Both the position numbers and the translations under genes were made by a program. This document shows positions 1 to 64,000 of a stretch of 64,000 bases of DNA, piece after piece; the first letter of the stretch is position 1, and each line of letters starts with the position of its first letter. The notes below the pieces were generated by a model. It searched no databases. It saw only the letters and a program-made list of their open reading frames with translations, and was not told the origin of the DNA. Source of the stretch: Siphonodentalium dalli (taxonomy: Eukaryota; Mollusca; Scaphopoda; Gadilida; Siphonodentaliidae); the NCBI GenBank assembly GCA_032622095.1, contig CP136064.1, positions 185,858,209-185,922,208 on the forward strand, read 5' to 3'.

Positions 1-184
1 GATTCAACATATTGTTGGCAGAAAATCTTACAGGTGGGGTCATAATTCCATATCACCAGTTCCAACAACAGTCTTCAGGAAACATATTTCTAGAGCCGTC
101 ATGATTAATATAATAGTCAATTATAGTTGGCTCTGCACAAAGTCGACCACAACTTTTAACACTTTCAATATGTAACAGAAAGAT

Positions 185-412
185 AGTTATGTAAACATTT
201 ATGCCAACTTTTCATTTCCAGGAACACTTGCCGTGTTCCCTCAAATTACGTCACATCGCGCTACATTAATCATTTCGATTGAACACATTTATCTTGGTAG
301 TACTAATAGCGAGTTCTGATTGGTGCTACTGATGTGATATCACTCAGTCCGGTAAATAGTAATCAGACCCATTATTTATATGCGGGTCTGTAGTTAACTT
401 AGACTAGGTAAC
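185..412 (-). repeat. Dispersed repeat, inverted partner of 2212-2432
   Basis: The reverse complement of this stretch aligns with 2212-2432 at roughly three-quarters identity by eye. Shared blocks include AGTAGC(A/G)CCAAT, GACGTAATTTG and the end with TTAACTA(C/T)AGACCC. The two copies flank the SEL1L exon at 2016-2178 in opposite orientation. Family unknown. Confidence 0.6.
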
Positions 413-539
413 GGTACCTGTCAGTCAATTTATACTTGGCTCACGTCATATATCTTGAAAGCCAACATCAATAGATACCATGAACAGATGAATCCAAATG
501 GAGCTAATTTTAAAGGCCCACATTACCAAAAGATGTGTT

Positions 540-975
540 TAGTATTCCAGGCTAATGTGTTATGAGCAGGCCTCAAAATATGGTTCCAGATATTTGCAGA
601 ATGAGGTCTCCAGAGGGTGAGTAAGCGACACTACCCCGCACAATGGGCTAGCATCACCAAGTTCATCCTCTGGGGACCTCGTTCTGTATGGCCTCATCTG
701 CTATGGGAGACCTAGACTCAGATTTAAGTTCCCAGATGGTGATATGTACCCATTGGGCACCTCAATTATGTATTATGTTGTCTGCCAATTGGGGGGATTT
801 AGAGAAGCTAAACTAAAAAAGAAAAAGTAACTTTCTAAAGAAGTTTCTAAAGAAACAACATAACTTGTATATTTGATAATAAGATACTTCCCTGAGAAGA
901 TGAGGCCTAAGCAGAATGAGATCCCCCAGAGGGTGAATTTAGTGCAATTGAATATAGTGCATCCCCAGAGGGTGA
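540..975. repeat. Degenerate copies of the GCAGAATGAGGTCCCC palindromic repeat
   Basis: The word GCAGAATGAGGTCTCC with GAGGGTGA appears near 596, with an inverted counterpart ending near 697. Further partial copies (GCAGAATGAGATCCCC, CAGAGGGTGAATTTAG) lie at 910-980. The same words build the clean palindrome at 4684-4834 and the copy at 7090. This looks like a decayed, rearranged MITE cluster in a SEL1L intron. Confidence 0.55.
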
Positions 976-1018
976 ATTTAGTTTGCATTTGTCCACAGAT
1001 TAACAGGGTACATGCATA

Positions 1019-1228
1019 TAAATGTCCTAAATAATCGACTCCTTAACCACAGCAGAATTATGGGTAACTTCATGATTTAGTCGGAAATATGGCTCGTTGC
1101 CATTCATCGGAAAGCTCTCACTGAGAGCTTTCCGATGAATGGCAACAAGCCATATTTCCGACTAAATCCTGAAAAGTTACCCATAATTCTGCTGTGGTTA
1201 AGGAGTCGATTATTTAGGACATTACTAT
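1019..1228. mobile_element. Palindromic MITE, CAGTAATGCCCTAA family, copy 1
   Basis: A nearly perfect palindrome of about 100 bp per arm centres on CTCTCACTGAGAG near 1123. The outer part reads ATGTCCTAAATAATCGACTC on the left and its complement on the right. Five more copies of this family lie in the window (6867, 13607, 38750, 40730, 61616). There is no coding capacity. The TA flanks and CAGT start seen in the best copy suggest a Tc1/mariner-type origin (inference). Confidence 0.8.
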
Positions 1229-2015
1229 ACCTTTGCCTGTGATGAGTTGACATTAATTCCAGCACTGTAGTAAAAACCAAGACCCTGGAAAAGAAAGGCT
1301 ATGTTTAAATGAAAGTACATTGTTTCAAGATAAACAGTGTAATTATGATGAAGGAATATCAAACAAAATCATTAAAAGGTTTTCAATTGTTCTTCATTAT
1401 CATTTGCTGTATTTTTTTTAGAACGATCTTTGTTTTATCCACACTACTTTAGGTTTCAAAATAAATAAAAAATGATTTTTAGTGGCTGCGTGGAATCAAG
1501 AAGCTTTTCACATGTCACTTATATTGACAAACAAAGAACAAAAGCATTGTCCATTTATAGCTAAACATTTCACATTGCTATTTGCGCATCATAAGACTAC
1601 CTAATTTTTATTCCCTGTTAGGCTAATACAAAAAAAGACCTATGTTTCTGGTGACCCCTCCCCCCTATCCCGGCACCCCGTTAAATCGGAAATTATACCA
1701 CACTTCAAACAGGTCACCGCTGAATCAAACTTATTTTTTCATGTTTTATTCAATAAAACAATAAAATACACTATATTCTAATATTATGCACTTAAGTTTT
1801 ATTATATTATAGTACACTAAAACAAGGAGAAGCAGTCTGGGGGTATTCATATTTATTTTGAGCAAAGTTGAAAATAAAATGAAAAAAATTAAATAAAATG
1901 AAAAGCCACCCCCACCAGCCCGTTTTTTTTTTACATGTCACCAGAAAGGCAGGTATATTTGTTATTTGGCCTTATAGATGTACTAATTTGCCAGCACTGT
2001 TTTATCATGACCTAC

Positions 2016-2178
2016 CATCTGCGACTTGGGAGATCCCATTGCCACTAATGTCTCAAATATATCTTTGGCTTTGGTTATGTTGAACGGTAGATGCTCTCCA
2101 TATAGGTGACCAAATGCTATGTATTCCAAAGCTTTGGTGTGTTTCAAATGAGCAGCTCTCATGAAGTAGTCATAAGCC
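2016..2178 (-). CDS. SEL1L-like, exon with first Sel1-like repeats (fifth coding exon seen)
   Basis: This exon supplies 54 full codons of a SEL1L/HRD3 homologue plus the last base of a split codon. It starts after TTTCTCTGTTTCAG and ends at ATG|GTAGGT. The peptide begins AYDYFMRAAHLKHTKALEYI and later reads GEHLPFNITKAKDIFETLVA, matching the start of the Sel1-like repeat region of animal SEL1L (human has AYRYLQKAASMNHTKALE here). Sel1-like repeats are helical pairs related to TPR; in SEL1L they form the luminal scaffold that binds HRD1 and recruits misfolded ER proteins. The next exon should continue with an ALGFLY-type segment, which I do not find in 1-2015, so the gene continues beyond the left edge. 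Confidence 0.92.
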
Positions 2179-2211
2179 CTGAAACAGAGAAAATAATAGA
2201 GATGAGTAACT

Positions 2212-2432
2212 TAGTCTATTAACTATAGACCCACATATAAATAGTTGGTTTGATTACTTGTCGTAAACTTTTTATTTCCCAAACCATGATATTCCATGTC
2301 AGTAGCGCCAATAAAAATTGACTATTAGTAGCTCCAAGATAAAAATATTCAATCAAAACGATTAACGTAGCATGATGCGACGTAATTTGGTGGAACTGCA
2401 AGCGTTCTGAGAAATTAAAAGTTGTTGGGAAT
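2212..2432 (+). repeat. Dispersed repeat, inverted partner of 185-412
   Basis: This is the opposite-orientation copy of the repeat at 185-412, starting just 30 bp upstream (gene sense) of the SEL1L exon's 3' splice site. It shares CAGTAGCGCCAAT, GACGTAATTTG and TTAACTATAGACCC with its partner. Confidence 0.6.
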
Positions 2433-3797
2433 ACGATAAACTCAGGATCAGTATAAATCTGAGAGTATGTAAAGGGTGGTATTAACATGTCCAAAATCCA
2501 TAGGATATTTTTTTCAAAGGATATAACCAAATGAACATTCTTTTTCAATCTATAGAATTAGAAGAATAATGTTCAGGGTAAGGGATCCTGTATAGACAAA
2601 ATAAATAACAATGCACTCTTTTTCAAAGTCTTTCAGTCACCATGCCTTCTTCAGTGATTAACATAGATATACTGTTAGTGGAAGTACATATACATCAGAT
2701 ATCATCGAGATGTACATGTAAGCCATTGAAACATAAGTATACTAGGCGACCACGGAAATGTTCAACCGAGTTCTTGTGGCATTCAGGTTATGTTTGACTA
2801 CTACATATGTACAATAGGCCGAAGGTGGATGAGATCTGTTCATAGACTAAACACTTCTGTCAATGATGAAAAAGGATCATCAGTGATTATTAACACTCCC
2901 ATTCACTAGAAATTAAAAGTCTGACACATGTATATAAAATATGTTTGGTTTGCTTAACAATTCTTCAGTAAAATTTAAATTCAAGCAAAATATCTACACT
3001 CATGACCATAAAACGTTGCTCAAAAAGAAACTTGAGCAACAAATCATATTTCCTGACAGAGACAAAATATAATTGAACTGATGTCACTCATCTGGATCAT
3101 TGACCAATCAGAAGTTTGGACCTAACCTCACACACCGCAGAATTGATTTGTGGATGGAGCGATGTCAATCAACTATTCACTTCGATGTCAATCAACTATT
3201 CACTTCGAACCAAGTTTATGTTATGAATTTGGTGATGCTTGATTCCCGATTGACTACGATGCACAGATTAAATTGTTCCGAGTATGTTTGTGCATTCTTT
3301 TTAAAACTGTGTTGTCCTTAGTGGTTAATAATGGGATTTACTATTTATTTTCTCTGTTTTCTTTGCATTGTTGATAGTGCACTATTTTGAAGGTCCAGTA
3401 AGTACTTAAATGGATGCAGCTCGTTTGAACCTCAAAATTTGGTAAGAGATATCTCAAAATATACCAAAGACGAAGAATTCCGAACAAACTAGTCAATAAA
3501 GCAATGAAAAGTAGTGTTTTTTTTGTTTTTTGTTTTGATAAATTTAAGAGAGATTTGTTTGTCAGTTAAATATTTAATCAGTGGACAACTAAAATTGCAC
3601 ATGTAAACAATGTGAGGAAAAACTAGAGCTGTCATCGCTTTGTAAATTTTATGGTATTACACAATTTTGATGAATAAAATGAAGAGAAAGCAGTGAGTGG
3701 AGTTAAAATAGTTTCCAATTAAGATAACACTATTATTATGTGTATTTTGGAGAGCAAATCCCCACGTGGCCCTTAATAATACTTAATGCAAACTTAC
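2433..3797. other. SEL1L intron, no gene; one 23-bp tandem duplication
   Basis: No credible exon is seen in this stretch. A 23-bp unit starting GATGTCAATCAACTATT is repeated twice in exact tandem at 3161-3206. The rest is AT-rich intron. Confidence 0.6.
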
Positions 3798-3861
3798 TCC
3801 TCATAATGTTTGACATAAACATTCTCTATCAACAGCTCCCCTGCTTCAAAATATTTCTGGG
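3798..3861 (-). CDS. SEL1L-like, fourth coding exon seen
   Basis: A 64-bp exon lies between TTATTTTACAG and GAGGA|GTAAGT. It contributes two bases, 20 codons (QKYFEAGELLIENVYVKHYE) and two bases. The trailing GA joins the first G of the 2016-2178 exon to make Glu, so the reading frame runs on as ...HYEEAYDYF. In SEL1L this is the linker and first helix leading into the Sel1-like repeats. The splice-site region has been partly duplicated upstream (see 3841-4120). Confidence 0.88.
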
Positions 3862-4120
3862 CTGTAAAATAAGATTGTAGAAACAAGTACAATACTTTGT
3901 TAGATACTCTTCTGCTTCAAAATATCTCTTGTCTGTTAATAAGATTGTAGAAATACATGTCAGTACATAGGTACAATACTTTGTTAGATACTATTCTGCT
4001 TCAAAATATACATGTATCTGGGCTGTAAATAAGATTGTAGAAATACATGTAAGTACAATGGTACAATACTTCATTTGATACTCTTCTAATTAAAATATCT
4101 CTGGCATGATTGCAGAATTG
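3841..4120 (-). repeat. Tandem copies of a SEL1L exon's 5' half and its splice acceptor
   Basis: The word CTGCTTCAAAATAT recurs at 3841, 3912 and 3996, with a weaker copy near 4085. Each is followed by a version of the TCTGGGCTGTAAAATAAGATTGTAG segment that carries the real exon's 3' splice site. Spacings are 71 to 88 bp. Only the 3841 copy belongs to the exon at 3798-3861; the others lie in the intron and look like decaying pseudo-acceptors. The copy near 3996 keeps the acceptor-like CTGGGCTGTAAA best. Confidence 0.75.
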
Positions 4121-4293
4121 CAGAAATAAGTACATATGTACGATTAAACGATTAGAGTAAATTATTGATGATCAATTATCAAAATCAATAATCGTGGCAC
4201 CTCTAATTATATCAATAGCGATGCATTTGTTAAAGTGGCACACTAATTTTAAATTATTATATGGATGTATTTATTCATCATTATAAAATATAC

Positions 4294-4377
4294 CTTCTTG
4301 TTCAGTGGGCGTAAGCTCTGGTTGTTCAGCCTTTTCTCCAGGATTCTGAAATCTGGTTCCCGTTTTGATTTGAAAAT
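4294..4377 (-). CDS. SEL1L-like, third coding exon seen
   Basis: An 84-bp exon lies between TTTCTAATACAG and AAGAAG|GTATA. It has phase 2 bases AT, 27 codons (FQIKTGTRFQNPGEKAEQPE then LTPTEQE) and a final G. The leading AT completes a codon with the terminal G of the exon at 15052-15876 (GAT, Asp), and the final G joins CC of the next exon (GCC, Ala). The phases therefore fit without another exon between. The peptide itself is a low-complexity linker; its identity rests on its position and phase. Confidence 0.75.
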
Positions 4378-4683
4378 CTGTATTAGAAAGAAGAGGAATA
4401 TGATTTATCAGTGAAAACATGAATCCACTGCACAATTCAATCAAGCTATAGTGTCTTAAAGCGATTCATATGAAAGTTTGTACTTGTAGGCCTACATAAT
4501 CAGACAAAATTGTATTTTTTATGTTTCATCGCTAAATTATAAAGCTCTCCTTAAGTCAAGAACTCAGAGGCTCATTTTCCTAGGTTGAATTGGTTACCCA
4601 GTCACAATGATCTCTCATCCATCTAAAATGTCTACCCATCTAAGGATCAATTGTCTTTGGAATGTACAGTTTAACAATACAGG

Positions 4684-4834
4684 CAAGCCTTGAAATAGTG
4701 TGTCTGTCATTTGCAGAATGAGGTCCCCAGAGGGTGAATTTGGTGATGCTTGCCCACTATGCGGGGTAGCATCACTAAATTCACCCTCTGGTGACCTCAT
4801 TCTGCAAATGACAGACACACTATTTCAAGGCTTG
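4684..4834. mobile_element. Palindromic MITE, GCAGAATGAGGTCCCC family, best copy
   Basis: This is a 151-bp near-perfect palindrome running from CAAGCCTTGAAATAGTGTGT to its complement ACACTATTTCAAGGCTTG, with a short GC-rich centre (ACTATGCGGGGTAGC). Related copies occur at 540-975 and 7090-7225. It is non-coding; the 67-codon ORF on it is an artefact of the palindrome. Its superfamily is unknown, as I see no clear target duplication. Confidence 0.8.
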
Positions 4835-5634
4835 AATACAGGTATAAGATATTCAGGCTTTAAGATTCTCCCTTAATCGAGGCGGAAACCTCTGTGACCA
4901 AAACATGAAATGCACCCAAAATAAGCATGGCAATGTCTTATGATCACACTCATGTCCGTTACATGGACATTGACCATATTAAGAAAACTAAACTGACTAT
5001 GAACTTAAAATTAGAGGAATATCTGCCTGGATGGAAAGCTTTTGCATTTTTAGGTCTAAAATTCACAATTTTCTCACAGAAGGCCGACCATGGTTTTGCT
5101 GGAGGGTCAATGGATTCTGATGTGCTCCAATTCCAGCAACCTACAGGCCTGAAGATATTTCAAACTTTAAAGTAGCATTGAAATGAATCTGTTGAGTTGG
5201 TTCGTATGTTGCATTGACATGATCCATTGTCTGCGTTAAACCGATCACACGGGTGAGTATGTTGCGTTATAATGCAGTGCATCTGGTTAATAAAAGCAGC
5301 TAATAAGTTTGATATTGGAATAAATGCAAAATTGCAAATCAATCTATCTTTAAAAATTAATTCTATGATAATGTCAAATCTGTCAAATCCCAAAATAATA
5401 CTTTATTGACATAAATACCAGTCGATTTTCCTTCGCTTTGAAGAGAGTTACTATATTTTATTGAAAACAAGAAACATTAGCCACAGTCATGGATTAAAGT
5501 TATCTGGCACAAGCATGTGGAATAAATACAGAACACAACTTTCAATCAGAATCTAGAATCTTTTATCAAGTTTGTTGTGGGCGGCACATAGTCACAATTC
5601 ACTCAAGCTCTGCTTTCATGAAATATATCCTTAA

Positions 5635-5856
5635 CCCTTTGAGTGCCAGGTCCGATTTTTGTATCGACCCATATACCCTGTGCCAATGCATTCTCTTATA
5701 TATGCGAGTCGACCATAGGTCGCCTCGCATATATAAGAGAATGCATTGGCATAACCCAAAAAAAAAAATTAAAAAAAAAAAAAATTTCATTTTTTTTAGG
5801 GCACTCTACAGATCATAAATTAGGGCTGATGAGATCGGCCCCTGGCACTAAAAGGG
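5635..5856. mobile_element. TTAA-flanked (piggyBac-like) MITE with inner hairpin
   Basis: A TTAA lies on each side (5631-5634 and 5857-5860). The terminal inverted repeats are CCCTTTGAGTGCCAGG and CCTGGCACTAAAAGGG. Inside is a perfect hairpin of CAATGCATTCTCTTATATATGCGAG with its complement. A sister element with the same CTCTTATATA hairpin word is at 42576-42812. TTAA duplication is characteristic of piggyBac transposons; there is no transposase. Confidence 0.85.
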
Positions 5857-5860
5857 TTAA

Positions 5861-6866
5861 GACGTCAACATCTCATTTGATTAAAATATTCACAAGTAAG
5901 ACGCGTGTTGTGTGCTGTCTATGTATCTCTATTATCATAATATATATGAATGCAGCAATATTTGGAAGATAGAGTATATTTGGAGTATATGTGAACTCAT
6001 ATTATACAATTTAACTATTAAATTTCACTAAAACAATCAAACACAGCACAAGTACAACATGGAATTTACACAACCAGAAAAATACTGAAAATCTCTCATT
6101 TGAAACCCCTAAGTTACATTTTCAGCTTTGGAAGTAAAACTTTTGACTTTGAGACGAGGAAGTCATCCCCCACCATAATTCAACTCTATTAGATTTTATT
6201 TTTTAAAACTATTAAGTTTTAAACTTCTTGGTTGGTGTCCAGAAAACCTCAAGTTTGTCTTCAAAAATTATATGGCAATCCATGATTTTCTAGAGATTGT
6301 GCGAGGTTTCAACCATATATTGTTTGGATTTCCAAAGCCATTTATAATGACAAATAATAGTACTCTAACAGATTTAGCAAGCGGATATACATATTCATAT
6401 TGGTATAAATGTGGTTTTTATGTTTGAAATTAAACAAATGTAAATATACTAGTATTACTACAATGCAATGACAGTATCTTCTAAAATTACTAAAATTATT
6501 TTTTTTAGAAATCATGACACAAAATAATATCTGTGTATTCTGACATGGGAACATGATCAAGTTTTAAAATTGAAGACCTAAAACTATATAAACAGGAGTC
6601 AATAACAGTTGAGACAATAACTAACTTCGAGATTGAGTGAGTCCAGACAACATTTACATATTAGCACAATAAATCTGAATCCAGGGCACATAAGTAAGTT
6701 AGTTCAAAATACAGTGTTAGTAATTTGGATTGTGCTGAGTTGATCTAATGATAACATACATGTACATGCATATATAACCATCAAATATGGGTGCAATAAA
6801 TATGAATGAGACCATCTCCCATGTCTATTGAAATGGATCCGTTACCAAGTGAGGATTGTACATGTA
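5861..6866. other. AT-rich SEL1L intron, nothing recognised
   Basis: No ORF with gene-like composition, repeat array or RNA structure is evident here. Confidence 0.6.
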
Positions 6867-6987
6867 CAGTAATGCCCTAAATAATAAAATCCTTAACCAC
6901 AGCAGAATTATGGGTAATTTTTCAGGATGGCAACAAGCCATATTTCCGACTAAATCCTAAAAAATTACCCATAATTCTGCTGTGGTT
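6867..6987. mobile_element. Palindromic MITE, CAGTAATGCCCTAA family, copy 2 (truncated)
   Basis: The left end TA-CAGTAATGCCCTAAATAAT is followed by ACCACAGCAGAATTATGGGTAA. The inverted arm returns to CATAATTCTGCTGTGGTT and then stops, so the right outer 40 bp are missing. Confidence 0.75.
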
Positions 6988-7089
6988 GTAGGCCATTGAA
7001 TGTTCCAGAAGTGTTGATGAAATTATATCAGTAAAATCGGATGACCAAGTGAATATTGTCACTATTTTGTCAGTCGTATGCATAGACCA

Positions 7090-7225
7090 AGCCTGCAAAC
7101 AGTGTGTCTGTCATTTGCAGAATGAGGTCCCCCATATGGTGAATTTAGTGATGATATCCCGCATGGCAGGTTAGCATCACCAAATTCACCCTCTGGGATC
7201 CTCATTCTGCTTAGGCCTCAACTGA
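7090..7225. mobile_element. GCAGAATGAGGTCCCC-family MITE, third copy
   Basis: It begins CAAGCCTGCAAACAGTGTGT and contains GCAGAATGAGGTCCCC and the inverted TCACCCTCTGGGATCCTCAT. The arms have diverged at the centre. Confidence 0.65.
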
Positions 7226-8240
7226 TATGGGAGACCTGGGATCAGATTGAATTTCCCCAGTTGAAGTTGGTGATGTTCACCCATTAGTCACCTCGATTAT
7301 GCATTTTATCCTTCTACAAATTTGGGGGATATAGAAACTGAACAGAAGGAAAAAGTAACTGAAAACAATGTATCCATGGTGATGGGACTATTAACGGATG
7401 TATACATTACTTCAAATTAATGGGTGTGGAATGAAGTTCTCAAAACAATATTTCCAGTTTGAACCATAATGCTGGAAGAGATGAAAGTTATTGGCACATG
7501 AGTTTGAGACTGATAAAGTTTAAATTGACACGCTGTGACTCAAACATAGAATTATCGATTGAACATGTGCCATCATAAATTTGTCGCTTTTGATTGGCTA
7601 GTGGATATTGTGCACACAATGATCACTCGATCAACCTTGGCAGGTCGTGTTTAATAGTTTCAAGCCCTGCAGTGAAATAACAAAATAGAGGTACATGTAC
7701 AGTAGCCACAATGAAATGATGAAATTGTATTTTACTGTATCTTCGAAGATATACATACGACGATCTACATTTCGGTAATTTTCGCCAATGGGTGGGGAAT
7801 TTGTAGTCATAATTCTCCAATGTATTACTGCATTCATTGTAATGAGGAGGTACCGTACATGTCCAACACAACATTTTTTTGAAAACATTATAATTATCGG
7901 GTGTGACTAATTACTGCCCGGGTAAGCCCGGGCAAACCCGGACAAGCCCGGGCGGGCCCGGGCAGCAACATGGACCCACGGACAGTGTAATGTGATGGCT
8001 TATGGTAGTAGGATACAAAATAAGCATAGATTATGAAACTTGACTTGCTGTGTCATCCATCGGCGGGTTTATTAACCCTTTAAATGCCGATATTGACTAA
8101 AAGAACCCGGGAGAGTCCGGGCACACAGGGACCCGATCAGAATATATATTGATGACTAATGGTAGCGAGGCACTTACTAAAAGTATACTGTTAAGATTGA
8201 CTCGCCATCTCATTCACGACCGGCTTCATTAACCCCTTAA

Positions 8241-9819
8241 CCCTTTGAACCCTGGCTCCCCACAACGATCGACACCCTGACCCTGGGATCCCAGTGGTAT
8301 TTTTTATATTGTGGCCAGTGTTTAGATGTATGGTGTTGTTTATGTTCAAGTGGTGTCACATTTATGAAACTTTAGATGTATGTTCCCCATGGACCACTGA
8401 TTATTTTACGATCTGGTTACATTGCCACGTGGTCACTCCCTGGTAACGGTTGCTAGGCGTCTACCCGATATTGAAAGTAAAATACAATTATAGCTTTACG
8501 ATCGTAATTCAGTCCAAGGAAATGGCGTTTTTGATGCAGTCAACACCCTATTGTGAAAATTGAGATCTATCTGGCCAGAAGTCTGATCCTAACTTGTATT
8601 TAAGGGTAGCAACTGTTGCTAAGCAAATACCCCAAATGATCGAATGACACCATTGCCCTGTGAATCCAACTGTATTATGCCCCAATTTAGACATTCTTGG
8701 CATGCATATGAAGATGGTTATGTTCAAATGGTGCTACAGGTCTGAACATTTCCAGGTATGTTCCCATGGGCTACTGTGTATTTATTTTAGAACGGTATAC
8801 TTTGCCACACGATCACTCCCTGGTAACGGTTTCTAAGCAACTACCCGGAACTGGAAGTATAATGCAATTATAGCTTATAGCTTCGTATAATTCCGCGCTA
8901 AGAAACGGCATTTTCTATGCAGTCAATATTGTGAAACTGGAGATACATCAGGTCAGAAGATTGAACATACATGTAGTTTGCATTTAATGGTATCAATGGT
9001 TGCTAAGCATACAGCCCAAGTGATCGAATGACACCACTTCCTGTGCATTCAATGGCATTACGTCCCGTTTTAGAAATCGCCTAAAATGCACGGTGATGGT
9101 CATGTTCAAATGGTGCCACGAGTCTTAAACTTTACATAATTGCTCAATAATGCACGATTTGACCACGTGTTTGTAATGTGCACGCGCAAGTAGATCGGAC
9201 TAGATGGTATTGTGACCATGCAACCCATTTCCACAGTACTACTTTGGTGCAATGTCAAAACGTGCAGCTGTATAACGCAAATTTATGTACTATGGAGATC
9301 CTTGATGTGATTGTATCATTTCACAAAAATCCATACATTTATCATTTTATCCTATGCGCATGCGCGAAACAAATCGACTCAAATAAGAAACTGCGTGCGC
9401 CTTCCTCGCATATGACAGAACATAGCACTGGTTATGTATTCAATACTAATTTAAACCAAAAAGAGTGATCGAAATGGTGTCTTTCTACAATCCTGCGAAC
9501 CGCGCAACAATGTAGAGCTTTACTCGAATCGCTTCAAATAATGTACGTTTGTTGAATTCTGCGCTGTGCGCATGCGCGTGTTTTTCTACCCCAACTAGTC
9601 GGCAACAAACTCATACACATGCACCCATGGAACTGCTGAAGTTCCTTGGGATCATTTACATAGATATAAGTGGATATACCAATGGTTATAACATGTATAC
9701 ACATGCTACATATGTTTATGATGTCACTGTGCATGAATGCTGCTGGCCGCTTTTGCGGCCAGTCGGGTGTATGGACGTTTTCTGGCTGGCCGCTTTTGCG
9801 GCCAGTCGGGTTCAAAGGG
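8241..9819. mobile_element. TTAA-flanked element nested in the foldback element
   Basis: TTAA sits at 8237-8240 and 9820-9823. The ends are CCCTTTGAACCC and its complement GGGTTCAAAGGG. The equivalent position in the other arm of the host element, near 12476-12487, reads through as ATTTAAGGGGTTAA (complement TTAACCCCTTAAAT), giving an internal empty-site comparison that supports insertion at TTAA. A second hairpin word, TGGCCGCTTTTGCGGCCA, sits near the right end. The element has no transposase; most of its length is the tandem array at 8330-9130. Confidence 0.88.
8330..9130. repeat. About 390-bp tandem repeat inside the nested TTAA element
   Basis: The block around CTCCCTGGTAACGG is at 8427 and again near 8815. 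Each copy is preceded by a TTATGTTCAA.TGGTG segment and followed by AATACAATTATAGC-like and TGATCGAATGACACCA sequences. A third partial copy begins near 9095 (GGTCATGTTCAAATGGTGCC). Divergence is substantial. Confidence 0.7.
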
Positions 9820-12799
9820 TTAAGTGACTATATGCGCCAGAAGAACACAGTAGAGCCCGGGCAGCCCCATGGGCCCATGGACAACATAATATGATGCATT
9901 ATGGTATTGGGATACATAGTAAGTATAGGTTGCAAACGTATATTTGCTGTGTCATCCACCGCCGGTTTTATTAACCATTTAAATTCCGATATTGGCTAAA
10001 TAGTGGAATAGATTAGTAACAAACTTGTTCACTTCATGACTAAAGTATGAAATTTTGCACATATGTACATATTCACATACTAATTGATATTAGGTATGGA
10101 ACCACGCTGAAATTTCACTTTAACCCCTCTTTTAAGAGATTTCCAGAATTTAAAGAGCGTTTCATAATTATATAATTTACTAAAATGTCGCAATTACTCT
10201 TACCATGGAATATGGTATTAAAAATTAGGCATATACAGTAAGTATGACTCTGCGAGATATAATGATACATTTTTAGGCCAAAATTGGAACCCCTCGTCCA
10301 AGATGGCACTCAAAATGGCAGCCGTAAGTGGAAAATTTGACATTTTTTCGCTAATATATTCTATATCAGTTTCAGCTGTTTGGAACTGGTTGAGAATTTG
10401 ACTTTTTTGTGATGTAGCAATGAAATATGTCATTCATGGGGTTCCATCCCCTTCAAATCCTTAAAAAAATCGATTTTTACAGAATTCAGTATAAAATTTC
10501 ACCAAAAATCATAAATGTTATCCTAGTCACATTTCAACAAGAAATGAGCAGAACTGCACAATGTAAGTGATGCATACCATTACTTGTGACTACATTAACC
10601 CAATGGAATCAAAATTGTCACTTTGGCTAAAAATGGCTGTCAAAATGGCGACCAAGATATGGAAAATGGTAAATATGGTCCCAGCTTGTAAAAAAGTTGT
10701 GGTTGATGTACGAAATTGGATATTATGTTGTAAATACATTGAATACTAACATTTATGATGCATCTTGGTTAAGTGTTACGATTACATCACCAAAATATTG
10801 GAATTTTCTCTCAAAATTCTAACTTTTCAGGCTTGGATTATTTGGAACTATCTTTGGTATTTATTGATTTGATCCGTCTTAAATGCATCACATTGAGGTG
10901 CTTTTAGAAAAAAATATATACTCAAGATGGCTTGCTAAATGTCCCACAAAATTTGATAGAAAAGTTGATATTTTCACATATATCCCGAACATTATTCTCT
11001 ACTCTTCTGTAAAGGTAGCACATTGTGATTCACTTTGTTACTAAACATGCTACTTAACCAACTGGCAACTAAATGTTATATTCTGGTTGTCCCTGTACCT
11101 TATGGGGCATGACAATTCCATTATAAATGATGCAGAATGTAATTTTGCCGAAAACTTCTTATCGGATTCTGGCCATGTTTGAACGGAAATGAGCAGAAAT
11201 CTGAAAATGAACTGATAGGGGCATAATTATATGCATACTCTGGCCCAATAACATGTTACAATTTTTGTTCCATTGAGTGTGAAATATTCATAAGCAATGG
11301 CATGCCTCACTTACTGCGCACAGTTCTGTCCATTTCTTTTTAAAATATGACTAGAATCCTAACGGTGATTCTTGGTGAAATTTAATACCAAGTTCTGTAA
11401 AAATCGATTTACTGAGGGACCGGGATCCCACAAATGGCATATTTTATTGCTTTAATTATCAGTTAACATGAAAAATACAAAATAAAGTCACATTTCCGAA
11501 CTATTTACATACAGCAGAAACTGATATAGAAGATATGGTGAAAAAAAACGCCAAATTGTCCTATTTCAGCTGCCATTTTGACGGTCATCTTGGACGGGGA
11601 TTTCCAATTTTACCATAAACATGTGGCATTATATCTAGCAGAGTCATATTTACTGTATATGTCTAATTTTAAAGTGCATATTTCATGGTAAGATAATTGC
11701 GACATTTAATAAATTATATAATCACAAAACGCTCTTTAAATTCGGAAAATTAAAGTGAAATTTCAGACTGGCTCCATATCTAATATCAATAGGTTAGTTA
11801 ATGTGTACATGTGGGCGACATTTAAGGGGCAAATGAACCCGGTCGTAAATGAGATGACGAGTCAATCTTCTCAGTTTACGTTCAGTATGTGTCTCGCTAC
11901 CATTAGCCATTGATAAATAGTTTGATGCGATCTCTGGGTGTGACCAGGCTTTCCCCAATTCATTTAGCCAATTTCGGCATTCAAAGGGTTAATAAAACCG
12001 CCGGTGGATGACACAGCAAGTCAATTTTCACAATATATTCTTAGTGTGTATCCTACTAGTACTAACACAAGGCATCATAGCATACGGTCTGTGGGTCCAT
12101 GGAGCCGCCCGAGCTCTCCAGTACTCTCTTCTGGCCCATATCGTCATGAACCAGGTCTTGAACGAGACGGTGAGTCAATCTTCTCCGTTTACTTTTAATA
12201 TGTGTCTGGCTACAATTATTCATCAATATATATAGTGTGATCGAGTTTATGGGTCTAGCCGGACTCTCTCTGGTTCTTTTAGCCAATATCGGCGTTTAAA
12301 CGGTTAATAACAACCAGCGGTGGATGACAAATAAAGTAATCGTTTACAACCTATGCTTTGTATTTATCGTACTACCATGAGGCATCATATTGTAGTGTCC
12401 ACAGGCCTATTTGGGCCGCCGGGCCTGCCCTAGCTTACACTGGCTCGCATGTGCTCTTCTGGCCCATATCGTCATTTAAGGGGTTAATTAACCTGGCCGT
12501 GAACGAGACGGCGAGACAATCTTCGACGTTTACGTTTAATAGGTGTATGGATACAGTTAGTCATCGATATATAGTGTGATCGGGTCTCTGGGTCTGCCCG
12601 GGCTCTCCCGGGTTCTTTTAGTCAATATCGGCATTTAAGGGGTTAATAAACCCGCCGGCGGATGACACAGCAAGTCAATTTTCAATACCTATGCTTTTAT
12701 TGTATCCTACTACCGTAAGACACCATATTATATTGCCCATGGGCTCAATGGGCCGCCCGGGCTTGTCTGGGCGTGTCCGGGGCAGTAATTAGTCACACC

Positions 12800-13606
12800 G
12801 AAATTAACTTTGTGGCCAAATGACCACTGTTATTATCTCAATCACTCTAATGGGCTGAAACTAATATGTTTTTACACCTGAGGCATTGGTCTCAAAAATA
12901 TGGCTGGGGTGTCTTCGGCCCGACTCATCTGAGGTACTCCGGCCCGAGCAGTTGCAGCCCGAGTTGTCCCGTTCCCGATTTTCCAGTAGATATGATGCTT
13001 TGAAGGTTAACAAACTAAAGCTCTCCGATATTAGAGAGCACCGGTATGTGTGTGTGAGAAAAAATTAGAAGGATTAAAATGATTAAATTAGGTGTGGATA
13101 CAGATAACCATAAAGGTGTTATAACATTGGTAAGTTCTAGTGCAATCACAACACAACACATAATTCAGGGTTTTCTCCTCATTTACATGTAAAACTGAGA
13201 CATTACAAAAGTTGTTATTGAATCTGTCAAAGGAATAACAAAATACAACATGATAAAAACTGTGATTTAAAGACTGATCTATTTGATCAATTTCGTTTCC
13301 AGGGCATTCTTTCTCATCTAAATTATAAACATGAATATCATTGGAAAGATGAAGGATTTTTTAAAGCTCTTCAACACAACTTAAAACACATTAAGATATC
13401 ACTGGTATTTGCAGATGAATGTGACCGAAACTATTCTGGTTGGCAATGAATTAGCTCTCCAGTCTTAATTTGACTGTGTGACCTTCTCGATTTGTTTAGA
13501 TGGTTTGCATATGACTGATTGGGTAATCTCGTCTTTTGTAATAAAGGTACAAGGAGGAGTAACCAGTATACTCTAAAGTCATTAATATTCAAGCTAACTA
13601 CATGTA
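12800..13606. other. SEL1L intron, nothing recognised
   Basis: A locally GC-richer patch at 12895-12990 with CGGCCCGA and GCAGCCCGAG words has no recognisable gene. The rest is plain intron. Confidence 0.5.
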
Positions 13607-13785
13607 CAGTAATGCCCTAAATAATCGACTCCTTAACCACAGCAGAATTATGGGTAACTTTTCAGGATTTAGTTGGAAATATGACTTGTTGCCATATTGG
13701 AAAGCTCTCAGTGAGCTGACTAAATCCTGAAAAATTACCCATAATTCTGCTGTGGTTAAGGAGTCGATTATTTAGGGCATTACTG
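13607..13785. mobile_element. Palindromic MITE, CAGTAATGCCCTAA family, copy 3
   Basis: Both ends are intact (CAGTAATGCCCTAAATAATC and the complement GATTATTTAGGGCATTACTG). The core is shortened by a deletion on one arm (TGACTAAATCCTGAAAAATT without the GGAAATATGGC part). TA precedes the left end; TT follows the right end. Confidence 0.85.
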
Positions 13786-14077
13786 TTCATGTACATGTAA
13801 CATGATCAGACAAGATATTTCTCTGGAATCATATTTTTGCAGATGCTGCAGCCAACGCTTTCCAATGCCAATGATTCCCAAGTCATATGTAAGTGGCGAA
13901 TGCTGAACAAATCATGAGATTAGCATATGTTTCATACTGTCTACTATGCATTCCAACATTGCACTGAAAAGTACTATGCTTCTGACATTTTCGCCAATTT
14001 ATTTGATGTGTCATTTACATGTACATGTAATACGAAGAAGAAACTCTGAGGTACAAATATTATAATGTTTCCTTTAA

Positions 14078-14403
14078 CCCTTTCTTTACTAAATGGACTC
14101 TCCCATTCAGTTATAAAAGTATACATCAGAATGGTCTGTTATTCATCAGGAAATATGATAACCAAGTGACGAGAAGAGCACAGAGCCTGTACAGCAAGTA
14201 CAGGTTCCTCATGGCGCTACTCAGGAAATATGAGCAGACGACAGACAATAAAAAGTGCAGAAGGAATCCTATTCATTGGTGGAAAATGTTCAGATAAAGT
14301 TCAATATATAAACAACCTAGATGTATGTTCATTTGTTGAGCTTATTATCTAAACACTTCCTAAGGGATAACTACTCATCAATGAGTATTTAGTATAGAAA
14401 GGG
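14078..14403. mobile_element. TTAA-type MITE with CCCTTTCTTTACTAAATGG end
   Basis: TTAA precedes CCCTTTCTTTACTAAATGG. The right end is the complement-like GAGTATTTAGTATAGAAAGGG, followed by TTAC (a one-base change from TTAA). The length is 326 bp. A related right-end fragment (CACTGAGTATTTAGTAAAGAA) lies at 40985-41005. Confidence 0.7.
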
Positions 14404-15051
14404 TTACACTTTCGTCAATAATAGACTAGAGATATGGGAGTCTAATCTTTAAAAATATTGAGCTGAGCGAGCTCTGTCGAAATATCCAGTAATGCAACAT
14501 TTGACATTAGTCAGTCCACCAGGGAAGGAATTGTAGTTCAGAAACACTGAAATATGCAGTCTGTTTTGAAACACAATGGTGATTTATTGCATGAGTTGCA
14601 TCTACAGGAGTATTGAAAAAAGCCACAAACTCCAATTTAGATTAATTTTAATTTTCCTTTATGAATGTCATGAGCGAAACATTTCCGAAAACAGAAGATG
14701 TTGGCAATGGAAAGTAGATCAAAAGATTCTTTTCCAAGTCTGATGGTAGCTGATAGAACTGATGTGTTCAACTTGAAGGTGCATGGACCAGTATACAAAT
14801 AATGGTTATTGCCGTTACAGTGTTGATTTAATTGTGATCAATCAGATTCATCTACCAGTTCTATTAAAAAAAAAATTCTGAGGCTTCACCTTTGATTTTA
14901 AAATGGACTGTTGTTGTAATCTTTGGAACTGTGACAGTGATTTCTATTTCAATAGATGACCATTACAGTATGTTGGTAAACAGATTGCAAACACATAACT
15001 ACTAATACTACATACAAAAAATAAACCATATGCCACGCCGCCTCAAGTTAC

Positions 15052-15876
15052 CTGGCCCAGACACCTCCTCATCAGAGTCATCATCATCTGTGAAATCTTC
15101 ACCAAACTCACCATTTCGAAGTCGCCTCTCCAACTCCTTTTTGGCGATTTCGGCAGAAGCTCGCAGTTCCTGCCGTCTCCACTCTTCTTCATCCATATTT
15201 ACATGTACTTCTGTTTTTTCCATGCCATCAGGTTTTTGTCTGAGGAGAATCTTATTAGTGCCCCGGGGGACTTTGACTCTTTGAACTTCTGGCAAATCCT
15301 TCTCCGTCTCTTCTTTCGAGGGATCTGTTGGGTTCTCACCAGGAATCGAGAGATCCATTGGGCTCTCATCAGCAATGTCAGGGCTCTCCAAAGTTTCAGA
15401 TTTCTTGTTAATAACTATGTGAGTAGCCCCAGGAGGAACCTGTACTTGCTGTACAGGGTCTGTGCTCTTCTCGTCACTTGGGGCTTTCATGCTTTCAGGT
15501 TGAGGTGTCTCTTGCTCATCCCTGGGCTCTGACACAGATGACGTTTCACCATTAACACCTGTATGGGCTTGGTGAACCTTCAAGTTGTTTTCATCCTCAA
15601 TTAGTTCAGATTTCACTTCCTGATTACTTAACTCTTTTCCTTTCTGATTTTCATCACTGTCCACCTTTTCTTTGATCCCAGGCATTCCATTATCAATTAC
15701 AGAATTGCTATTCAAGCCATTTGTCCCAATATTTTTTTCAGAATTTCCATCGACATCCTTGTGGATTTCTGGACCAGCTGCTTCTACATTAACTCCATCA
15801 TGAGGAATGGAAGACGTTTCTTGTTTGGTTTTATGTTGGTGCTTGTTTGAGTGATCTGCTTCAGCTTCAGGGAGAG
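15052..15876 (-). CDS. SEL1L-like, second coding exon seen (acidic low-complexity segment)
   Basis: A long 825-bp exon starts after ...AAATCATCAACAG and ends GGGCCAG|GTAACTTG. It encodes two bases, 274 codons and one base. The peptide is rich in Glu, Asp, Lys, Ser and Gln, lacks Cys, and contains two related segments, QQVQVPPGATHIVINKK and EVQRVKVPRGTNKILLRQKP, spaced about 55 residues. It ends in a charged helix (EEWRRQELRASAEIAKKELE) and an acidic DFTDDDDSDEE tract. Vertebrate SEL1L has a comparable acidic, poorly conserved region before the Sel1-like repeats. The fibronectin type II domain of vertebrate SEL1L is not seen here. The identity of this exon rests on phase-matched neighbours on both sides. 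Confidence 0.8.
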
Positions 15877-16062
15877 CTGTTGATGATTTAACAATTTACT
15901 AGTAATCATAAGCTGTCATTTCATGTAACGTGTTTGTCTGCTATGGCTGTTAACGACTGATAAACCCCGGCTACGATACAATACATATTGAGATTTTTGC
16001 ATTTGCTCACAATACAATATGTGTATCGTAAACTCACTATCGGCTTGAATAATTATTAAAAT

Positions 16063-16868
16063 TTTATTTCAGTGAATAAAACTGATAAGTTAGTATATAA
16101 ACACTATCTCCAGAATGTAGCAATTAGCTTCTGCTAAGATCGTTGAAAAATCCAATTAAATTCACAGTACAATTTTAGAGAACACGAAGTTTGAACTATG
16201 CCCAAATGTAAATATTAACTACTTTATTCAGAACGATTTATTTGTAATCAACAACGTATACAGGGTACCTTTAATATATATCGCAATACGATATTTCAGA
16301 AAGAATTGTGATAACATGTACCACTCTTAATTACCGTACTTAGATTGAATACATAATAAATATATAATATATACCAGTATATATCAGATTTATGGAGGCA
16401 CGCATTCATTGCTTCAAATCTGCTTGCTTCGGTGAGTGTGAAAACATTCTCATTTCTATCGAAATGGCCATGTATCAATTGTACTTTCGAGCCATATTTA
16501 TATATGCAAATCTCAGGTCAGTAGGAAAATATCATTGTAAATTTGAATGTTATTTGGAATGTTTTATCATCTCTAATTCAAAGCAGCAAAGCCAACAGTA
16601 ATATCAATTAGATTTCATATCTTGTTTTTTTGTAACTGGAGGTCTAGAGCTCTCAATAGTGAATATCTTAAAACACATAACATGGATTTATTTCAGTGAA
16701 TAAAACTGATAAGTTAGTATATAAACACTATCTCCAGAATGTAGCAATTAGCTTCTGCTAAGATCATTGAAAAATCCAATCAAATTCACAGTACAATTTT
16801 AGAGAACACGAAGTTTGAACTATGCCTAAATGTAAATATTAACTACTTTATTCAGAATGATTTATTTG
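16063..16868. repeat. 182-bp direct duplication (16063-16244 and 16687-16868)
   Basis: The two copies start at TTTATTTCAGTGAATAAAAC and end GATTTATTTG, exactly 624 bp apart. By eye they differ at four positions, all transitions (CGTTG/CATTG, ATTAAA/ATCAAA, GCCCAAA/GCCTAAA, GAACGA/GAATGA). The intervening 442 bp is single-copy. They lie in SEL1L intron 1. This is a recent segmental duplication or a pair of copies of one repeat. Confidence 0.9.
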
Positions 16869-17445
16869 GTGATAAACATACCGTATGGCAATGATTTCGC
16901 CAACAATAGTCACATCATGAAATTCTTATTTAAAAACCACTCTGTTTTCTGCCTATTTCGACATCAGATAATTAATTTTCGCATGGTTATTTCATATTCC
17001 GTTCCGGACACCTCATCGGAATGTTCCACGTCACTTTAAAAATAGATTTTGAAAGATTGTTATGCATGTCTATCAGGGAGTTAACCATAAACCTGAAATA
17101 CGGTAGGTATCCAAAACACATCCATCGTCAATATGGTACGCGTTAATGGGGGCTAACAATGATGATGTACCACCTTAACTAATCCCCCAGAAAAACTCAA
17201 ATCAAGCCTTCCAACAAGGCAACCTAATAATTGCTATAAATACATGTATATATTTATAATCTTTTCACAATTCCTTGTTAAAATTTAGTTGACAAAAATT
17301 GGTTTTGACTGTTAAAAAGTTAAAGCAGTCTGAAAAAGTCTGAAGCTTACAAGTGCCTGATTCATACAATACTGAGGTCTGCCCATCCAAAACACAGGCG
17401 GACAGGTGACTGGCTAACCCTCTGATGTTGATATATGCAACATAC

Positions 17446-17689
17446 CTGAATGATCACTCTTTAAATTTGGAAGAGGCTGACTCTGTTCTTTAGTGGCACC
17501 AGATGCACTTGCTTGACCATCCACATTTGAATGTTGACTTGGTGCATCTGGCTGACTTTTTTGTTTAAGTCCATCCGGCTGATTTTGATGAGGTTTGGCA
17601 TGTTGAGAGTTTACAACATTTGGAATTACTAATATCAAAAATATCACTGTAAAGAGCTTAGTCCGTCTCCAGTAAGCAAATGTATACAT
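17446..17689 (-). CDS. SEL1L-like, first coding exon with signal peptide
   Basis: This is the start of the SEL1L/HRD3 homologue. The ATG at 17687-17689 is preceded by an in-frame TGA 12 nt upstream, which fixes the start. The first 24 residues (MYTFAYWRRTKLFTVIFLIL followed by VIPNVVNS) form a basic-then-hydrophobic signal peptide, expected for an ER membrane-anchored luminal protein. The rest is a Gln/Pro/Ser-rich linker. The exon ends CATTCAG|GTATGT after 81 codons plus one base, joining CT of the 15876 exon to give Ala. About 460 residues of the protein are encoded in this window. SEL1L pairs with the HRD1 ubiquitin ligase and delivers luminal substrates for retrotranslocation. A non-coding 5' exon may lie further right; none is recognised. 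Confidence 0.85.
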
Positions 17690-18480
17690 AGTCCTGGTTC
17701 AACACTGTGTGTATTAGTTGATATAATTATCAAGTTCACATTTGTCCTGATGTAGTCCCCGATTCTGCCTTTGAGTGTAGTTGTAAAAGAGAAGAGCAAA
17801 TCCAATCTAAAAAAAACAAATAAGACACATGTATGTGCTTGTGGAAAATTCTGTAACAGGAACAAATGGTTTGGTGCAAACAATATTTATTAAATCAAAC
17901 AAGAGGTTGCACCTGCGGTACAGTGCTGGCATATCACACGGTACAATTTTAAACCCTGGGCAGGTAGGAACCCAAATACTGAGGACCACTGCAAGTCTCT
18001 ACTCCATAAGATCAGTGATTCAAATACACACCGTATAAACTAACAATCTTCCTCTCAGTGGATAGTCGTCCTCCGAGATACAACAGGAAGTCTCTGAGAG
18101 CTGAATTTAGATTTCTGAAGTATTTTTACATCACACAATATTGAAAAGATGTCAGATAGGCAGGTTAGTATTTACTATAGATGTTAATGCATGGGTGCAT
18201 TAGTTAGGGTGATATCTAATGGTCACCAATATAGAAGGCATTGTTGAAAAAAACAATTGTATATTTTTTAATCGCTGCCACAAATTACATACTCATTATC
18301 TGGAATCAATTTTTGGGGAAAGAAAATGTTTTATTTTTTGGAATGATGCTCTGCCAGCAGCAGAATATGTTGTGTCAAGGAGGACTGCAGATACACATTG
18401 AAGTCCACGCGACTGCCTAATGTTTATCATGTAGATCATAGTTGATTTATATTCTCATTTTTCCGTGATAATTTATGTCT
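17690..18480. other. Region upstream of SEL1L start; promoter not identified
   Basis: The sequence is AT-rich with no CpG-rich block, TATA box or clear 5' exon that I can defend. Polypyrimidine tracts followed by CAG on the minus strand (near 17790-17810) leave room for a 5'-UTR intron. Confidence 0.4.
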
Positions 18481-18860
18481 CCGATTTGGCGATCTTCCAG
18501 CGGAATAAGAGTACAGGGTGGACAATTCTGCTAAATCCAATAAGAGTACGGGGCGGAATAACAGTACAGGGTGGCAATTTCCAACATGGAAACAGGACTA
18601 TCTGAAATGCTATAAGGTCAATCATATATATTTCTAAAACTGTGCACTGTTTGTTGTCATAGGAGTTACCAAACAGACTTCCAGCAACATGTTTGGACTA
18701 TCTGTTCCTGATCTGAATAAAGGCTCCGGCAGTAGTATGAATTTCTTGACAATTCCACTTTTTAAATAAACATACGGACCCAAATAAGCACCATACAGGG
18801 CGGCAACTTTTCCAAAAATTAATAAGCATGTATGCTTATTTGGATCCCAAAAGTACAGCT
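18481..18860. repeat. Short array of AATAAGAGTACAGGG-type words
   Basis: Variants GGAATAAGAGTACAGGGTGG, AATAAGAGTACGGGGCGG, GGAATAACAGTACAGGGTGG and ACCATACAGGGCGGCAA recur at 18508-18580 and 18785-18810. A hairpin of AATAAGCATG/TATGCTTATT follows at 18820. Possibly a small decayed word-array element. Confidence 0.5.
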
Positions 18861-19382
18861 ATATATCAGGTGTTATCAAAACAGATATTTATATATCTAA
18901 CCAACATAGAGACAATTTTTAATCAGCCAGTAAAATTTGCTGTTTCAAAAGTGATAGGAGATGTGATACTGACAACATCTGGTCGAATTTAAAAACATTT
19001 ATTGATGGTAAAACAAACTATTGTTGTACATTTATGCTGCATAATGCTAAGATGAGCAAACAGTTTTGAGATTATTATACAAAAATGGTATTAGAACTGT
19101 TGTGAGTAGTTGAACAAAAGGTGTTTTTATTTAGTTTATCTGTAATGTGAGGTAGTCAAAATAGAGTTTAATTCTGGATGCGATATTTTGTGCTACGGGT
19201 CGAACTGGCAAAATGCACATAAATTACATTAAAGATTTAGCTAATTTAACTAATTATTAACATAGATGAACATAGTCTATTAACATACATGTAGACGAAA
19301 TGAGCTAATTAATTTATTATTCATCAAATAAAGACTGTTATTACTACAGCTGAGTTAATCAAGACCCTTGGAAGTGAATAAT

Positions 19383-19726
19383 AGAATCCTGGACATTTCC
19401 CCACCTGACATTTCCCCACCCACCCTTGAAATGGCAAAGCGGACATTTACCCACCCGGACATATACCCACCGGACATTTCCCCACTTACTCAATATCAAA
19501 GCGGACATTTCCCCACCGGACTTCCCCCCACCTTTGACTGTTACTATGGGTGTGTGGTATTGACTATTACTACGGGTGTGTGGTAAAATCAGATTTATTT
19601 CAATGCATTTTATTAGCAGGGTGGGGAAATGTCCGGTGGGTAAATGTCCGGGTGGGGAAATGTCCGGGTGGGGAAATGTCCGCTTTTGAAAGTGGGTAAA
19701 TGTCCGGTGGGGAAATGTCCGGTTAC
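19383..19726. mobile_element. Non-autonomous element with GGACATTTCCCCACC word arrays
   Basis: The left half carries five to six forward copies of GGACATTT(C/A)CCCACC-like words. The right half carries the same word in reverse (GGTGGGGAAATGTCC), again five to six times. The 344-bp unit is bounded by exact 8-bp direct repeats TGAATAAT (19375-19382 and 19727-19734), a size typical of hAT insertions. Terminal inverted repeats start AGAATCCTGGACATTT / GTAACCGGACATTT. There is no coding capacity. Confidence 0.85.
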
Positions 19727-19819
19727 TGAATAATCCTTTTATAAGTTGTTATTGTTACAACTAAGTGCTCTTTCAATAACACAAAGACTAAGCTGCCCAT
19801 AGCCATAATGCCTGCACAC

Positions 19820-21087
19820 CAGGGTTGGGGCGATTACATACATGTACCAATGTAATCGATTACGATTACTTTTGATTTACATGATTATGATTACAATCAC
19901 TGATTACATTTTTTCCAATGTAATCGATTACGATTACAATTACTTTAGTAAATGTAATCGATTACTTTTTGATTACATCTGATTACAATTGTTGGTTTCC
20001 AACCATTTTGATGGCATAGGAATAAATAATGAAATAATTCAAATTAACATGTCTAATATGATTGAATAAAGACATCACTGCATAACATGGAAACAAGAAA
20101 CGACTGAAACAATAGAAAGATGCAAGCAAAAAACATAAAAACTTTTTTTTTACATTTACATGTATTGGAAAGGTTTCATCATGAAGTTATACACCAACTT
20201 ATTGGGAATACATTATGTTTTATTTGTATTTATTTATGTAAATAATTTTTAATATATTTTTAATTTTCTTACATGCATTCAAACAAACGCATAATATTTA
20301 TGAAAATATCACCAGAAACAATTATAAAATATTTGCATGTTCTGTTAGATTCAATACCCAACACAATTTTTTTTTTTTTTTTAAGTGAGTAGATGGGCGC
20401 GAAGCGCCCGGGATGGTCGAAAAGATCGAGTGATCTTCTCCTTCACCCCACACAATGAAGATAACATTAAGATTTATTTGATGATCATCCGTTGTTAATC
20501 CTGATGAGGATTAAATTAGGCTTAACTCCATGGGTGCAGTAAATGACAAACCAGCTAATTAGGTCTATGGATGTACTTCACACCTTCTTTGTTCAGTTAA
20601 TTAGCCCTATTGTACCAGTGTGACTTTACAGCCATTGTCTGCAGCAATCCCAATTCAATTTAATCTCAATTGAAGTTGGCTACCCTATTTATTCATATTA
20701 GAACATTTCATTTGTCTGTATCACAAGTTTATTGCTATTCATGCTGTATTCAACAAGTGTGTTGTTATCTGTGTCCACTGCCAGAATGTACATACACACT
20801 GTACCACTAACATAAGACATGACTCTAATATGGTGTATGTATCTTTGCACACTCCATAGTACCACAGTATGAGACTATGAGTATCCAATAGCCATCCATA
20901 TGGATATTTTAGTAAAAGTAATCAAAAAGTAATCAAAATGTAATCATGATTACAGGTACAATTGAATGTAATCAATTACGATTACGATTACTTGTAATCA
21001 AGAAATGTCATGATTACAGATGATTACTCCAAATTTTTTAATCGATTACTTTGATTACAATTACTGATTACGATGACCCCAACCCTG
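19820..21087. mobile_element. hAT-like non-autonomous transposon
   Basis: The ends are CAGGGTTGGGGCGATTAC and CGATGACCCCAACCCTG (inverted). The flanking 8-bp target duplication CTGCACAC is exact (19812-19819 and 21088-21095). The subterminal 170 bp on both sides are arrays of GTAATCGATTACGATTAC-type words, many self-complementary. The middle contains no transposase-like ORF. The 8-bp duplication and CAGGG-type ends are typical of hAT elements. Confidence 0.92.
20385..20450 (+). repeat. Hairpin repeat GGGCGCGAAGCGCCCGGGAT, copy 1
   Basis: GGGCGCGAAGCGCCC forms one hairpin and GAAAAGATCGAGTGATCTTCTC a second, ending CTTCACCCC. It follows a poly-T run inside the hAT-like element. Variants with the shared GGGATGGTCGAA core are at 53355-53430 and 53885-53940. 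This could be the conserved tail of a short retroposon or rolling-circle element; unresolved. Confidence 0.6.
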
Positions 21088-21403
21088 CTGCACACTAATT
21101 AACTGGCTGAATATCTTCCTAGCCGAATCTTCTCGCGAACGAAAAATACCTAGCTGAATCTTCCAGTTCCTCTGCTTATAATGCTCTATGACTATTGGGA
21201 ACTAGCGGTGATATTAAACACTGAGATAACACTCTCACAGATACACTGTAAGTGTACGTGAATGTTCAGACGACCACGATTCAATTGTAAATGGAAATTT
21301 TCGGTTGATTATAACTGTCGATTAGTCAATTATGAAAACTCATAATCGTGGCAAGTGGCAACCCTAGTTACCTCCACATGCTACAGAATCGCAGGCATGT
21401 GTA

Positions 21404-23275
21404 CCGTAAAATGGGATGATTTCGGACACTTTTCTCTTAAATGAATGAAATGGGTCGATATTTATGCTTGTAATTCAATAGAGGGTGGTAAGAAATAGGT
21501 TCAATTATCCTGCCATGTGCCTTTGATATTTATGTATCCATAGCAACGGCCCAAAACTCGTCCGAAGTCACCCCATGAAATAAAACTCCAAATTATACAG
21601 AGGATCCAGACTAAATGTACCTGGATTATGATCTCTTTTAATCAAAACGTTTCCTTGATAAAGCATATACCATTAGTATAGCTGCCCAGGAGCTATTATA
21701 GCTATCATTATATATATACATATATATAGGCCTACCCTGCAACTGAGATGGACCAACGTGCAATTCTAACAGATCATTCCACAATTTTCGCTGCAGTTAA
21801 AAAACGTTCAACAGCACGTGGAAAACAATCTACGGTCAGCTTGTGAAAAATTAAGTAGGTCATAACACAGAAGGCCTAATGGCGAATACATTGAAATTAA
21901 CAGGAATGCAAATGCAATGATAAGCTAATTCACGGCCCATCAAATGATGCAGGGACAATCATGGTGATTTTCACATGCTTGGGTCAGTTACATGTACATA
22001 TGTGTGAATAAATTTGTGGATATCATGCAGTATATTGATAGGAAATATTCCGACCTACAAACACGTACGATGTGTGTACTCTTCATGCATGTATAGGGCC
22101 TACGTGTATTTCTAATGACATAAGATCCAACGAGGAGAGCCACCACATACCCCATGCACTTCATATTCACACTGTTGACGGGGTGATTTCGGACAACACC
22201 CAAGGGGTCACAAAAACAAATATTGCAACATTGCTATGATGGCTTAAAGAATAATAAAAATTATACTTTCTTTAGAACTAATTACAAGCCTGGGCACATT
22301 TAATTTATTGTGAGATAGAAAACATTGACTATATTAGCAGTCGTGGCGGAAGATGCATACCCTTGTCCCAGAGGTATCTGGAGAAGTCGGCCCCGCGCGA
22401 AGTCGGCCCCATACGAAGACGGCCCCAGAGAAGTCGGCCCCATTAATTAGAAGGGATTAAATCGGCTTAATTTTATTGATATAGTGTTTATTTAGGCTAA
22501 TTATGAGGTCCCCAACTTAATTTGATTGATTTAGTGTCGTGTTTGTGTAGGCTAATTGTGAACATAGATCGTGACGACACCATTGCCTTTCACACTCCAA
22601 GACCAGTTTCTCCATCGCGCCATGTTGACAACCCACATAGCGACGACGACATTGTTTGAATTGTTAACTGTATTTGATATTGTTATATTGTCATTGTATT
22701 ATCAGTTTCATATTTCATAAAATAAATAAAGATTGATTTAAAACAATAGTTCTGTTATAAATGGGGCCGACTTCTCTGGGGCCCGTCTTCGTATGGGGCC
22801 GACTTCGCACGGGGCCGACTTCTCCTGTATTCGTCCCAGTTAGTGTCGGAAATCACCCCAAAGGAAAATCTGAAGGGGCCACAAAAGGGTGTTTCCAATA
22901 TGATATATCCAAAAGGTTGAGTTTTTGTTTTTATCTCATTTTAAACCACATAATTGAACATGCATGTTTATCAGTCATGATTTGGTTTCAATGTGTAATT
23001 CAATGAAATTATCAGGGCATATAAAGTTTTGACGTACATTAAAAAAACAAGAAAAACATTCAACTGCGTTAAAGAGCGTTCCTGATAATATCTTGAACAT
23101 ATTCGAGCTCAAACAACATTTAAAATGAAGCCATTGAAGGTCAGGGTTGATTGATGAGTAAACACAAGTGGATTTATAAAAGCTATGTGTCATAAGAAAA
23201 CTTTAGATGTTTGTACCCTTAAAGATTCATACTGTCCGAAGTCACCTCGCTGTACGAAATCACCCCATTTTACGG
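21404..23275. mobile_element. TA-flanked element with CCGTAAAATGGG ends
   Basis: TA-CCGTAAAATGGGATGATTTC on the left mirrors GAAATCACCCCATTTTACGG-TA on the right. The word GGGGTGATTTCGGACA or its complement recurs near 21417, 21555, 22180, 22845, 23235 and 23262. It is 1.87 kb with no transposase. The TA flanks are compatible with Tc1/mariner-like insertion. The GAAGTCGGCCCC element at 22380-22825 sits inside it. Confidence 0.75.
22380..22825. mobile_element. Element with 66-bp inverted arrays of GAAGTCGGCCCC
   Basis: Each end carries four words in a row (GGAGAAGTCGGCCCC, GCGCGAAGTCGGCCCC, ATACGAAGACGGCCCC, AGAGAAGTCGGCCCC). The two ends are almost exact inverted copies over about 66 bp. The core is AT-rich with two GATTTAGTGT/TAGGCTAATT repeats. 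No exact target duplication is seen. It is nested in the 21404-23275 element, whose own repeated word (CGAAGTCACCCC) is strikingly similar. Confidence 0.85.
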
Positions 23276-25517
23276 TACATAAAAATCATCGATGGAAATA
23301 TCGTAAGGTAGTCATTCACATTTAACCATGGCTTAACCATGGCTTATGAATAAGCCATGATATCCGTATCTGCAACGTCATCACATTCACAATCGTGTGA
23401 ACACACTATCCTGGTAGTGGTATCGATAACTTTTATTATGTTTGCAAAATATATTAAAAGAATTAATCTTCCCGGAGTAACGACCAATCCCTATATTTGC
23501 CTTATACGTTAAGTTTAAATTTGTTTCACCTTATTATGTAATTCATTGGAGCGCCTACTTGTCCCTTGACCTCTTGTGTAACAGTAACAAGCTATTTGAT
23601 TGGCTACGTACGTTCCGTGCTTTCTATAAACTTTTACTTCCGGTTTGTCTCACTGCATTCATTTGAAATAAATTCGGCGAGTCGTCAACATCTTTTTCCC
23701 CTGCCCACCCGAAATTTCCCTTAATTTTTGGAATAGTCCAATTTCTAATTTTTCTACCATATACTAATGGTATAGGGCGTGTTTAGCCAAAAATTTAATA
23801 GATCAGTTGAATGGTATACATGTACATGTCATACTTTTCGAATTTTCTTCTATTGTATTCTCATATTTTGAATCTTGATACTATCTTGACTCTTGATAAT
23901 TCAATTAACTATAAAACATCAATATAATTGAGAATTTGTAAAATGTTATCATAATCATATGTATATAATTATATTGGGGAGCTAGTAGTTACGCTCCCCA
24001 ATATTTACAGGCAAATAAATATATATAAAATCTATTAATTCCACATGTATTAAGAGTTCTCCATTGGGAAGATTCACGATTTTGTTGGACGCGATTCCTC
24101 CACTGGCACTTACGATTGAACTCGTGGTTGTCTGAACGTTCACTAAATCACTAGTATTTGTACTGGTAATGCAATCTGTAGAAGTTGAGTGTAGTCCAAA
24201 TACAATAGTCACACTTGCACGCATGAGCTGGACACTGACTGCTGACGTAGCCTCAATAAATTAGGCCTACAACTTAGTACAAGAAGATTTGGACTCGGGT
24301 GTCGTGAAGTAATTGACGAAATTTAGGCCATTACCAAACCGTTAAAAGACAATCTGTTGTGCAAATGAAACTATAAAAACAACTGAAGTAACACAATTAT
24401 TGCATATATAAATGGCAGGTCCCTGTGGGTATATATATACGTTTGTTCAATCAGAATCAATCTAAAAAAGACACGTATTATTATTGTATTCCGTCAACCC
24501 ATTTCGCTCAGAATCGACTACTTCCGGTACGTACCGGTACGAAGAAATGTCACATTACTTGCTATTCTTACAGCGCCATGTTAAAGGTACTCAATCGTTA
24601 TCAGAATCGATTAATTACAACAAAATAACCACTGTCAACTATGGTATAAAATTTCCCAAAACGTGTTATTTATTAAAATTTGTGTTCCAACGAAATATGA
24701 CCGTATTATCACTTGAGTATCACGAAATCTGTCCACATTACCCACTTGATTTTAGAGTTACCCATCTTCATCCGCAATTTTGTCCGTCACCGTCCACAAT
24801 TAAGTGCACATCTCCGGGGGGGGGGGGGGGGTGTAGTACAAAATTACCAGGAAGGTATACATTTTTTGTTTTGCATTTGACATTTTCGGGTACCCACCAC
24901 CCCCAATCCTGCACGTGAAATTGGACCCGCCCATATTGTTCCAGGAATCAAAGTTGAGTCGGATCGGTCGAGCAGTTTTCGAGTCTATCACACATAGCCT
25001 GCACACACATATATAACCCTCTGGACAAAGGTCATTTTGGATCGGGGTGGGATGCGCGGAAAGAGTGTCTTGGAGCCACAACAACATTTGTTTGACCTAA
25101 ATATATGTTTTTTTAAATAAGGAATGGAAGTCACCTTCGTTGGCATATTCTCATCACGCACTTACCTGGAATGCACATATCATGTGGCGTATGAGGTAGA
25201 CATGCAATAGGCCTACATATCAGTCATTATTATATGTCAGCTCTTGCGATTAGCCAATCACTGCAATCAGCGCCGATAAATAGTGACGGTATATGAACCC
25301 ATATTATGTCAGTGACCCCATATGGAATCAACATTAGCTAGGTGCTTATCCACCATCTTGTTTTCAGAAACTCTGTCGCCTCGGGAATATTTTTTGGTGT
25401 ATTTTGGCGCCAAGAAAGGGGATATCTGTCGGAAATCATTTTCTGTGAATTTAAAGACATATAGTACCAAAACTTGCATGCGATTTATTCGAGGAATTCT
25501 AAAGACTCATAAATTAA
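23276..25517. other. Intergenic, no supported gene; scattered repeat fragments
   Basis: A hairpin (ATATTGGGGAGC...GCTCCCCAATAT) is at 23971-24004, and an unassigned 80-codon Ser/Thr-rich minus ORF at 23982-24224 has no recognised domain. A poly-G run lies at 24814-24831, beside a GGAAGGTATACATTTTT / GGGTACCCACCACCCCC repeat whose relatives are at 60530-60570. A segment with TTAAAGGTACTCAATC at 24581-24644 is shared with 62998-63129. Confidence 0.5.
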
Positions 25518-26011
25518 AGGTACGGTTGGCCTTGGCGGTGGGTATCCTGTGAAAATATTTCCACCCGTCAAAAACCGCTACAAACAGAAAGAACAACAAA
25601 ATGTAGACAGACTTTGTCCGTATACAAATAAGAAATATCGCATAAACAGTATGTTATTGTCATATTTTTGACCATTGTTATGTAAACAAAAGCATAAAAA
25701 GTTACTTTTCTGGTGTTTGTTTATATTATGATGGTAAACATAAAGAGCGTTCTTTGTGGGTGAATTCCTGATATGGAACGAATAAAGAGCGTTTATGCCA
25801 TTTGTGTGTGATTAGCCAGCAGCATTGTGTTGTCTTCTGTAACACAATCAGGCTCTTGCTTAGGTAAAATATAGTAAATCTTTATGATAACATGCTGTTT
25901 ACGCGATGGTCATGGTATATATGAACGAAACTGTATGCGTTTTAATGTTTTTCTGTTTACGGTGATTGGAACAAATATGAATATTTTCGACAACTAAGGC
26001 CTCACGTGCCT
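25518..26011. mobile_element. TTAA-flanked element, AGGTACGGTTGGCC family, copy 1
   Basis: TTAA occurs at 25514-25517 and 26012-26015. The ends are AGGTACGGTTGGCC and the inverted GGCCTCACGTGCCT (imperfect). The copy at 44358-44873 is very similar throughout and is also bounded by TTAA. It contains two AAAGAGCGTT words and no ORF of note. Confidence 0.88.
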
Positions 26012-26056
26012 TTAACTATCAACAAGTTGTCCTACTTCTGGTAATTGGCCATTGAT

Positions 26057-27084
26057 TCAAAGCGTTGATGTCTTGTCTTCATTCTGAACTCCTCGACCTG
26101 TGACCTTTGTGGGCCAAGGGACCTGTGACCTTTGTGGGCCTCTGCTCCACATCTCAATAGAATTTAACATCAACTGATCCATGTGTAGGTCTATCATCTC
26201 CACTATTACTGACATTGAGCAGTCCAATATGAGTTGAGTTAGTAGACCAGAATCTGCCAGTATGTTAGTAAGAGTACAGTCATGAGGGAGAATAGATTGC
26301 AGTTTTATGATTGCCTTCTCTCTTGCATCAATCATTCGGTCATGCCCGCAGGCCGTTAGAAAGGGCTCCCTTGTTTCTTCTCCATCTTCACACAGTTGAC
26401 ACACCGAACTCTCCTTTTGTCGACTGTAAACAGATCTATTTCTCTGGAGTGTATAGGTACCAGTCAGGAGTCTTGCTTTTATTGCTGCCAAATTAACATC
26501 ATGAACATTGGAGTGTAAACTGACCCATAAGTGATGAGGAGAACCAATCTGTACTGTATCTGGGTTCAATTACTTCAGTGAAGATTTCAACTTCATATCC
26601 TCCTTGATCCTCCCTTCCCAAAGCTCATGAACCTTCTTGTCTACCAATTCCTTCCAGGACTTCTTATCAAGTGGGCTTTCCATTACTTCAAAAACTGATG
26701 GCAACTCGTACATCCACAAAACATTTCTTACAGTCACAAACCAGCTAGTAGAGTCTTCATAGCAAGCTGTCTATCGGCAATGGAGATTTCAACAGAACCC
26801 TTGTTATGGATAATACTAGAGAATAGGGACAACATCTTCTTGTGGATAACAGCCTCAATCGGTAGACAGCCAAGCAAAGCATAAACAGCAGCATTAGGAG
26901 TCCTGGGTGGTAAATACTGCAACTGTTTCAGCAATTTTCTGTGATAAATTTCTAGCAAATTCAAATCAGTCATACTGTATGTGACACATTCGATCCCGTA
27001 TAGCATTCTTGGAAGCACATAAACATTCCATAGATTAATTGATACATTTGGAGCCAGACCATTTCTTCCATGTTCAACGCCCAT
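26057..27084 (-). pseudogene. Non-LTR retrotransposon fragment (RT thumb and C-terminal Cys-His region)
   Basis: Read from 27084 downwards, the upper ORF contains LWNVYVLPRMLYGIE and YHRKLLKQLQYLPPRTPNAA, typical of the region just after the reverse transcriptase active site in non-LTR elements. The frame then shifts near 26740, continues through SWKELVDKKVHELWEGRIKE, meets a stop near 26570, and resumes as a segment with KARLLTGTYTLQ and CQLCEDGEETREPFLTACGH, the C-terminal Cys-His motif of such elements. The RT palm with the catalytic aspartates, and the endonuclease, are absent, so it is a dead 5'-truncated copy. The clade (CR1/L2-like or other) is not determined. A tandem GACCTGTGACCTTTGTGGGC pair sits at its 3' end (26093-26140). 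Confidence 0.88.
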
Positions 27085-27119
27085 GGCGCGTCACTGTGAC
27101 GTTACATGCGTTCTACATA

Positions 27120-27790
27120 CATTGAATTATTTGAATATGCCAAAATTTATCTCATTTCGTTGATTTTCATTGATCCAAAATCAACAATCGTCATGGTTGC
27201 TAGAGTGAGAATTTGTCTAGCAACCGTTGCTATGGCAGTTGACCCTATATTATCTTGAGTAAATGTACCTGTGACTCACCACATCTAGCTGGGAGTTCTA
27301 TATTGATTGAATATGCCCAAATGTATATCATTTCATTGAAATAATAATGATCCAATACCAACAATTACCATAGTTGCTAAGGGGAGAATATGTCTAGCAA
27401 CCGTTGCTATGGCAGTTGACCATATATGACCTTGGATATATGTTGCTAAGATTCATAAAATTCAAACAAAAGCTTAATATAGATTGAAAATTCCAAATTT
27501 ATCTCATTCTAATGGAACAAATACTCCAATATCGACAGAAACTTTGGTTGCTGAGGTGAGAATCTGTCTAGCAACCGTTGCTATGGCAACTGACCCTATA
27601 TAGTCTTGGATAAATGTACCTGTGGTTCAAGAAATGAAAAAGGAAGCTTTTGTACATTGAAAATACCGAAGTTTTCTCGTTTTATTTGATCAAATTATCC
27701 AATATCGACAAACAACATTGGTTGCTAAGGGGAGAATGTGTGTCTAGCAACGGTTGCTATGGTAAACACACTAAGCTACCAATCAACGAT
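27120..27790. repeat. Tandem repeat of about 176 bp, four copies
   Basis: The landmark GTCTAGCAACCGTTGCTATG lies at about 27215, 27393, 27566 and 27742, a period of 174-178 bp. Each unit starts with a CCAAATTTATCTCATT-like stretch and includes GTTGCTA.GGTGAGAAT. The units differ by perhaps 15-20 percent. The core TAGCAACCGTTGCTA is a perfect palindrome. Confidence 0.88.
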
Positions 27791-30419
27791 TGCTATCATG
27801 TGATTTTATTATGTACATAGGTATATCTGTTAAATTAAATACGTCTTAACTTGTCCCCCTGATTGGTACCGGTAATGTATCCTGGCTGATGTACTAATAT
27901 ATACGTTAATGGCCATAGACGACACATTTAACTTACCAAATTAGAATAAATTACTGCGATGATAAATAAAGGGATATGCTGGATTTTGTCGACTGACATA
28001 ATAAATACGTTGATTGACAGCCGTCTTGTTCCAATAGACATTTCGATTACACCCTTTTACGACCGGGTAGCATCATATCGCACGTTCCTAATTTGATTTT
28101 CACGTGCCACAAATGTACATTTTTATATTTCCGCAGCCAATATTGCTACTTGTGCTAACAAATATTTATTAAAATGGTCAAATGTCACAGTAAATATATG
28201 AGCTGCATTAGATCATCCTACAAATAGTCCTTGAATGTCGAAATGTTTGACAGTTCCGCTTGTTTGTTATCTTAACTTGCACTTTAACTATCACAAGTAA
28301 CCATGAAAAAACCCCACACTCTTTTGTTAATGGTAGTCTTTTATATTTTAAAACTATAGATTAACTATATAGTTTACAATGTGCTAGAATTTATCCAAAA
28401 TACGACAAATTGTATCTTGTTTTAGTGGATATAAGTCACATGATAGCATGTTCCAGAAAATAACACAATATAACACAGTATAAACAGTAAACACCTTATA
28501 CACAATCATACACCTCTACCAGCCTGAGAACAAAAATTAGAATATCGGAATTGTCCGGTATAAGAGAAGAATCGAACGCATTCTGAGAGGTGCCACCCAG
28601 CACCGAACATGAAACAGTAAATTCTATGAATTCGGTAGGCGATATTGCCGATTTGCTTAGATTAATCGACTGGCGGATTTCAGCGTCGACTTGTTTGATA
28701 ATCGAGTCGACGCCGATTAGTCAAATAATTGTTTCAACACTAGTCAGAAACCATATATGCCTTGTGTAACAACAGTGAACTACTTGAAAAAGATCGATTG
28801 AACTTGAGAAGGATTGGTCAAGTTGACACGTTAAATACCAAATCCGAGTCGAATCGGTCGAGCAGTGTTCGAGTCTATAACACACATAGATACATGCATT
28901 CATACAGATATTCCAAAATGTATAATAGATAGCTACAAGAATTCTATGATAAATAGTTCACGGGCGACCTGATGCATGCATCTTAGTTTTCTTGTGTGAA
29001 CTTAATGCTGTAAACATAGTACAGTGAAAACACAAATTGGCTGCTGTACAAAGTGCAAGTCTTGACAGACAACATCATGAATGTATGGCGTTACTCTATT
29101 GGTTTGTTTTGTCTTGTTCGACCAATCGAATGGCTGCTCATGGAATTGTCGGCCTTCACCCCGAGTAAAGTACACATTTCGAGCAAGCCTGCGTTCAATA
29201 CCACTACGGGCCGAGGAGTGGATTTCCCATTTACGAGTGAATTTGAATCAAAGCCAGGCTATAACTACGGTTGTGCATATGCAACGTGCTGCTCTTTGTT
29301 TTCTCACTGCGTAGCAATTATAACCACGGTTGTTGGATATTTTTTTTATAATAATCCGCCGATAAATAGGCCAACATACAGGCTGCCATTGGATTTTAAT
29401 CTTTGCATGACTAAATCCTTTGGCCACATCCCTCATCCGATCATCACCAAACTTCACATGGATCTTCGAATCGGGGTGACCTCTAGATGGGAGCCAACTA
29501 ATACTATCTTATTATGAAAGTGATAATATACGTGTATTAATCGATGTACTTGGATAACAATTTCCAACAACTGATTATAACGCAGTGCGAGACGAGTTGG
29601 TGATATGAGCTCTGTGGACAGTTGGGAAGAAATTAGAGTGTTTTCACAAACTTGAAGGAATTAACCGCCCGATGTCCCAAGTACGTGAGTCATTCAGTTT
29701 TTAACCCCCCACCCCGCCAGTATAAGATATTATGGTAATTTTTGAGTAGTCGGTATGGATTGTAACCAATCAAAATACACTATCGTATACATGTATACAA
29801 CCGTTATGACTTATGAGGTGCAAAACCCAATGGAAGTCGCAACTTATATTTATTACTGCACGTAACCGAATGCCATTAGCAATGAGTGAAAGTTGTATAC
29901 AAAACTTGTGACTTGGAGGAACCGTGCATGCCCTCATTATAACGAACGGACAGTAGATATATGCCAATTGCCCTTGCAGTAGCTTAGCATTATCATTATC
30001 CTTCAATTAATTTATTTCTCATTCCTGTTTATCAGTGAAAAGTCATTTATGGATGATGAAGATCATCCAAACATTGCCCTTCTATCAGGAACCAGGCTAG
30101 AGGGCGACTTGTGAGATATCTTCTCCATAAAATGGGAAAGGTATGGATATACTGACATATATACAATATCCACTCTACTGTCGACTGCTCACTCGTCCTC
30201 TTTGGTTCCAGGTCACCAACGAGAGGCACACCTGTCGTTAAACGAGAATTCTGACATTTGAACATGACCAATGTCCTGCATACGTGGACATCTTGTAATG
30301 AACCCAGTGATATTGTGAAAGGCAACGCTTTCCATTCTTGGCGTTCATTCAAGCTTGTCGCCACTTACCATATCATTAGGTATGTTATTCACATAAACGA
30401 GTGAATAAATGAGTTCATT
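27791..30419. other. Intergenic, no supported gene
   Basis: The 154-codon plus ORF at 29053-29517 is not supported: its C-terminal part lies in a dispersed repeat (CTTTGCATGACTAAATCCTT) also present at 41540 and 42535. A fragment with GATTAATCGACTGG and GATTAGTCAAATAATTG ending CAACACTAG at 28650-28740 looks like a decayed hAT end. GTCGAATCGGTCGAGCAGTG at 28848 is shared with 24958. Confidence 0.5.
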
Positions 30420-31150
30420 TTGTGAAATCATAATTGAAATTGTGATATCACTAATTCATATCTGAAATAAATAGATAGAAAATGGCATAGCTGGACTACT
30501 TTTCCTTCAACATTTTGTGATATTATTAAATCATTTTATGACATCATAAAATTGAATTATTGATATCGCTAAATGCTTACTTATTTTGTGATATGACATA
30601 TTCGGTTTTTGTGATATCACAAAATGAATTTATGTTATCACTAGTTCCATTTTGTGATATCTTAAAATCATTTGTGATATAACTACATGTAATTCCCCAT
30701 AATTTAATGATATCACAAAATCGAATTATTGACATCACTAAATGCTTACTATTTTGTGACATCAATAATTCGATTTGATGGGTGGGATCCTTCATGAGCC
30801 AGTGGATGTGCTATCCTAGCGGAAACGAAATAGGAAGGAAGTGCATGAGTGGGAGACTGGGAGTGACACTGTGGTTTAGCAGCGAAATTTGATAATTACT
30901 GGTCCGATCAGGTCCCATATCATTTTGATCAAGAAGTGGATCTGCCACGTTCATCCGAATTATTGATATCACAAAATTAATATATCATATCACAAATTCG
31001 AATAAGTGATATCACACAATGAATATATTGTATAATAAAATCGAATATCACTAAATGCTTGCAATTTTATGATATACATGTATCATATATTCGATTTTTG
31101 TTATATCATATATATTCATTTTGTGATATCACAAAATGAATTATTGATAT
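30420..31150. repeat. Arrays of TTTTGTGATATCACAAAAT words
   Basis: The self-complementary word TTTGTGATATCACAAA and variants (GTGACATCA, GTGAAATCAT) recur about 20 times in two blocks, 30420-30780 and 30955-31150, separated by a 175-bp unrelated core. This is the same two-block layout as the hAT-like and GGACATTT elements, but I find no clean ends or target duplication. Confidence 0.8.
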
Positions 31151-31157
31151 ATAGAGG

Positions 31158-31293
31158 ATCTCCAACGAGTTATGTATGGAATATAAGATTTTATGAAACG
31201 AGTTTCATAAATTTTATTCACGAGCCGTAGACGAGTTGTGAATCAAATTTATCAAACGAGTTTCATAAAATCTTATATCCCAACATAACGAGT
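31158..31293. mobile_element. Palindromic MITE with AACGAGTTATGT ends
   Basis: AACGAGTTATGTATGGAATA at 31158 is mirrored by ATCCCAACATAACGAGTT at 31293, with an internal GAAACGAGTTTCATAAA / ATCAAACGAGTTTCATAAAA pair. The arms are about 50 bp with a short ACGAG-word loop. The word ACGAGTT occurs six times. Confidence 0.75.
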
Positions 31294-31750
31294 TGAAGGT
31301 ATTATATATCACATGAAATAAAGAGTTTTATGCCTTTTTAACACAAATCAAAATCCTTAAAAGAAGCTGAAAAATGCATACATTTACGGCTTTGGTTGTA
31401 ACCATGGTAACGATTCACAACCGTATACGACAGTATTGCGTGATCTAACTGGCGACAAAAAATATAGTCTCCCAATTTGCCTCTTTGTTTTTGAGTCTAT
31501 TTTCATTTGTTCACCGAAGTTTGACAAGAATTTAACTTTAAAGTGATAGTACTGTTATTTCTATATGAAATTATTCTCGCCCAGAATAATCGGATTGCCA
31601 TGGTGGCGCGCGCACCAGCAAACCCAGGCCTTCATCGTAAATCGGTGTTTAGATATTGCAAGCATTGGTCGAAGGGTCAAGGGTCAGAAAGACCAGAATG
31701 CATCATCGATCTAAAAATAATGCTGACGGACACGCATTAATAATATAAAA

Positions 31751-31939
31751 ATGGCGGAACGTTTAAAAAATAGATTTGGAAGCGATCCGGGGGCTGTTAA
31801 TTGTTCATGCGGGAATCTATGCGCGTGGAGGAAGTCGGCCACGTCTCGTTCGTTGCGGACATCGTGTCCCTGTTTGGATGCGGGGACATTTTGCAGCAGA
31901 GGCTGCAAATGTGGAACAAGCAAAATGAGCTGTCACTGA
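31751..31939 (+). CDS. Candidate Cys-rich small protein or exon, function unknown
   Basis: The ATG is followed by GCGGAACG and preceded by TATAAAA. The 62-residue product has ten cysteines after residue 17, with CSCGNLC, SCPCLDAGTFC and GCKCGTSKMSC. The CxC...C...CxC spacing resembles zinc-binding Cys-rich tails seen in some eukaryotic regulators and transposon proteins, but I cannot name a family. The TGA at 31937-31939 is followed by 34 further in-frame codons before TAG, so sequence degeneration, splicing or readthrough are open. It could be a transposon relic. Confidence 0.4.
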   Translation: MAERLKNRFGSDPGAVNCSCGNLCAWRKSATSRSLRTSCPCLDAGTFCSRGCKCGTSKMSCH

Positions 31940-31961
31940 GTGTCAGAACCAGCCCAGGAAA

Positions 31962-32085
31962 ATGAAGATTGGCAAGAACTTGAAGAAGAAAGGGTCGATT
32001 TTGTCGGCAGAACTTGGGTTATCAAGTAGCGAAGACGATGCCGATGGTGAAAATGTCGACGATGTCGTCGTGAAAAAAAAAAGAG
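31962..32085 (+). CDS. Candidate first coding exon, function unknown
   Basis: An ATG-started segment of 41 codons plus one base ends at AAAAGAG|GTAAAA, a good splice donor. The peptide starts MKIGKNLKKKGSILSAELGL and continues with an acidic SSSEDDADGEN patch and a KKKR end. The composition is gene-like and codon use is unlike the AT-rich surroundings. It overlaps, in another frame, the reading that follows the stop of the Cys-rich ORF at 31751, so both cannot be translated as shown. No downstream exon is identified. Confidence 0.35.
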
Positions 32086-32328
32086 GTAAAAAATTGTATC
32101 ACTCTTCGCTATAAAATTGAAATTGATATCCACACAAATTCCAACAGGCAATATTAAAAAAAAAAATTTAGGCCTTACTATACTCTTGTCGTCTTGAAGT
32201 TGAAGGTCTCGTTATTCACCATTCAAATAGTACTAGCAGTATATGTAGCATGTGCATTGTTGCTGTTAGTACTAGTAGGCCTACCAAAAAAATTAATAAT
32301 ACTGTAATATTTTTCATGACCATGATTG

Positions 32329-33546
32329 GGCCTAAACAAAAAAGACGTTTGTTTCCGCTAACCCGACCGACCCTATTTTAAACCCCCGACCCTAAACTTT
32401 TTATTGCCATTGCAAAAACAAACAAAAATTGGACCAAAAAAAACATTTTTTTTTTTTTTTTTTTTAAATTTCAAAAATATTTTTAAGTTTAACAGTTGGA
32501 ATCATGTATGTTTGGCTTTATCTAGCTTTCATCTGTGAAAACTTCAAATAGTTTCAGTTCAGGTTTGTTATGATTCAGCCTTCAGACTTCAGTATTTCAA
32601 TCAAATACAGTACAGGACCATTAACAATTTGATCGAATCAACCTGGTTATCAGGTGGGATCTCATAATACCAAATGAAAAATTAACATAGAGATTGTACA
32701 TGTACTATAAATAGTAAATACTAACTAAATAGACATTGTTTCTGTACTACATGTAGTATATTATGTATGTGTCTCACTTGAATTTGATAAAATAGCCTAT
32801 TATATGAATTAGAGTGATAATGGTAAGTCTCATTTCAAGCAGGATAAGCATAATCCATTGAACCAAAAGATATCTGACAATAAGTTATAAGCATTTCCAA
32901 TCCATACATATATAAAAATTTCCAAAGTTATGCTTGAGAAACTTGATCAAATTGACCTCTCAGTAAAATTCAAAATACTGACTCAAAGTGCCCTAGATTA
33001 GCTCTAAATGCAATGGATTTTCAAAAAATTTCCAGCATCAGCAGGGGGTCACCCCTCCCAAGCCTTCCTCCGCTCAGGCCTTCAGGTTATGTCTTTGGCA
33101 TATCATTGCCCAAAAACAGGTGTCCCCAAAAAATACCTAGATCCTTCACCGAATTCGGAGGAGAAGGTGGGGTTGTGAAGCCATCATTAAGATATCGGCA
33201 CAAGACGGTCACTCCAATATGTGACAGTGCAGTGGTGCTGGACTGACTCCAGTTGTCGCCAGACCATATGGGAAATATTAGGATTATCAAAGACTATATT
33301 AGTATATAGACTAGTATATATGTAAATATTGAAGCATATGTAAGATTGAATTGGAGTTTTTAGTTCCTCTGTCATTTGGGTTAACCTGATTGGGGCTAAG
33401 AAGTGCATAGTTTGGGTTATTGACAAGTATTATACAGTTATTTTTAAAGATACTGTAAAAAAAAAAAAAAAGTTAAGCCTACCTACCTACCTACCCTAAT
33501 TTTTTTCAGCTCGTTAGCGGAAACAAATGTATAATTTGTTTAGGCC
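32329..33546. mobile_element. 1.2-kb element with GGCCTAAACAAA inverted ends
   Basis: GGCCTAAACAAA, then GTTTGTTTCCGCTAAC, on the left mirrors GTTAGCGGAAACAAATG and TTTGTTTAGGCC on the right. It includes homopolymer A and T runs (32437-32464, 33457-33471) and a CTACCTACCTACC microsatellite. There is no transposase and the target duplication is unclear. Confidence 0.7.
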
Positions 33547-33776
33547 TTGTGGAAAATTTTCCCAGATTGAATAAATTACAGGCCCAAATAATAGTACTAG
33601 TAGGGGTGGATTTTTTTTTCCCACATTGAGTTTCCAAAAGTTATTCTCAGATGGGCTAGTTACTATCAACGGAAAATCAAATATATAAGTTCTCTAATTG
33701 ATTTAATAACAGTATTTTATCTGCACAATACATGTAAGTCCATAATTTTGAGGCGAAGTTGATCGGAAGTGGGCAA

Positions 33777-35146
33777 CTATGGGAGGCCCTTTTCACATTT
33801 ATTATTTATTTGCGCTTAAGCGCAAATCATTTGCGCTTAAGCATAAAACAATTTGCCCTTAAGCACAAATCATTTGCACTAAAGCGCAAATATGTGTCTA
33901 TCAATTTATTTGCTCTTAAAGCGCAAATCATTCAAGTTTGCGGTTAAGCGCAAATACCTAGCACTCCCTTACTTCCCTCTGATTGTGAATGATTGAGTCC
34001 ATCTCATAGTAAATTATGATGGGCCCATAGTAATAGCCCCATACAGACTCGAAGTCCATATATCCATGTCAGCATCTCTGTCTCTGTCCCAGCATCTCTG
34101 TCCCTGGTGTCCCAGGAATTGGTGTCTCACTCCCAGAGCTCTAGTATATTTTATTAAAGGGATATCTCCTGCACAGATATATACCATTTCCATGGCCATA
34201 AAAAGGGAATTAAGGGTTACTACTATCTAACTTACCCATAAATTATTGGCATGACCTGGTGTATCAACTAGCAACACAAGAGGAGCATTGGGCTAATTTT
34301 AACCTGTTTTAATTAGCCTGAGTACTCAACAGTCAACTGTGAGTGTGTGTATAATCCCTAATTACATATTATCAGCATCCATCTATCCAAAGAATTTATG
34401 TCTCCTTCCCGGAACTCTAGTAATTTTTTGTATGATGTTTTTTAATGTATTATTGCACAGATTTGGGCCCTTACTATGGTCATATACTATAGCATGCATG
34501 TGGTGTCACTGCATGAGGGCTTGCTTACCTCATATGGTTTACTTATTGACTTAAATCAGAGGAAATAACCCTATTTTCATATTATCAGCATCCCTGTCAA
34601 AAAAGATTGGTGTCTCATTCCTGGAGCTTTGGTTTCTCAGTCCTCGAGCTCTAGTTCTTTTTATTGCACAAATCTATAGTATTGCCATGGTCATATAGTT
34701 CCACCGAGGGCTTGCTTCCCTCATATGGTGTGCCTGTATACTCGAAAATTGAGGAAAATCAAAGTCGCCCCGACTAATACAGAATAACTAATATATACTG
34801 AAGATATTATAATGCTATCACGAGTCGCTCCAACTAAAACAGAAGGTCAGCCATTTTGATAAAGAAGTTGGGCTAGCTCCCTACCCATCCAAACCAATGA
34901 AACCAAGAGGTGATATGTCAATAGGAGTTAATGCTAAGTTATGGAGAAATCTATTTATTCACCAGGGGTGTTTAGTTACCTATAACCATGAATTGCGCAT
35001 AAGCGCAATGATTGCACTGAAGTGTAATTATTTGCGCTTAAGCGCAATTAATTGCACTTAAGCACAATTGATTATGCTCAAGTGTTAAGTGCAATTGATT
35101 GTGCTTAAGCACAATTAATTATTAAATGTGAATTTGGCCTCCCATA
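33777..35146. mobile_element. CTTAAG-word element (TATGGGAGGCC ends), copy 1
   Basis: The left end TATGGGAGGCCC with TTTCACATTTATT corresponds to the inverted right end TTAAATGTGAATTTGGCCTCCCATA at 35122-35146. The interior has arrays of the self-complementary word ATTTGCGCTTAAGCGCAAAT and its degenerate forms at 33820-33955 and 34990-35110. It also contains the 240-bp segments described at 33960-36440. Non-coding. The end assignment is tentative because array material continues to the right. Confidence 0.65.
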
Positions 35147-35204
35147 CACTTAAGCATAAATCAAATTCCAGATCTCAAAACTCCCCTGGGGCTGAAATGA
35201 TGGG

Positions 35205-35229
35205 CGGGGGGGGGGGGGGGGGGGGGGGC
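35205..35229 (+). repeat. Long poly-G run
   Basis: An almost pure run of G (about 23 bases after GGGCG) lies at the junction between two CTTAAG-word segments. Similar runs are at 24814, 36703, 53369, 59250 and 61081. Confidence 0.95.
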
Positions 35230-35268
35230 TTTCATATTTATTATTTATTTGCAAATATTTGCACTTAA

Positions 35269-35901
35269 AGGGGTACTGTACCCCAATTTCAATAAATTCC
35301 CGGTGACAATAGCGATCTAATATGAATATTATATTATAAAATAACTAATTTGAGTCGACGATGTCTACTGAAAACGTTCCGGTTAACAGGCTATCGTAAA
35401 AGTTAAATTGAATTATTTAATATAAATTCATTTATGGCTGGAGTCATAAAATGGAGAATTATGCCATTACGAGTTACCGTTCTTGAAATCGCATATGTTG
35501 CATGTCTTTTATCGACGGCCGTTCGCGAACATTATTGAGTTGCAAACAAAACATGTTACCTGCAAAAGAAGGCCCGTTATAACCGATTCGGAAAAAAGGA
35601 GAAAGAAACAAAGAGTCAAAAATTTTATAGGGAGTGAGATTGTTCGATGGAAGAGATTGAATGCATCAATCGAAGCTGTGAGCAATGAACTTCCCGTTCT
35701 TCCTGCGACCGCGTCTTCTCCGGTGAAGGTTAAAAACATTGCGCGTAGTTTGAAATCGTAATATTTTTGTTTCCAAGATCAATATTTTCTTCGCTAAATT
35801 AGGTTTATACGAAACTCATATAACACGAACACAATCTAACTTGAAAGTTATTTCAATGGGAGTAAATAAAAAAATCGCCTATCTTTGTGTACAGTACCCC
35901 T
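35269..35901. mobile_element. TTAA-flanked element, AGGGGTACTGTAC family, copy 1
   Basis: TTAA occurs at 35265-35268 and 35902-35905. The ends are AGGGGTACTGTAC and the inverted GTACAGTACCCCT. The insertion lies inside a GCACTTAAG-type word of the surrounding array. Its left 190 bp (CAATAAATTCCCGGTGA, ATTTGAGTCGA, TTTATGGCTGGAG) match the reverse complement of the right part of the copy at 49198-49789. Confidence 0.9.
35483..35761 (+). CDS. Short basic ORF inside the AGGGGTACTGTAC element
   Basis: The 92-codon ORF lies wholly inside the TTAA-flanked element. Its middle is strongly basic (SEKRRKKQRVKNFIGSEIVR) and the end reads PATASSPVKVKNIARSLKS. No domain is recognised. The second family copy at 49198 lacks an equivalent long ORF, as far as I can see. 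It might be a captured exon remnant or chance. Confidence 0.3.
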   Translation: MKSHMLHVFYRRPFANIIELQTKHVTCKRRPVITDSEKRRKKQRVKNFIGSEIVRWKRLNASIEAVSNELPVLPATASSPVKVKNIARSLKS

Positions 35902-36440
35902 TTAAGCATAAATCATTTGCACTCAAGTACAAATATGCGTCTAACAATTAAATACCAAACTTGCTCTCCCTTACTTCCCTCTGATTGTGACTGATTTGAG
36001 TCAATCTCATAGTATATTATCATGGGCCCAAAGTAGTAGCCCCACACAGACTCAATAGTTGAAGAAAATTTCTGTCCCTGGTGTCCTAATAAGTGCCTCA
36101 CTCCCAGAGCTGTAGTATATTTTATTAAAGGGACATCTCCTGCACAGATATATACCATTTCCATGGCCGTAAATAGGCAATTAGGGGTTACTGGGGGTTT
36201 GCTTCCCTAATATATGGTGTACTTATTGACTTGAAATAGGGGGGAAAACCCCTATTTTCATAATATCAGCATCCCTGTCCCCAAGAATTTGTGTCTCCAT
36301 CCCTGAGATATAGTATTTTTATAAAAGAGACATATCCTGCACAGATCTATACCATTCCCATGGTCATAAAACATCTTGGGGTTACTGGGGGATTGTTTCC
36401 ATCATATGGTGGGTCTATATAAACTTTATTGATGTGTTTA

Positions 36441-37463
36441 GGCCTGTGCCATTTGAAATTAATTCATGGGGGAATCAATGTTTTGAGCTTAAGCGTAAAT
36501 AAATAATAAATGTGAAAATGCTTGAGGGATGAGGGTAAATAAAATATGCTTAAGTGTAGATCAATTATACCTAAATGTAAATTAGTTATGCTTATACATA
36601 AATAATTACACTCCCATAGAGCTCCCCTCAAGCTGAAATTGATGCAACCACATATATTGTCTGCATACCAGTAGAATCTTTCAATGGCAGATATTATATA
36701 CCGGGGGGGGGGGGGGGAGGGGGGGCCTTAGTGCAGCGGAGATGACATTAATCTATGTCTTTTTGCATATGGGACGGTGGGGTGAAAAAATTCCTTCACC
36801 ACACTATTACAAAAGAACCTTCCAGAAACGTAAAACTTAAATAAATAAACTTGTCTTGATGTCGCTAATGCATAGATCATTGTGTGAATGGAAAATGAGC
36901 GAGCAACTGACATTAAATGTCACTATCAACGGATAGAAAGTATCTGACTATCAATGGGTAAAAAATATCTGTCATCAGTGCATCAAGCCAATCAGTGAAT
37001 TATTTGCTTCTCTATCAACTAAGATGATCTCTGGCAAGACCTAAAGTATCCAAGTCTGATAGAGTGATGTGACTATGTTTATTTCCATCAAAACAGCTTC
37101 TGAAACAGGTTAAACTGTTATCTGAACTAAATGAGATAGATCATTCCCAGTCATATGAGTAATATCAGTACAGCTTTATTCAGTTTTGAACAAAATTTAG
37201 TGAAATTTGGGAGGTGGGTGTAAACAAATTGGGAGTAAAAAACATATTGGTTTTGCAGGTTTGGTGGTGATTGGTCCCCGAAAATGTATATGCAAAGTTA
37301 ATGCACATTTACTGATATAAGCTAATTATGATAAAACAATTCAATTAAGCTTTAAGCATAAATATATTGCTCTGAAGTATCATTGTATTTATGGTAAAAT
37401 CATAATTCAGTTACCCTTAAGTTGGCCTTAACCACCATTGTTTGTTTTACCTCTCTCACCTTG
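36441..37463. other. Intergenic; end of CTTAAG-word material and a poly-G run
   Basis: Degenerate TTAAGCGTAAAT and TTAAGTGTAGAT words run to about 36610, followed by a G-rich run at 36703-36726. No gene is seen. Confidence 0.5.
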
Positions 37464-37736
37464 GATAAAATGGTATGACATAAATGGTATCAGTGTGTGG
37501 AGCCTTCCCCTATTAGTTGACTCAAAGACTGAGATACTACTATGTCAAAGGTTTCAACTTGAGCGGAATTCTGAAAGAGCATGTCTGAACTATGTGTGAG
37601 TGAATTGTGCTTCAGTCTAATTCATGAGAATGGATTACTCTTATTAAGCGAACCATTATTTCGCTTAAGACAGCCAAGGGTATAATAAGTGACGGCATTG
37701 CCCACACTGATACCATTTATGTCATACCATTTTATC
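37464..37736. repeat. Perfect 34-bp inverted repeat around a 205-bp spacer
   Basis: GATAAAATGGTATGACATAA... at 37464-37497 is exactly complementary to 37703-37736 (CACACTGATACCATTTATGT...). It looks like a young small terminal-inverted-repeat element or hairpin; no family is assigned. A TAAATGTGAATTCGGGTCCC end related to the CTTAAG-word family follows at 37750. Confidence 0.85.
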
Positions 37737-38749
37737 AGCTAATACTGGTAAATGTGAATTCGGGTCCCACATACTCTAGGAATACACACACCGCTGCACA
37801 CTGTGGGTCAAATATAGACAAATTTTGACAAAAATCAGCTCAAATAAGGTTGAAAACAGACATTTCTCTAAATATCAGTCATGTGACAAATGTTCAGGTT
37901 GCTACATGTACCAATTATTATTGTTGCAACACATGCCGAAATAAATTTATGAACTAAAAAGATCATAAATCAGTTTGAAAATAAGCATAAGTCTAGTAGA
38001 TCTGAAATGGCTGAAACCCAAACATGGCTGATGAATCTTAAATACATGAAAATATTTAGGGTTATGTTAATTAGCCTTGATAATAGTGCAAGGTTACCTC
38101 TAAAGTGCACATAATTTATCTGATCATTGTGCGAGTATAAACAAAAGTTTAACTATTTTCAACATATAATGAATTTCCCTTTCAAAATATAGTCCATATA
38201 TCAATGTATATGGAATTCTATGTGTTTTTTTCCTTCAAATTTCATGTGAACTCTATTATTCTGATTTATATGCAACTGTGCATGGATGCACTGGAAGCCC
38301 TTGTGGCAGATATTTTTATATCTGTATTTCTGGCATGGGGGATGTCCTAGGCATTGATTGAACCATAATTTGTGTGAATAAATGGTTGCTATGGCTCCCT
38401 AATGTTCTCGTCTTGTGGGTAGAGTTTGAAAAATCTTCAAAAATGAGGTCCTGTCCCATCATGTATGGTCATAGAATGGTGCACTGGACCTAAATCATGA
38501 ATATGTTAGATTAACACAACTGATAGTTGTTTTAAATACTACTTCCTGGTCACAAATGCTTGAAACATATGTTTTGTGCCCATGCTTTAAACCAGCAAGG
38601 ACCATGACTGGTAAATATAATGTTTAATTAGGTGAATAGCTATTGGACTCACAGAGAGTGATAATTTGATGGATTTCACAAGTCGCAGTATCAGCATAAT
38701 AAGTTGTGAACTTGTGAGGCAGATGTTGGGTTAAATTAGCCAAGTTATA

Positions 38750-38866
38750 CAGTAATGCCCTAAGTAATCGACCTCTTAACCAAAGCAGAAGTATGGGTAA
38801 CATTTCAGGATTTAGTAATGTGGCTTGTTGCCATTCATCAGAAAGCTCTCCCCGAGATTCACTACC
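38750..38866. mobile_element. Palindromic MITE, CAGTAATGCCCTAA family, copy 4 (left half)
   Basis: TA-CAGTAATGCCCTAAGTAAT, the AAAGCAGAAGTATGGGTAAC segment and the CTTGTTGCCATTCATC part are present. The returning arm is missing. Confidence 0.75.
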
Positions 38867-40729
38867 TTTATACATTTCTATTTTCAGACTATATTAATGA
38901 TGGAGAACGAGAGATGTGATTAACTCATCAGGACAAATCATTAGATTGTAATAATGTGAGTACCATAATGATAAGCATAAATGATTATTGTATTTTGCAT
39001 GCAGATCTTTAGTAACATCAACAATCAGCACTGACTGGTACAATGTACATGTAGCTGTATATGTAGCCATAAATCAATGACTTTTGGGATAAAAACATAT
39101 TTCTATATAATCTACTTTTGTTGATATATTAAAGAGATTAAACTACTAACTAATACCAATATTAGTGATAATGACTTTTTTTGGTGAAAAAATTTGACTT
39201 TTTTATATTAATCCCAGAGACTACAATTATCTGCTGAAGTAAAAATATATGATGTGGTATATAGACTGTTTTTACTCTTGTCACATTCTCAGGGTCAAAG
39301 TATCCTGATTATAGAATATATTCTTCAGTCATATTTAAATTTGTGCAGTACATTGTACTATTTTTCGCTAGTGTGCATTTATTATTCACATGTGTATAGC
39401 TAAATCATGGTTAGATATTTTAAGTTGAATTTCTTCTAAAATATAAACATATATATTCCAGACTGAAGGAATTTTTGTCAAGATGATCTTTAATATGCAC
39501 AAGTGTTTTCAGCGATAATGAAGAACTGAAATTGTCATCATATACAAAAATATTTGTAAGTTTAGAAGTCGCTCAGAATTTAAAATAGAGCGAAACATAG
39601 TACTGCACAAATTCAAATATGAGTAAGGTATACAATTGATATACAGGGGATCCTAGTAGTTCAGTCAGTATTGGGCATGAATAAGGAATCAGAATTCCTA
39701 AATAAAAAGATGTGTACTAGTATTTAAATATCGTACATGTATATGGTACATGTATATTTATTCCAAAAATATATAGCATATTTAATTTGTAGTAGACAAT
39801 TATATCATCTCAGCCATAGAGCTTTCTCTTCCAGAATCATTCCGATAACCAAGATGGACACAGTTTAAATTGAAAAGCACAGTATGACATCATTTGAACT
39901 AACATTGCTTGATCTGCATGTTAATCAGGAATGAGATTTTCTTCATGGCATTGCTGAGAAAGTGCATCGAACATAGCAATATATCTTTTTCAATATCATT
40001 GTCATTATTGTGTTACTTCACAAAACTGCTGGTAACATTGTAAGAATGTAATGATTGTACATGTGGCAATTCACTAAATTCAAGTGTGTTTAATGAACTG
40101 CAGTTGTGCAATTACTTGGAGTCTTGTCCTTCCAGCCATATCTACATCTCTCTCTCCATTAGAACCTATAATAGAACGATAATAATATTTTATGTTATAG
40201 AAACCAACATCACTATATAAAGGAGACTGGTGCTGCCTAACTCATGGAGTGTGTGACTCACTGGAATTGGCATCAAGTTTTAGATAGCAGATCTTGAATG
40301 TTAGTAACCAGAAAAAGTGAATAGTTTCAGTCGAGGCCAACAAACAGTGCAAAAGACAATAACTTTCAGTTTAGTTTAATTGTTATTCTCATTAAAATTA
40401 TAAAATAACAATTCTTGTAAAATCAATCCACCAGCAATGTTATATATTAAGGTTGGCAAAATTGTAAAGTTTGATGTCTAATCTATACTGGCCCTCAGAC
40501 AATTTTTTTTACAACAACAGACATTTTATGAAACTTGTTTTGATAACATGATTATATAAGTGCAGTTATCATCAAAACATGAAAGAAACATATATGCTGT
40601 CTCATATATTCATCCATAGATATTGAATCAAATAAAATACATGTGCCACTGCCAAATAAATTGTGTTCTAAACATCGTAATATTTTTGTCCCACAATATA
40701 TATTTCTAGTGACGGAAATGTCTGTTGAG

Positions 40730-40910
40730 TGGTGCCTTTTAACTTCTTAACCAAAGCAGAATTATGGGTAACTTTTCAGGATTTAGTCGGAAATATGGCT
40801 TGTTGCCATTCATCGGAAAGCTCTCCTGAGAGCCATATTTCCGACTAAATCCTGAAAAGTTACCCATAATTCTGCTTTGGTTAAGAGGTCGATTACTGAG
40901 GGCATTACTG
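40730..40910. mobile_element. Palindromic MITE, CAGTAATGCCCTAA family, copy 5
   Basis: Both arms are present around a CTCTCCTGAGAG centre with one arm shortened. The right end GGGCATTACTG is followed by TA. The left outer end has diverged (GGTGCCTTTTAACTTC). Confidence 0.8.
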
Positions 40911-41379
40911 TATGTCTATTATTCATTTGGAGGGAATTCAGGATACACCAACAGATAGAAAATATCCTAAGGGAACTACTTGTCACTGAGTATTTAGTAA
41001 AGAACCTTTGACAAGCTAAGATGTAGATATAAACTACATCAGTTATAACAAAAAAATGTTTCAAATGTCCGCTCTCAGAATTTTAATGTACATGTATGTA
41101 CCTGTCAATATTCTAGTGGTGCAATCCTCAAACCATGCTGACACCCATCGGTCTCAATCATTCTTTCATTCCTTCTATTCATATTCTGTGCTTGGACTGG
41201 GCTACAAGTGCATGAACAACTGATCTGAAATATAAGAAAAGTTTATTTAATTTTTGGTTTAACATGAAACGGCATACATTTTTAAATACTTTTCTGTCAG
41301 AAAAGAATATCTATAACATCATTGGAATATTGAATAAAGAATGTGCATCATATAAGATGACATATGATATGGTGTGAGA

Positions 41380-42575
41380 TGTGCTGCAATTGGTTTGGAA
41401 TAAAAATTCATTTTGTCCATTTTGAGTTTTTGACCATCAGCCATGATTTTGGCCGAATAACCAAAAAATGACTCGATCTCATCCATGACAAATTTCACAA
41501 TGATCTGACAAAAGATGCGACCTGTAACCCTGGCCAAAGGATTTAGTCATGCAAAGAGTAAAATCCAAGATGGCTGCCAGCGGCCATGAGTTTTGGCCGA
41601 CCGACCCCACTAATGTAGCTGAATGACCCCAAAATTACTCATTCCCCATCTCCATGTCAATATTAACATCCGTGACAAATTTCATGATGATCCAACCAAA
41701 GCTACGACCTGTAGGCTGTGCCAGAGAATTTAGTCATGCAAACAGTAAAATCTAAGATGGCTGCCAGTGGCCATTTTTTTGGCCGAATGACCCCAAAGTT
41801 ACTCGTTCGTATCTACATGTCATTGTTAACATCCGTGACAAATTTCATGATAATCAGAAGAACAGTACGACCTGTAGCCCGTGCTAATGGATTGAATATT
41901 GAAATCCAAGATGGTCGCTGGTGGCCATGTTTTTTTTCTTCAGAATGACCCCAAAATGAACGGTTCTGGTCTAAATGTTGATATCAACAGCTATGTCAAA
42001 TTTCATAATGATCCGACCACAAGTAGCACCTGTAGCCTGTATTGTTGACGAATCACACACACACACACATATGCACACACAGACGACAAAGCCATGGCAA
42101 TAGCTCAAACTTTACAAAGTAAAGTTCAGCTAATAAAACAAATGGTTGGGTTAGTCTTAACTAACATATATGTGAGCCAGAGAGGCCCATTTCACATTTA
42201 TTCTTCAGGGCGAAAACTATACCAGTGTTTCTGGTAATAAACGGTCATTGAAAAATATGGGTGGCCCAGGTGGGAAGGTGGTGTTTTCATTTTTAGCTCA
42301 ACTTTACTTTGTAAAGTTTTAGCTATTGCCATGGCTTGGTATCGTCGTACGTGTGTGTGTGTTTGTGTGTGACTCGTCAACAATTTCCTCTAGCACGGGC
42401 TACAGGTCGTACCTTTGGTCATTATAAAATTGGATCATTATAAAATTTGTCATAGCTGTTGGCATTGACATGTAGATGGGAACGGGTCATTCGGCAAAAA
42501 ACATGGCCACCAGCAGCCATCTTGGATTTTACTCTTTGCATGACTAAATCCTTTGGCACGGGCTACAGGTCGTAA
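41380..42575. repeat. Repeat array with CCAAGATGGC(T/C)GC words and an inverted copy
   Basis: Units of about 160 bp (GCATGACTAAATCC..., CCAAGATGGCTGCC, GACCCCAAAATTACTC, TTTCATGATGATC) repeat four times from 41380 to 42050. They end with a CA microsatellite and AAAGCCATGGCAATAGCTCA. From 42293 the same sequences occur in reverse orientation (TTAGCTATTGCCATGGCTT, GTGTGTG, AGCCATCTTGGATTTTACTC). A palindrome AACTTTAC(A)AAGTAAAGTT sits at both inner edges. The whole can fold back on itself. It is not coding. Confidence 0.8.
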
Positions 42576-42812
42576 CCCTTTTATGACTGGAGCCATGCTG
42601 GTTCAGCATTAATGATCCTGTGCCAGTGCATTCTATTATATATGGAGCCTCGAATATATAAGAGAATGCACTGGCTTACAAGGTCAAGGTAAATATTGTT
42701 AAGCCAATGAATTCTCTTAAATATAAGAGAATGCATTAATTCTCTTAAATATAAGAGAATGCATTGGAACAGGGTTTTCACAAAATTTCAAGAAGATGCA
42801 GTCATGAAAGGG
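42576..42812. mobile_element. TTAA-type MITE, sister of 5635-5856
   Basis: GTAA-CCCTTTTATGACTGG on the left (one base off TTAA) mirrors CAGTCATGAAAGGG-TTAA on the right. The interior holds several AATATAAGAGAATGCA(C/T)TGG hairpin words like those in 5635-5856, here amplified. Length 237 bp. Confidence 0.82.
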
Positions 42813-44357
42813 TTAACCCGAAGAAATTCACCTTGATAGTTGAACATCTTACTTCTACAAAGATATTAAACTTAAAATATCATGACAAACCTATGTCTCA
42901 TATACCGGTACTCGATAATTTCCTAAGGGGGGGGGAGATAAAAGGACCTGAGTATCCAATTACCACCTAGTAGCTACATATGAGAAAAAATAAACTTATG
43001 ATTTTATTGCTTATTATTGCTTTATATAGTCATGAAATGGTGAGAAATTAACTTTATTGAGTTGATTGTGTTGGTGTTTGGATGGATGGGTGCTACCCAA
43101 GTATGAGCAGGCTGATTATAATCCCCCCACTCACGCAGAAGCTACATCAGGGAAATTTCCAGGGCTGTTTTGATAGCTGTTACAGGTACTGTATGGGTGC
43201 CCAAACTTGAGAAGCCCAAATTACCCCAAATTCCCAGTGGACAGTATTGAATCAACCTGAATTTTCAAGGCAATTCAACAATAAGCGCTGTATTAAAAAA
43301 TCTGCAGTTGCAATACAGCCTTCATTTGCATGTTGAATTTTTAAATCAGAAATATTATGTCCTATTTATAATATATGTGTCTGTATCTGTGTTGGTTCGG
43401 TGTAGAAGCCGTATTTTAAAGTTATATTGGGATACCGGTACATATCCTCTGCTGGAAACAGGTGTCCCCAAATTATCTCTGGATTCTTCCCTGAGCTACA
43501 TATGAGAATTTTTGGACTATATGAAGCAAAATAAGTGATAATCAGGACTTGGTATCTCCCCCAATCCCCAACTTAAATAAACTTTTTCTCGGATGAAGTA
43601 TATAAAGCAAAATAAGCTATAGATGATGTTTTGGTCATATGCAGCTACTAGATGGGCGGCGGAGAAGATTCTCAGTCCTGGGTATCTCCCCAGAGTCCAC
43701 CCCCTCACAAACCCAGACTCAACCAAATTTTTCTCAGATATAGTTAATTTCTTGCCATATCATCACTATATAAAGTAAAATATGTGATTGTGAGGGTAAA
43801 ATAAGTGGAAAAATATTATGTGGGTGGGAGATACCAATGTTGGTAGAGGAAAATTGTTCCACTTGTAGTCCACAATTTCCTAACAGGTACACAGGATATA
43901 TACCCATCCCTGTTAACTGCATATGTTCAGCAGTTCTTATGATATTGGTTGGGGTAATGCATATTTTGGGAGGAGAAATAACAAAACAAAAGACACCCAT
44001 ATGTAAGGCCAAGTGATAATCTGACAGATTTGATTTGCTCTTAAAGTGCCTTAAGCGAATTAATTTATTTGCTCTTTTAAAAGTAAAATTCATCTATTTG
44101 AGCTTGAGCATAAATCAGATTGTCTAGAAATAAAAAAAGAGTGAATTAGACTCTGAGAAAGGAATTACAAATAGGTGGACTAGTATATATTATTAAATAC
44201 ATGTATGATAGTCTCATGTCTTATTTACACTTAAGCGCAAATGATGTGCGCTTAATTGAGCTCAAATAAATGTTTTTTTTACATAGAGCATAATTAAATG
44301 ATTGGGTCTATGAACACCTTTCATGTATGGTACATATTCCAGATACAGATAATTTAA
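42813..44357. other. Intergenic with a loose tandem repeat at 43500-43800
   Basis: The words AAGCAAAATAAG, GGTATCTCCCC and CAACTTAAATAAACTTTTTCTC recur at 43525, 43605 and 43770 with spacing near 85 and 160 bp. No gene is recognised. Confidence 0.45.
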
Positions 44358-44873
44358 AGGTATGGTTGGCCTTGGCGGTGGGTATCCTGTGAAAATATTT
44401 CCACCCTTCGAAAACCGCCACAAAAATAAAGAACATCAAAATGTAGACTTTGTCCATATACAAATAAGAAATATCGCATAAACAGTATGTTATTGTCAAA
44501 TGTTTGACCATTGTTATGTAAACAAAAGCATAAAAAGTAACTTTTCTGGTGTTTGTTTATATTATGATGGTAAACATAAAGAGCGTTCTTTGTTGGTGAA
44601 TTCCTGATATGGAACTAATAAAGAGCGTTTATGCCATTTGTGTGTGTGATTAGCCAGTTCAAGAGTTGCATTAATATTGTGCTGTCTTCTGTAACACAAT
44701 CAGGCTCTTGCTTAGGTAAAATATTGTAGGTCTTTATGATAACATGCTGTTTACGTGATGGTCATGGTATATATGAACGAAACTGTATGCGTTTTAATGT
44801 TTTTCTGTTTACAGTGATCAGAACAAATATCAATATTTTCGACAACTAAGGCCTCACGTGCCTTTAATAGCAC
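44358..44873. mobile_element. TTAA-flanked element, AGGTACGGTTGGCC family, copy 2
   Basis: TTAA occurs at 44354-44357 and 44874-44877. The sequence is nearly the same as 25518-26011 over its whole length, with small indels and the left end reading AGGTATGGTTGGCC. It sits next to CTTAAG-word material (TTTGCACTTAAGTGCAAA at 44910). Confidence 0.9.
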
Positions 44874-44939
44874 TTTGAATGTGCAAATGATTTACGCTGT
44901 TTAAATAATTTGCACTTAAGTGCAAATGAACAGGTCATG

Positions 44940-45340
44940 GTGAACCAACGATCGACCTTTATTAGACTAATCGCTATAGAATAGACCGATTGGTCATTCA
45001 TCATATGCAGGCATTGGGGATAAGTCGAGTCACTCTGAACTGTTCTATATTGGTAATTATATTACATCCAATACTTAAAAAGAGATAATTATAATTTCTG
45101 TAGAAAGACACGTGAATAATTATTTAGTGAATATATTCAATATAAAGATAGACTGATCAGTTTTATACAGATCAACCAGTGGTTCACCGAGACCTGCAGA
45201 TGATTGTTGAGCTTCGGTACATTCAATGCGATTATTAATAAACATGCAGGTCTGGGTGAACCACCAATAGATCTGTATTTAGACTAATCGATCTAATATA
45301 GACTGGTATTACACCACCTAGATGCATCTGAGATAAGGGG
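44940..45340. repeat. Tandem repeat of about 330 bp, two copies
   Basis: GATCGACCTTTATTAGACTA at about 44951 and its relative AGATCTGTATTTAGACTAAT at about 45270 head two copies, each followed by GAGTCAC(T/A)CT(G/A)AACTGTTC. They differ considerably. Confidence 0.55.
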
Positions 45341-47064
45341 AGTCACACTAAACTGTTCCATGATATCGTTCAACTTGGTAACTACTTAAAAACATTTGGA
45401 TTTCTTTTGAGAGAATGAGAATATAAATAAACGTTTAAAAATCTTCAAACAAACACCATTTAAATATTCAAGAATTGGAGTGAGCACCTCTCGGCTACTG
45501 ACAGTGACTGACTCGGCATGTCAGTGTCAGCCATGTTTTATTGGATTTCGATCAATTGGTGTTCACCCAGACCTGATATTTAAATGTGAATTTGGGCTCC
45601 CTTTCCCATACAATTTATTAAGACACAAACTTATGCAACCTTCCAAGTCTGCATGGGGTTGACATCAGCCGATATACTGCAACGTATTCATCCATCAGTT
45701 CATGCCAATAATGGAAACTTGTTTGTGACTCGTCTTCCATTCCAGATCATTCCAAGTTTAACCTGCTGGCTGACTCGTGGCTGCTGTCAACTGTCTAGGA
45801 TTACTTGAGTACGGTACCGGTACGATTAAACGGACACTGACCGTGGAATGTCACATTTCCATATCACATAAGCGTTGCTAGTATAATTTCTGCAATATAT
45901 GCTGTCTTTGTGGTGCGAATTTCTCACAACAAACGTCGTTAACTTGGCAAGTACTAGTAACAATGCAGAAGTTACAATTTATGGGTTTTCCCAACCCGGA
46001 GGTAAACAAATCAGACAGTGCTTAAAGTCACGCAGTCGGAGGACATCGCGTGGCGAGGGGACTGAACTCTGTTTTGCAACTTGCGATCGACGTACCACCG
46101 GTCATCTGAGTACTATCCCTTTAATGAACAAAGCACTCATTTTGCAATGTTGGTGTCATGTGCGGCTTTTCGAAGTAGTAATAATCCGCGTGGTCATTTT
46201 GTTGGCGTGATGCCAAGTTTCCCAGGAAGAACGCGCCTATTCATCACTAGTGAGATATAAGAAAATATGTAATGGGTTTTTTAATGATATGATAGGAGTT
46301 TCATGTGATATAACAAAATAGGTAATAAATAGAAGAGCGGCACCCCATAATTAATTGCAGTTAGTTTTTTAGACCAAATGTGCCGGTGATGATTTTTGTA
46401 TCCAGTTTTAGCAATGCTCTTTCAGATAAAATTATATTCAGCACGACTGTGGTAATCTATATTTTCACGGATATGTCATGAAGTACTTGCATAGTATCAG
46501 ATTGAGCCAAACCATGCATTGCTCAAGATTACCCCACAGAAGATCAATGCTGTTCATCGCCCATTGCAATGACAGTCTGTCTTGGAATTATACACGTTTG
46601 ATTTTAACGTGTCAAGATGGTCTGTTTCCACCCTTTATTAACTTCCCTAATATGTTAGCCTTCATGATTTTTGTCGCTTAAAAGTCGATCATCTGAGATT
46701 GTTACCAAATTTTGACAACATGAAGACAGTCAATTGCATCACTAGCTCACCTTTTAAAAGGACGGGACTAGTTATGCAATTGGCTGTTTTCATGTTGTCA
46801 AAATTTTAATATTTACAAATTACTGTCTGGCAGCTTCTCACCTCAACATATTTTCCTGCCATGAGAATCGTCCACCATTCGGGACTGCCCTCCATTCGTG
46901 ATTACCCCACTCTCCCCTATAGTGCTGCATCATGTATAGACCTGCAGCCCTCATGCACCTATAATCTATTATCCATACTGTTGATATATTTTAGAAAAAC
47001 ATTCAGCTGAGTTTATAGAAATTAATAAGGAGAAAGCTATATAAGTAAAAGGTCAGCCGACAGT
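45341..47064. other. Intergenic, no supported gene
   Basis: The 103-codon ORF at 45899 has no recognisable domain. A fragment GAGGGGACTGAACTCTG at 46055 recurs as a palindromic pair at 59127-59170. An inverted repeat of ATTGCATCACTAG-like and GTTGTCAAAATTT words spans 46710-46810. Confidence 0.45.
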
Positions 47065-47512
47065 GTCCCCCGACAACGTGGCAAGTCGATGCCGCATTGT
47101 TAAAGAAATAAAAAAAATGTTGACATTTTCGAAGTCGAAAAGGGTTAATAACTCCGTTAAAAAACAAAAAAATCCGTCATCTATATCGTGTTGCACATCT
47201 ACAATATGTGGGTAACAATACTCTGAAGTTTCAAATATCTACGATCAAAACTGTAGGAGGAGTTGATTACACCATGAAGGTAACCTCATACAGAATAGGG
47301 TTAATTTTTCCGTCATCTATATACATCTTGCACATCTTCAATATATGGCAACATTATTCTGAAGTTCACTTCTCTGTGGTGAAATCTGCAGGAGATGATT
47401 ACACCATGAAGGTACTCAAAAGTGTGACGGACGGACGAACGTCTAGACGGCTAGACGAACGGACGGACAGGGCCCGTTTCTATAGTCCCCCGAAAATAAT
47501 TTTTTCGGGGAC
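47065..47512. mobile_element. GTCCCCCGAAAA-ended tandem-repeat element, copy 1
   Basis: GTCCCCCGACAACGTGG opens it, and GTCCCCCGAAAATAATTTTT then TTCGGGGAC closes it. The interior has two units around CCGTCATCTATAT (144 bp apart) and ends in GACGGACGGACGAACG-type repeats. The 176-codon ORF across it is an artefact of the array. Confidence 0.7.
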
Positions 47513-47969
47513 AATAATTATAAGATATCAATGTTTATGTGTTGTATTGAGGGGTGCCAGTACATGTTGCTATGGCCATTATTGGAGCACATATAGTATG
47601 AACTGCTTCGCGCTTCACACCATATGCCCAACCATGTTGTGCGCAGCTCACATCGGTCAACACCCTTCAATAAAACACATTGAAAATACATTCATTTCTT
47701 ATATTACTACTTCCATACATACATGGTTTACACTTTAAGTTGGGTACATGTATATGTTGCATGGCATTCTAATTACTAATTACTACATGATCATCTGAAG
47801 ATATCCTCGAAAATATCAGTGGGGGACTTACTTTTTTTTTAGGTGTTGTTCGGACCAGTACGTAGCTAGCTAGGCTACTTTCCAGTAGGCATACGTGTCT
47901 AGACTCACTGGGTCCACCGACCCTGAATTTTGTTAAATAGAATAAAAGGTCAGCTGACCACATAACAGT

Positions 47970-48700
47970 GTCCCCCGAAAAAGTGGCAAGTCGATGCCGC
48001 TTTGTTAAAGAATTTTTTTTGAAATTTTGAAATGTTGAAATTTTCTAAGTCGAAAAGGGTTAATAACTCTTTCAAAAAATAATTTTTCCGTCCTCTATAT
48101 ACATGTTGCACATCTTCAATATATGGGCAACAATATTCTGAAGTTTCAAATCTCTAGGATGAAAACTGTGGGAGGAGTTTATTACACCATGAAGGTACCT
48201 TCATACAGAAAATTATAAAAAATGTTGAAATTTTCTAAGTCGAAAAGGGTTAATAACTCTGTTAAAAAAAAAAAATCCGTCATCTATATACATGTTGCAC
48301 ATCTTCAATATATGGGCAACAATATTCTGAAGTTTCAAATCTCTAGGATGAAAACTGTGGGAGGAGTTGATTACACCATGAAGGTACCCTCATACTGAAA
48401 ATTATAAAAAATGTTGAAATTTTCTAAGTCGAAAAGGGTTAATAACTCTGTCAAAAAATAAATTTCCGTCATCTATATACATGTTGCACATGGGCAACAA
48501 TATTCTGAAGTTTCAAATCTCTGGGATGAAATCTGTAGGAGGAGATGATTACACCATGAAGGTACTCAAAAGTGTGAAGGACGGACGGACGAACGGCTAT
48601 ACGCACCACAGGGTACTTGTGAGGTGCGATCTTTTGTTTGCATGACTTGTGGGGTGCACCCCACAAGGAACGTACGGAAAATCCAATTTTTTCGGGGGAC
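47970..48700. mobile_element. GTCCCCCGAAAA-ended tandem-repeat element, copy 2
   Basis: GTCCCCCGAAAAAGTGGCAA at the left mirrors TTTTTTCGGGGGAC at the right. Three or four units have the period marker GTCGAAAAGGGTTAATAACT at 48052, 48239 and 48427, so about 187 bp. The GGACGGACGGACGAACG tail is followed by unrelated sequence containing a GGTGCACCCCACAAGG palindrome. Confidence 0.78.
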
Positions 48701-48768
48701 AAAAATATAATGGCCAACGCACGCACAGTTGTTCTGACAGGTGCCAGGTGTGCGAAAAGCTTGATTTC

Positions 48769-50262
48769 TATGGGAGGCCAAATTCACATTTAAAAGCTAA
48801 TTACACTTAAGCTCACAACTCCATTACGATTAAGCGTAATGCCATTACACTTAAGTATAATTGCCTCACTCACAACTCCATTACGCTTAAGGGTAATGCC
48901 AAATAATAAAATAATAGGTTTTCATAGCCTTTTTACCTTACCATCTAAGGTACTAAAATACATGTATATGTCAAAAGTTACTAGCATCAGCAATTAATTA
49001 GCTGAAACCATTTCAGCTCCAGGGGAGTTTTGAGATATGAAATATGAATTATATGGAGTATGGAATTGCGGTTAAGTGTAATAGCATTACGCTTAAGCTA
49101 TCCCATTGGCATTATGCTTAAGCGCAATGGCATAATGCAAGAGCGTAATGGAAATCTGAAGTACGCTTAAGGCTAAGCGTAATGGCATTATGCTTAAAGG
49201 GGTACTGTACCCAAGATGTTGTTGTTGGTTTCTATAATCCCCGAGTCGGAGAATAATGTAACAACTTTTCAATTTTTTGAAAGTTTGTTGAGTACGAAGT
49301 ATTGTTACGGATGGCAAATTTACCGGAATGCAAAAATACAAATTGTCGTTGTCGAGTAATTTTTGTAAAGTTTTCAACCAAATGAATCAAATAAACATTA
49401 TATTATATGGTTAGTAGTCCCATATACTCATTTAAGTTAGTGTACCGTCACTAGTCAATGAATGGCTTGGGTTTTCTCCCCGTATAAGCATAATGTTTCA
49501 AACGATCGTGTGTGCAATTGTTTTCCTAATCCGGTATCCCTCAATTATAATTTGATTACGTTTTGTACACGGAAATTCGAATTTTAAGAGACGCCATTTT
49601 ATGGCTGGAGCCATAAAATCAATTTATATTAAATTATTAACTTTTAAATTATTAAATTTTAAGATAGCCTATTAACCTGAGCGTTTACAGAATACATCTT
49701 CGACTCAAATTACTTATATTTCTATATAGTATCGATAATAGATCGTTGTTATCACCGGGAATTTATTGAAAATGGCGTACAGTACCCCTTTAAGCGTAAT
49801 AGAATTATTCTTAAAGATATAATATGTACTTATTCGGGTTCGTGCAACTATTAAGTTAGTAGTCAGGCACTATGCCAACTGGAGGAATATAGCATTCTAG
49901 TAACATCGCCGAAAATTTCAAACAAATCGACAATACCAATCCACAGAAAACATCATCTCATTCATCTGAACTACGCGCAATTGTAAATATTTACTTCTCG
50001 ATTCGGGACACAACTATCTGCGATAAGCTAACAAAAAACGATTTCGCCATCGAGAGTCAATGTAATTAATTAATATATAAGAATGGCGGTGTTTGTTGTC
50101 AATTTCGATACAATATTTGTAAAAAATTACTACTTTGAGCAAGATTATTCTCCATTTCTATTTGATCACCCTACCTGAGTGTTTCACATCACTTTAAGCA
50201 GAATAGAATTACGTTTAGCAAGTTAAGCATAATTGGCTATTAAATGTGAACTTGGCCTCCCA
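48769..50262. mobile_element. CTTAAG-word element (TATGGGAGGCC ends), copy 2
   Basis: TATGGGAGGCCAAATTCACA at 48769 mirrors TAAATGTGAACTTGGCCTCC CAT ending at 50262. The subterminal regions are arrays of ATTACGCTTAAGCGTAAT-like words (48800-48900, 49070-49200, 50190-50230). The AGGGGTACTGTAC element at 49198-49789 is inserted in one word, and the element at 50269 has landed just outside the right end. Confidence 0.8.
49198..49789. mobile_element. TTAA-flanked element, AGGGGTACTGTAC family, copy 2
   Basis: TTAA occurs at 49194-49197 and 49790-49793. AGGGGTACTGTACCC on the left mirrors GTACAGTACCCCT on the right. It is inserted inside a GCTTAAGCG word. It is in opposite orientation to copy 1 (35269-35901) and otherwise similar mainly in the 190 bp next to one end. 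Confidence 0.9.
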
Positions 50263-50268
50263 TTTATT

Positions 50269-51301
50269 CGGTCCCACTATATACCAAGCAATACCGAGCA
50301 ATACCAAGCAGTAGACAAATAATGAAAATGGAAGGTCGTAGAAGGTCATAGAAGGTGGCATGGACATGTTAATGGTTGTTTTGTTTAATATTATATCTAT
50401 TTTCGACTTATTAAACGTCAAAAACGGTAGCAACCAGAAATTAGCGCTTGATAAATTAGTGCTTGGTATATAGCGTACCGTATATACAGCGCCAGTGATA
50501 AAATCCAAATGACATCTCAGACGTGTATAAAATTAAGTATTTGACCGAAACTTTGTTGCCAAAATTGAAAACAAAGGTATTTGAACCAAGACAAAAATTT
50601 TAACTAAACATTGGACAAATAACAACTGTGAGAGTCTCAATAACATAATACAATTAGAGAACGAATGGAAATACTAAAGTTACAAGACTTGACTGACAGA
50701 CTACAAGACATAGTGATGGACCAGCACAGAGATGTGCTTTCTACGGTGCTGGCAGCTTCATGCTTGCACCCACTGCAAAGTCACTTTGTGTTCGCCATGA
50801 GACATCGGCACATTTAACAACTGACCGAACTAATGTACTGTGCAGATAGCTTATACTGTCAATTAGGTTCAAAACAGGAGAAACACAAGGAACCTCAAGG
50901 AAATGTTAAATACTTGTGATGAATAATTCGATGATGTGTCTTTATTTGATAGCCAACTGAATGGCAAAACAAAAACATATCTTTAAATCCGCCTGACTTA
51001 TAGTCTGCAGGTCCAAAGCCTGGATAAACGATGGTGGCAGTTAGTGTTTACGAGATATTGTTTCTAATTGGATTTTACAGCCCGTCGCCTTACTGCTTGG
51101 TATTTACGCTATATACCAAGCAGCAATTACCCAGCAGTAATATCGGTCGGCTTAGTTGTTAGTGGTTTATAGGTCGAATATACATATAATATTAAATAAA
51201 ACAACCCTTACACTGTCCATACAACCTTCTATGACCTTCTATTTTCATTATTTGTCTACTGCTTGGTATTGCTCGGCATTGCTTGGTATATAGTGGGACC
51301 C
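50269..51301. mobile_element. 1-kb element with long GGTCCCACTATATACC inverted ends
   Basis: GGTCCCACTATATACCAAGC and the following 55 bp (repeated AAGCAATACC words, then GAAGGTCGTAGAAGGTC) are mirrored at 51215-51300. Flanking CATTTATT is duplicated (50261-50268 and 51302-51309; 9 bp if the adjoining C is counted), so hAT-like or MULE-like insertion is possible. A 47-codon open stretch at 50656-50817 starting RERMEILKLQDLTDRL could be a transposase scrap; unproven. Confidence 0.85.
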
Positions 51302-51309
51302 CATTTATT

Positions 51310-51580
51310 TCCCATGAATGCCAGAAATGCTGCCAATATCTATCATCCAAGAACAAAGATAACATCATATTTCCAAAGAATATAATCAATATTCACTAAT
51401 ATAAATACTAAATATAACAAATATGAAACATGCTTCAAGTTCAAGTTCAATGGTTCGCCTCATTCTCAATCATTCGAACAATATCGGTAAGACTTTCTTC
51501 AACTCTTCAAACCAGATGCTGATCACAGTGATGTTCACATCTATTTGGCTTAGTTATATAATCTGTAAAGTGTAATCCTG
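51310..51580 (-). other. Probable ISCA1 3' UTR
   Basis: This is the sequence downstream of the ISCA1 stop codon. An AATAAA on the minus strand at 51304-51309, about 270 bp after the stop, could serve as poly(A) signal. It lies in the target duplication of the neighbouring transposon. Confidence 0.4.
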
Positions 51581-51973
51581 TCAGATGTTAAAACTTTCAC
51601 CACATCCACACATCCCTTTGATATTTGGATTATTGAAAACAAACTCCGATTGCAGGTTTGTTTCCACAAAGTCCATTTCAGTTCCAAGTAATGTTAATTG
51701 TGCCTTTTTATCAATTATGATCTTTGCACCATCCTGGTCGACCACTTCATCGAACTTGTTGATTGTCGCAGCATACTCTAGTGTATATGATAAACCATTG
51801 CACCCTCTAGTTTTCACACCAATCTTCAGTCCTACGATACTGTCTTGATCTTTCATTAACTCTCTAACCTTCTGTGCGGCTGGTTTCGTCAGAACAAGTG
51901 GAGCTCTGAGAGATGTTAGCCGTTTTTTACTCGCAGTTCGAATTGTCGCAGAAATTGTTCTGGCAGCAGCCAT
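51581..51973 (-). CDS. ISCA1: ISCA1, mitochondrial iron-sulfur cluster assembly 1
   Basis: A complete 130-residue A-type Fe-S carrier of the HesB/IscA family, which with ISCA2 and IBA57 helps deliver [4Fe-4S] clusters to mitochondrial enzymes. The three cluster-binding cysteines are present: Cys58 in KTRGCNGLSYTLEY and Cys122 and Cys124 in the C-terminal CGCGESFNI. The body IIIDKKAQLTLLGTEMDFVE and FVFNNPNIKG are near-invariant family blocks. The first 23 residues (MAAARTISATIRTASKKRLT...) are basic and lack acidic residues, as expected for mitochondrial targeting. Human ISCA1 is 129 residues. The start is the ATG at 51971-51973; the frame stays open upstream to 52195, but an acceptor-like TTTTATAATTTGTAG at about 52029 suggests a 5'-UTR intron. 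The coding region has no intron, whereas human ISCA1 is split. Confidence 0.97.
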   Translation of the reverse strand: MAAARTISATIRTASKKRLTSLRAPLVLTKPAAQKVRELMKDQDSIVGLKIGVKTRGCNGLSYTLEYAATINKFDEVVDQDGAKIIIDKKAQLTLLGTEMDFVETNLQSEFVFNNPNIKGMCGCGESFNI

Positions 51974-52178
51974 ATTGGATATAGTCGTGCTCGAGATGAC
52001 TTCGCCAGGAATACCAGGGTCGATAACCCTACAAATTATAAAATAAAACCTTGGAGGATGATGAATGTTGTCAAATAAGGAGGTTACGAAAATTGAACGC
52101 CGAGTACGAACACATGGTGACATGGATCGACGATTAACCGCAGTCGTAGGGCAGTGATCAAATTCAGATTTGAGTTTA
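51974..52178. promoter_or_regulatory. Putative bidirectional promoter and 5' UTR region
   Basis: This 205-bp gap separates the ISCA1 start (minus) from a plus-strand ATG at 52179. It contains several CG dinucleotides and no TATA box. A minus-strand 3' splice site is predicted at 52028/52029. Head-to-head placement suggests shared promoter sequence, inferred only from layout. Confidence 0.35.
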
Positions 52179-52259
52179 ATGGCGGAGTTTTCCAAACTTC
52201 AATTGCTTGAGTTCGGTGTTTTGCAGATATCATCTGATACGGAGTCAAATCTACAGAAG
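52179..52259 (+). CDS. Candidate first exon of a divergent gene, function unknown
   Basis: The ATG in the context TTTAATGGCGGAG starts 27 codons reading MAEFSKLQLLEFGVLQISSD then TESNLQK, ending at ACAGAAG|GTATTT, an acceptable donor in phase 0. The frame also stays open without splicing to 52442. I recognise no family. Support comes from the ATGGCGGAG-type start, the splice donor and the head-to-head position beside ISCA1. No downstream exon is identified. Confidence 0.35.
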
Positions 52260-52611
52260 GTATTTATAAACGCGTTTATATTTCATGTTTATTTCATCAT
52301 GTCGAGTATAAAAGCAGGTAATTTAACTTTTTTAAAGCGATTTAATAGATTTTGGAGTGAAAAACCCGACAGTGTGGACACTAGATTCAGATTGGATCGC
52401 CAAACCGTTTCTGATCTTTCTGCAAACTTCCAGCTAGGGTAGGCGTTTTTGTCAACCTGTCATCTAAAATGGGCAATTCAACTTCGTTTGACCTGATACT
52501 GGTCCGATTTTGCGGCACCTCGAAACAGTGCGCGGAAGTGCGCAGAACTGCGCGGTACAAATAACACAGTTATTATGCACACTGGCAGGGGCAGGTGAGG
52601 TTGAATATACC

Positions 52612-52800
52612 AATAACTTGATTTTGGAGGGCGTTATGGTTTACTAACGGCCCTCCTGGCCCCTCCAGAAATGATTAACAGCCCGAGGGGTTCATTAAAG
52701 GCCCGAGACGAAGTCGAGGGCATTTAATGGCCCGAGGGCTGTTATATTCATTTCTGGAGGGCCGTTAATAAACCATAACGCCCGACAAAATCTAGTTATT
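52612..52800. mobile_element. Palindromic element with GGGCGTTATGG arms
   Basis: AATAACTTGATTTTGGAGGG at the left returns as CCCGACAAAATCTAGTTATT at the right. The arms contain GGCGTTATGGTTTA, GGCCCTCCAGAAATGA, AACAGCCCGAGGG and CCCGAGACGAAGTCGAGGGC. Related words follow at 53189-53235 and 53245-53300, so a larger element out to about 53320 is possible. Confidence 0.78.
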
Positions 52801-53188
52801 ACTAATATTACCACTTTCTGAAATGAAACCCAACTAGAACATAGATGAGTGAGTAAGCAACAATATGTCAAATGAAATACATGTAATAACTCTTTTTTTC
52901 AAAACGATCACAATTCAAACCATGTGTCGTCTGTTTGTTGTCAAACAAATTGTCACGTGACTAATTATATTATTTACCACGAAAATAGGGACATATCTAA
53001 CGAAAATTCAGTCAGAAATCTAATGTATTCCATTTGTTATGTAACACTTACTTGTTGTTGGTCTGTTATTACATAATTTACATCTACTACAGTAAAATTT
53101 CAGTTTTATTCGTAATAATATACTATAAACTTGTTTTAACAGAAATTCCGAAATAAGGTTGCGTTCGATTGGATTTCTAGCAAATCGC

Positions 53189-53235
53189 AAACCGGATGCG
53201 GGCCGTTAATATCGTTAACGGCCCGCATCCGGTTT
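53189..53235. repeat. 47-bp near-perfect palindrome
   Basis: AAACCGGATGCGGGCCGTTA followed by ATATCG and TTAACGGCCCGCATCCGGTTT. It is followed by CCGGGCGTTATGG, the word of the 52612 palindrome, so it is probably part of the same or a related element. Confidence 0.85.
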
Positions 53236-53354
53236 GATGCCGGGCGTTATGGCTTTTTACCGTTCGGGTAAAATACTGTTAATCTACCAGAGAACGCCCT
53301 CTAAAGTGGTAATAATTAAACATGAACTATAGTAGTAGGCAGTCTTCAGTTCAG

Positions 53355-53430
53355 GGTTGGTAGTTTGGGGGGGGGGGGCTAACCCCGGGATGGTCGAAGA
53401 ATAGACCGAGAGGTCTATTCCTTCACCCCT
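53355..53430 (+). repeat. Hairpin repeat with GGGATGGTCGAA core, copy 2
   Basis: After a poly-G run it reads GGGGGGCTAACCCCGGGATG, then GAATAGACCGAGAGGTCTATTC (a hairpin) and CTTCACCCC. It matches the layout of the 20385 copy with different stem sequences, which implies compensatory change in the stems. Confidence 0.65.
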
Positions 53431-53494
53431 CATTTTTTTTGTAGCTTTAATTATATAATAAAAAAATAAAAGAGCATTTTTATTCAATCAAAAA

Positions 53495-53789
53495 TCATTT
53501 CTTTTTGTGCTTCTTTTTCTTTGGTGGCTTTTCTGAGGATGGAGGAGATGTAGGTTTGTCCTTCTGTTTGTCTTTGTTGTCAGACTTTCGAAGCAATCTG
53601 TCGTTTTCTTCTTTTGCCTGGTTGACTCGATCTCGAAGTTCTTTCATATCTTGAATGGCTCTCTGTTTTGCTGCAGAGAGGGTGGTGGTGTTCTCCGTGT
53701 TGTTGTTGTCACTGGTGGAGATGTGGGACACCGGGATAAGATGGAATTCCGGTGTCCTTGGTGGCAAGCTGTCCAACTCCACATCGAAG
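53495..53789 (-). CDS. Candidate 3'-terminal exon of a coiled-coil, lysine-rich protein
   Basis: This minus-strand exon may begin at the acceptor TGCATGCCGCCAG and ends in TGA. It encodes about 97 residues: a linker with LDSLPPRTPEFHLIPVSHIS, a Thr/Asn-rich stretch, a predicted coiled coil (AKQRAIQDMKELRDRVNQAK) and a Lys-rich tail (PKKKKHKKK). An AATAAA poly(A) signal on the same strand lies at 53479-53484, 11 bp past the stop, which fits a real terminal exon. The family is not recognised and no upstream exon is found. It lies between two direct copies of the GGGATGGTCGAA-type hairpin repeat, so capture by, or presence within, a mobile element is also possible. Confidence 0.5.
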
Positions 53790-53884
53790 CTGGCGGCATG
53801 CAGGAACAGCAGGGGTGGTATCCTGCTCCCTTACTCCGCAAGCCTCGACGACGACAGCAGGGAACTCCGTTGCTAAGGGGAGTG

Positions 53885-53940
53885 GTTTGGGGGGCTAGCC
53901 CGGGATTGTCGAAAGTGCCGAAAGGAGCCTCGGAGCTAGA
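53885..53940 (+). repeat. Hairpin repeat with GGGATTGTCGAA core, copy 3
   Basis: GGTTTGGGGGGCTAGCCCGG, then ATTGTCGAAAGTGCCGAAAG and GAGCCTC. It has the same order of elements as copies 1 and 2 but a changed second stem. Confidence 0.55.
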
Positions 53941-54009
53941 CCTCCGTTGCGAATTTATAAGGTTATTTTAATGTTTTAACTTGTATTGGAGAGAGAGAGA
54001 GAGTGAGTG

Positions 54010-54480
54010 GTAGAATCTACCGCGCACTGTTTCGAGAAAAGCTTACGCGATAATCTATCTTCCGCGCATTGTTTCGAGAAAAGCTTACTCGTGGTTTCGG
54101 ATTAGGGGCCACACTTGTAACATGTCTTAATTAGTAATAGTATAGCGGTAGACTGATTAGAGGTGACAGCTTACTGTCATTGTAGAAAGTGTGAAAAGAC
54201 ATCAGGTTCGATTTTCATTTTTTTGCGCGAAAGGTGTTCCTTTCACACAATTCCTGCTCCCCCCGCTCGATTTTTTTTTTTAGAAATTTCCTCTGTTTTC
54301 CCATTTTCCAGACCATTGCTGGTCTTTCGCAGAAAGTTTCGACCAAAAAATTGATCTTTAGTTTATTGCGCGAAAGGTGTTCTTTTTACCAAATTCGTGC
54401 TCCGCCACACGAATCTGGTCAAAATTCCATTGTTTTCTCTGAATTTCCAGACGCCCGCTGGAAAATTTCGCTTTGATGAT
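54010..54480. repeat. Tandem segments with CGCGAAAGGTGTTC
   Basis: Two consecutive copies at 54226 and 54369 share GCGCGAAAGGTGTTC, a CTGCTCC/GTGCTCC word, TTTTC(T/C)CTGAATTTCCAGA-like blocks and GCTGGAAA. A third relative is at 57132-57235. A GA microsatellite lies at 53988-54006. Two CGCGCA(C/T)TGTTTCGAGAAAA copies lie at 54022 and 54062. No gene is seen. Confidence 0.65.
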
Positions 54481-54518
54481 TTGTGTGATAAAAAATTATA
54501 GGGCGATGTGTATAATTA

Positions 54519-54686
54519 GGGGATAACAGTGTGGTGTTTTGTGATTTCGGAAAGGTACATGGCGAATATACTGTGGCAAATTTAGTTAATGGGCGACGGC
54601 GGAGCCGGAGCCCATTAACGGGTATTTGCCACAGTATATTCGCCATGTACCTTTCCGAAATCACAAAACACCACACTGTTATCCCC
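54519..54686. mobile_element. 168-bp MITE with GGGGATAACAGTGTGG arms
   Basis: GGGGATAACAGTGTGGTGTT through GGCGAATATACTGTGGCAAAT is matched almost perfectly by the returning arm, ending ACACTGTTATCCCC. The loop is GC-rich (CGACGGCGGAGCCGGAGC). No exact target duplication is seen. Confidence 0.88.
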
Positions 54687-54924
54687 ATTCTAATGCTCTT
54701 CGAACTTAAAAACATTATTTAGACAAACAAATGCCTCGTAATTATCAACGAAATGTGCGGCCATAGAAAACACTCAGCCAATTCACGACTTTTTATTTTA
54801 AATTTAATGCGCTAGATAAAATATAGTCCCTCAATTACCATCGCTCTTATCGTTAACAATGCTGATAAACATGAAAAATGTCCACCTCAAATAGAAATAA
54901 ATATGCACAACAATCAGTTCTTGC

Positions 54925-55856
54925 TAGTCCAAGTCTTCTCGTACTAAAACCGGCTAAGATATTGGGATGGAGGTGCCGGTCTTTAGTCCGAGTTCCAGGC
55001 CCATGGTCTCCTTTGACACGAGTTAATCGTTAGTGACCCGCTCAAATAAAACCACAATTATATGAAATAAAATATCACAATTGCTACAATAAACGGATAG
55101 TTTCCGCAGAAGACATGCTATTTGATCTGAAACCCACATCGGTTGTGAATTGAAAGCGGTAATTTAATGTGAAAAGAAACTTTTGCCGCAGTGTTTACAT
55201 ATTTTTTAAAGTATGCGAACTCAGTTGACCTTGCGAACTGCGTTCGGCATTTTCCGGTGAAAATATTCCGTAGATTTTCAATCAACCACGCACGATGAAT
55301 TCTCCATTGTAATCGTAATTATACGTGACAATAAATAAATTATTACATAGATTAAATACATATTGAAGATATAAATGTAATACATTAAATAAATGACGGG
55401 AATTATAACCATCTCACAGTTTAAAACAGTGTAAACACAATGACCATTAGAATATCATGGGGGCCGCCATTTTGTTTGTATCGAAATTCGTCTCGGCCAA
55501 AACAAACACCGGACAATGCCGAAGTTCTTCGGAACCTGAGTTCGGCTTTCAGTTAAGTAAACAAACAGAAAAAACAGCGATGTTGGTGACAATCAACCGG
55601 AATATTCTATGCGTAATTTAACATGAAAGTTAGATTATTATACACCATTATGACCATGATATGTCTCTCTTTCCGATGTATATAGCATCATGTATTGATT
55701 CATTAGGTAAATCGAGTAAAATACACCACAGATTCCCGCCACAGATCGTGGGCGTAACTCGTGTGATAGGATTGGTATGCAAGCGGGCTGGGACTAAAAA
55801 CAGCAAATCGCCATCCCAATATCTTAGCTGGTTTTAGTACAAGAAGACTGGGACTA
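54925..55856. mobile_element. MULE-like palindromic element with exact 9-bp target duplication
   Basis: AGTTCTTGC flanks both sides (54916-54924 and 55857-55865). The ends TAGTCC(A/C)AGTCTTCT.GTA and CTAAAACC.GCTAAGATATT are inverted copies. The arms continue imperfectly far inward (ACTGCGTTCGGCATTTTCCG against its complement near 55515). A 9-bp duplication with long inverted repeats is characteristic of Mutator-like elements. No transposase is present. Confidence 0.9.
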
Positions 55857-55865
55857 AGTTCTTGC

Positions 55866-56446
55866 ATGTACTTGATGTCTGTTTCAGATGTTTACCACTT
55901 ACAAATTGCGGTTTCGATTTTACCGCGAACTTGAAGTTGAATTGAAACAATGGCAAATTGTTTACTCAATGCTATGTATTTCACGCCGTGCATGTCTGTC
56001 GCGGTTCATGTCAAGCAATTTTGGGTCAAATGATATCGAGACACGGACATTTGTGGGATATAACGGTGTGGTCTTTTGTACATGTATACAGGGCGAATGT
56101 ACTAACTGTCAATTTTCGAAAAAGCGACGTAGCTGGTTTGTTTATATAGCAACGAGCTAGTAACGGAAGTCAGTATACCGGGCGCCAACTCTATAATCTA
56201 CTCCGTAACGTCGCCGGCATGTACTGCGTAAGGGTGACGTCATGGAGTGAAACGGAACATTGAGCGGGGCTGGATTTGGCATGGAGATTAGGAATTCAGC
56301 TAACGGCAACATTGGCGCGTAGGAATATCTAACATTGAAGCGGTGAACCGGACTATACATTGCGACAGGTTATTGAATGAATAACCCCCCGCAAATATGT
56401 GGTGTTTCCGGTGGTATATTGGCCTAAGTGCATTAGAATACATGTT
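55866..56446. other. Unassigned segment with a 90-codon plus ORF
   Basis: The ORF at 55888-56160 has basic and Cys-containing stretches (CTCIQGECTNCQFSKKRRS) but no recognised domain or splice context. It begins 22 bp after the MULE-like target duplication. I do not call it a gene. Confidence 0.3.
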
Positions 56447-56918
56447 CAGCCCTGGGAATTAAGGAAAATTTGCCTAAGCAATATTTTTGCCTAGGTGAAA
56501 GAAATCGGCCTAGGCAAAAACAGATTTTACCTAGGAAATTTTGCAACAATATTGCCATCTCAAATCAATATGATTCAATAATAACCTGAAATGCTTAATT
56601 ATTTTGGAGAACATTTCCAGGCCACTACTCATCATATATATACATTCCACAAATCATCTCCAAAACTAGTGCCCTTATGGGTAGCTATAGTTAATGGCCC
56701 AGTGTCATGGAAACAATTTTAGGACAATATACCGGTATGTAAAGAGTGATTTAAGGAAGTCATTTTGGCTAAAGAGGTTCTATTTCTGATAGACACAAAT
56801 CAATTTTAGTAACCCAATGAGCTTGTTTTACCTAGGCAATATAAATGCCTAGGAAAACTGATTTTGCCTCTGCTTTTACCTAGGCATTGCCTATTGCCTA
56901 GGCTAATTCCCAGGGGTG
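56447..56918. mobile_element. Non-autonomous element with TGCCTAGGCA words
   Basis: CAGCCCTGGGAATTA on the left mirrors TAATTCCCAGGGGTG on the right. CATGTT lies directly outside both ends (56441-56446 and 56919-56924). The subterminal zones hold nine or so TTGCCTAGGCAA-like self-complementary words. The core has no ORF. Confidence 0.85.
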
Positions 56919-57762
56919 CATGTTTATCAGCCGATTTGCTCCAAATTTGCTGTGGACATCTGTCCCTTCTAGACTCAGTGTTCGCGCTGTCGGTAGCCAA
57001 ATTAGCCAATGGCCAATCTTTTTCGAATTTGGCTAATAAAAATTTCATTTGGCTAAACTATTAAAATAATAAGTAAAATCGAATGTCAAAGCAGTTTCAC
57101 GTTCGGCGCTGGACTTAATTAATTTTCAGTTTTTCGTTGGAAAGGTCTTATTTTGACCCAATTCGTGCTTGCTCCGCCACAAAAGTCAAAAGTCCATCGT
57201 TTTCTCAGAATTTCCAGATGCCCGCTGGACGTTTTTTTTTATAAAAGCCTGTGCAGAGGAAACGTGTTAAAACTTCAAAAACATGGACTCCGAATAAAAC
57301 ACCCAGGCTAATTTAATTAAAATCTATCTCAATTTCAATCTATTTTACTCCATTTGAACCAACTTTACTAATTTTTACCTCAATTTCAAACATCGATTTC
57401 AACAATTACAATTGAAACAGTGCCGAGTCTCACTGATAGCAATCCAGTGGTAAAATATGCAAACTTGTAGCACAACCACTATACAAAATAAAAGTCGCAA
57501 AGACACACACTCCCCTTAAATGTGGGTAGGCCTAACTGTGCCGAGTTTCACTGACTGGACTCGAATGGTTCAATAAGTGCATTTAGCACAACCACTATAT
57601 AAACTATACATGTATGAACACATATATACAAAAGCACGTTGTGCTGAAACAACTAGAGATGGGCTTGTCCCAGATGGGACTAAGTAATACCCCCCGTATT
57701 CAAAATGGTATTCGAATGAAGTAGCCATTATCATATATTTGGCACTGAAATTATGTCAACAG
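56919..57762. other. Intergenic, a repeat fragment only
   Basis: The segment at 57132-57235 is a relative of the 54226/54369 tandem segments. CACTGA...CTATACAAA-type sequences at 57425-57480 recur at 57545-57600 (GTGCCGAGT.TCACTGA). No gene is seen. Confidence 0.45.
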
Positions 57763-57811
57763 GTAACCCTAACCATAAACCCCTAACCCTGACCCCTAAC
57801 TCTAATCCTAA
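57763..57811 (-). repeat. Degenerate telomere-like CCCTAA tract
   Basis: GTAACCCTAACCATAAACCC, CTAACCCTGACCCCTAACTC and TAATCC form about seven CCCTAA-like units. This is an interstitial patch, not a chromosome end, since other sequence continues on both sides. Confidence 0.7.
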
Positions 57812-57829
57812 ATTTATTGACTAAATAAA

Positions 57830-58430
57830 AGCTGGGACAAAATTATGCATGTTGCGAAAAAATTTCTAAGTCGAAAAAGGGGGATAACTCCACCAGAAAA
57901 TGTCGGACAGACGTCATAAACGCAGGTGCAAAGGTTCCCATGGTACTAAATATATGTGCCAAGTTTAAAAACAATTGACCCAAAAATGTAGGAATAAAAG
58001 CTCGGACAAAATTATGCATGTCGCAAAAATATTTCTAAGTCGAAAAAGAGGGATAACTCCACCAAAAAATGTCGGACAGACGTCATAATCTCAGGTGCAC
58101 AGGCTCCCATGGTACTAAATATATGTGCCAAGTTTTAAAAGAATTGACCTAAAAATGTAGGAATAAAAGTTCGGACAATATTATACATGTTGCGAACAAT
58201 TTCTAAGTCGAAAAAGGGGGATAACTCCACCAAAAAAAGTCTAACAGACGTCATAATCGTAGGTGCACAGGTTCCCATGGTGGTTGATGTCTCTGCCAAG
58301 TTTCACAGAATATGATCATAAAATGACTGAGAAAAACTCCGGACAAAATTGTGTCCACGGACGGACAGACGGACGGACAAGCTGATACCAGTATACCCCC
58401 CCCCCCACAACTCGTTGCGGGGGGTGTAAA
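57830..58430. repeat. 169-bp tandem repeat with GGACGGACAGACGGACGG tail
   Basis: The period marker GTCGAAAAAGGGGGATAACT (or a variant) is at 57869, 58038 and 58208. Units include TGTCGGACAGACGTCATAA and CCCATGGTACTAAATATATG. The array ends with GGACGGACAGACGGACGGAC and a CCCCCCCCCCCACAACTCGT/GGGGGTG hairpin. It has the same architecture as 47970-48700 and shares the word TAAGTCGAAAA.GG. Confidence 0.85.
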
Positions 58431-60207
58431 TATATTTGCACGTTATACGATTAAATGCAATGTCTAGGCTCTAGACAAAACAATTTTTAAATCTACCTGC
58501 CTGCCGGTCCAAAGCCCGGATAAAAGCTGCATGATGGGAGTTTTATAATATCTAATTTATCACATAACTGTGGCTATTATTCCGATACCGCCGCTTACCG
58601 CGCAGAGAGAGAGAGAGAGAGAAAAAGGCCCTGCAGGCATCAGGAACATATTTGTCAACCAATGCATGCATTAAACTGAAATTCACAGCCATTCTAGGGG
58701 ACGACTAGTTTGATTAGGAAACCGCTTATCTTATCTTTATTCTTGGTCCGATATATCCCGTTATTGACTTATTGTACTTATGACAATGCTTTTTAATAAT
58801 TATTTGGTACGATAAAGCAATAGTACGTTTATAATTGATCGATGACGTCATCCTTTCGTACCCGGCGTGTATATAACAATCCAAACTTCGTAACCTCCTT
58901 CTACGCGTTAGACAACTTCGCCTTCCAACCTTGGAACTCGGAACATGCATTATTGTAAAATGTTAAGACTTCTTAGTTCAAAAGTACGGTATTATGTTCC
59001 TCTGTTCTGTATCAGTGCATGCAATCTATGTTATGAAGGTTCAGGATTTCAGTCACCACAATCGCTCACTATTAGTATTAGTAGTCCAAGCCGTCGACGT
59101 CACGGTGAACAAGCTGCAAAACAGAGTTCAGTCCCCTTAGTTGGTCCTGCGTAGGGGACTGAACTCTGCATGGAGTTTGCGACCTGAATAGACGTTTTCT
59201 ACTACTAGAGTTATCTTTCTTCGTTCATCTGCAAATATTGTGTTTGGAGGGGGGGGGGGGCGGTTCCAAATAGAGCCCGAAGCCGCCATCGTACGTCGCC
59301 GCCGCCAGCCATATTGGCTACAAGCCGCCGCCAGCCATATTATTTCTAACGCCAGCCACATTTAAAAATCTCCGCCGCCGGAATTGTAAAATGGCTGAGC
59401 CGTGTGCATGGGCTTATAAATATGTCAAGCACAACTGTACTGTGAATCGCAAAGAACTAAACCGCATTGTCTAATATTGGTATACTCGCATGGACACGGC
59501 ATGGTTGTTATATTATCAGAACACCTGGCCCCTTAATGTGGAATAGACTATCCCAATGCATGCTTTCATATAACTGAATGGGCGCATCCATTCGGTATTG
59601 AAAGGGTTAAAATATAAATTGTTTATATTGACAACACCCAGTCTCAGACATCACTGGCATTTGTCAATATATACACATAAGAATAGAAAATAGTTTGAAA
59701 TATTATATATCATTACTATCGGGTTCATCATTCAATGATGCATGCATATATCGCAAGATGGCAGTGGTGATAGCAGTCTGAAGTCGACAGAAGTCCCAAT
59801 GTAACTACTTATACCGATTAGATGGGAAACTACATAGTATATCCATGCCAGTCCTTCGTGAATTTTCGCCATAATGGAAAAGCCCAACATCAAAAGATTA
59901 CGTGTGGTCTGGAATTATACGGGTTCACCACAAACGCAAAAAAAGGCGTCTATAACCGGTAACAGGGGTGTTAGGAACATTTCGGAAACGAAAATACGCT
60001 GAATGATAACATCTCAGCCGGCTGAGCCGCCATATTTCGTCAGCCACGAACGTCGTGACTGAGCCGGCTTAGCTAGCTAACCAGCCACGAAAATCGGTTG
60101 AGCCAGCCATGAAAACTATTTGTCGTGGCTTCGGGTTCTAGTTCCAAACTACATGGAATATAAGGGTGGAATTGGTTTGTGGTCCAACAAATTAGACTAT
60201 TCGGATT
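58431..60207. other. Intergenic, no supported gene
   Basis: There is a GA microsatellite at 58604-58622. A hairpin of CAGAGTTCAGTCCCCT / AGGGGACTGAACTCTG spans 59123-59170. Repeated CCGCCAGCCATATT words after a G run lie at 59280-59360, and CAGCC(A/G)(C/G)GA-type words at 60015-60110. No ORF with gene character is seen. Confidence 0.45.
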
Positions 60208-60289
60208 AAGAGATATTTTAATATTTGGACATTTACCAGAGGGATTAAGAACATTTTGTGGTAAATGTCCAAATATTAAAATATCTCTT
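60208..60289. repeat. Perfect 31-bp inverted repeat hairpin
   Basis: AAGAGATATTTTAATATTTG (then GACATTTACCA) is matched exactly by its complement at 60259-60289, with a 20-nt loop. No flanking duplication was found. Confidence 0.85.
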
Positions 60290-60571
60290 ATTTTTATCAC
60301 TGACATCAGTAGGAGCCCCTCAATGGCCTCATGCCGTGGAGCCATTTGTCTCATTAACTCGATTCAGTAGATGTCACGATTGACCTGCTATTAGTATCTA
60401 ATACTAGTATTAGTAGGCCTATTAGTATTACTAGGCTACTAGTACTAACTTACCTAGTGGTTTATATTATAAATGAAAAAAAAATTGCTCCAAATCAAGT
60501 GGGTAGTAAAAAAAATTTGCAGGAAGGTATGCGTTTTTTTTTGGTGTCTGGCATTTTCAGATACCCACTAC

Positions 60572-61063
60572 TATGGAATCCTATTAGGGCCACTTGCTAA
60601 TGGCGCTTTCGGCGCACTTTTTGTCGCTTTCGGCGCTTTCGGCGCGCGCCGAAACATACCCTAATGGCGCACTTTTTGTCGCTTCCGGCGCGCGCCATTA
60701 GGGAGTGGACCTAATAGTATGCCTAATGGCGCTTTCGGCGCGCGCCGAAAGCGACAAAAAGTGCGCCATTAGTAACGCGCCGAAAGCGACAAAATGTGCA
60801 CCGTTACGGCGCACATTTTGTCGCTTTCGGCGCGCCGAAAAATGCGCTAATATCGCACATTTTGTCGCTTTCGGCGCGCGCGCCGAAAGCGCCGAAAGCG
60901 CCGAAAGCGACAAATAGTGCGCCGTAACGGCGCATATTTTGTCGCTTTCGGCGCATTCGGCGCTTTCGGCGCGTTACTAATGGCGCACTTTTTGTCGCTT
61001 TCGGCGCTTTCAGCGCATCGCGCCGAAAGCGCCATTAGCAAGTGGCCCTAATAGGATTCCATA
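60572..61063. mobile_element. Element of GCGCCGAAAGCGACAAA words with exact 6-bp target duplication
   Basis: The end TATGGAATCCTATTAGGGCC followed by ACTTGCTAATGGCGC is perfectly inverted at the right. CACTAC lies directly outside both ends (60566-60571 and 61064-61069). The relative at 24893-24905 (TACCCACCACCCCCAATC) shows the uninterrupted target type. The whole interior is a mosaic of GCGCCGAAAGCG and GACAAAAAGTGCGCC words in both orientations. The short ORFs on it are artefacts. Confidence 0.9.
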
Positions 61064-61074
61064 CACTACCCCCA

Positions 61075-61290
61075 AACCAGGGGGGGGGGGGGGGGGGGGG
61101 GGGGGTCGGAAAAAAATTCCAGGCACGTATGATGATTTTATTTTTTTCCTGCCTCGGGGGACCCACCCACCCAATTTCTTCCGTTTCCGGCCTTTTTTTC
61201 CAGGCAATTTTGGACACCCACCCTTTTTTTTCCGTTTCAGGAAGTTTTTTCCGGTCAGTTTTGGACACCCACCCCCCCTAAATTTGGGAA
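61075..61290. repeat. G-run repeat with GACACCCACCC words, copy 1
   Basis: A G run (61081-61105) is followed by GTCGGAAAAAAATTCCAGGC ACGTATGATG, then three CCCACCC-type words with TTTTTCCGTTTC between them. The first part occurs inverted at 62620-62660 next to CCCCCCCCC. Confidence 0.7.
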
Positions 61291-61615
61291 AATTATCAAT
61301 TGAGCAACCAAATAGCTGATTATCCTGCATTATCATAATTTATTGCGCGATATTTGAATAGAACAGTGCATAATGAGATAACGATACTATTTGAATTTAT
61401 CATATAAGTGTCATTAATCAAGAAATGTGTCAACATAATCACATTTCAAGGGATATATAGGCAGAGTGCCAAAGTTTTTATTAACATTCATTTTCATAAT
61501 ATATAGTCACATGATCTATAGTCACATAATCACATTTGAGTATTCTACAGAATACATGGTACTGGTACAACAAATTTCAAATTATTTGATATTTTGATAT
61601 TTGCTATGTGATATA

Positions 61616-61828
61616 CAGTAATGCCCTAATTAATCGACTCCATAACCACAGCAGAATAATAGGTAATTTTTCATGATTTAGTCGGAAATATGGCTTGTTG
61701 TCATTCATCGGAAAGCTCTCGGGGAGAGCTTTCCGATGAATGACAACAAGCCATATTTCCGACTAAATCATGAAAAATTACTCATTATTCTGCTGTGGTT
61801 ATGGAGTCGTTTAATTAGGGCATTACTG
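61616..61828. mobile_element. Palindromic MITE, CAGTAATGCCCTAA family, copy 6 (best)
   Basis: Both ends are intact (CAGTAATGCCCTAATTAATC and its complement). TA lies on both sides. The centre is GCTCTCGGGGAGAGC. A TA target and CAGT start point to a Tc1/mariner-type transposase acting in trans. Confidence 0.9.
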
Positions 61829-62997
61829 TATTGCTGGAATCAAATTGTTTATCAAAACATGTGGACATACAACTGTTCATCCCAGTTCATCCCAGTTTGA
61901 AGAATAATGCTAATACCAAAAATAACCATGATATACCCGCGCTACTCTTCTTGGGGGCATCTCAGAAACCAGAACTGGGGAAACATGTTATAGCGTGTAA
62001 TGGCAGGCTGGTAGCCACTGCCCGAATTAATAGGCTTCGTAATAATTGGGAATAATATGGATGGATAGCCCAATTTCACTTCTTTTTTGCTCACGATATC
62101 AGTGACGATAAAATCTTCATTACTGTGATTAACATTACAAGCTGATCCACATTAACATGGAAAACAATGTGAAATTGTTCAAGCTGGCCCGGCTGGCCTT
62201 CAATTTATTTGTTAAGATTTTATGTTTTACGTTGTCAAAAGTCTATTTTATTCCATTATTTATTATATCTTTATTTCCATGTCACATATGGTCAAGTGTG
62301 CTTTCATTTTATTACTTATTTTCAGCTGAGTTCTGCATAGTTATTCTTATTTTGTTGTATCAGTAGATGGAATCCTGATTAAATTTTATTTTTCCAATAG
62401 CGCAGTTTCTAGATCTATCAAGTTGAATTTGGGTTATTGTTGGCCATTGTGCAACTGATCCAACTTCTGATAACCTCTATATGTAGTATAGCATTACTAT
62501 TAACTATATATGACCCGTTTCTGTTCAAAACACATCAAAATAAGACTCAATAGCAGGAATGGAAAAAAAATTTGGCATATGGAAAAAACTGCTTTTTGGA
62601 CCCAAGAGACACCCACCCACCCCATCATACGTGCCTGGAAAAAATTCCGACCCCCCCCCTGCCCAAACCGGCAAAAACTATTTTTTGACACCCCCCCCAA
62701 ATATCGCTAATTTTGATCTAAAAACTAACATAAATATGGTGTTTTTGCAGTTATAATATGTTTTACTAGTAAGCTGTTACACATGTCCGATATGGGCACA
62801 AAAGGTCATCAGTAAAATATTTGCATGGTGTTGTAATAAATGCGTTTTTTGCCTCTAGGACCTGCATGCACTCACCCACCCCGGCATACCGATACCTTCC
62901 TGCAAATTTTTTATTTGATATTTTCTTATAGGTCTTATTATCACTAAAGTGTCATAACTGATGTCAACATACTTTTGTTAGGAATGGATATTATTAA
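61829..62997. other. Intergenic, no supported gene
   Basis: A hydrophobic 69-codon ORF at 62157 and a 74-codon ORF at 61831 have no recognisable features. The inverted copy of the GTCGGAAAAAAATTCC repeat is at 62615-62700, and a GGAAGGTAT-type fragment (complement) is at 62895-62915. Confidence 0.4.
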
Positions 62998-63129
62998 TTA
63001 AAGGTACTCAATCCGATCAGACAGTCCCCATACCATCAAAATATAACATCAACAACATTTCTTCAAAATACGCTTTAGTTAGCAGAATCGATTTATTGCA
63101 ACAAAATAATGCTAACCACTGTCAACTAT
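62998..63129. repeat. Repeat segment shared with 24581-24644
   Basis: TTAAAGGTACTCAATC, then CAGAATCGATT, ACAACAAAATAA and ACCACTGTCAACTATG, occur in the same order in both places. The present copy has about 55 bp of extra sequence after the first word. Confidence 0.7.
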
Positions 63130-63834
63130 GTACGGAAGCCTATTAGGGCCATTTATTTTTTGTTATATATTCATTAAAATATTTCCTTTTTTATTTAATT
63201 TTTTATATATATTCATTAAAATATTTCCTTTTTACTTTCTTTTTTTACTTTCCACCTGGGAGATAACTTATCTCCCTGGAAATAACTTATCTCCCTGGGA
63301 GAAAACTTTTCTCCCGGGAATTAACTTATCTCCGAGGGAGAAAACTTATCTCCCAGGGAGAAAACTTTTCTCCCGGGAATTAACTTTTCTCCCAGGGAGA
63401 TAACTTATCTCCCAGGGAGAAAACTTTTCTCCCGGGAATTAACTTATCTCCCAGGGAGAAAACTTATCTCCCAGGGAGAAAACTTTTCTCCCGGGAATTA
63501 ACTTATCTCCCAGGGAGATAACTTATCTCCCAGGGAGAACACTTTTCTCCCGGGAATTAACTTATCTCCCAGGGAGAAAACTTTTCTCCCGGGAATTAAC
63601 TTATCTCCCAGGGAGATAACTTATCTCCCAGGGAGAAAACTTTTCTCCCGGGAATTAACTTTTCTCCCAGGGAGATAACTTATCTCCCAGGGAGAAAACT
63701 TTTCTCCCTGGAATTAACTTTTCTCCCAGGGAGATAACTTATCTCCCAGGGAGAAAACTTTTCTCCCGGGAATTAACTTTTCTCCCAGGAAGATAACTTA
63801 TCTCCCGGGAATTAACTTTTCTCCCATGGTGGAA
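63130..63834. mobile_element. Element with TCTCCCGGGA word array, right end not seen
   Basis: The left end TACGGAAGCCTATTAGGGCC is nearly the same as the end of the element at 60572. From 63253 there follow about 580 bp of TTATCTCCCAGGGAGATAA and TTTTCTCCCGGGAATTAAC words, some 28 in a row, with high uniformity. The ORF here only translates the array. No inverted partner of the left end is found before the window stops. Confidence 0.8.
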
Positions 63835-64000
63835 AATCACGTGATGTGATAGGTTTCACGTAACCGATAACATTCAAACATATCCTCCTACGGTTAAAAT
63901 ACACCTGCACGTGTCATTGTCTGATGTCCTGGCGCGAAAAAACATTTTGACAGTCAATATATAACGCGCCAATGTTTAGCGCCTGGTGTCACAGATCCCC
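63835..64000. other. Window edge, nothing recognised
   Basis: GAAAATCACGTGATGTGATA and GGCGCGAAAA/AACGCGCC words are visible; no gene is assigned. Confidence 0.4.

Follow-up and report, generated by a model that had tools for sequence, protein, structure and literature searches.

The window (the whole 64-kb stretch of DNA that was analysed) raises the question of why a number of transposable elements should each carry, behind short conserved ends, an array of a short word of their own, and whether such elements form one class. The word arrays are real, all nine proposed (A to I) being present in the window and each above chance. The commonest 10-mer, compared to the maximum of 200 dinucleotide shuffles, occurs 8 times in A (vs 3), 7 in B (vs 3), 6 in C (vs 2), 11 in D (vs 3), 7 in E (vs 3), 5 in F (vs 3), 3 in G (vs 2), 15 in H (vs 3) and 15 in I (vs 3). 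In control 700-bp stretches of the window (n=146) it never exceeds 4 copies, a number reached in 3 of the 146. G is weak by this count; its core CCTAGG is found 7 times, against a maximum of 2 in 2000 mononucleotide shuffles. The preliminary description had called the words mostly self-complementary, which is correct for B, D, E, F, G and I, but not for A, C and H.

Family copies in the genome were taken as best-scoring matches (for each query 40 out of 169 to 5868 candidates were scored, and 3-20 loci were fetched per family), and as they were chosen by score, word conservation is biased upward. In these copies ends and arrays travel together and the word is private to its family, both as had been proposed. 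The expected variation of word number within families is evident in A (5-29 words per locus), D (25-41), I (19-44) and H (13-20 for ordinary copies, rising to 24-58 at four extended loci), but B (4-5) and G (6-8) are nearly fixed. Long relatives combining the same arrays with a transposase were found for A and I, while for C the corresponding ORF is MULE-like without a Pfam match.

The proposal of one class did not survive this comparison. Since termini, TSD length and transposase differ, the window elements belong to at least three transposon superfamilies. Common descent of all the elements as a single "word-array" class has in its favour a layout that is alike by eye, and is nevertheless very improbable given TSDs of 8 bp (A, B, C), 5-6 bp (G) and 6 bp (E/F, H), termini of the GAATCC/GGTATC, CAG..CTG or TAYGG..CCRTA kind, and MULE as opposed to integrase-core transposases; it was rejected on these three grounds.

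A (19384..19726, plus strand) is of MULE type. Its word, GGACATTTCCCCACC, is present in 12 copies at up to 2 mismatches, in inverted arrays at both ends, with 7 of the 11 steps measuring 15-16 bp; the TSD in the window is imperfect, with 8 of 9 bases matching (TGAATAATA and TGAATAATC). Its relatives are L061-L074, and a complete transposase-bearing copy (L109+L071; C7:34602428-34604416, 1,989 bp) has A arrays at both ends and a MULE transposase ORF (PF10551, 37.7 bits against a cut-off of 27.6), and is flanked on either side by the 8-bp TSD AAAGTTAC without a mismatch. Among the 14 A loci, L065, L070 and L072 were seen by eye to have a similar TSD. C (22373..22832, plus strand) is probably also of MULE type, with ends GGTATC...GTATTC, 7 copies of the word GAAGTCGGCCCC at up to 1 mismatch in inverted arrays with 15-16 bp steps, and an 8-bp TSD matching at 7 of 8 bases here. 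Across the family the TSD matches at 8/8 bases in 10 of 13 loci and at 7/8 in two, and fails in L087. In one long copy (L111) two C arrays flank an ORF that is MULE-like by eye, without a Pfam match or a visible TSD. A further word element absent from the preliminary description, C' (21404..23275, plus strand; TA-flanked, word TGTCCGAARTCACCCC), was read directly from the window and encloses C, which is nested inside it.

Ends of the CAG..CTG type are typical of hAT elements. B (19820..21087, plus strand) looks like a nonautonomous hAT element, with ends CAGGGTTGGGG, an 8-bp TSD CTGCACAC and 5 copies of the word GTAATCGATTAC at up to 2 mismatches; in the family the ends are CAG..CTG and the TSD matches at 8/8 bases in 18 of 21 loci. 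Less surely than B, G (56447..56918, plus strand) also looks like hAT. It has terminal repeats CAGCCCTGGGAATTA, the word GCCTAGGC (spaced 18-24 bp in 55 of 112 steps) and, in the window copy, the 6-bp TSD CATGTT; TSDs of 5-6 bp are seen across the family (6/6 in 11 and 5/5 in 7 of 21). TSDs of 5 or 6 bp are described for hAT5/hAT6 (PMC12730594).

The remaining five elements, D, E, F, H and I, carry TAYGG..CCRTA ends, as in IS3EU. D (30414..31150, no strand assigned) is truncated in the window; its word is TTTTGTGATATCACAAAA, at 20-23 bp in 11 of 17 steps, and its relatives have by eye an IS3EU-type right terminus, ...CCCRTA, in 7 of 10 loci. E (33778..35146, plus strand) has the ends TATGGGAGGCC(CTT/AAA)TTCACATTTA and the word TTTGCGCTTAAGCGCAAA together with decayed versions. 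No TSD of E was seen in the window, and an insertion with its own TSD was discarded there; E travels in a larger repeat of at least 5.6 kb, with 98.8% identity to L075 over 5.6 kb. F (48769..50264, plus strand), for which the word TTTGCGCTTAAGCGCAAA had been claimed, has no match to it at up to 3 mismatches; its word is the version ATTACGCTTAAGCGTAAT, also present in L161, and its ends are of the E type, the right terminus being mutated. A TTAA-flanked element (49197-49794) is nested in F. H (60572..61063, plus strand) has the ends TATGGAATCCTATTAGGGCCAC, TAYGG..CCRTA on both sides, the 6-bp TSD CACTAC and 18 copies of the word CGCTTTCGGCGC at up to 1 mismatch, in inverted blocks. I (63131..64000, plus strand) is in the window with its left end only (TACGGAAGCCTATTAGGGCCA), followed at about 63254-63834 by an array of CTCCC(A/T/G)GGGAG-type words, CTCCCAGGGAG recurring at 20/39 bp steps. 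Both ends of I are found in L096 and in L093+L121, and in the latter a 371-aa ORF, an IS3EU-type transposase, lies between them.

In the genome the E/F terminus pattern has 6392 matches (reversed control 0), and another terminus type of about 22 bp has 613 (reversed control 1). The E/F TSD matches at 6/6 bases in 13 and at 5/6 in 5 of 20 elements, drawn from 100 ends listed of the 6392 with both ends required. Two-ended elements sampled from the 613 ends have an exact 6-bp TSD in 8 of 10 cases, some perhaps being duplicates of one insertion. For H the TSD is exact in 12 and 5/6 in 3 of 21 loci, and for I both ends were available in 2 of 9 loci, with 5/6 and 1/6 matching bases. Sampled copies with a common TSD (L127/L128, L131/L132 and L147/L165) may derive from one insertion.

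The aligned transposase members match PF24764 in 10 of 10 cases and PF00665 in 5 of 10, and the PDB profile match is to the HTLV-2 integrase core (E 0.002). The N-terminal region is less conserved than the core (mean 37.1% vs 48.8%, 21 pairs); sub-threshold Pfam matches suggest a helix-turn-helix-like domain there, and the PDB search with this part returned only GST chains (E 0.86). Both ends were found at two transposase loci only, namely I and, weakly, L124; beyond these, the search for whole transposase-bearing elements by TA..TA ends and TSD gave only matches judged spurious. D, E/F and H have no transposase linked to them; three long E/F copies (L164, L165, L166) were ruled out as autonomous elements, no transposase being seen by eye among their ORFs of at least 90 codons.

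The array plan of the IS3EU-type elements is new: behind related termini of about 22 bp stand about 18 different words. A terminus beginning with TAYGG is followed by a short gap, which measures 16-29 bp at six loci and about 100 bp in I and is absent from L119, and then by copies of the family-private word. Twenty of the 613 ends were sampled, from the first 100 listed and favouring short two-ended elements and rare end types; five words were found behind the terminus, and two ends had none. Fourteen transposase loci were picked from 126 PF24764 matches, some of which are fragments of one gene, so as to span score and ORF-length groups. At ten of the 14 there is a private array of 5-74 copies, mostly 20-23 bp apart, i.e. 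about two helical turns; within 3 kb of the other four (L113, L115, L116, L118) no comparable array was found. Six repeats at 146-164 bp steps occur in L113 and a few at 26-35 bp in L116, in both cases more than 2 kb from the core, and L115 represents a group of about 20 similar matches. L126 holds only 5 words. L114 and L117, which belong to one clade, have a common word.

The position of the arrays bears on what the words may do. In 8 of 8 loci measured all exact words lie upstream of the transposase gene, with gaps between array and presumed ATG of 55, 59, 81, 95, 96, 97, 391 and 526 bp, thus 55-97 bp in six of the eight. Such a placement, solely upstream and in six loci less than 100 bp from the presumed ATG, would suit words that bind a host protein or drive transcription, as a promoter, enhancer or silencer array of the transposase gene. 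We regard this as quite unlikely, as 9 of 10 short two-ended derivatives (0.4-1.5 kb) have kept words at each end, no more than 200 bp away from it, and the word varies by family, while one host factor should impose one word.

Perfect dyads make up 12 of the 18 words, the others being those of H, L119, L126/L135, L114/L117, L141 and L158/L164 (the last with an asymmetric 2-bp centre), and in 9 of 15 loci the array consensus contains a dyad of at least 12 bp. Spacings of 18-24 bp account for 100/116, 99/119 and 193/228 steps in three IS3EU word families. The 21-bp phase is not general, the same range covering 25/202 steps in H, 100/246 in D, 48/89 in E/F and 3/14 in L158/L164, and it is not confined to IS3EU-type elements, as the 55/112 steps of the hAT-like G show; Rayleigh values for spacings assume that related copies are independent and were not taken as probabilities. 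The words TTTGCGCTTAAGCGCAAA, ATTGCGCTTAAGCGCAAT and ATTACGCTTAAGCGTAAT are versions of one word that differ in both halves. The first half-site base is T in 114 of 116 cases in CTT copies vs 21 of 122 in A copies, and the two halves have unlike outer half-site letters in 92 of 120 cases of the CCTAATTAGG group. CpG decay as the source of word changes inside copies throughout was discarded, only 51 of 108 changes fitting it. Among 100 listed E/F ends, 26 of the 35 of CTT type (including GTT and CTA) and 0 of the 65 of A type have TTTGCGCTTAAGCGCAAA on their inner side at a distance of up to 1 kb. Conversely, 34 of 42 listed TTTGCGCTTAAGCGCAAA words are beside an E/F-type end, 8 of the 50 listed having been left out as they lie beyond 39.5 Mb, where the end list stops.

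These patterns also bear on an improbable alternative, in which the arrays are minisatellites that have no selected function and expand within transposons through slippage or unequal exchange, and the dyads originate from, or are maintained by, template switching at quasi-palindromes. It agrees with the tandem units and variable copy number (A and D, above), the loose phase in H and D, the accumulation of array segments or of ends in H (L037 has 58 words) and in I, and the placing of two oyster satellite DNAs under IS3EU in one published table (PMC8268682). It does not account well for unrelated words sharing steps of about 21 bp in IS3EU-type and of 15-16 bp in MULE-type elements, for arrays whose position between terminus and gene is constant, or for a word version that tracks the end subtype.

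We favour, with a probability of roughly 0.6, the reading that the words are phased operators, i.e. binding-site arrays for the element's own transposase, as the best explanation of the sequence patterns. On this reading the word would set family specificity and perhaps serve transposase self-regulation. A transposase dimer would bind each dyad through the putative N-terminal helix-turn-helix-like domain; the 21-bp phasing would align the dimers along a single face of the double helix, whereby the array could collect many transposase molecules beside the conserved terminus, which the catalytic domain would cut. Families would be distinguished by word and not by terminus, and short derivatives would thus obey a given enzyme by retaining word and terminus. 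The array beside the start codon would let the transposase control its own gene. A changed word could propagate along an array when 21-bp units undergo unequal exchange, slippage or conversion, and be retained if a matching DNA-binding domain exists. The co-evolution of word and binding protein suggested by the preliminary description is consistent with what is seen in the IS3EU elements. More tentatively, and with doubt, one may imagine a modular recognition code in IS3EU, where a common catalytic terminus is combined with a helically phased dyad array, renewed by concerted evolution and paired with a diverging helix-turn-helix, each family being deaf to the others; the transposase would spread ParB-like along one face, concentrating the enzyme and shutting its own gene, and new "languages" would recur in one genome.

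It has long been asked how a transposase tells its own copies from thousands of relatives, and how families split, and natural series in which to study this are few. Of the roughly 18 words that follow related termini in this one genome, several are next to their probable reader, a transposase, and some families have two or three word versions. Protein-DNA co-evolution can thereby be tested directly, and a set of mutually orthogonal operator/helix-turn-helix pairs could result. It also suggests that some minisatellite-like short tandem arrays may be working transposon ends.

Among known systems, the TU elements of sea urchin have terminal inverted repeats made of tandem repeats. Tetris foldback elements also have terminal inverted repeats of tandem repeats, of about 220 bp, with no private short dyad in the abstract (PMC4079207). 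IS3EU as published (PMC10045372, PMC12730594) has, like the elements here, TAYGG..CCRTA termini, a 6-bp TSD and an integrase-like DDE transposase; the term "subterminal" does not occur in the main texts of the two papers, nor "tandem repeat" in that of the second, so that in these texts a subterminal array is not described. That subterminal repeats are known in hAT and MULE elements, as had been stated at the outset, is borne out by publications on both. The Aedes aegypti MULEs Muta1 and Muta5 have an 8-9 bp TSD, a short terminal motif and then family-specific subterminal repeats of 12 bp (with 3-4 bp spacers) or 15 bp, already published at 15-16 bp steps, which vary in number among derivatives (PMC5225508). 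A and C share this plan and would be new members of the Muta1/Muta5 kind. A precedent for the favoured reading is the hAT element Hermes, in which quasi-palindromic subterminal repeats are bound cooperatively by N-terminal BED domains, and the multimer, by bringing together many binding domains, locates the end (PMC10368747). Hermes differs from the IS3EU-type elements in having four named left-end repeats, and not arrays of up to 74, and in a binding domain that is a BED zinc finger, where here it is a putative helix-turn-helix.

The nine arrays that the preliminary description names or implies were all found in the 64 kb window of contig C4 (genome 2.2 Gb, nine contigs), each above the level of shuffled sequence, that of element G only narrowly so on the 10-mer measure. 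The element at 48769 (F), whose word had been given as TTTGCGCTTAAGCGCAAA, carries the word ATTACGCTTAAGCGTAAT, and its ends are of the same kind as those of the element at 33778 (E). Genome copies were searched with eight of the elements (F was not a query of its own) and samples then fetched, and E/F-type elements were sampled a second time via their ends. The claim that arrays and ends move jointly is borne out in the sampled copies; that of a single class of word-array transposons is not, as ends, target site duplications (TSDs) and domains place the elements in at least three superfamilies.

The MULE-type elements A and C (C probably) have similar outer ends, 8-bp TSDs (for C 8/8 bases in 10/13 copies and 7/8 in 2/13), words in 15-16 bp steps and 5-29 and 7-10 words per locus, respectively. 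A complete copy of A (C7:34602428-34604416, 1,989 bp) has words at both ends, the exact 8-bp TSD AAAGTTAC and, between the arrays, an ORF whose MULE domain scores above the Pfam cut-off. This copy is inserted at the edge of an open-frame minisatellite (L109:3521-4819) in which GSWIDTPSKVTTP is repeated about 30 times. In the long C copy L111, arrays of C words at the two ends enclose a MULE-like ORF, which gave no Pfam match; no TSD is visible. The nested C in the window is enclosed by a further TA-flanked word element (21404-23275), whose word TGTCCGAARTCACCCC, present at several places, is similar in outline to the A and C words. In the accessible text of PMC5225508, Muta1 and Muta5 of Aedes aegypti have a terminal motif followed, in 15-16 bp steps, by repeats that differ between families and vary in number, such repeats being present in 10/12 long-TIR families; this is the plan of A and C. 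B is hAT-like, judging from its ends and TSD (8/8 bases in 18/21 copies; 4-5 words per locus), and so, less surely, is G from its ends and 5-6 bp TSD (6/6 in 11/21 copies, 5/5 in 7/21; 6-8 words), a TSD as in hAT5 and hAT6 in the part of PMC12730594 available. MULE and hAT arrays are of kinds already known, to which the elements here add members.

The ends of D, E, F, H and I are TAYGG..CCRTA (in D the right end only), with 6-bp TSDs in E/F and H, and the accessible text of PMC12730594 and PMC10045372 gives such ends and a 6-bp TSD as marks of IS3EU. In H the TSD agrees at 6/6 bases in 12/21 copies and 5/6 in 3/21, the remaining six including L037-L040, picked deliberately for extended arrays. 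Words per locus number 25-41 in D and 19-44 in I; ordinary copies of H have 13-20, and four loci with extended arrays have 24-58. Copies of I also occur end to end in tandem, as units roughly 2.8 kb and 6.4 kb long (C7:77679333-77697284 and C7:17694606-17708388; L095, L097, L108), as if by transposition into their own ends. The repeat in which E sits (31700-37300) spans at least 5.6 kb and shares 98.8% identity with L075, which is located on a different contig.

The integrase-core family PF24764 of the presumed IS3EU transposases has at least 126 matches in this genome (150 scored of 241 candidates); 14 control genomes gave no match. One of the matches is located within an I copy (L093 running on into L121) whose two ends agree over 20/20 bases, with a TSD of 5/6. 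A private array is present at 10/14 transposase loci examined: L119 (CACGGCAAAA, 24 copies), L120 (CCTAATTAGG, 74), L121 of element I (CTCCCNGGGAG, 19), L122 (GCGTTTAAACGC, 27), L123 (CTGATATATCAG, 34), L124 (CGTGGCCACG, 41), L125 (GAGATCTC, 17), L114 and L117 (TATCTGCATA, 24 and 30) and L126 (CGAAATTTTAAC, 5). No comparable array was found at L113, L115, L116 and L118; L113 and L116 have a few repeats, at longer spacing and more than 2 kb from the core. Steps of 20-23 bp are commonest. With about 3 kb examined per side, exact words lie solely 5' of the gene in 8/8 measured loci, the array being 55, 59, 81, 95, 96 and 97 bp from the presumed start codon in six and 391 and 526 bp in two. Upstream of the array a related terminus was recognised by eye in seven loci (e.g. 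TACGGAAGCACTGTAGCGCCAC in L122, TATGGAAGCGTATTGGTGCCAC in L120, TACGGCGGCCTGGAACCGCCAC in L123), 16-29 bp from the first word in six and overlapping it in L119. Beyond its gene L114 carries a second, unrelated repeat (GCAGCATTAA, 18 times, mostly in 37-bp steps).

Each of seven long transposases has its own word; the proteins share 37-49% identity with the first one aligned (L121 start set at a GTG; L125, with a frame break, left out). PF24764 is found in 10/10 aligned members and PF00665 in 5/10, and a profile built from them hits the integrase core of HTLV-2 in the PDB with E 0.002. The N-terminal stretch LGL..DI...L....GI..S.RTL.R.L...L.RR resembles a helix-turn-helix in sub-threshold Pfam matches only; conservation is lower there than in the core (mean 37.1% vs 48.8%, 21 pairs). 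The transposases of L114 and L117 form a second clade of the IS3EU type; they have an additional domain at the N-terminus that looks SAM-like by eye, and the 21-bp word of these loci is not palindromic.

Sampling by ends gave the same picture as sampling by genes. The end pattern TAYGGARGCNYATTRGNGNCA has 613 matches, its reversed control 1. Behind 20 sampled ends the words were GCTAATTAGC (7), CCTAATTAGG (8, including L143 with a single word seen by eye), CTTAATTAAG (1), a TTTGCGAT-like word (1) and CTCGAAATTTT (1), with no word behind two (L137, L142). Among ten two-ended elements, eight show a 6-bp TSD without mismatch, L127/L128 and L131/L132 having common TSDs and being possible duplicates; words lie within 200 bp of both ends in 9/10, and of one end only in L132.

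The E/F family, with 6392 ends, has subtypes marked by three terminus letters. Among 100 ends listed on C1, TTTGCGCTTAAGCGCAAA lies within 1 kb inward of 26/35 CTT-type ends (GTT and CTA included) vs 0/65 A-type ends (Fisher p ~1e-16, the ends not being fully independent). Fetched A-type copies have the word ATTGCGCTTAAGCGCAAT, or ATTACGCTTAAGCGTAAT (L161), and others (L158, L164) AATTGCGCTTCAGCGCAATT with an asymmetric 2-bp centre; both half-sites therefore vary between family-level versions. Of 108 changes seen within copies relative to the half-site core, 88 are G>A or C>T, 51 at the core CpG and 37 at the letter marking the ATTACGC version. In the GCTAATTAGC group the halves CAGC/GTGC are mixed in 39/127 words (59.5 expected), like pairs being commoner than random, whereas the CCTAATTAGG group has mixed outer letters in 92/120 (57.2 expected), so that strict symmetry is confined to the inner part. 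A TTAA-flanked element with ends AAGGGGTACTGTACCC (49197-49794) sits in the TTAA centre of an F word and an end of this type also follows E (35265 onward); CTTAAG words may thus be landing sites for TTAA-specific transposons. A GGACGGACGGAC-like stretch comes after each of two tandem repeats (48040-48600 and 57850-58360), which look unrelated and by eye measure about 170-180 bp.

Steps of 18-24 bp account for 100/116 in the GCTAATTAGC group, 99/119 in the CCTAATTAGG group and 193/228 in I, compared to 100/246 in D, 48/89 in E/F, 25/202 in H, 3/14 in L158/L164 and 55/112 in the hAT-like G; a 21-bp rule therefore suits tandem arrays best.

A model in which multimers of transposase dock on the phased dyads of their own element would best explain the position, the phase of tandem arrays, the symmetry, the privacy and the persistence of the words in short derivatives; transposase binding, self-regulation and orthogonality are all three what we infer. 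The strongest objections to docking are that four transposase loci lack an array, that 6/18 words fall short of a perfect dyad, that spacing is loose in H, D and E/F, and that in gene-bearing copies the arrays stand on one side. Such arrays in IS3EU were not found in searches of the open literature, nor mentioned in the accessible text of PMC12730594 and PMC10045372. The nearest tested case for transposase docking is the hAT element Hermes, in which, according to the available part of PMC10368747, two BED domains cooperatively bind a quasi-palindrome of subterminal repeats and phasing matters.
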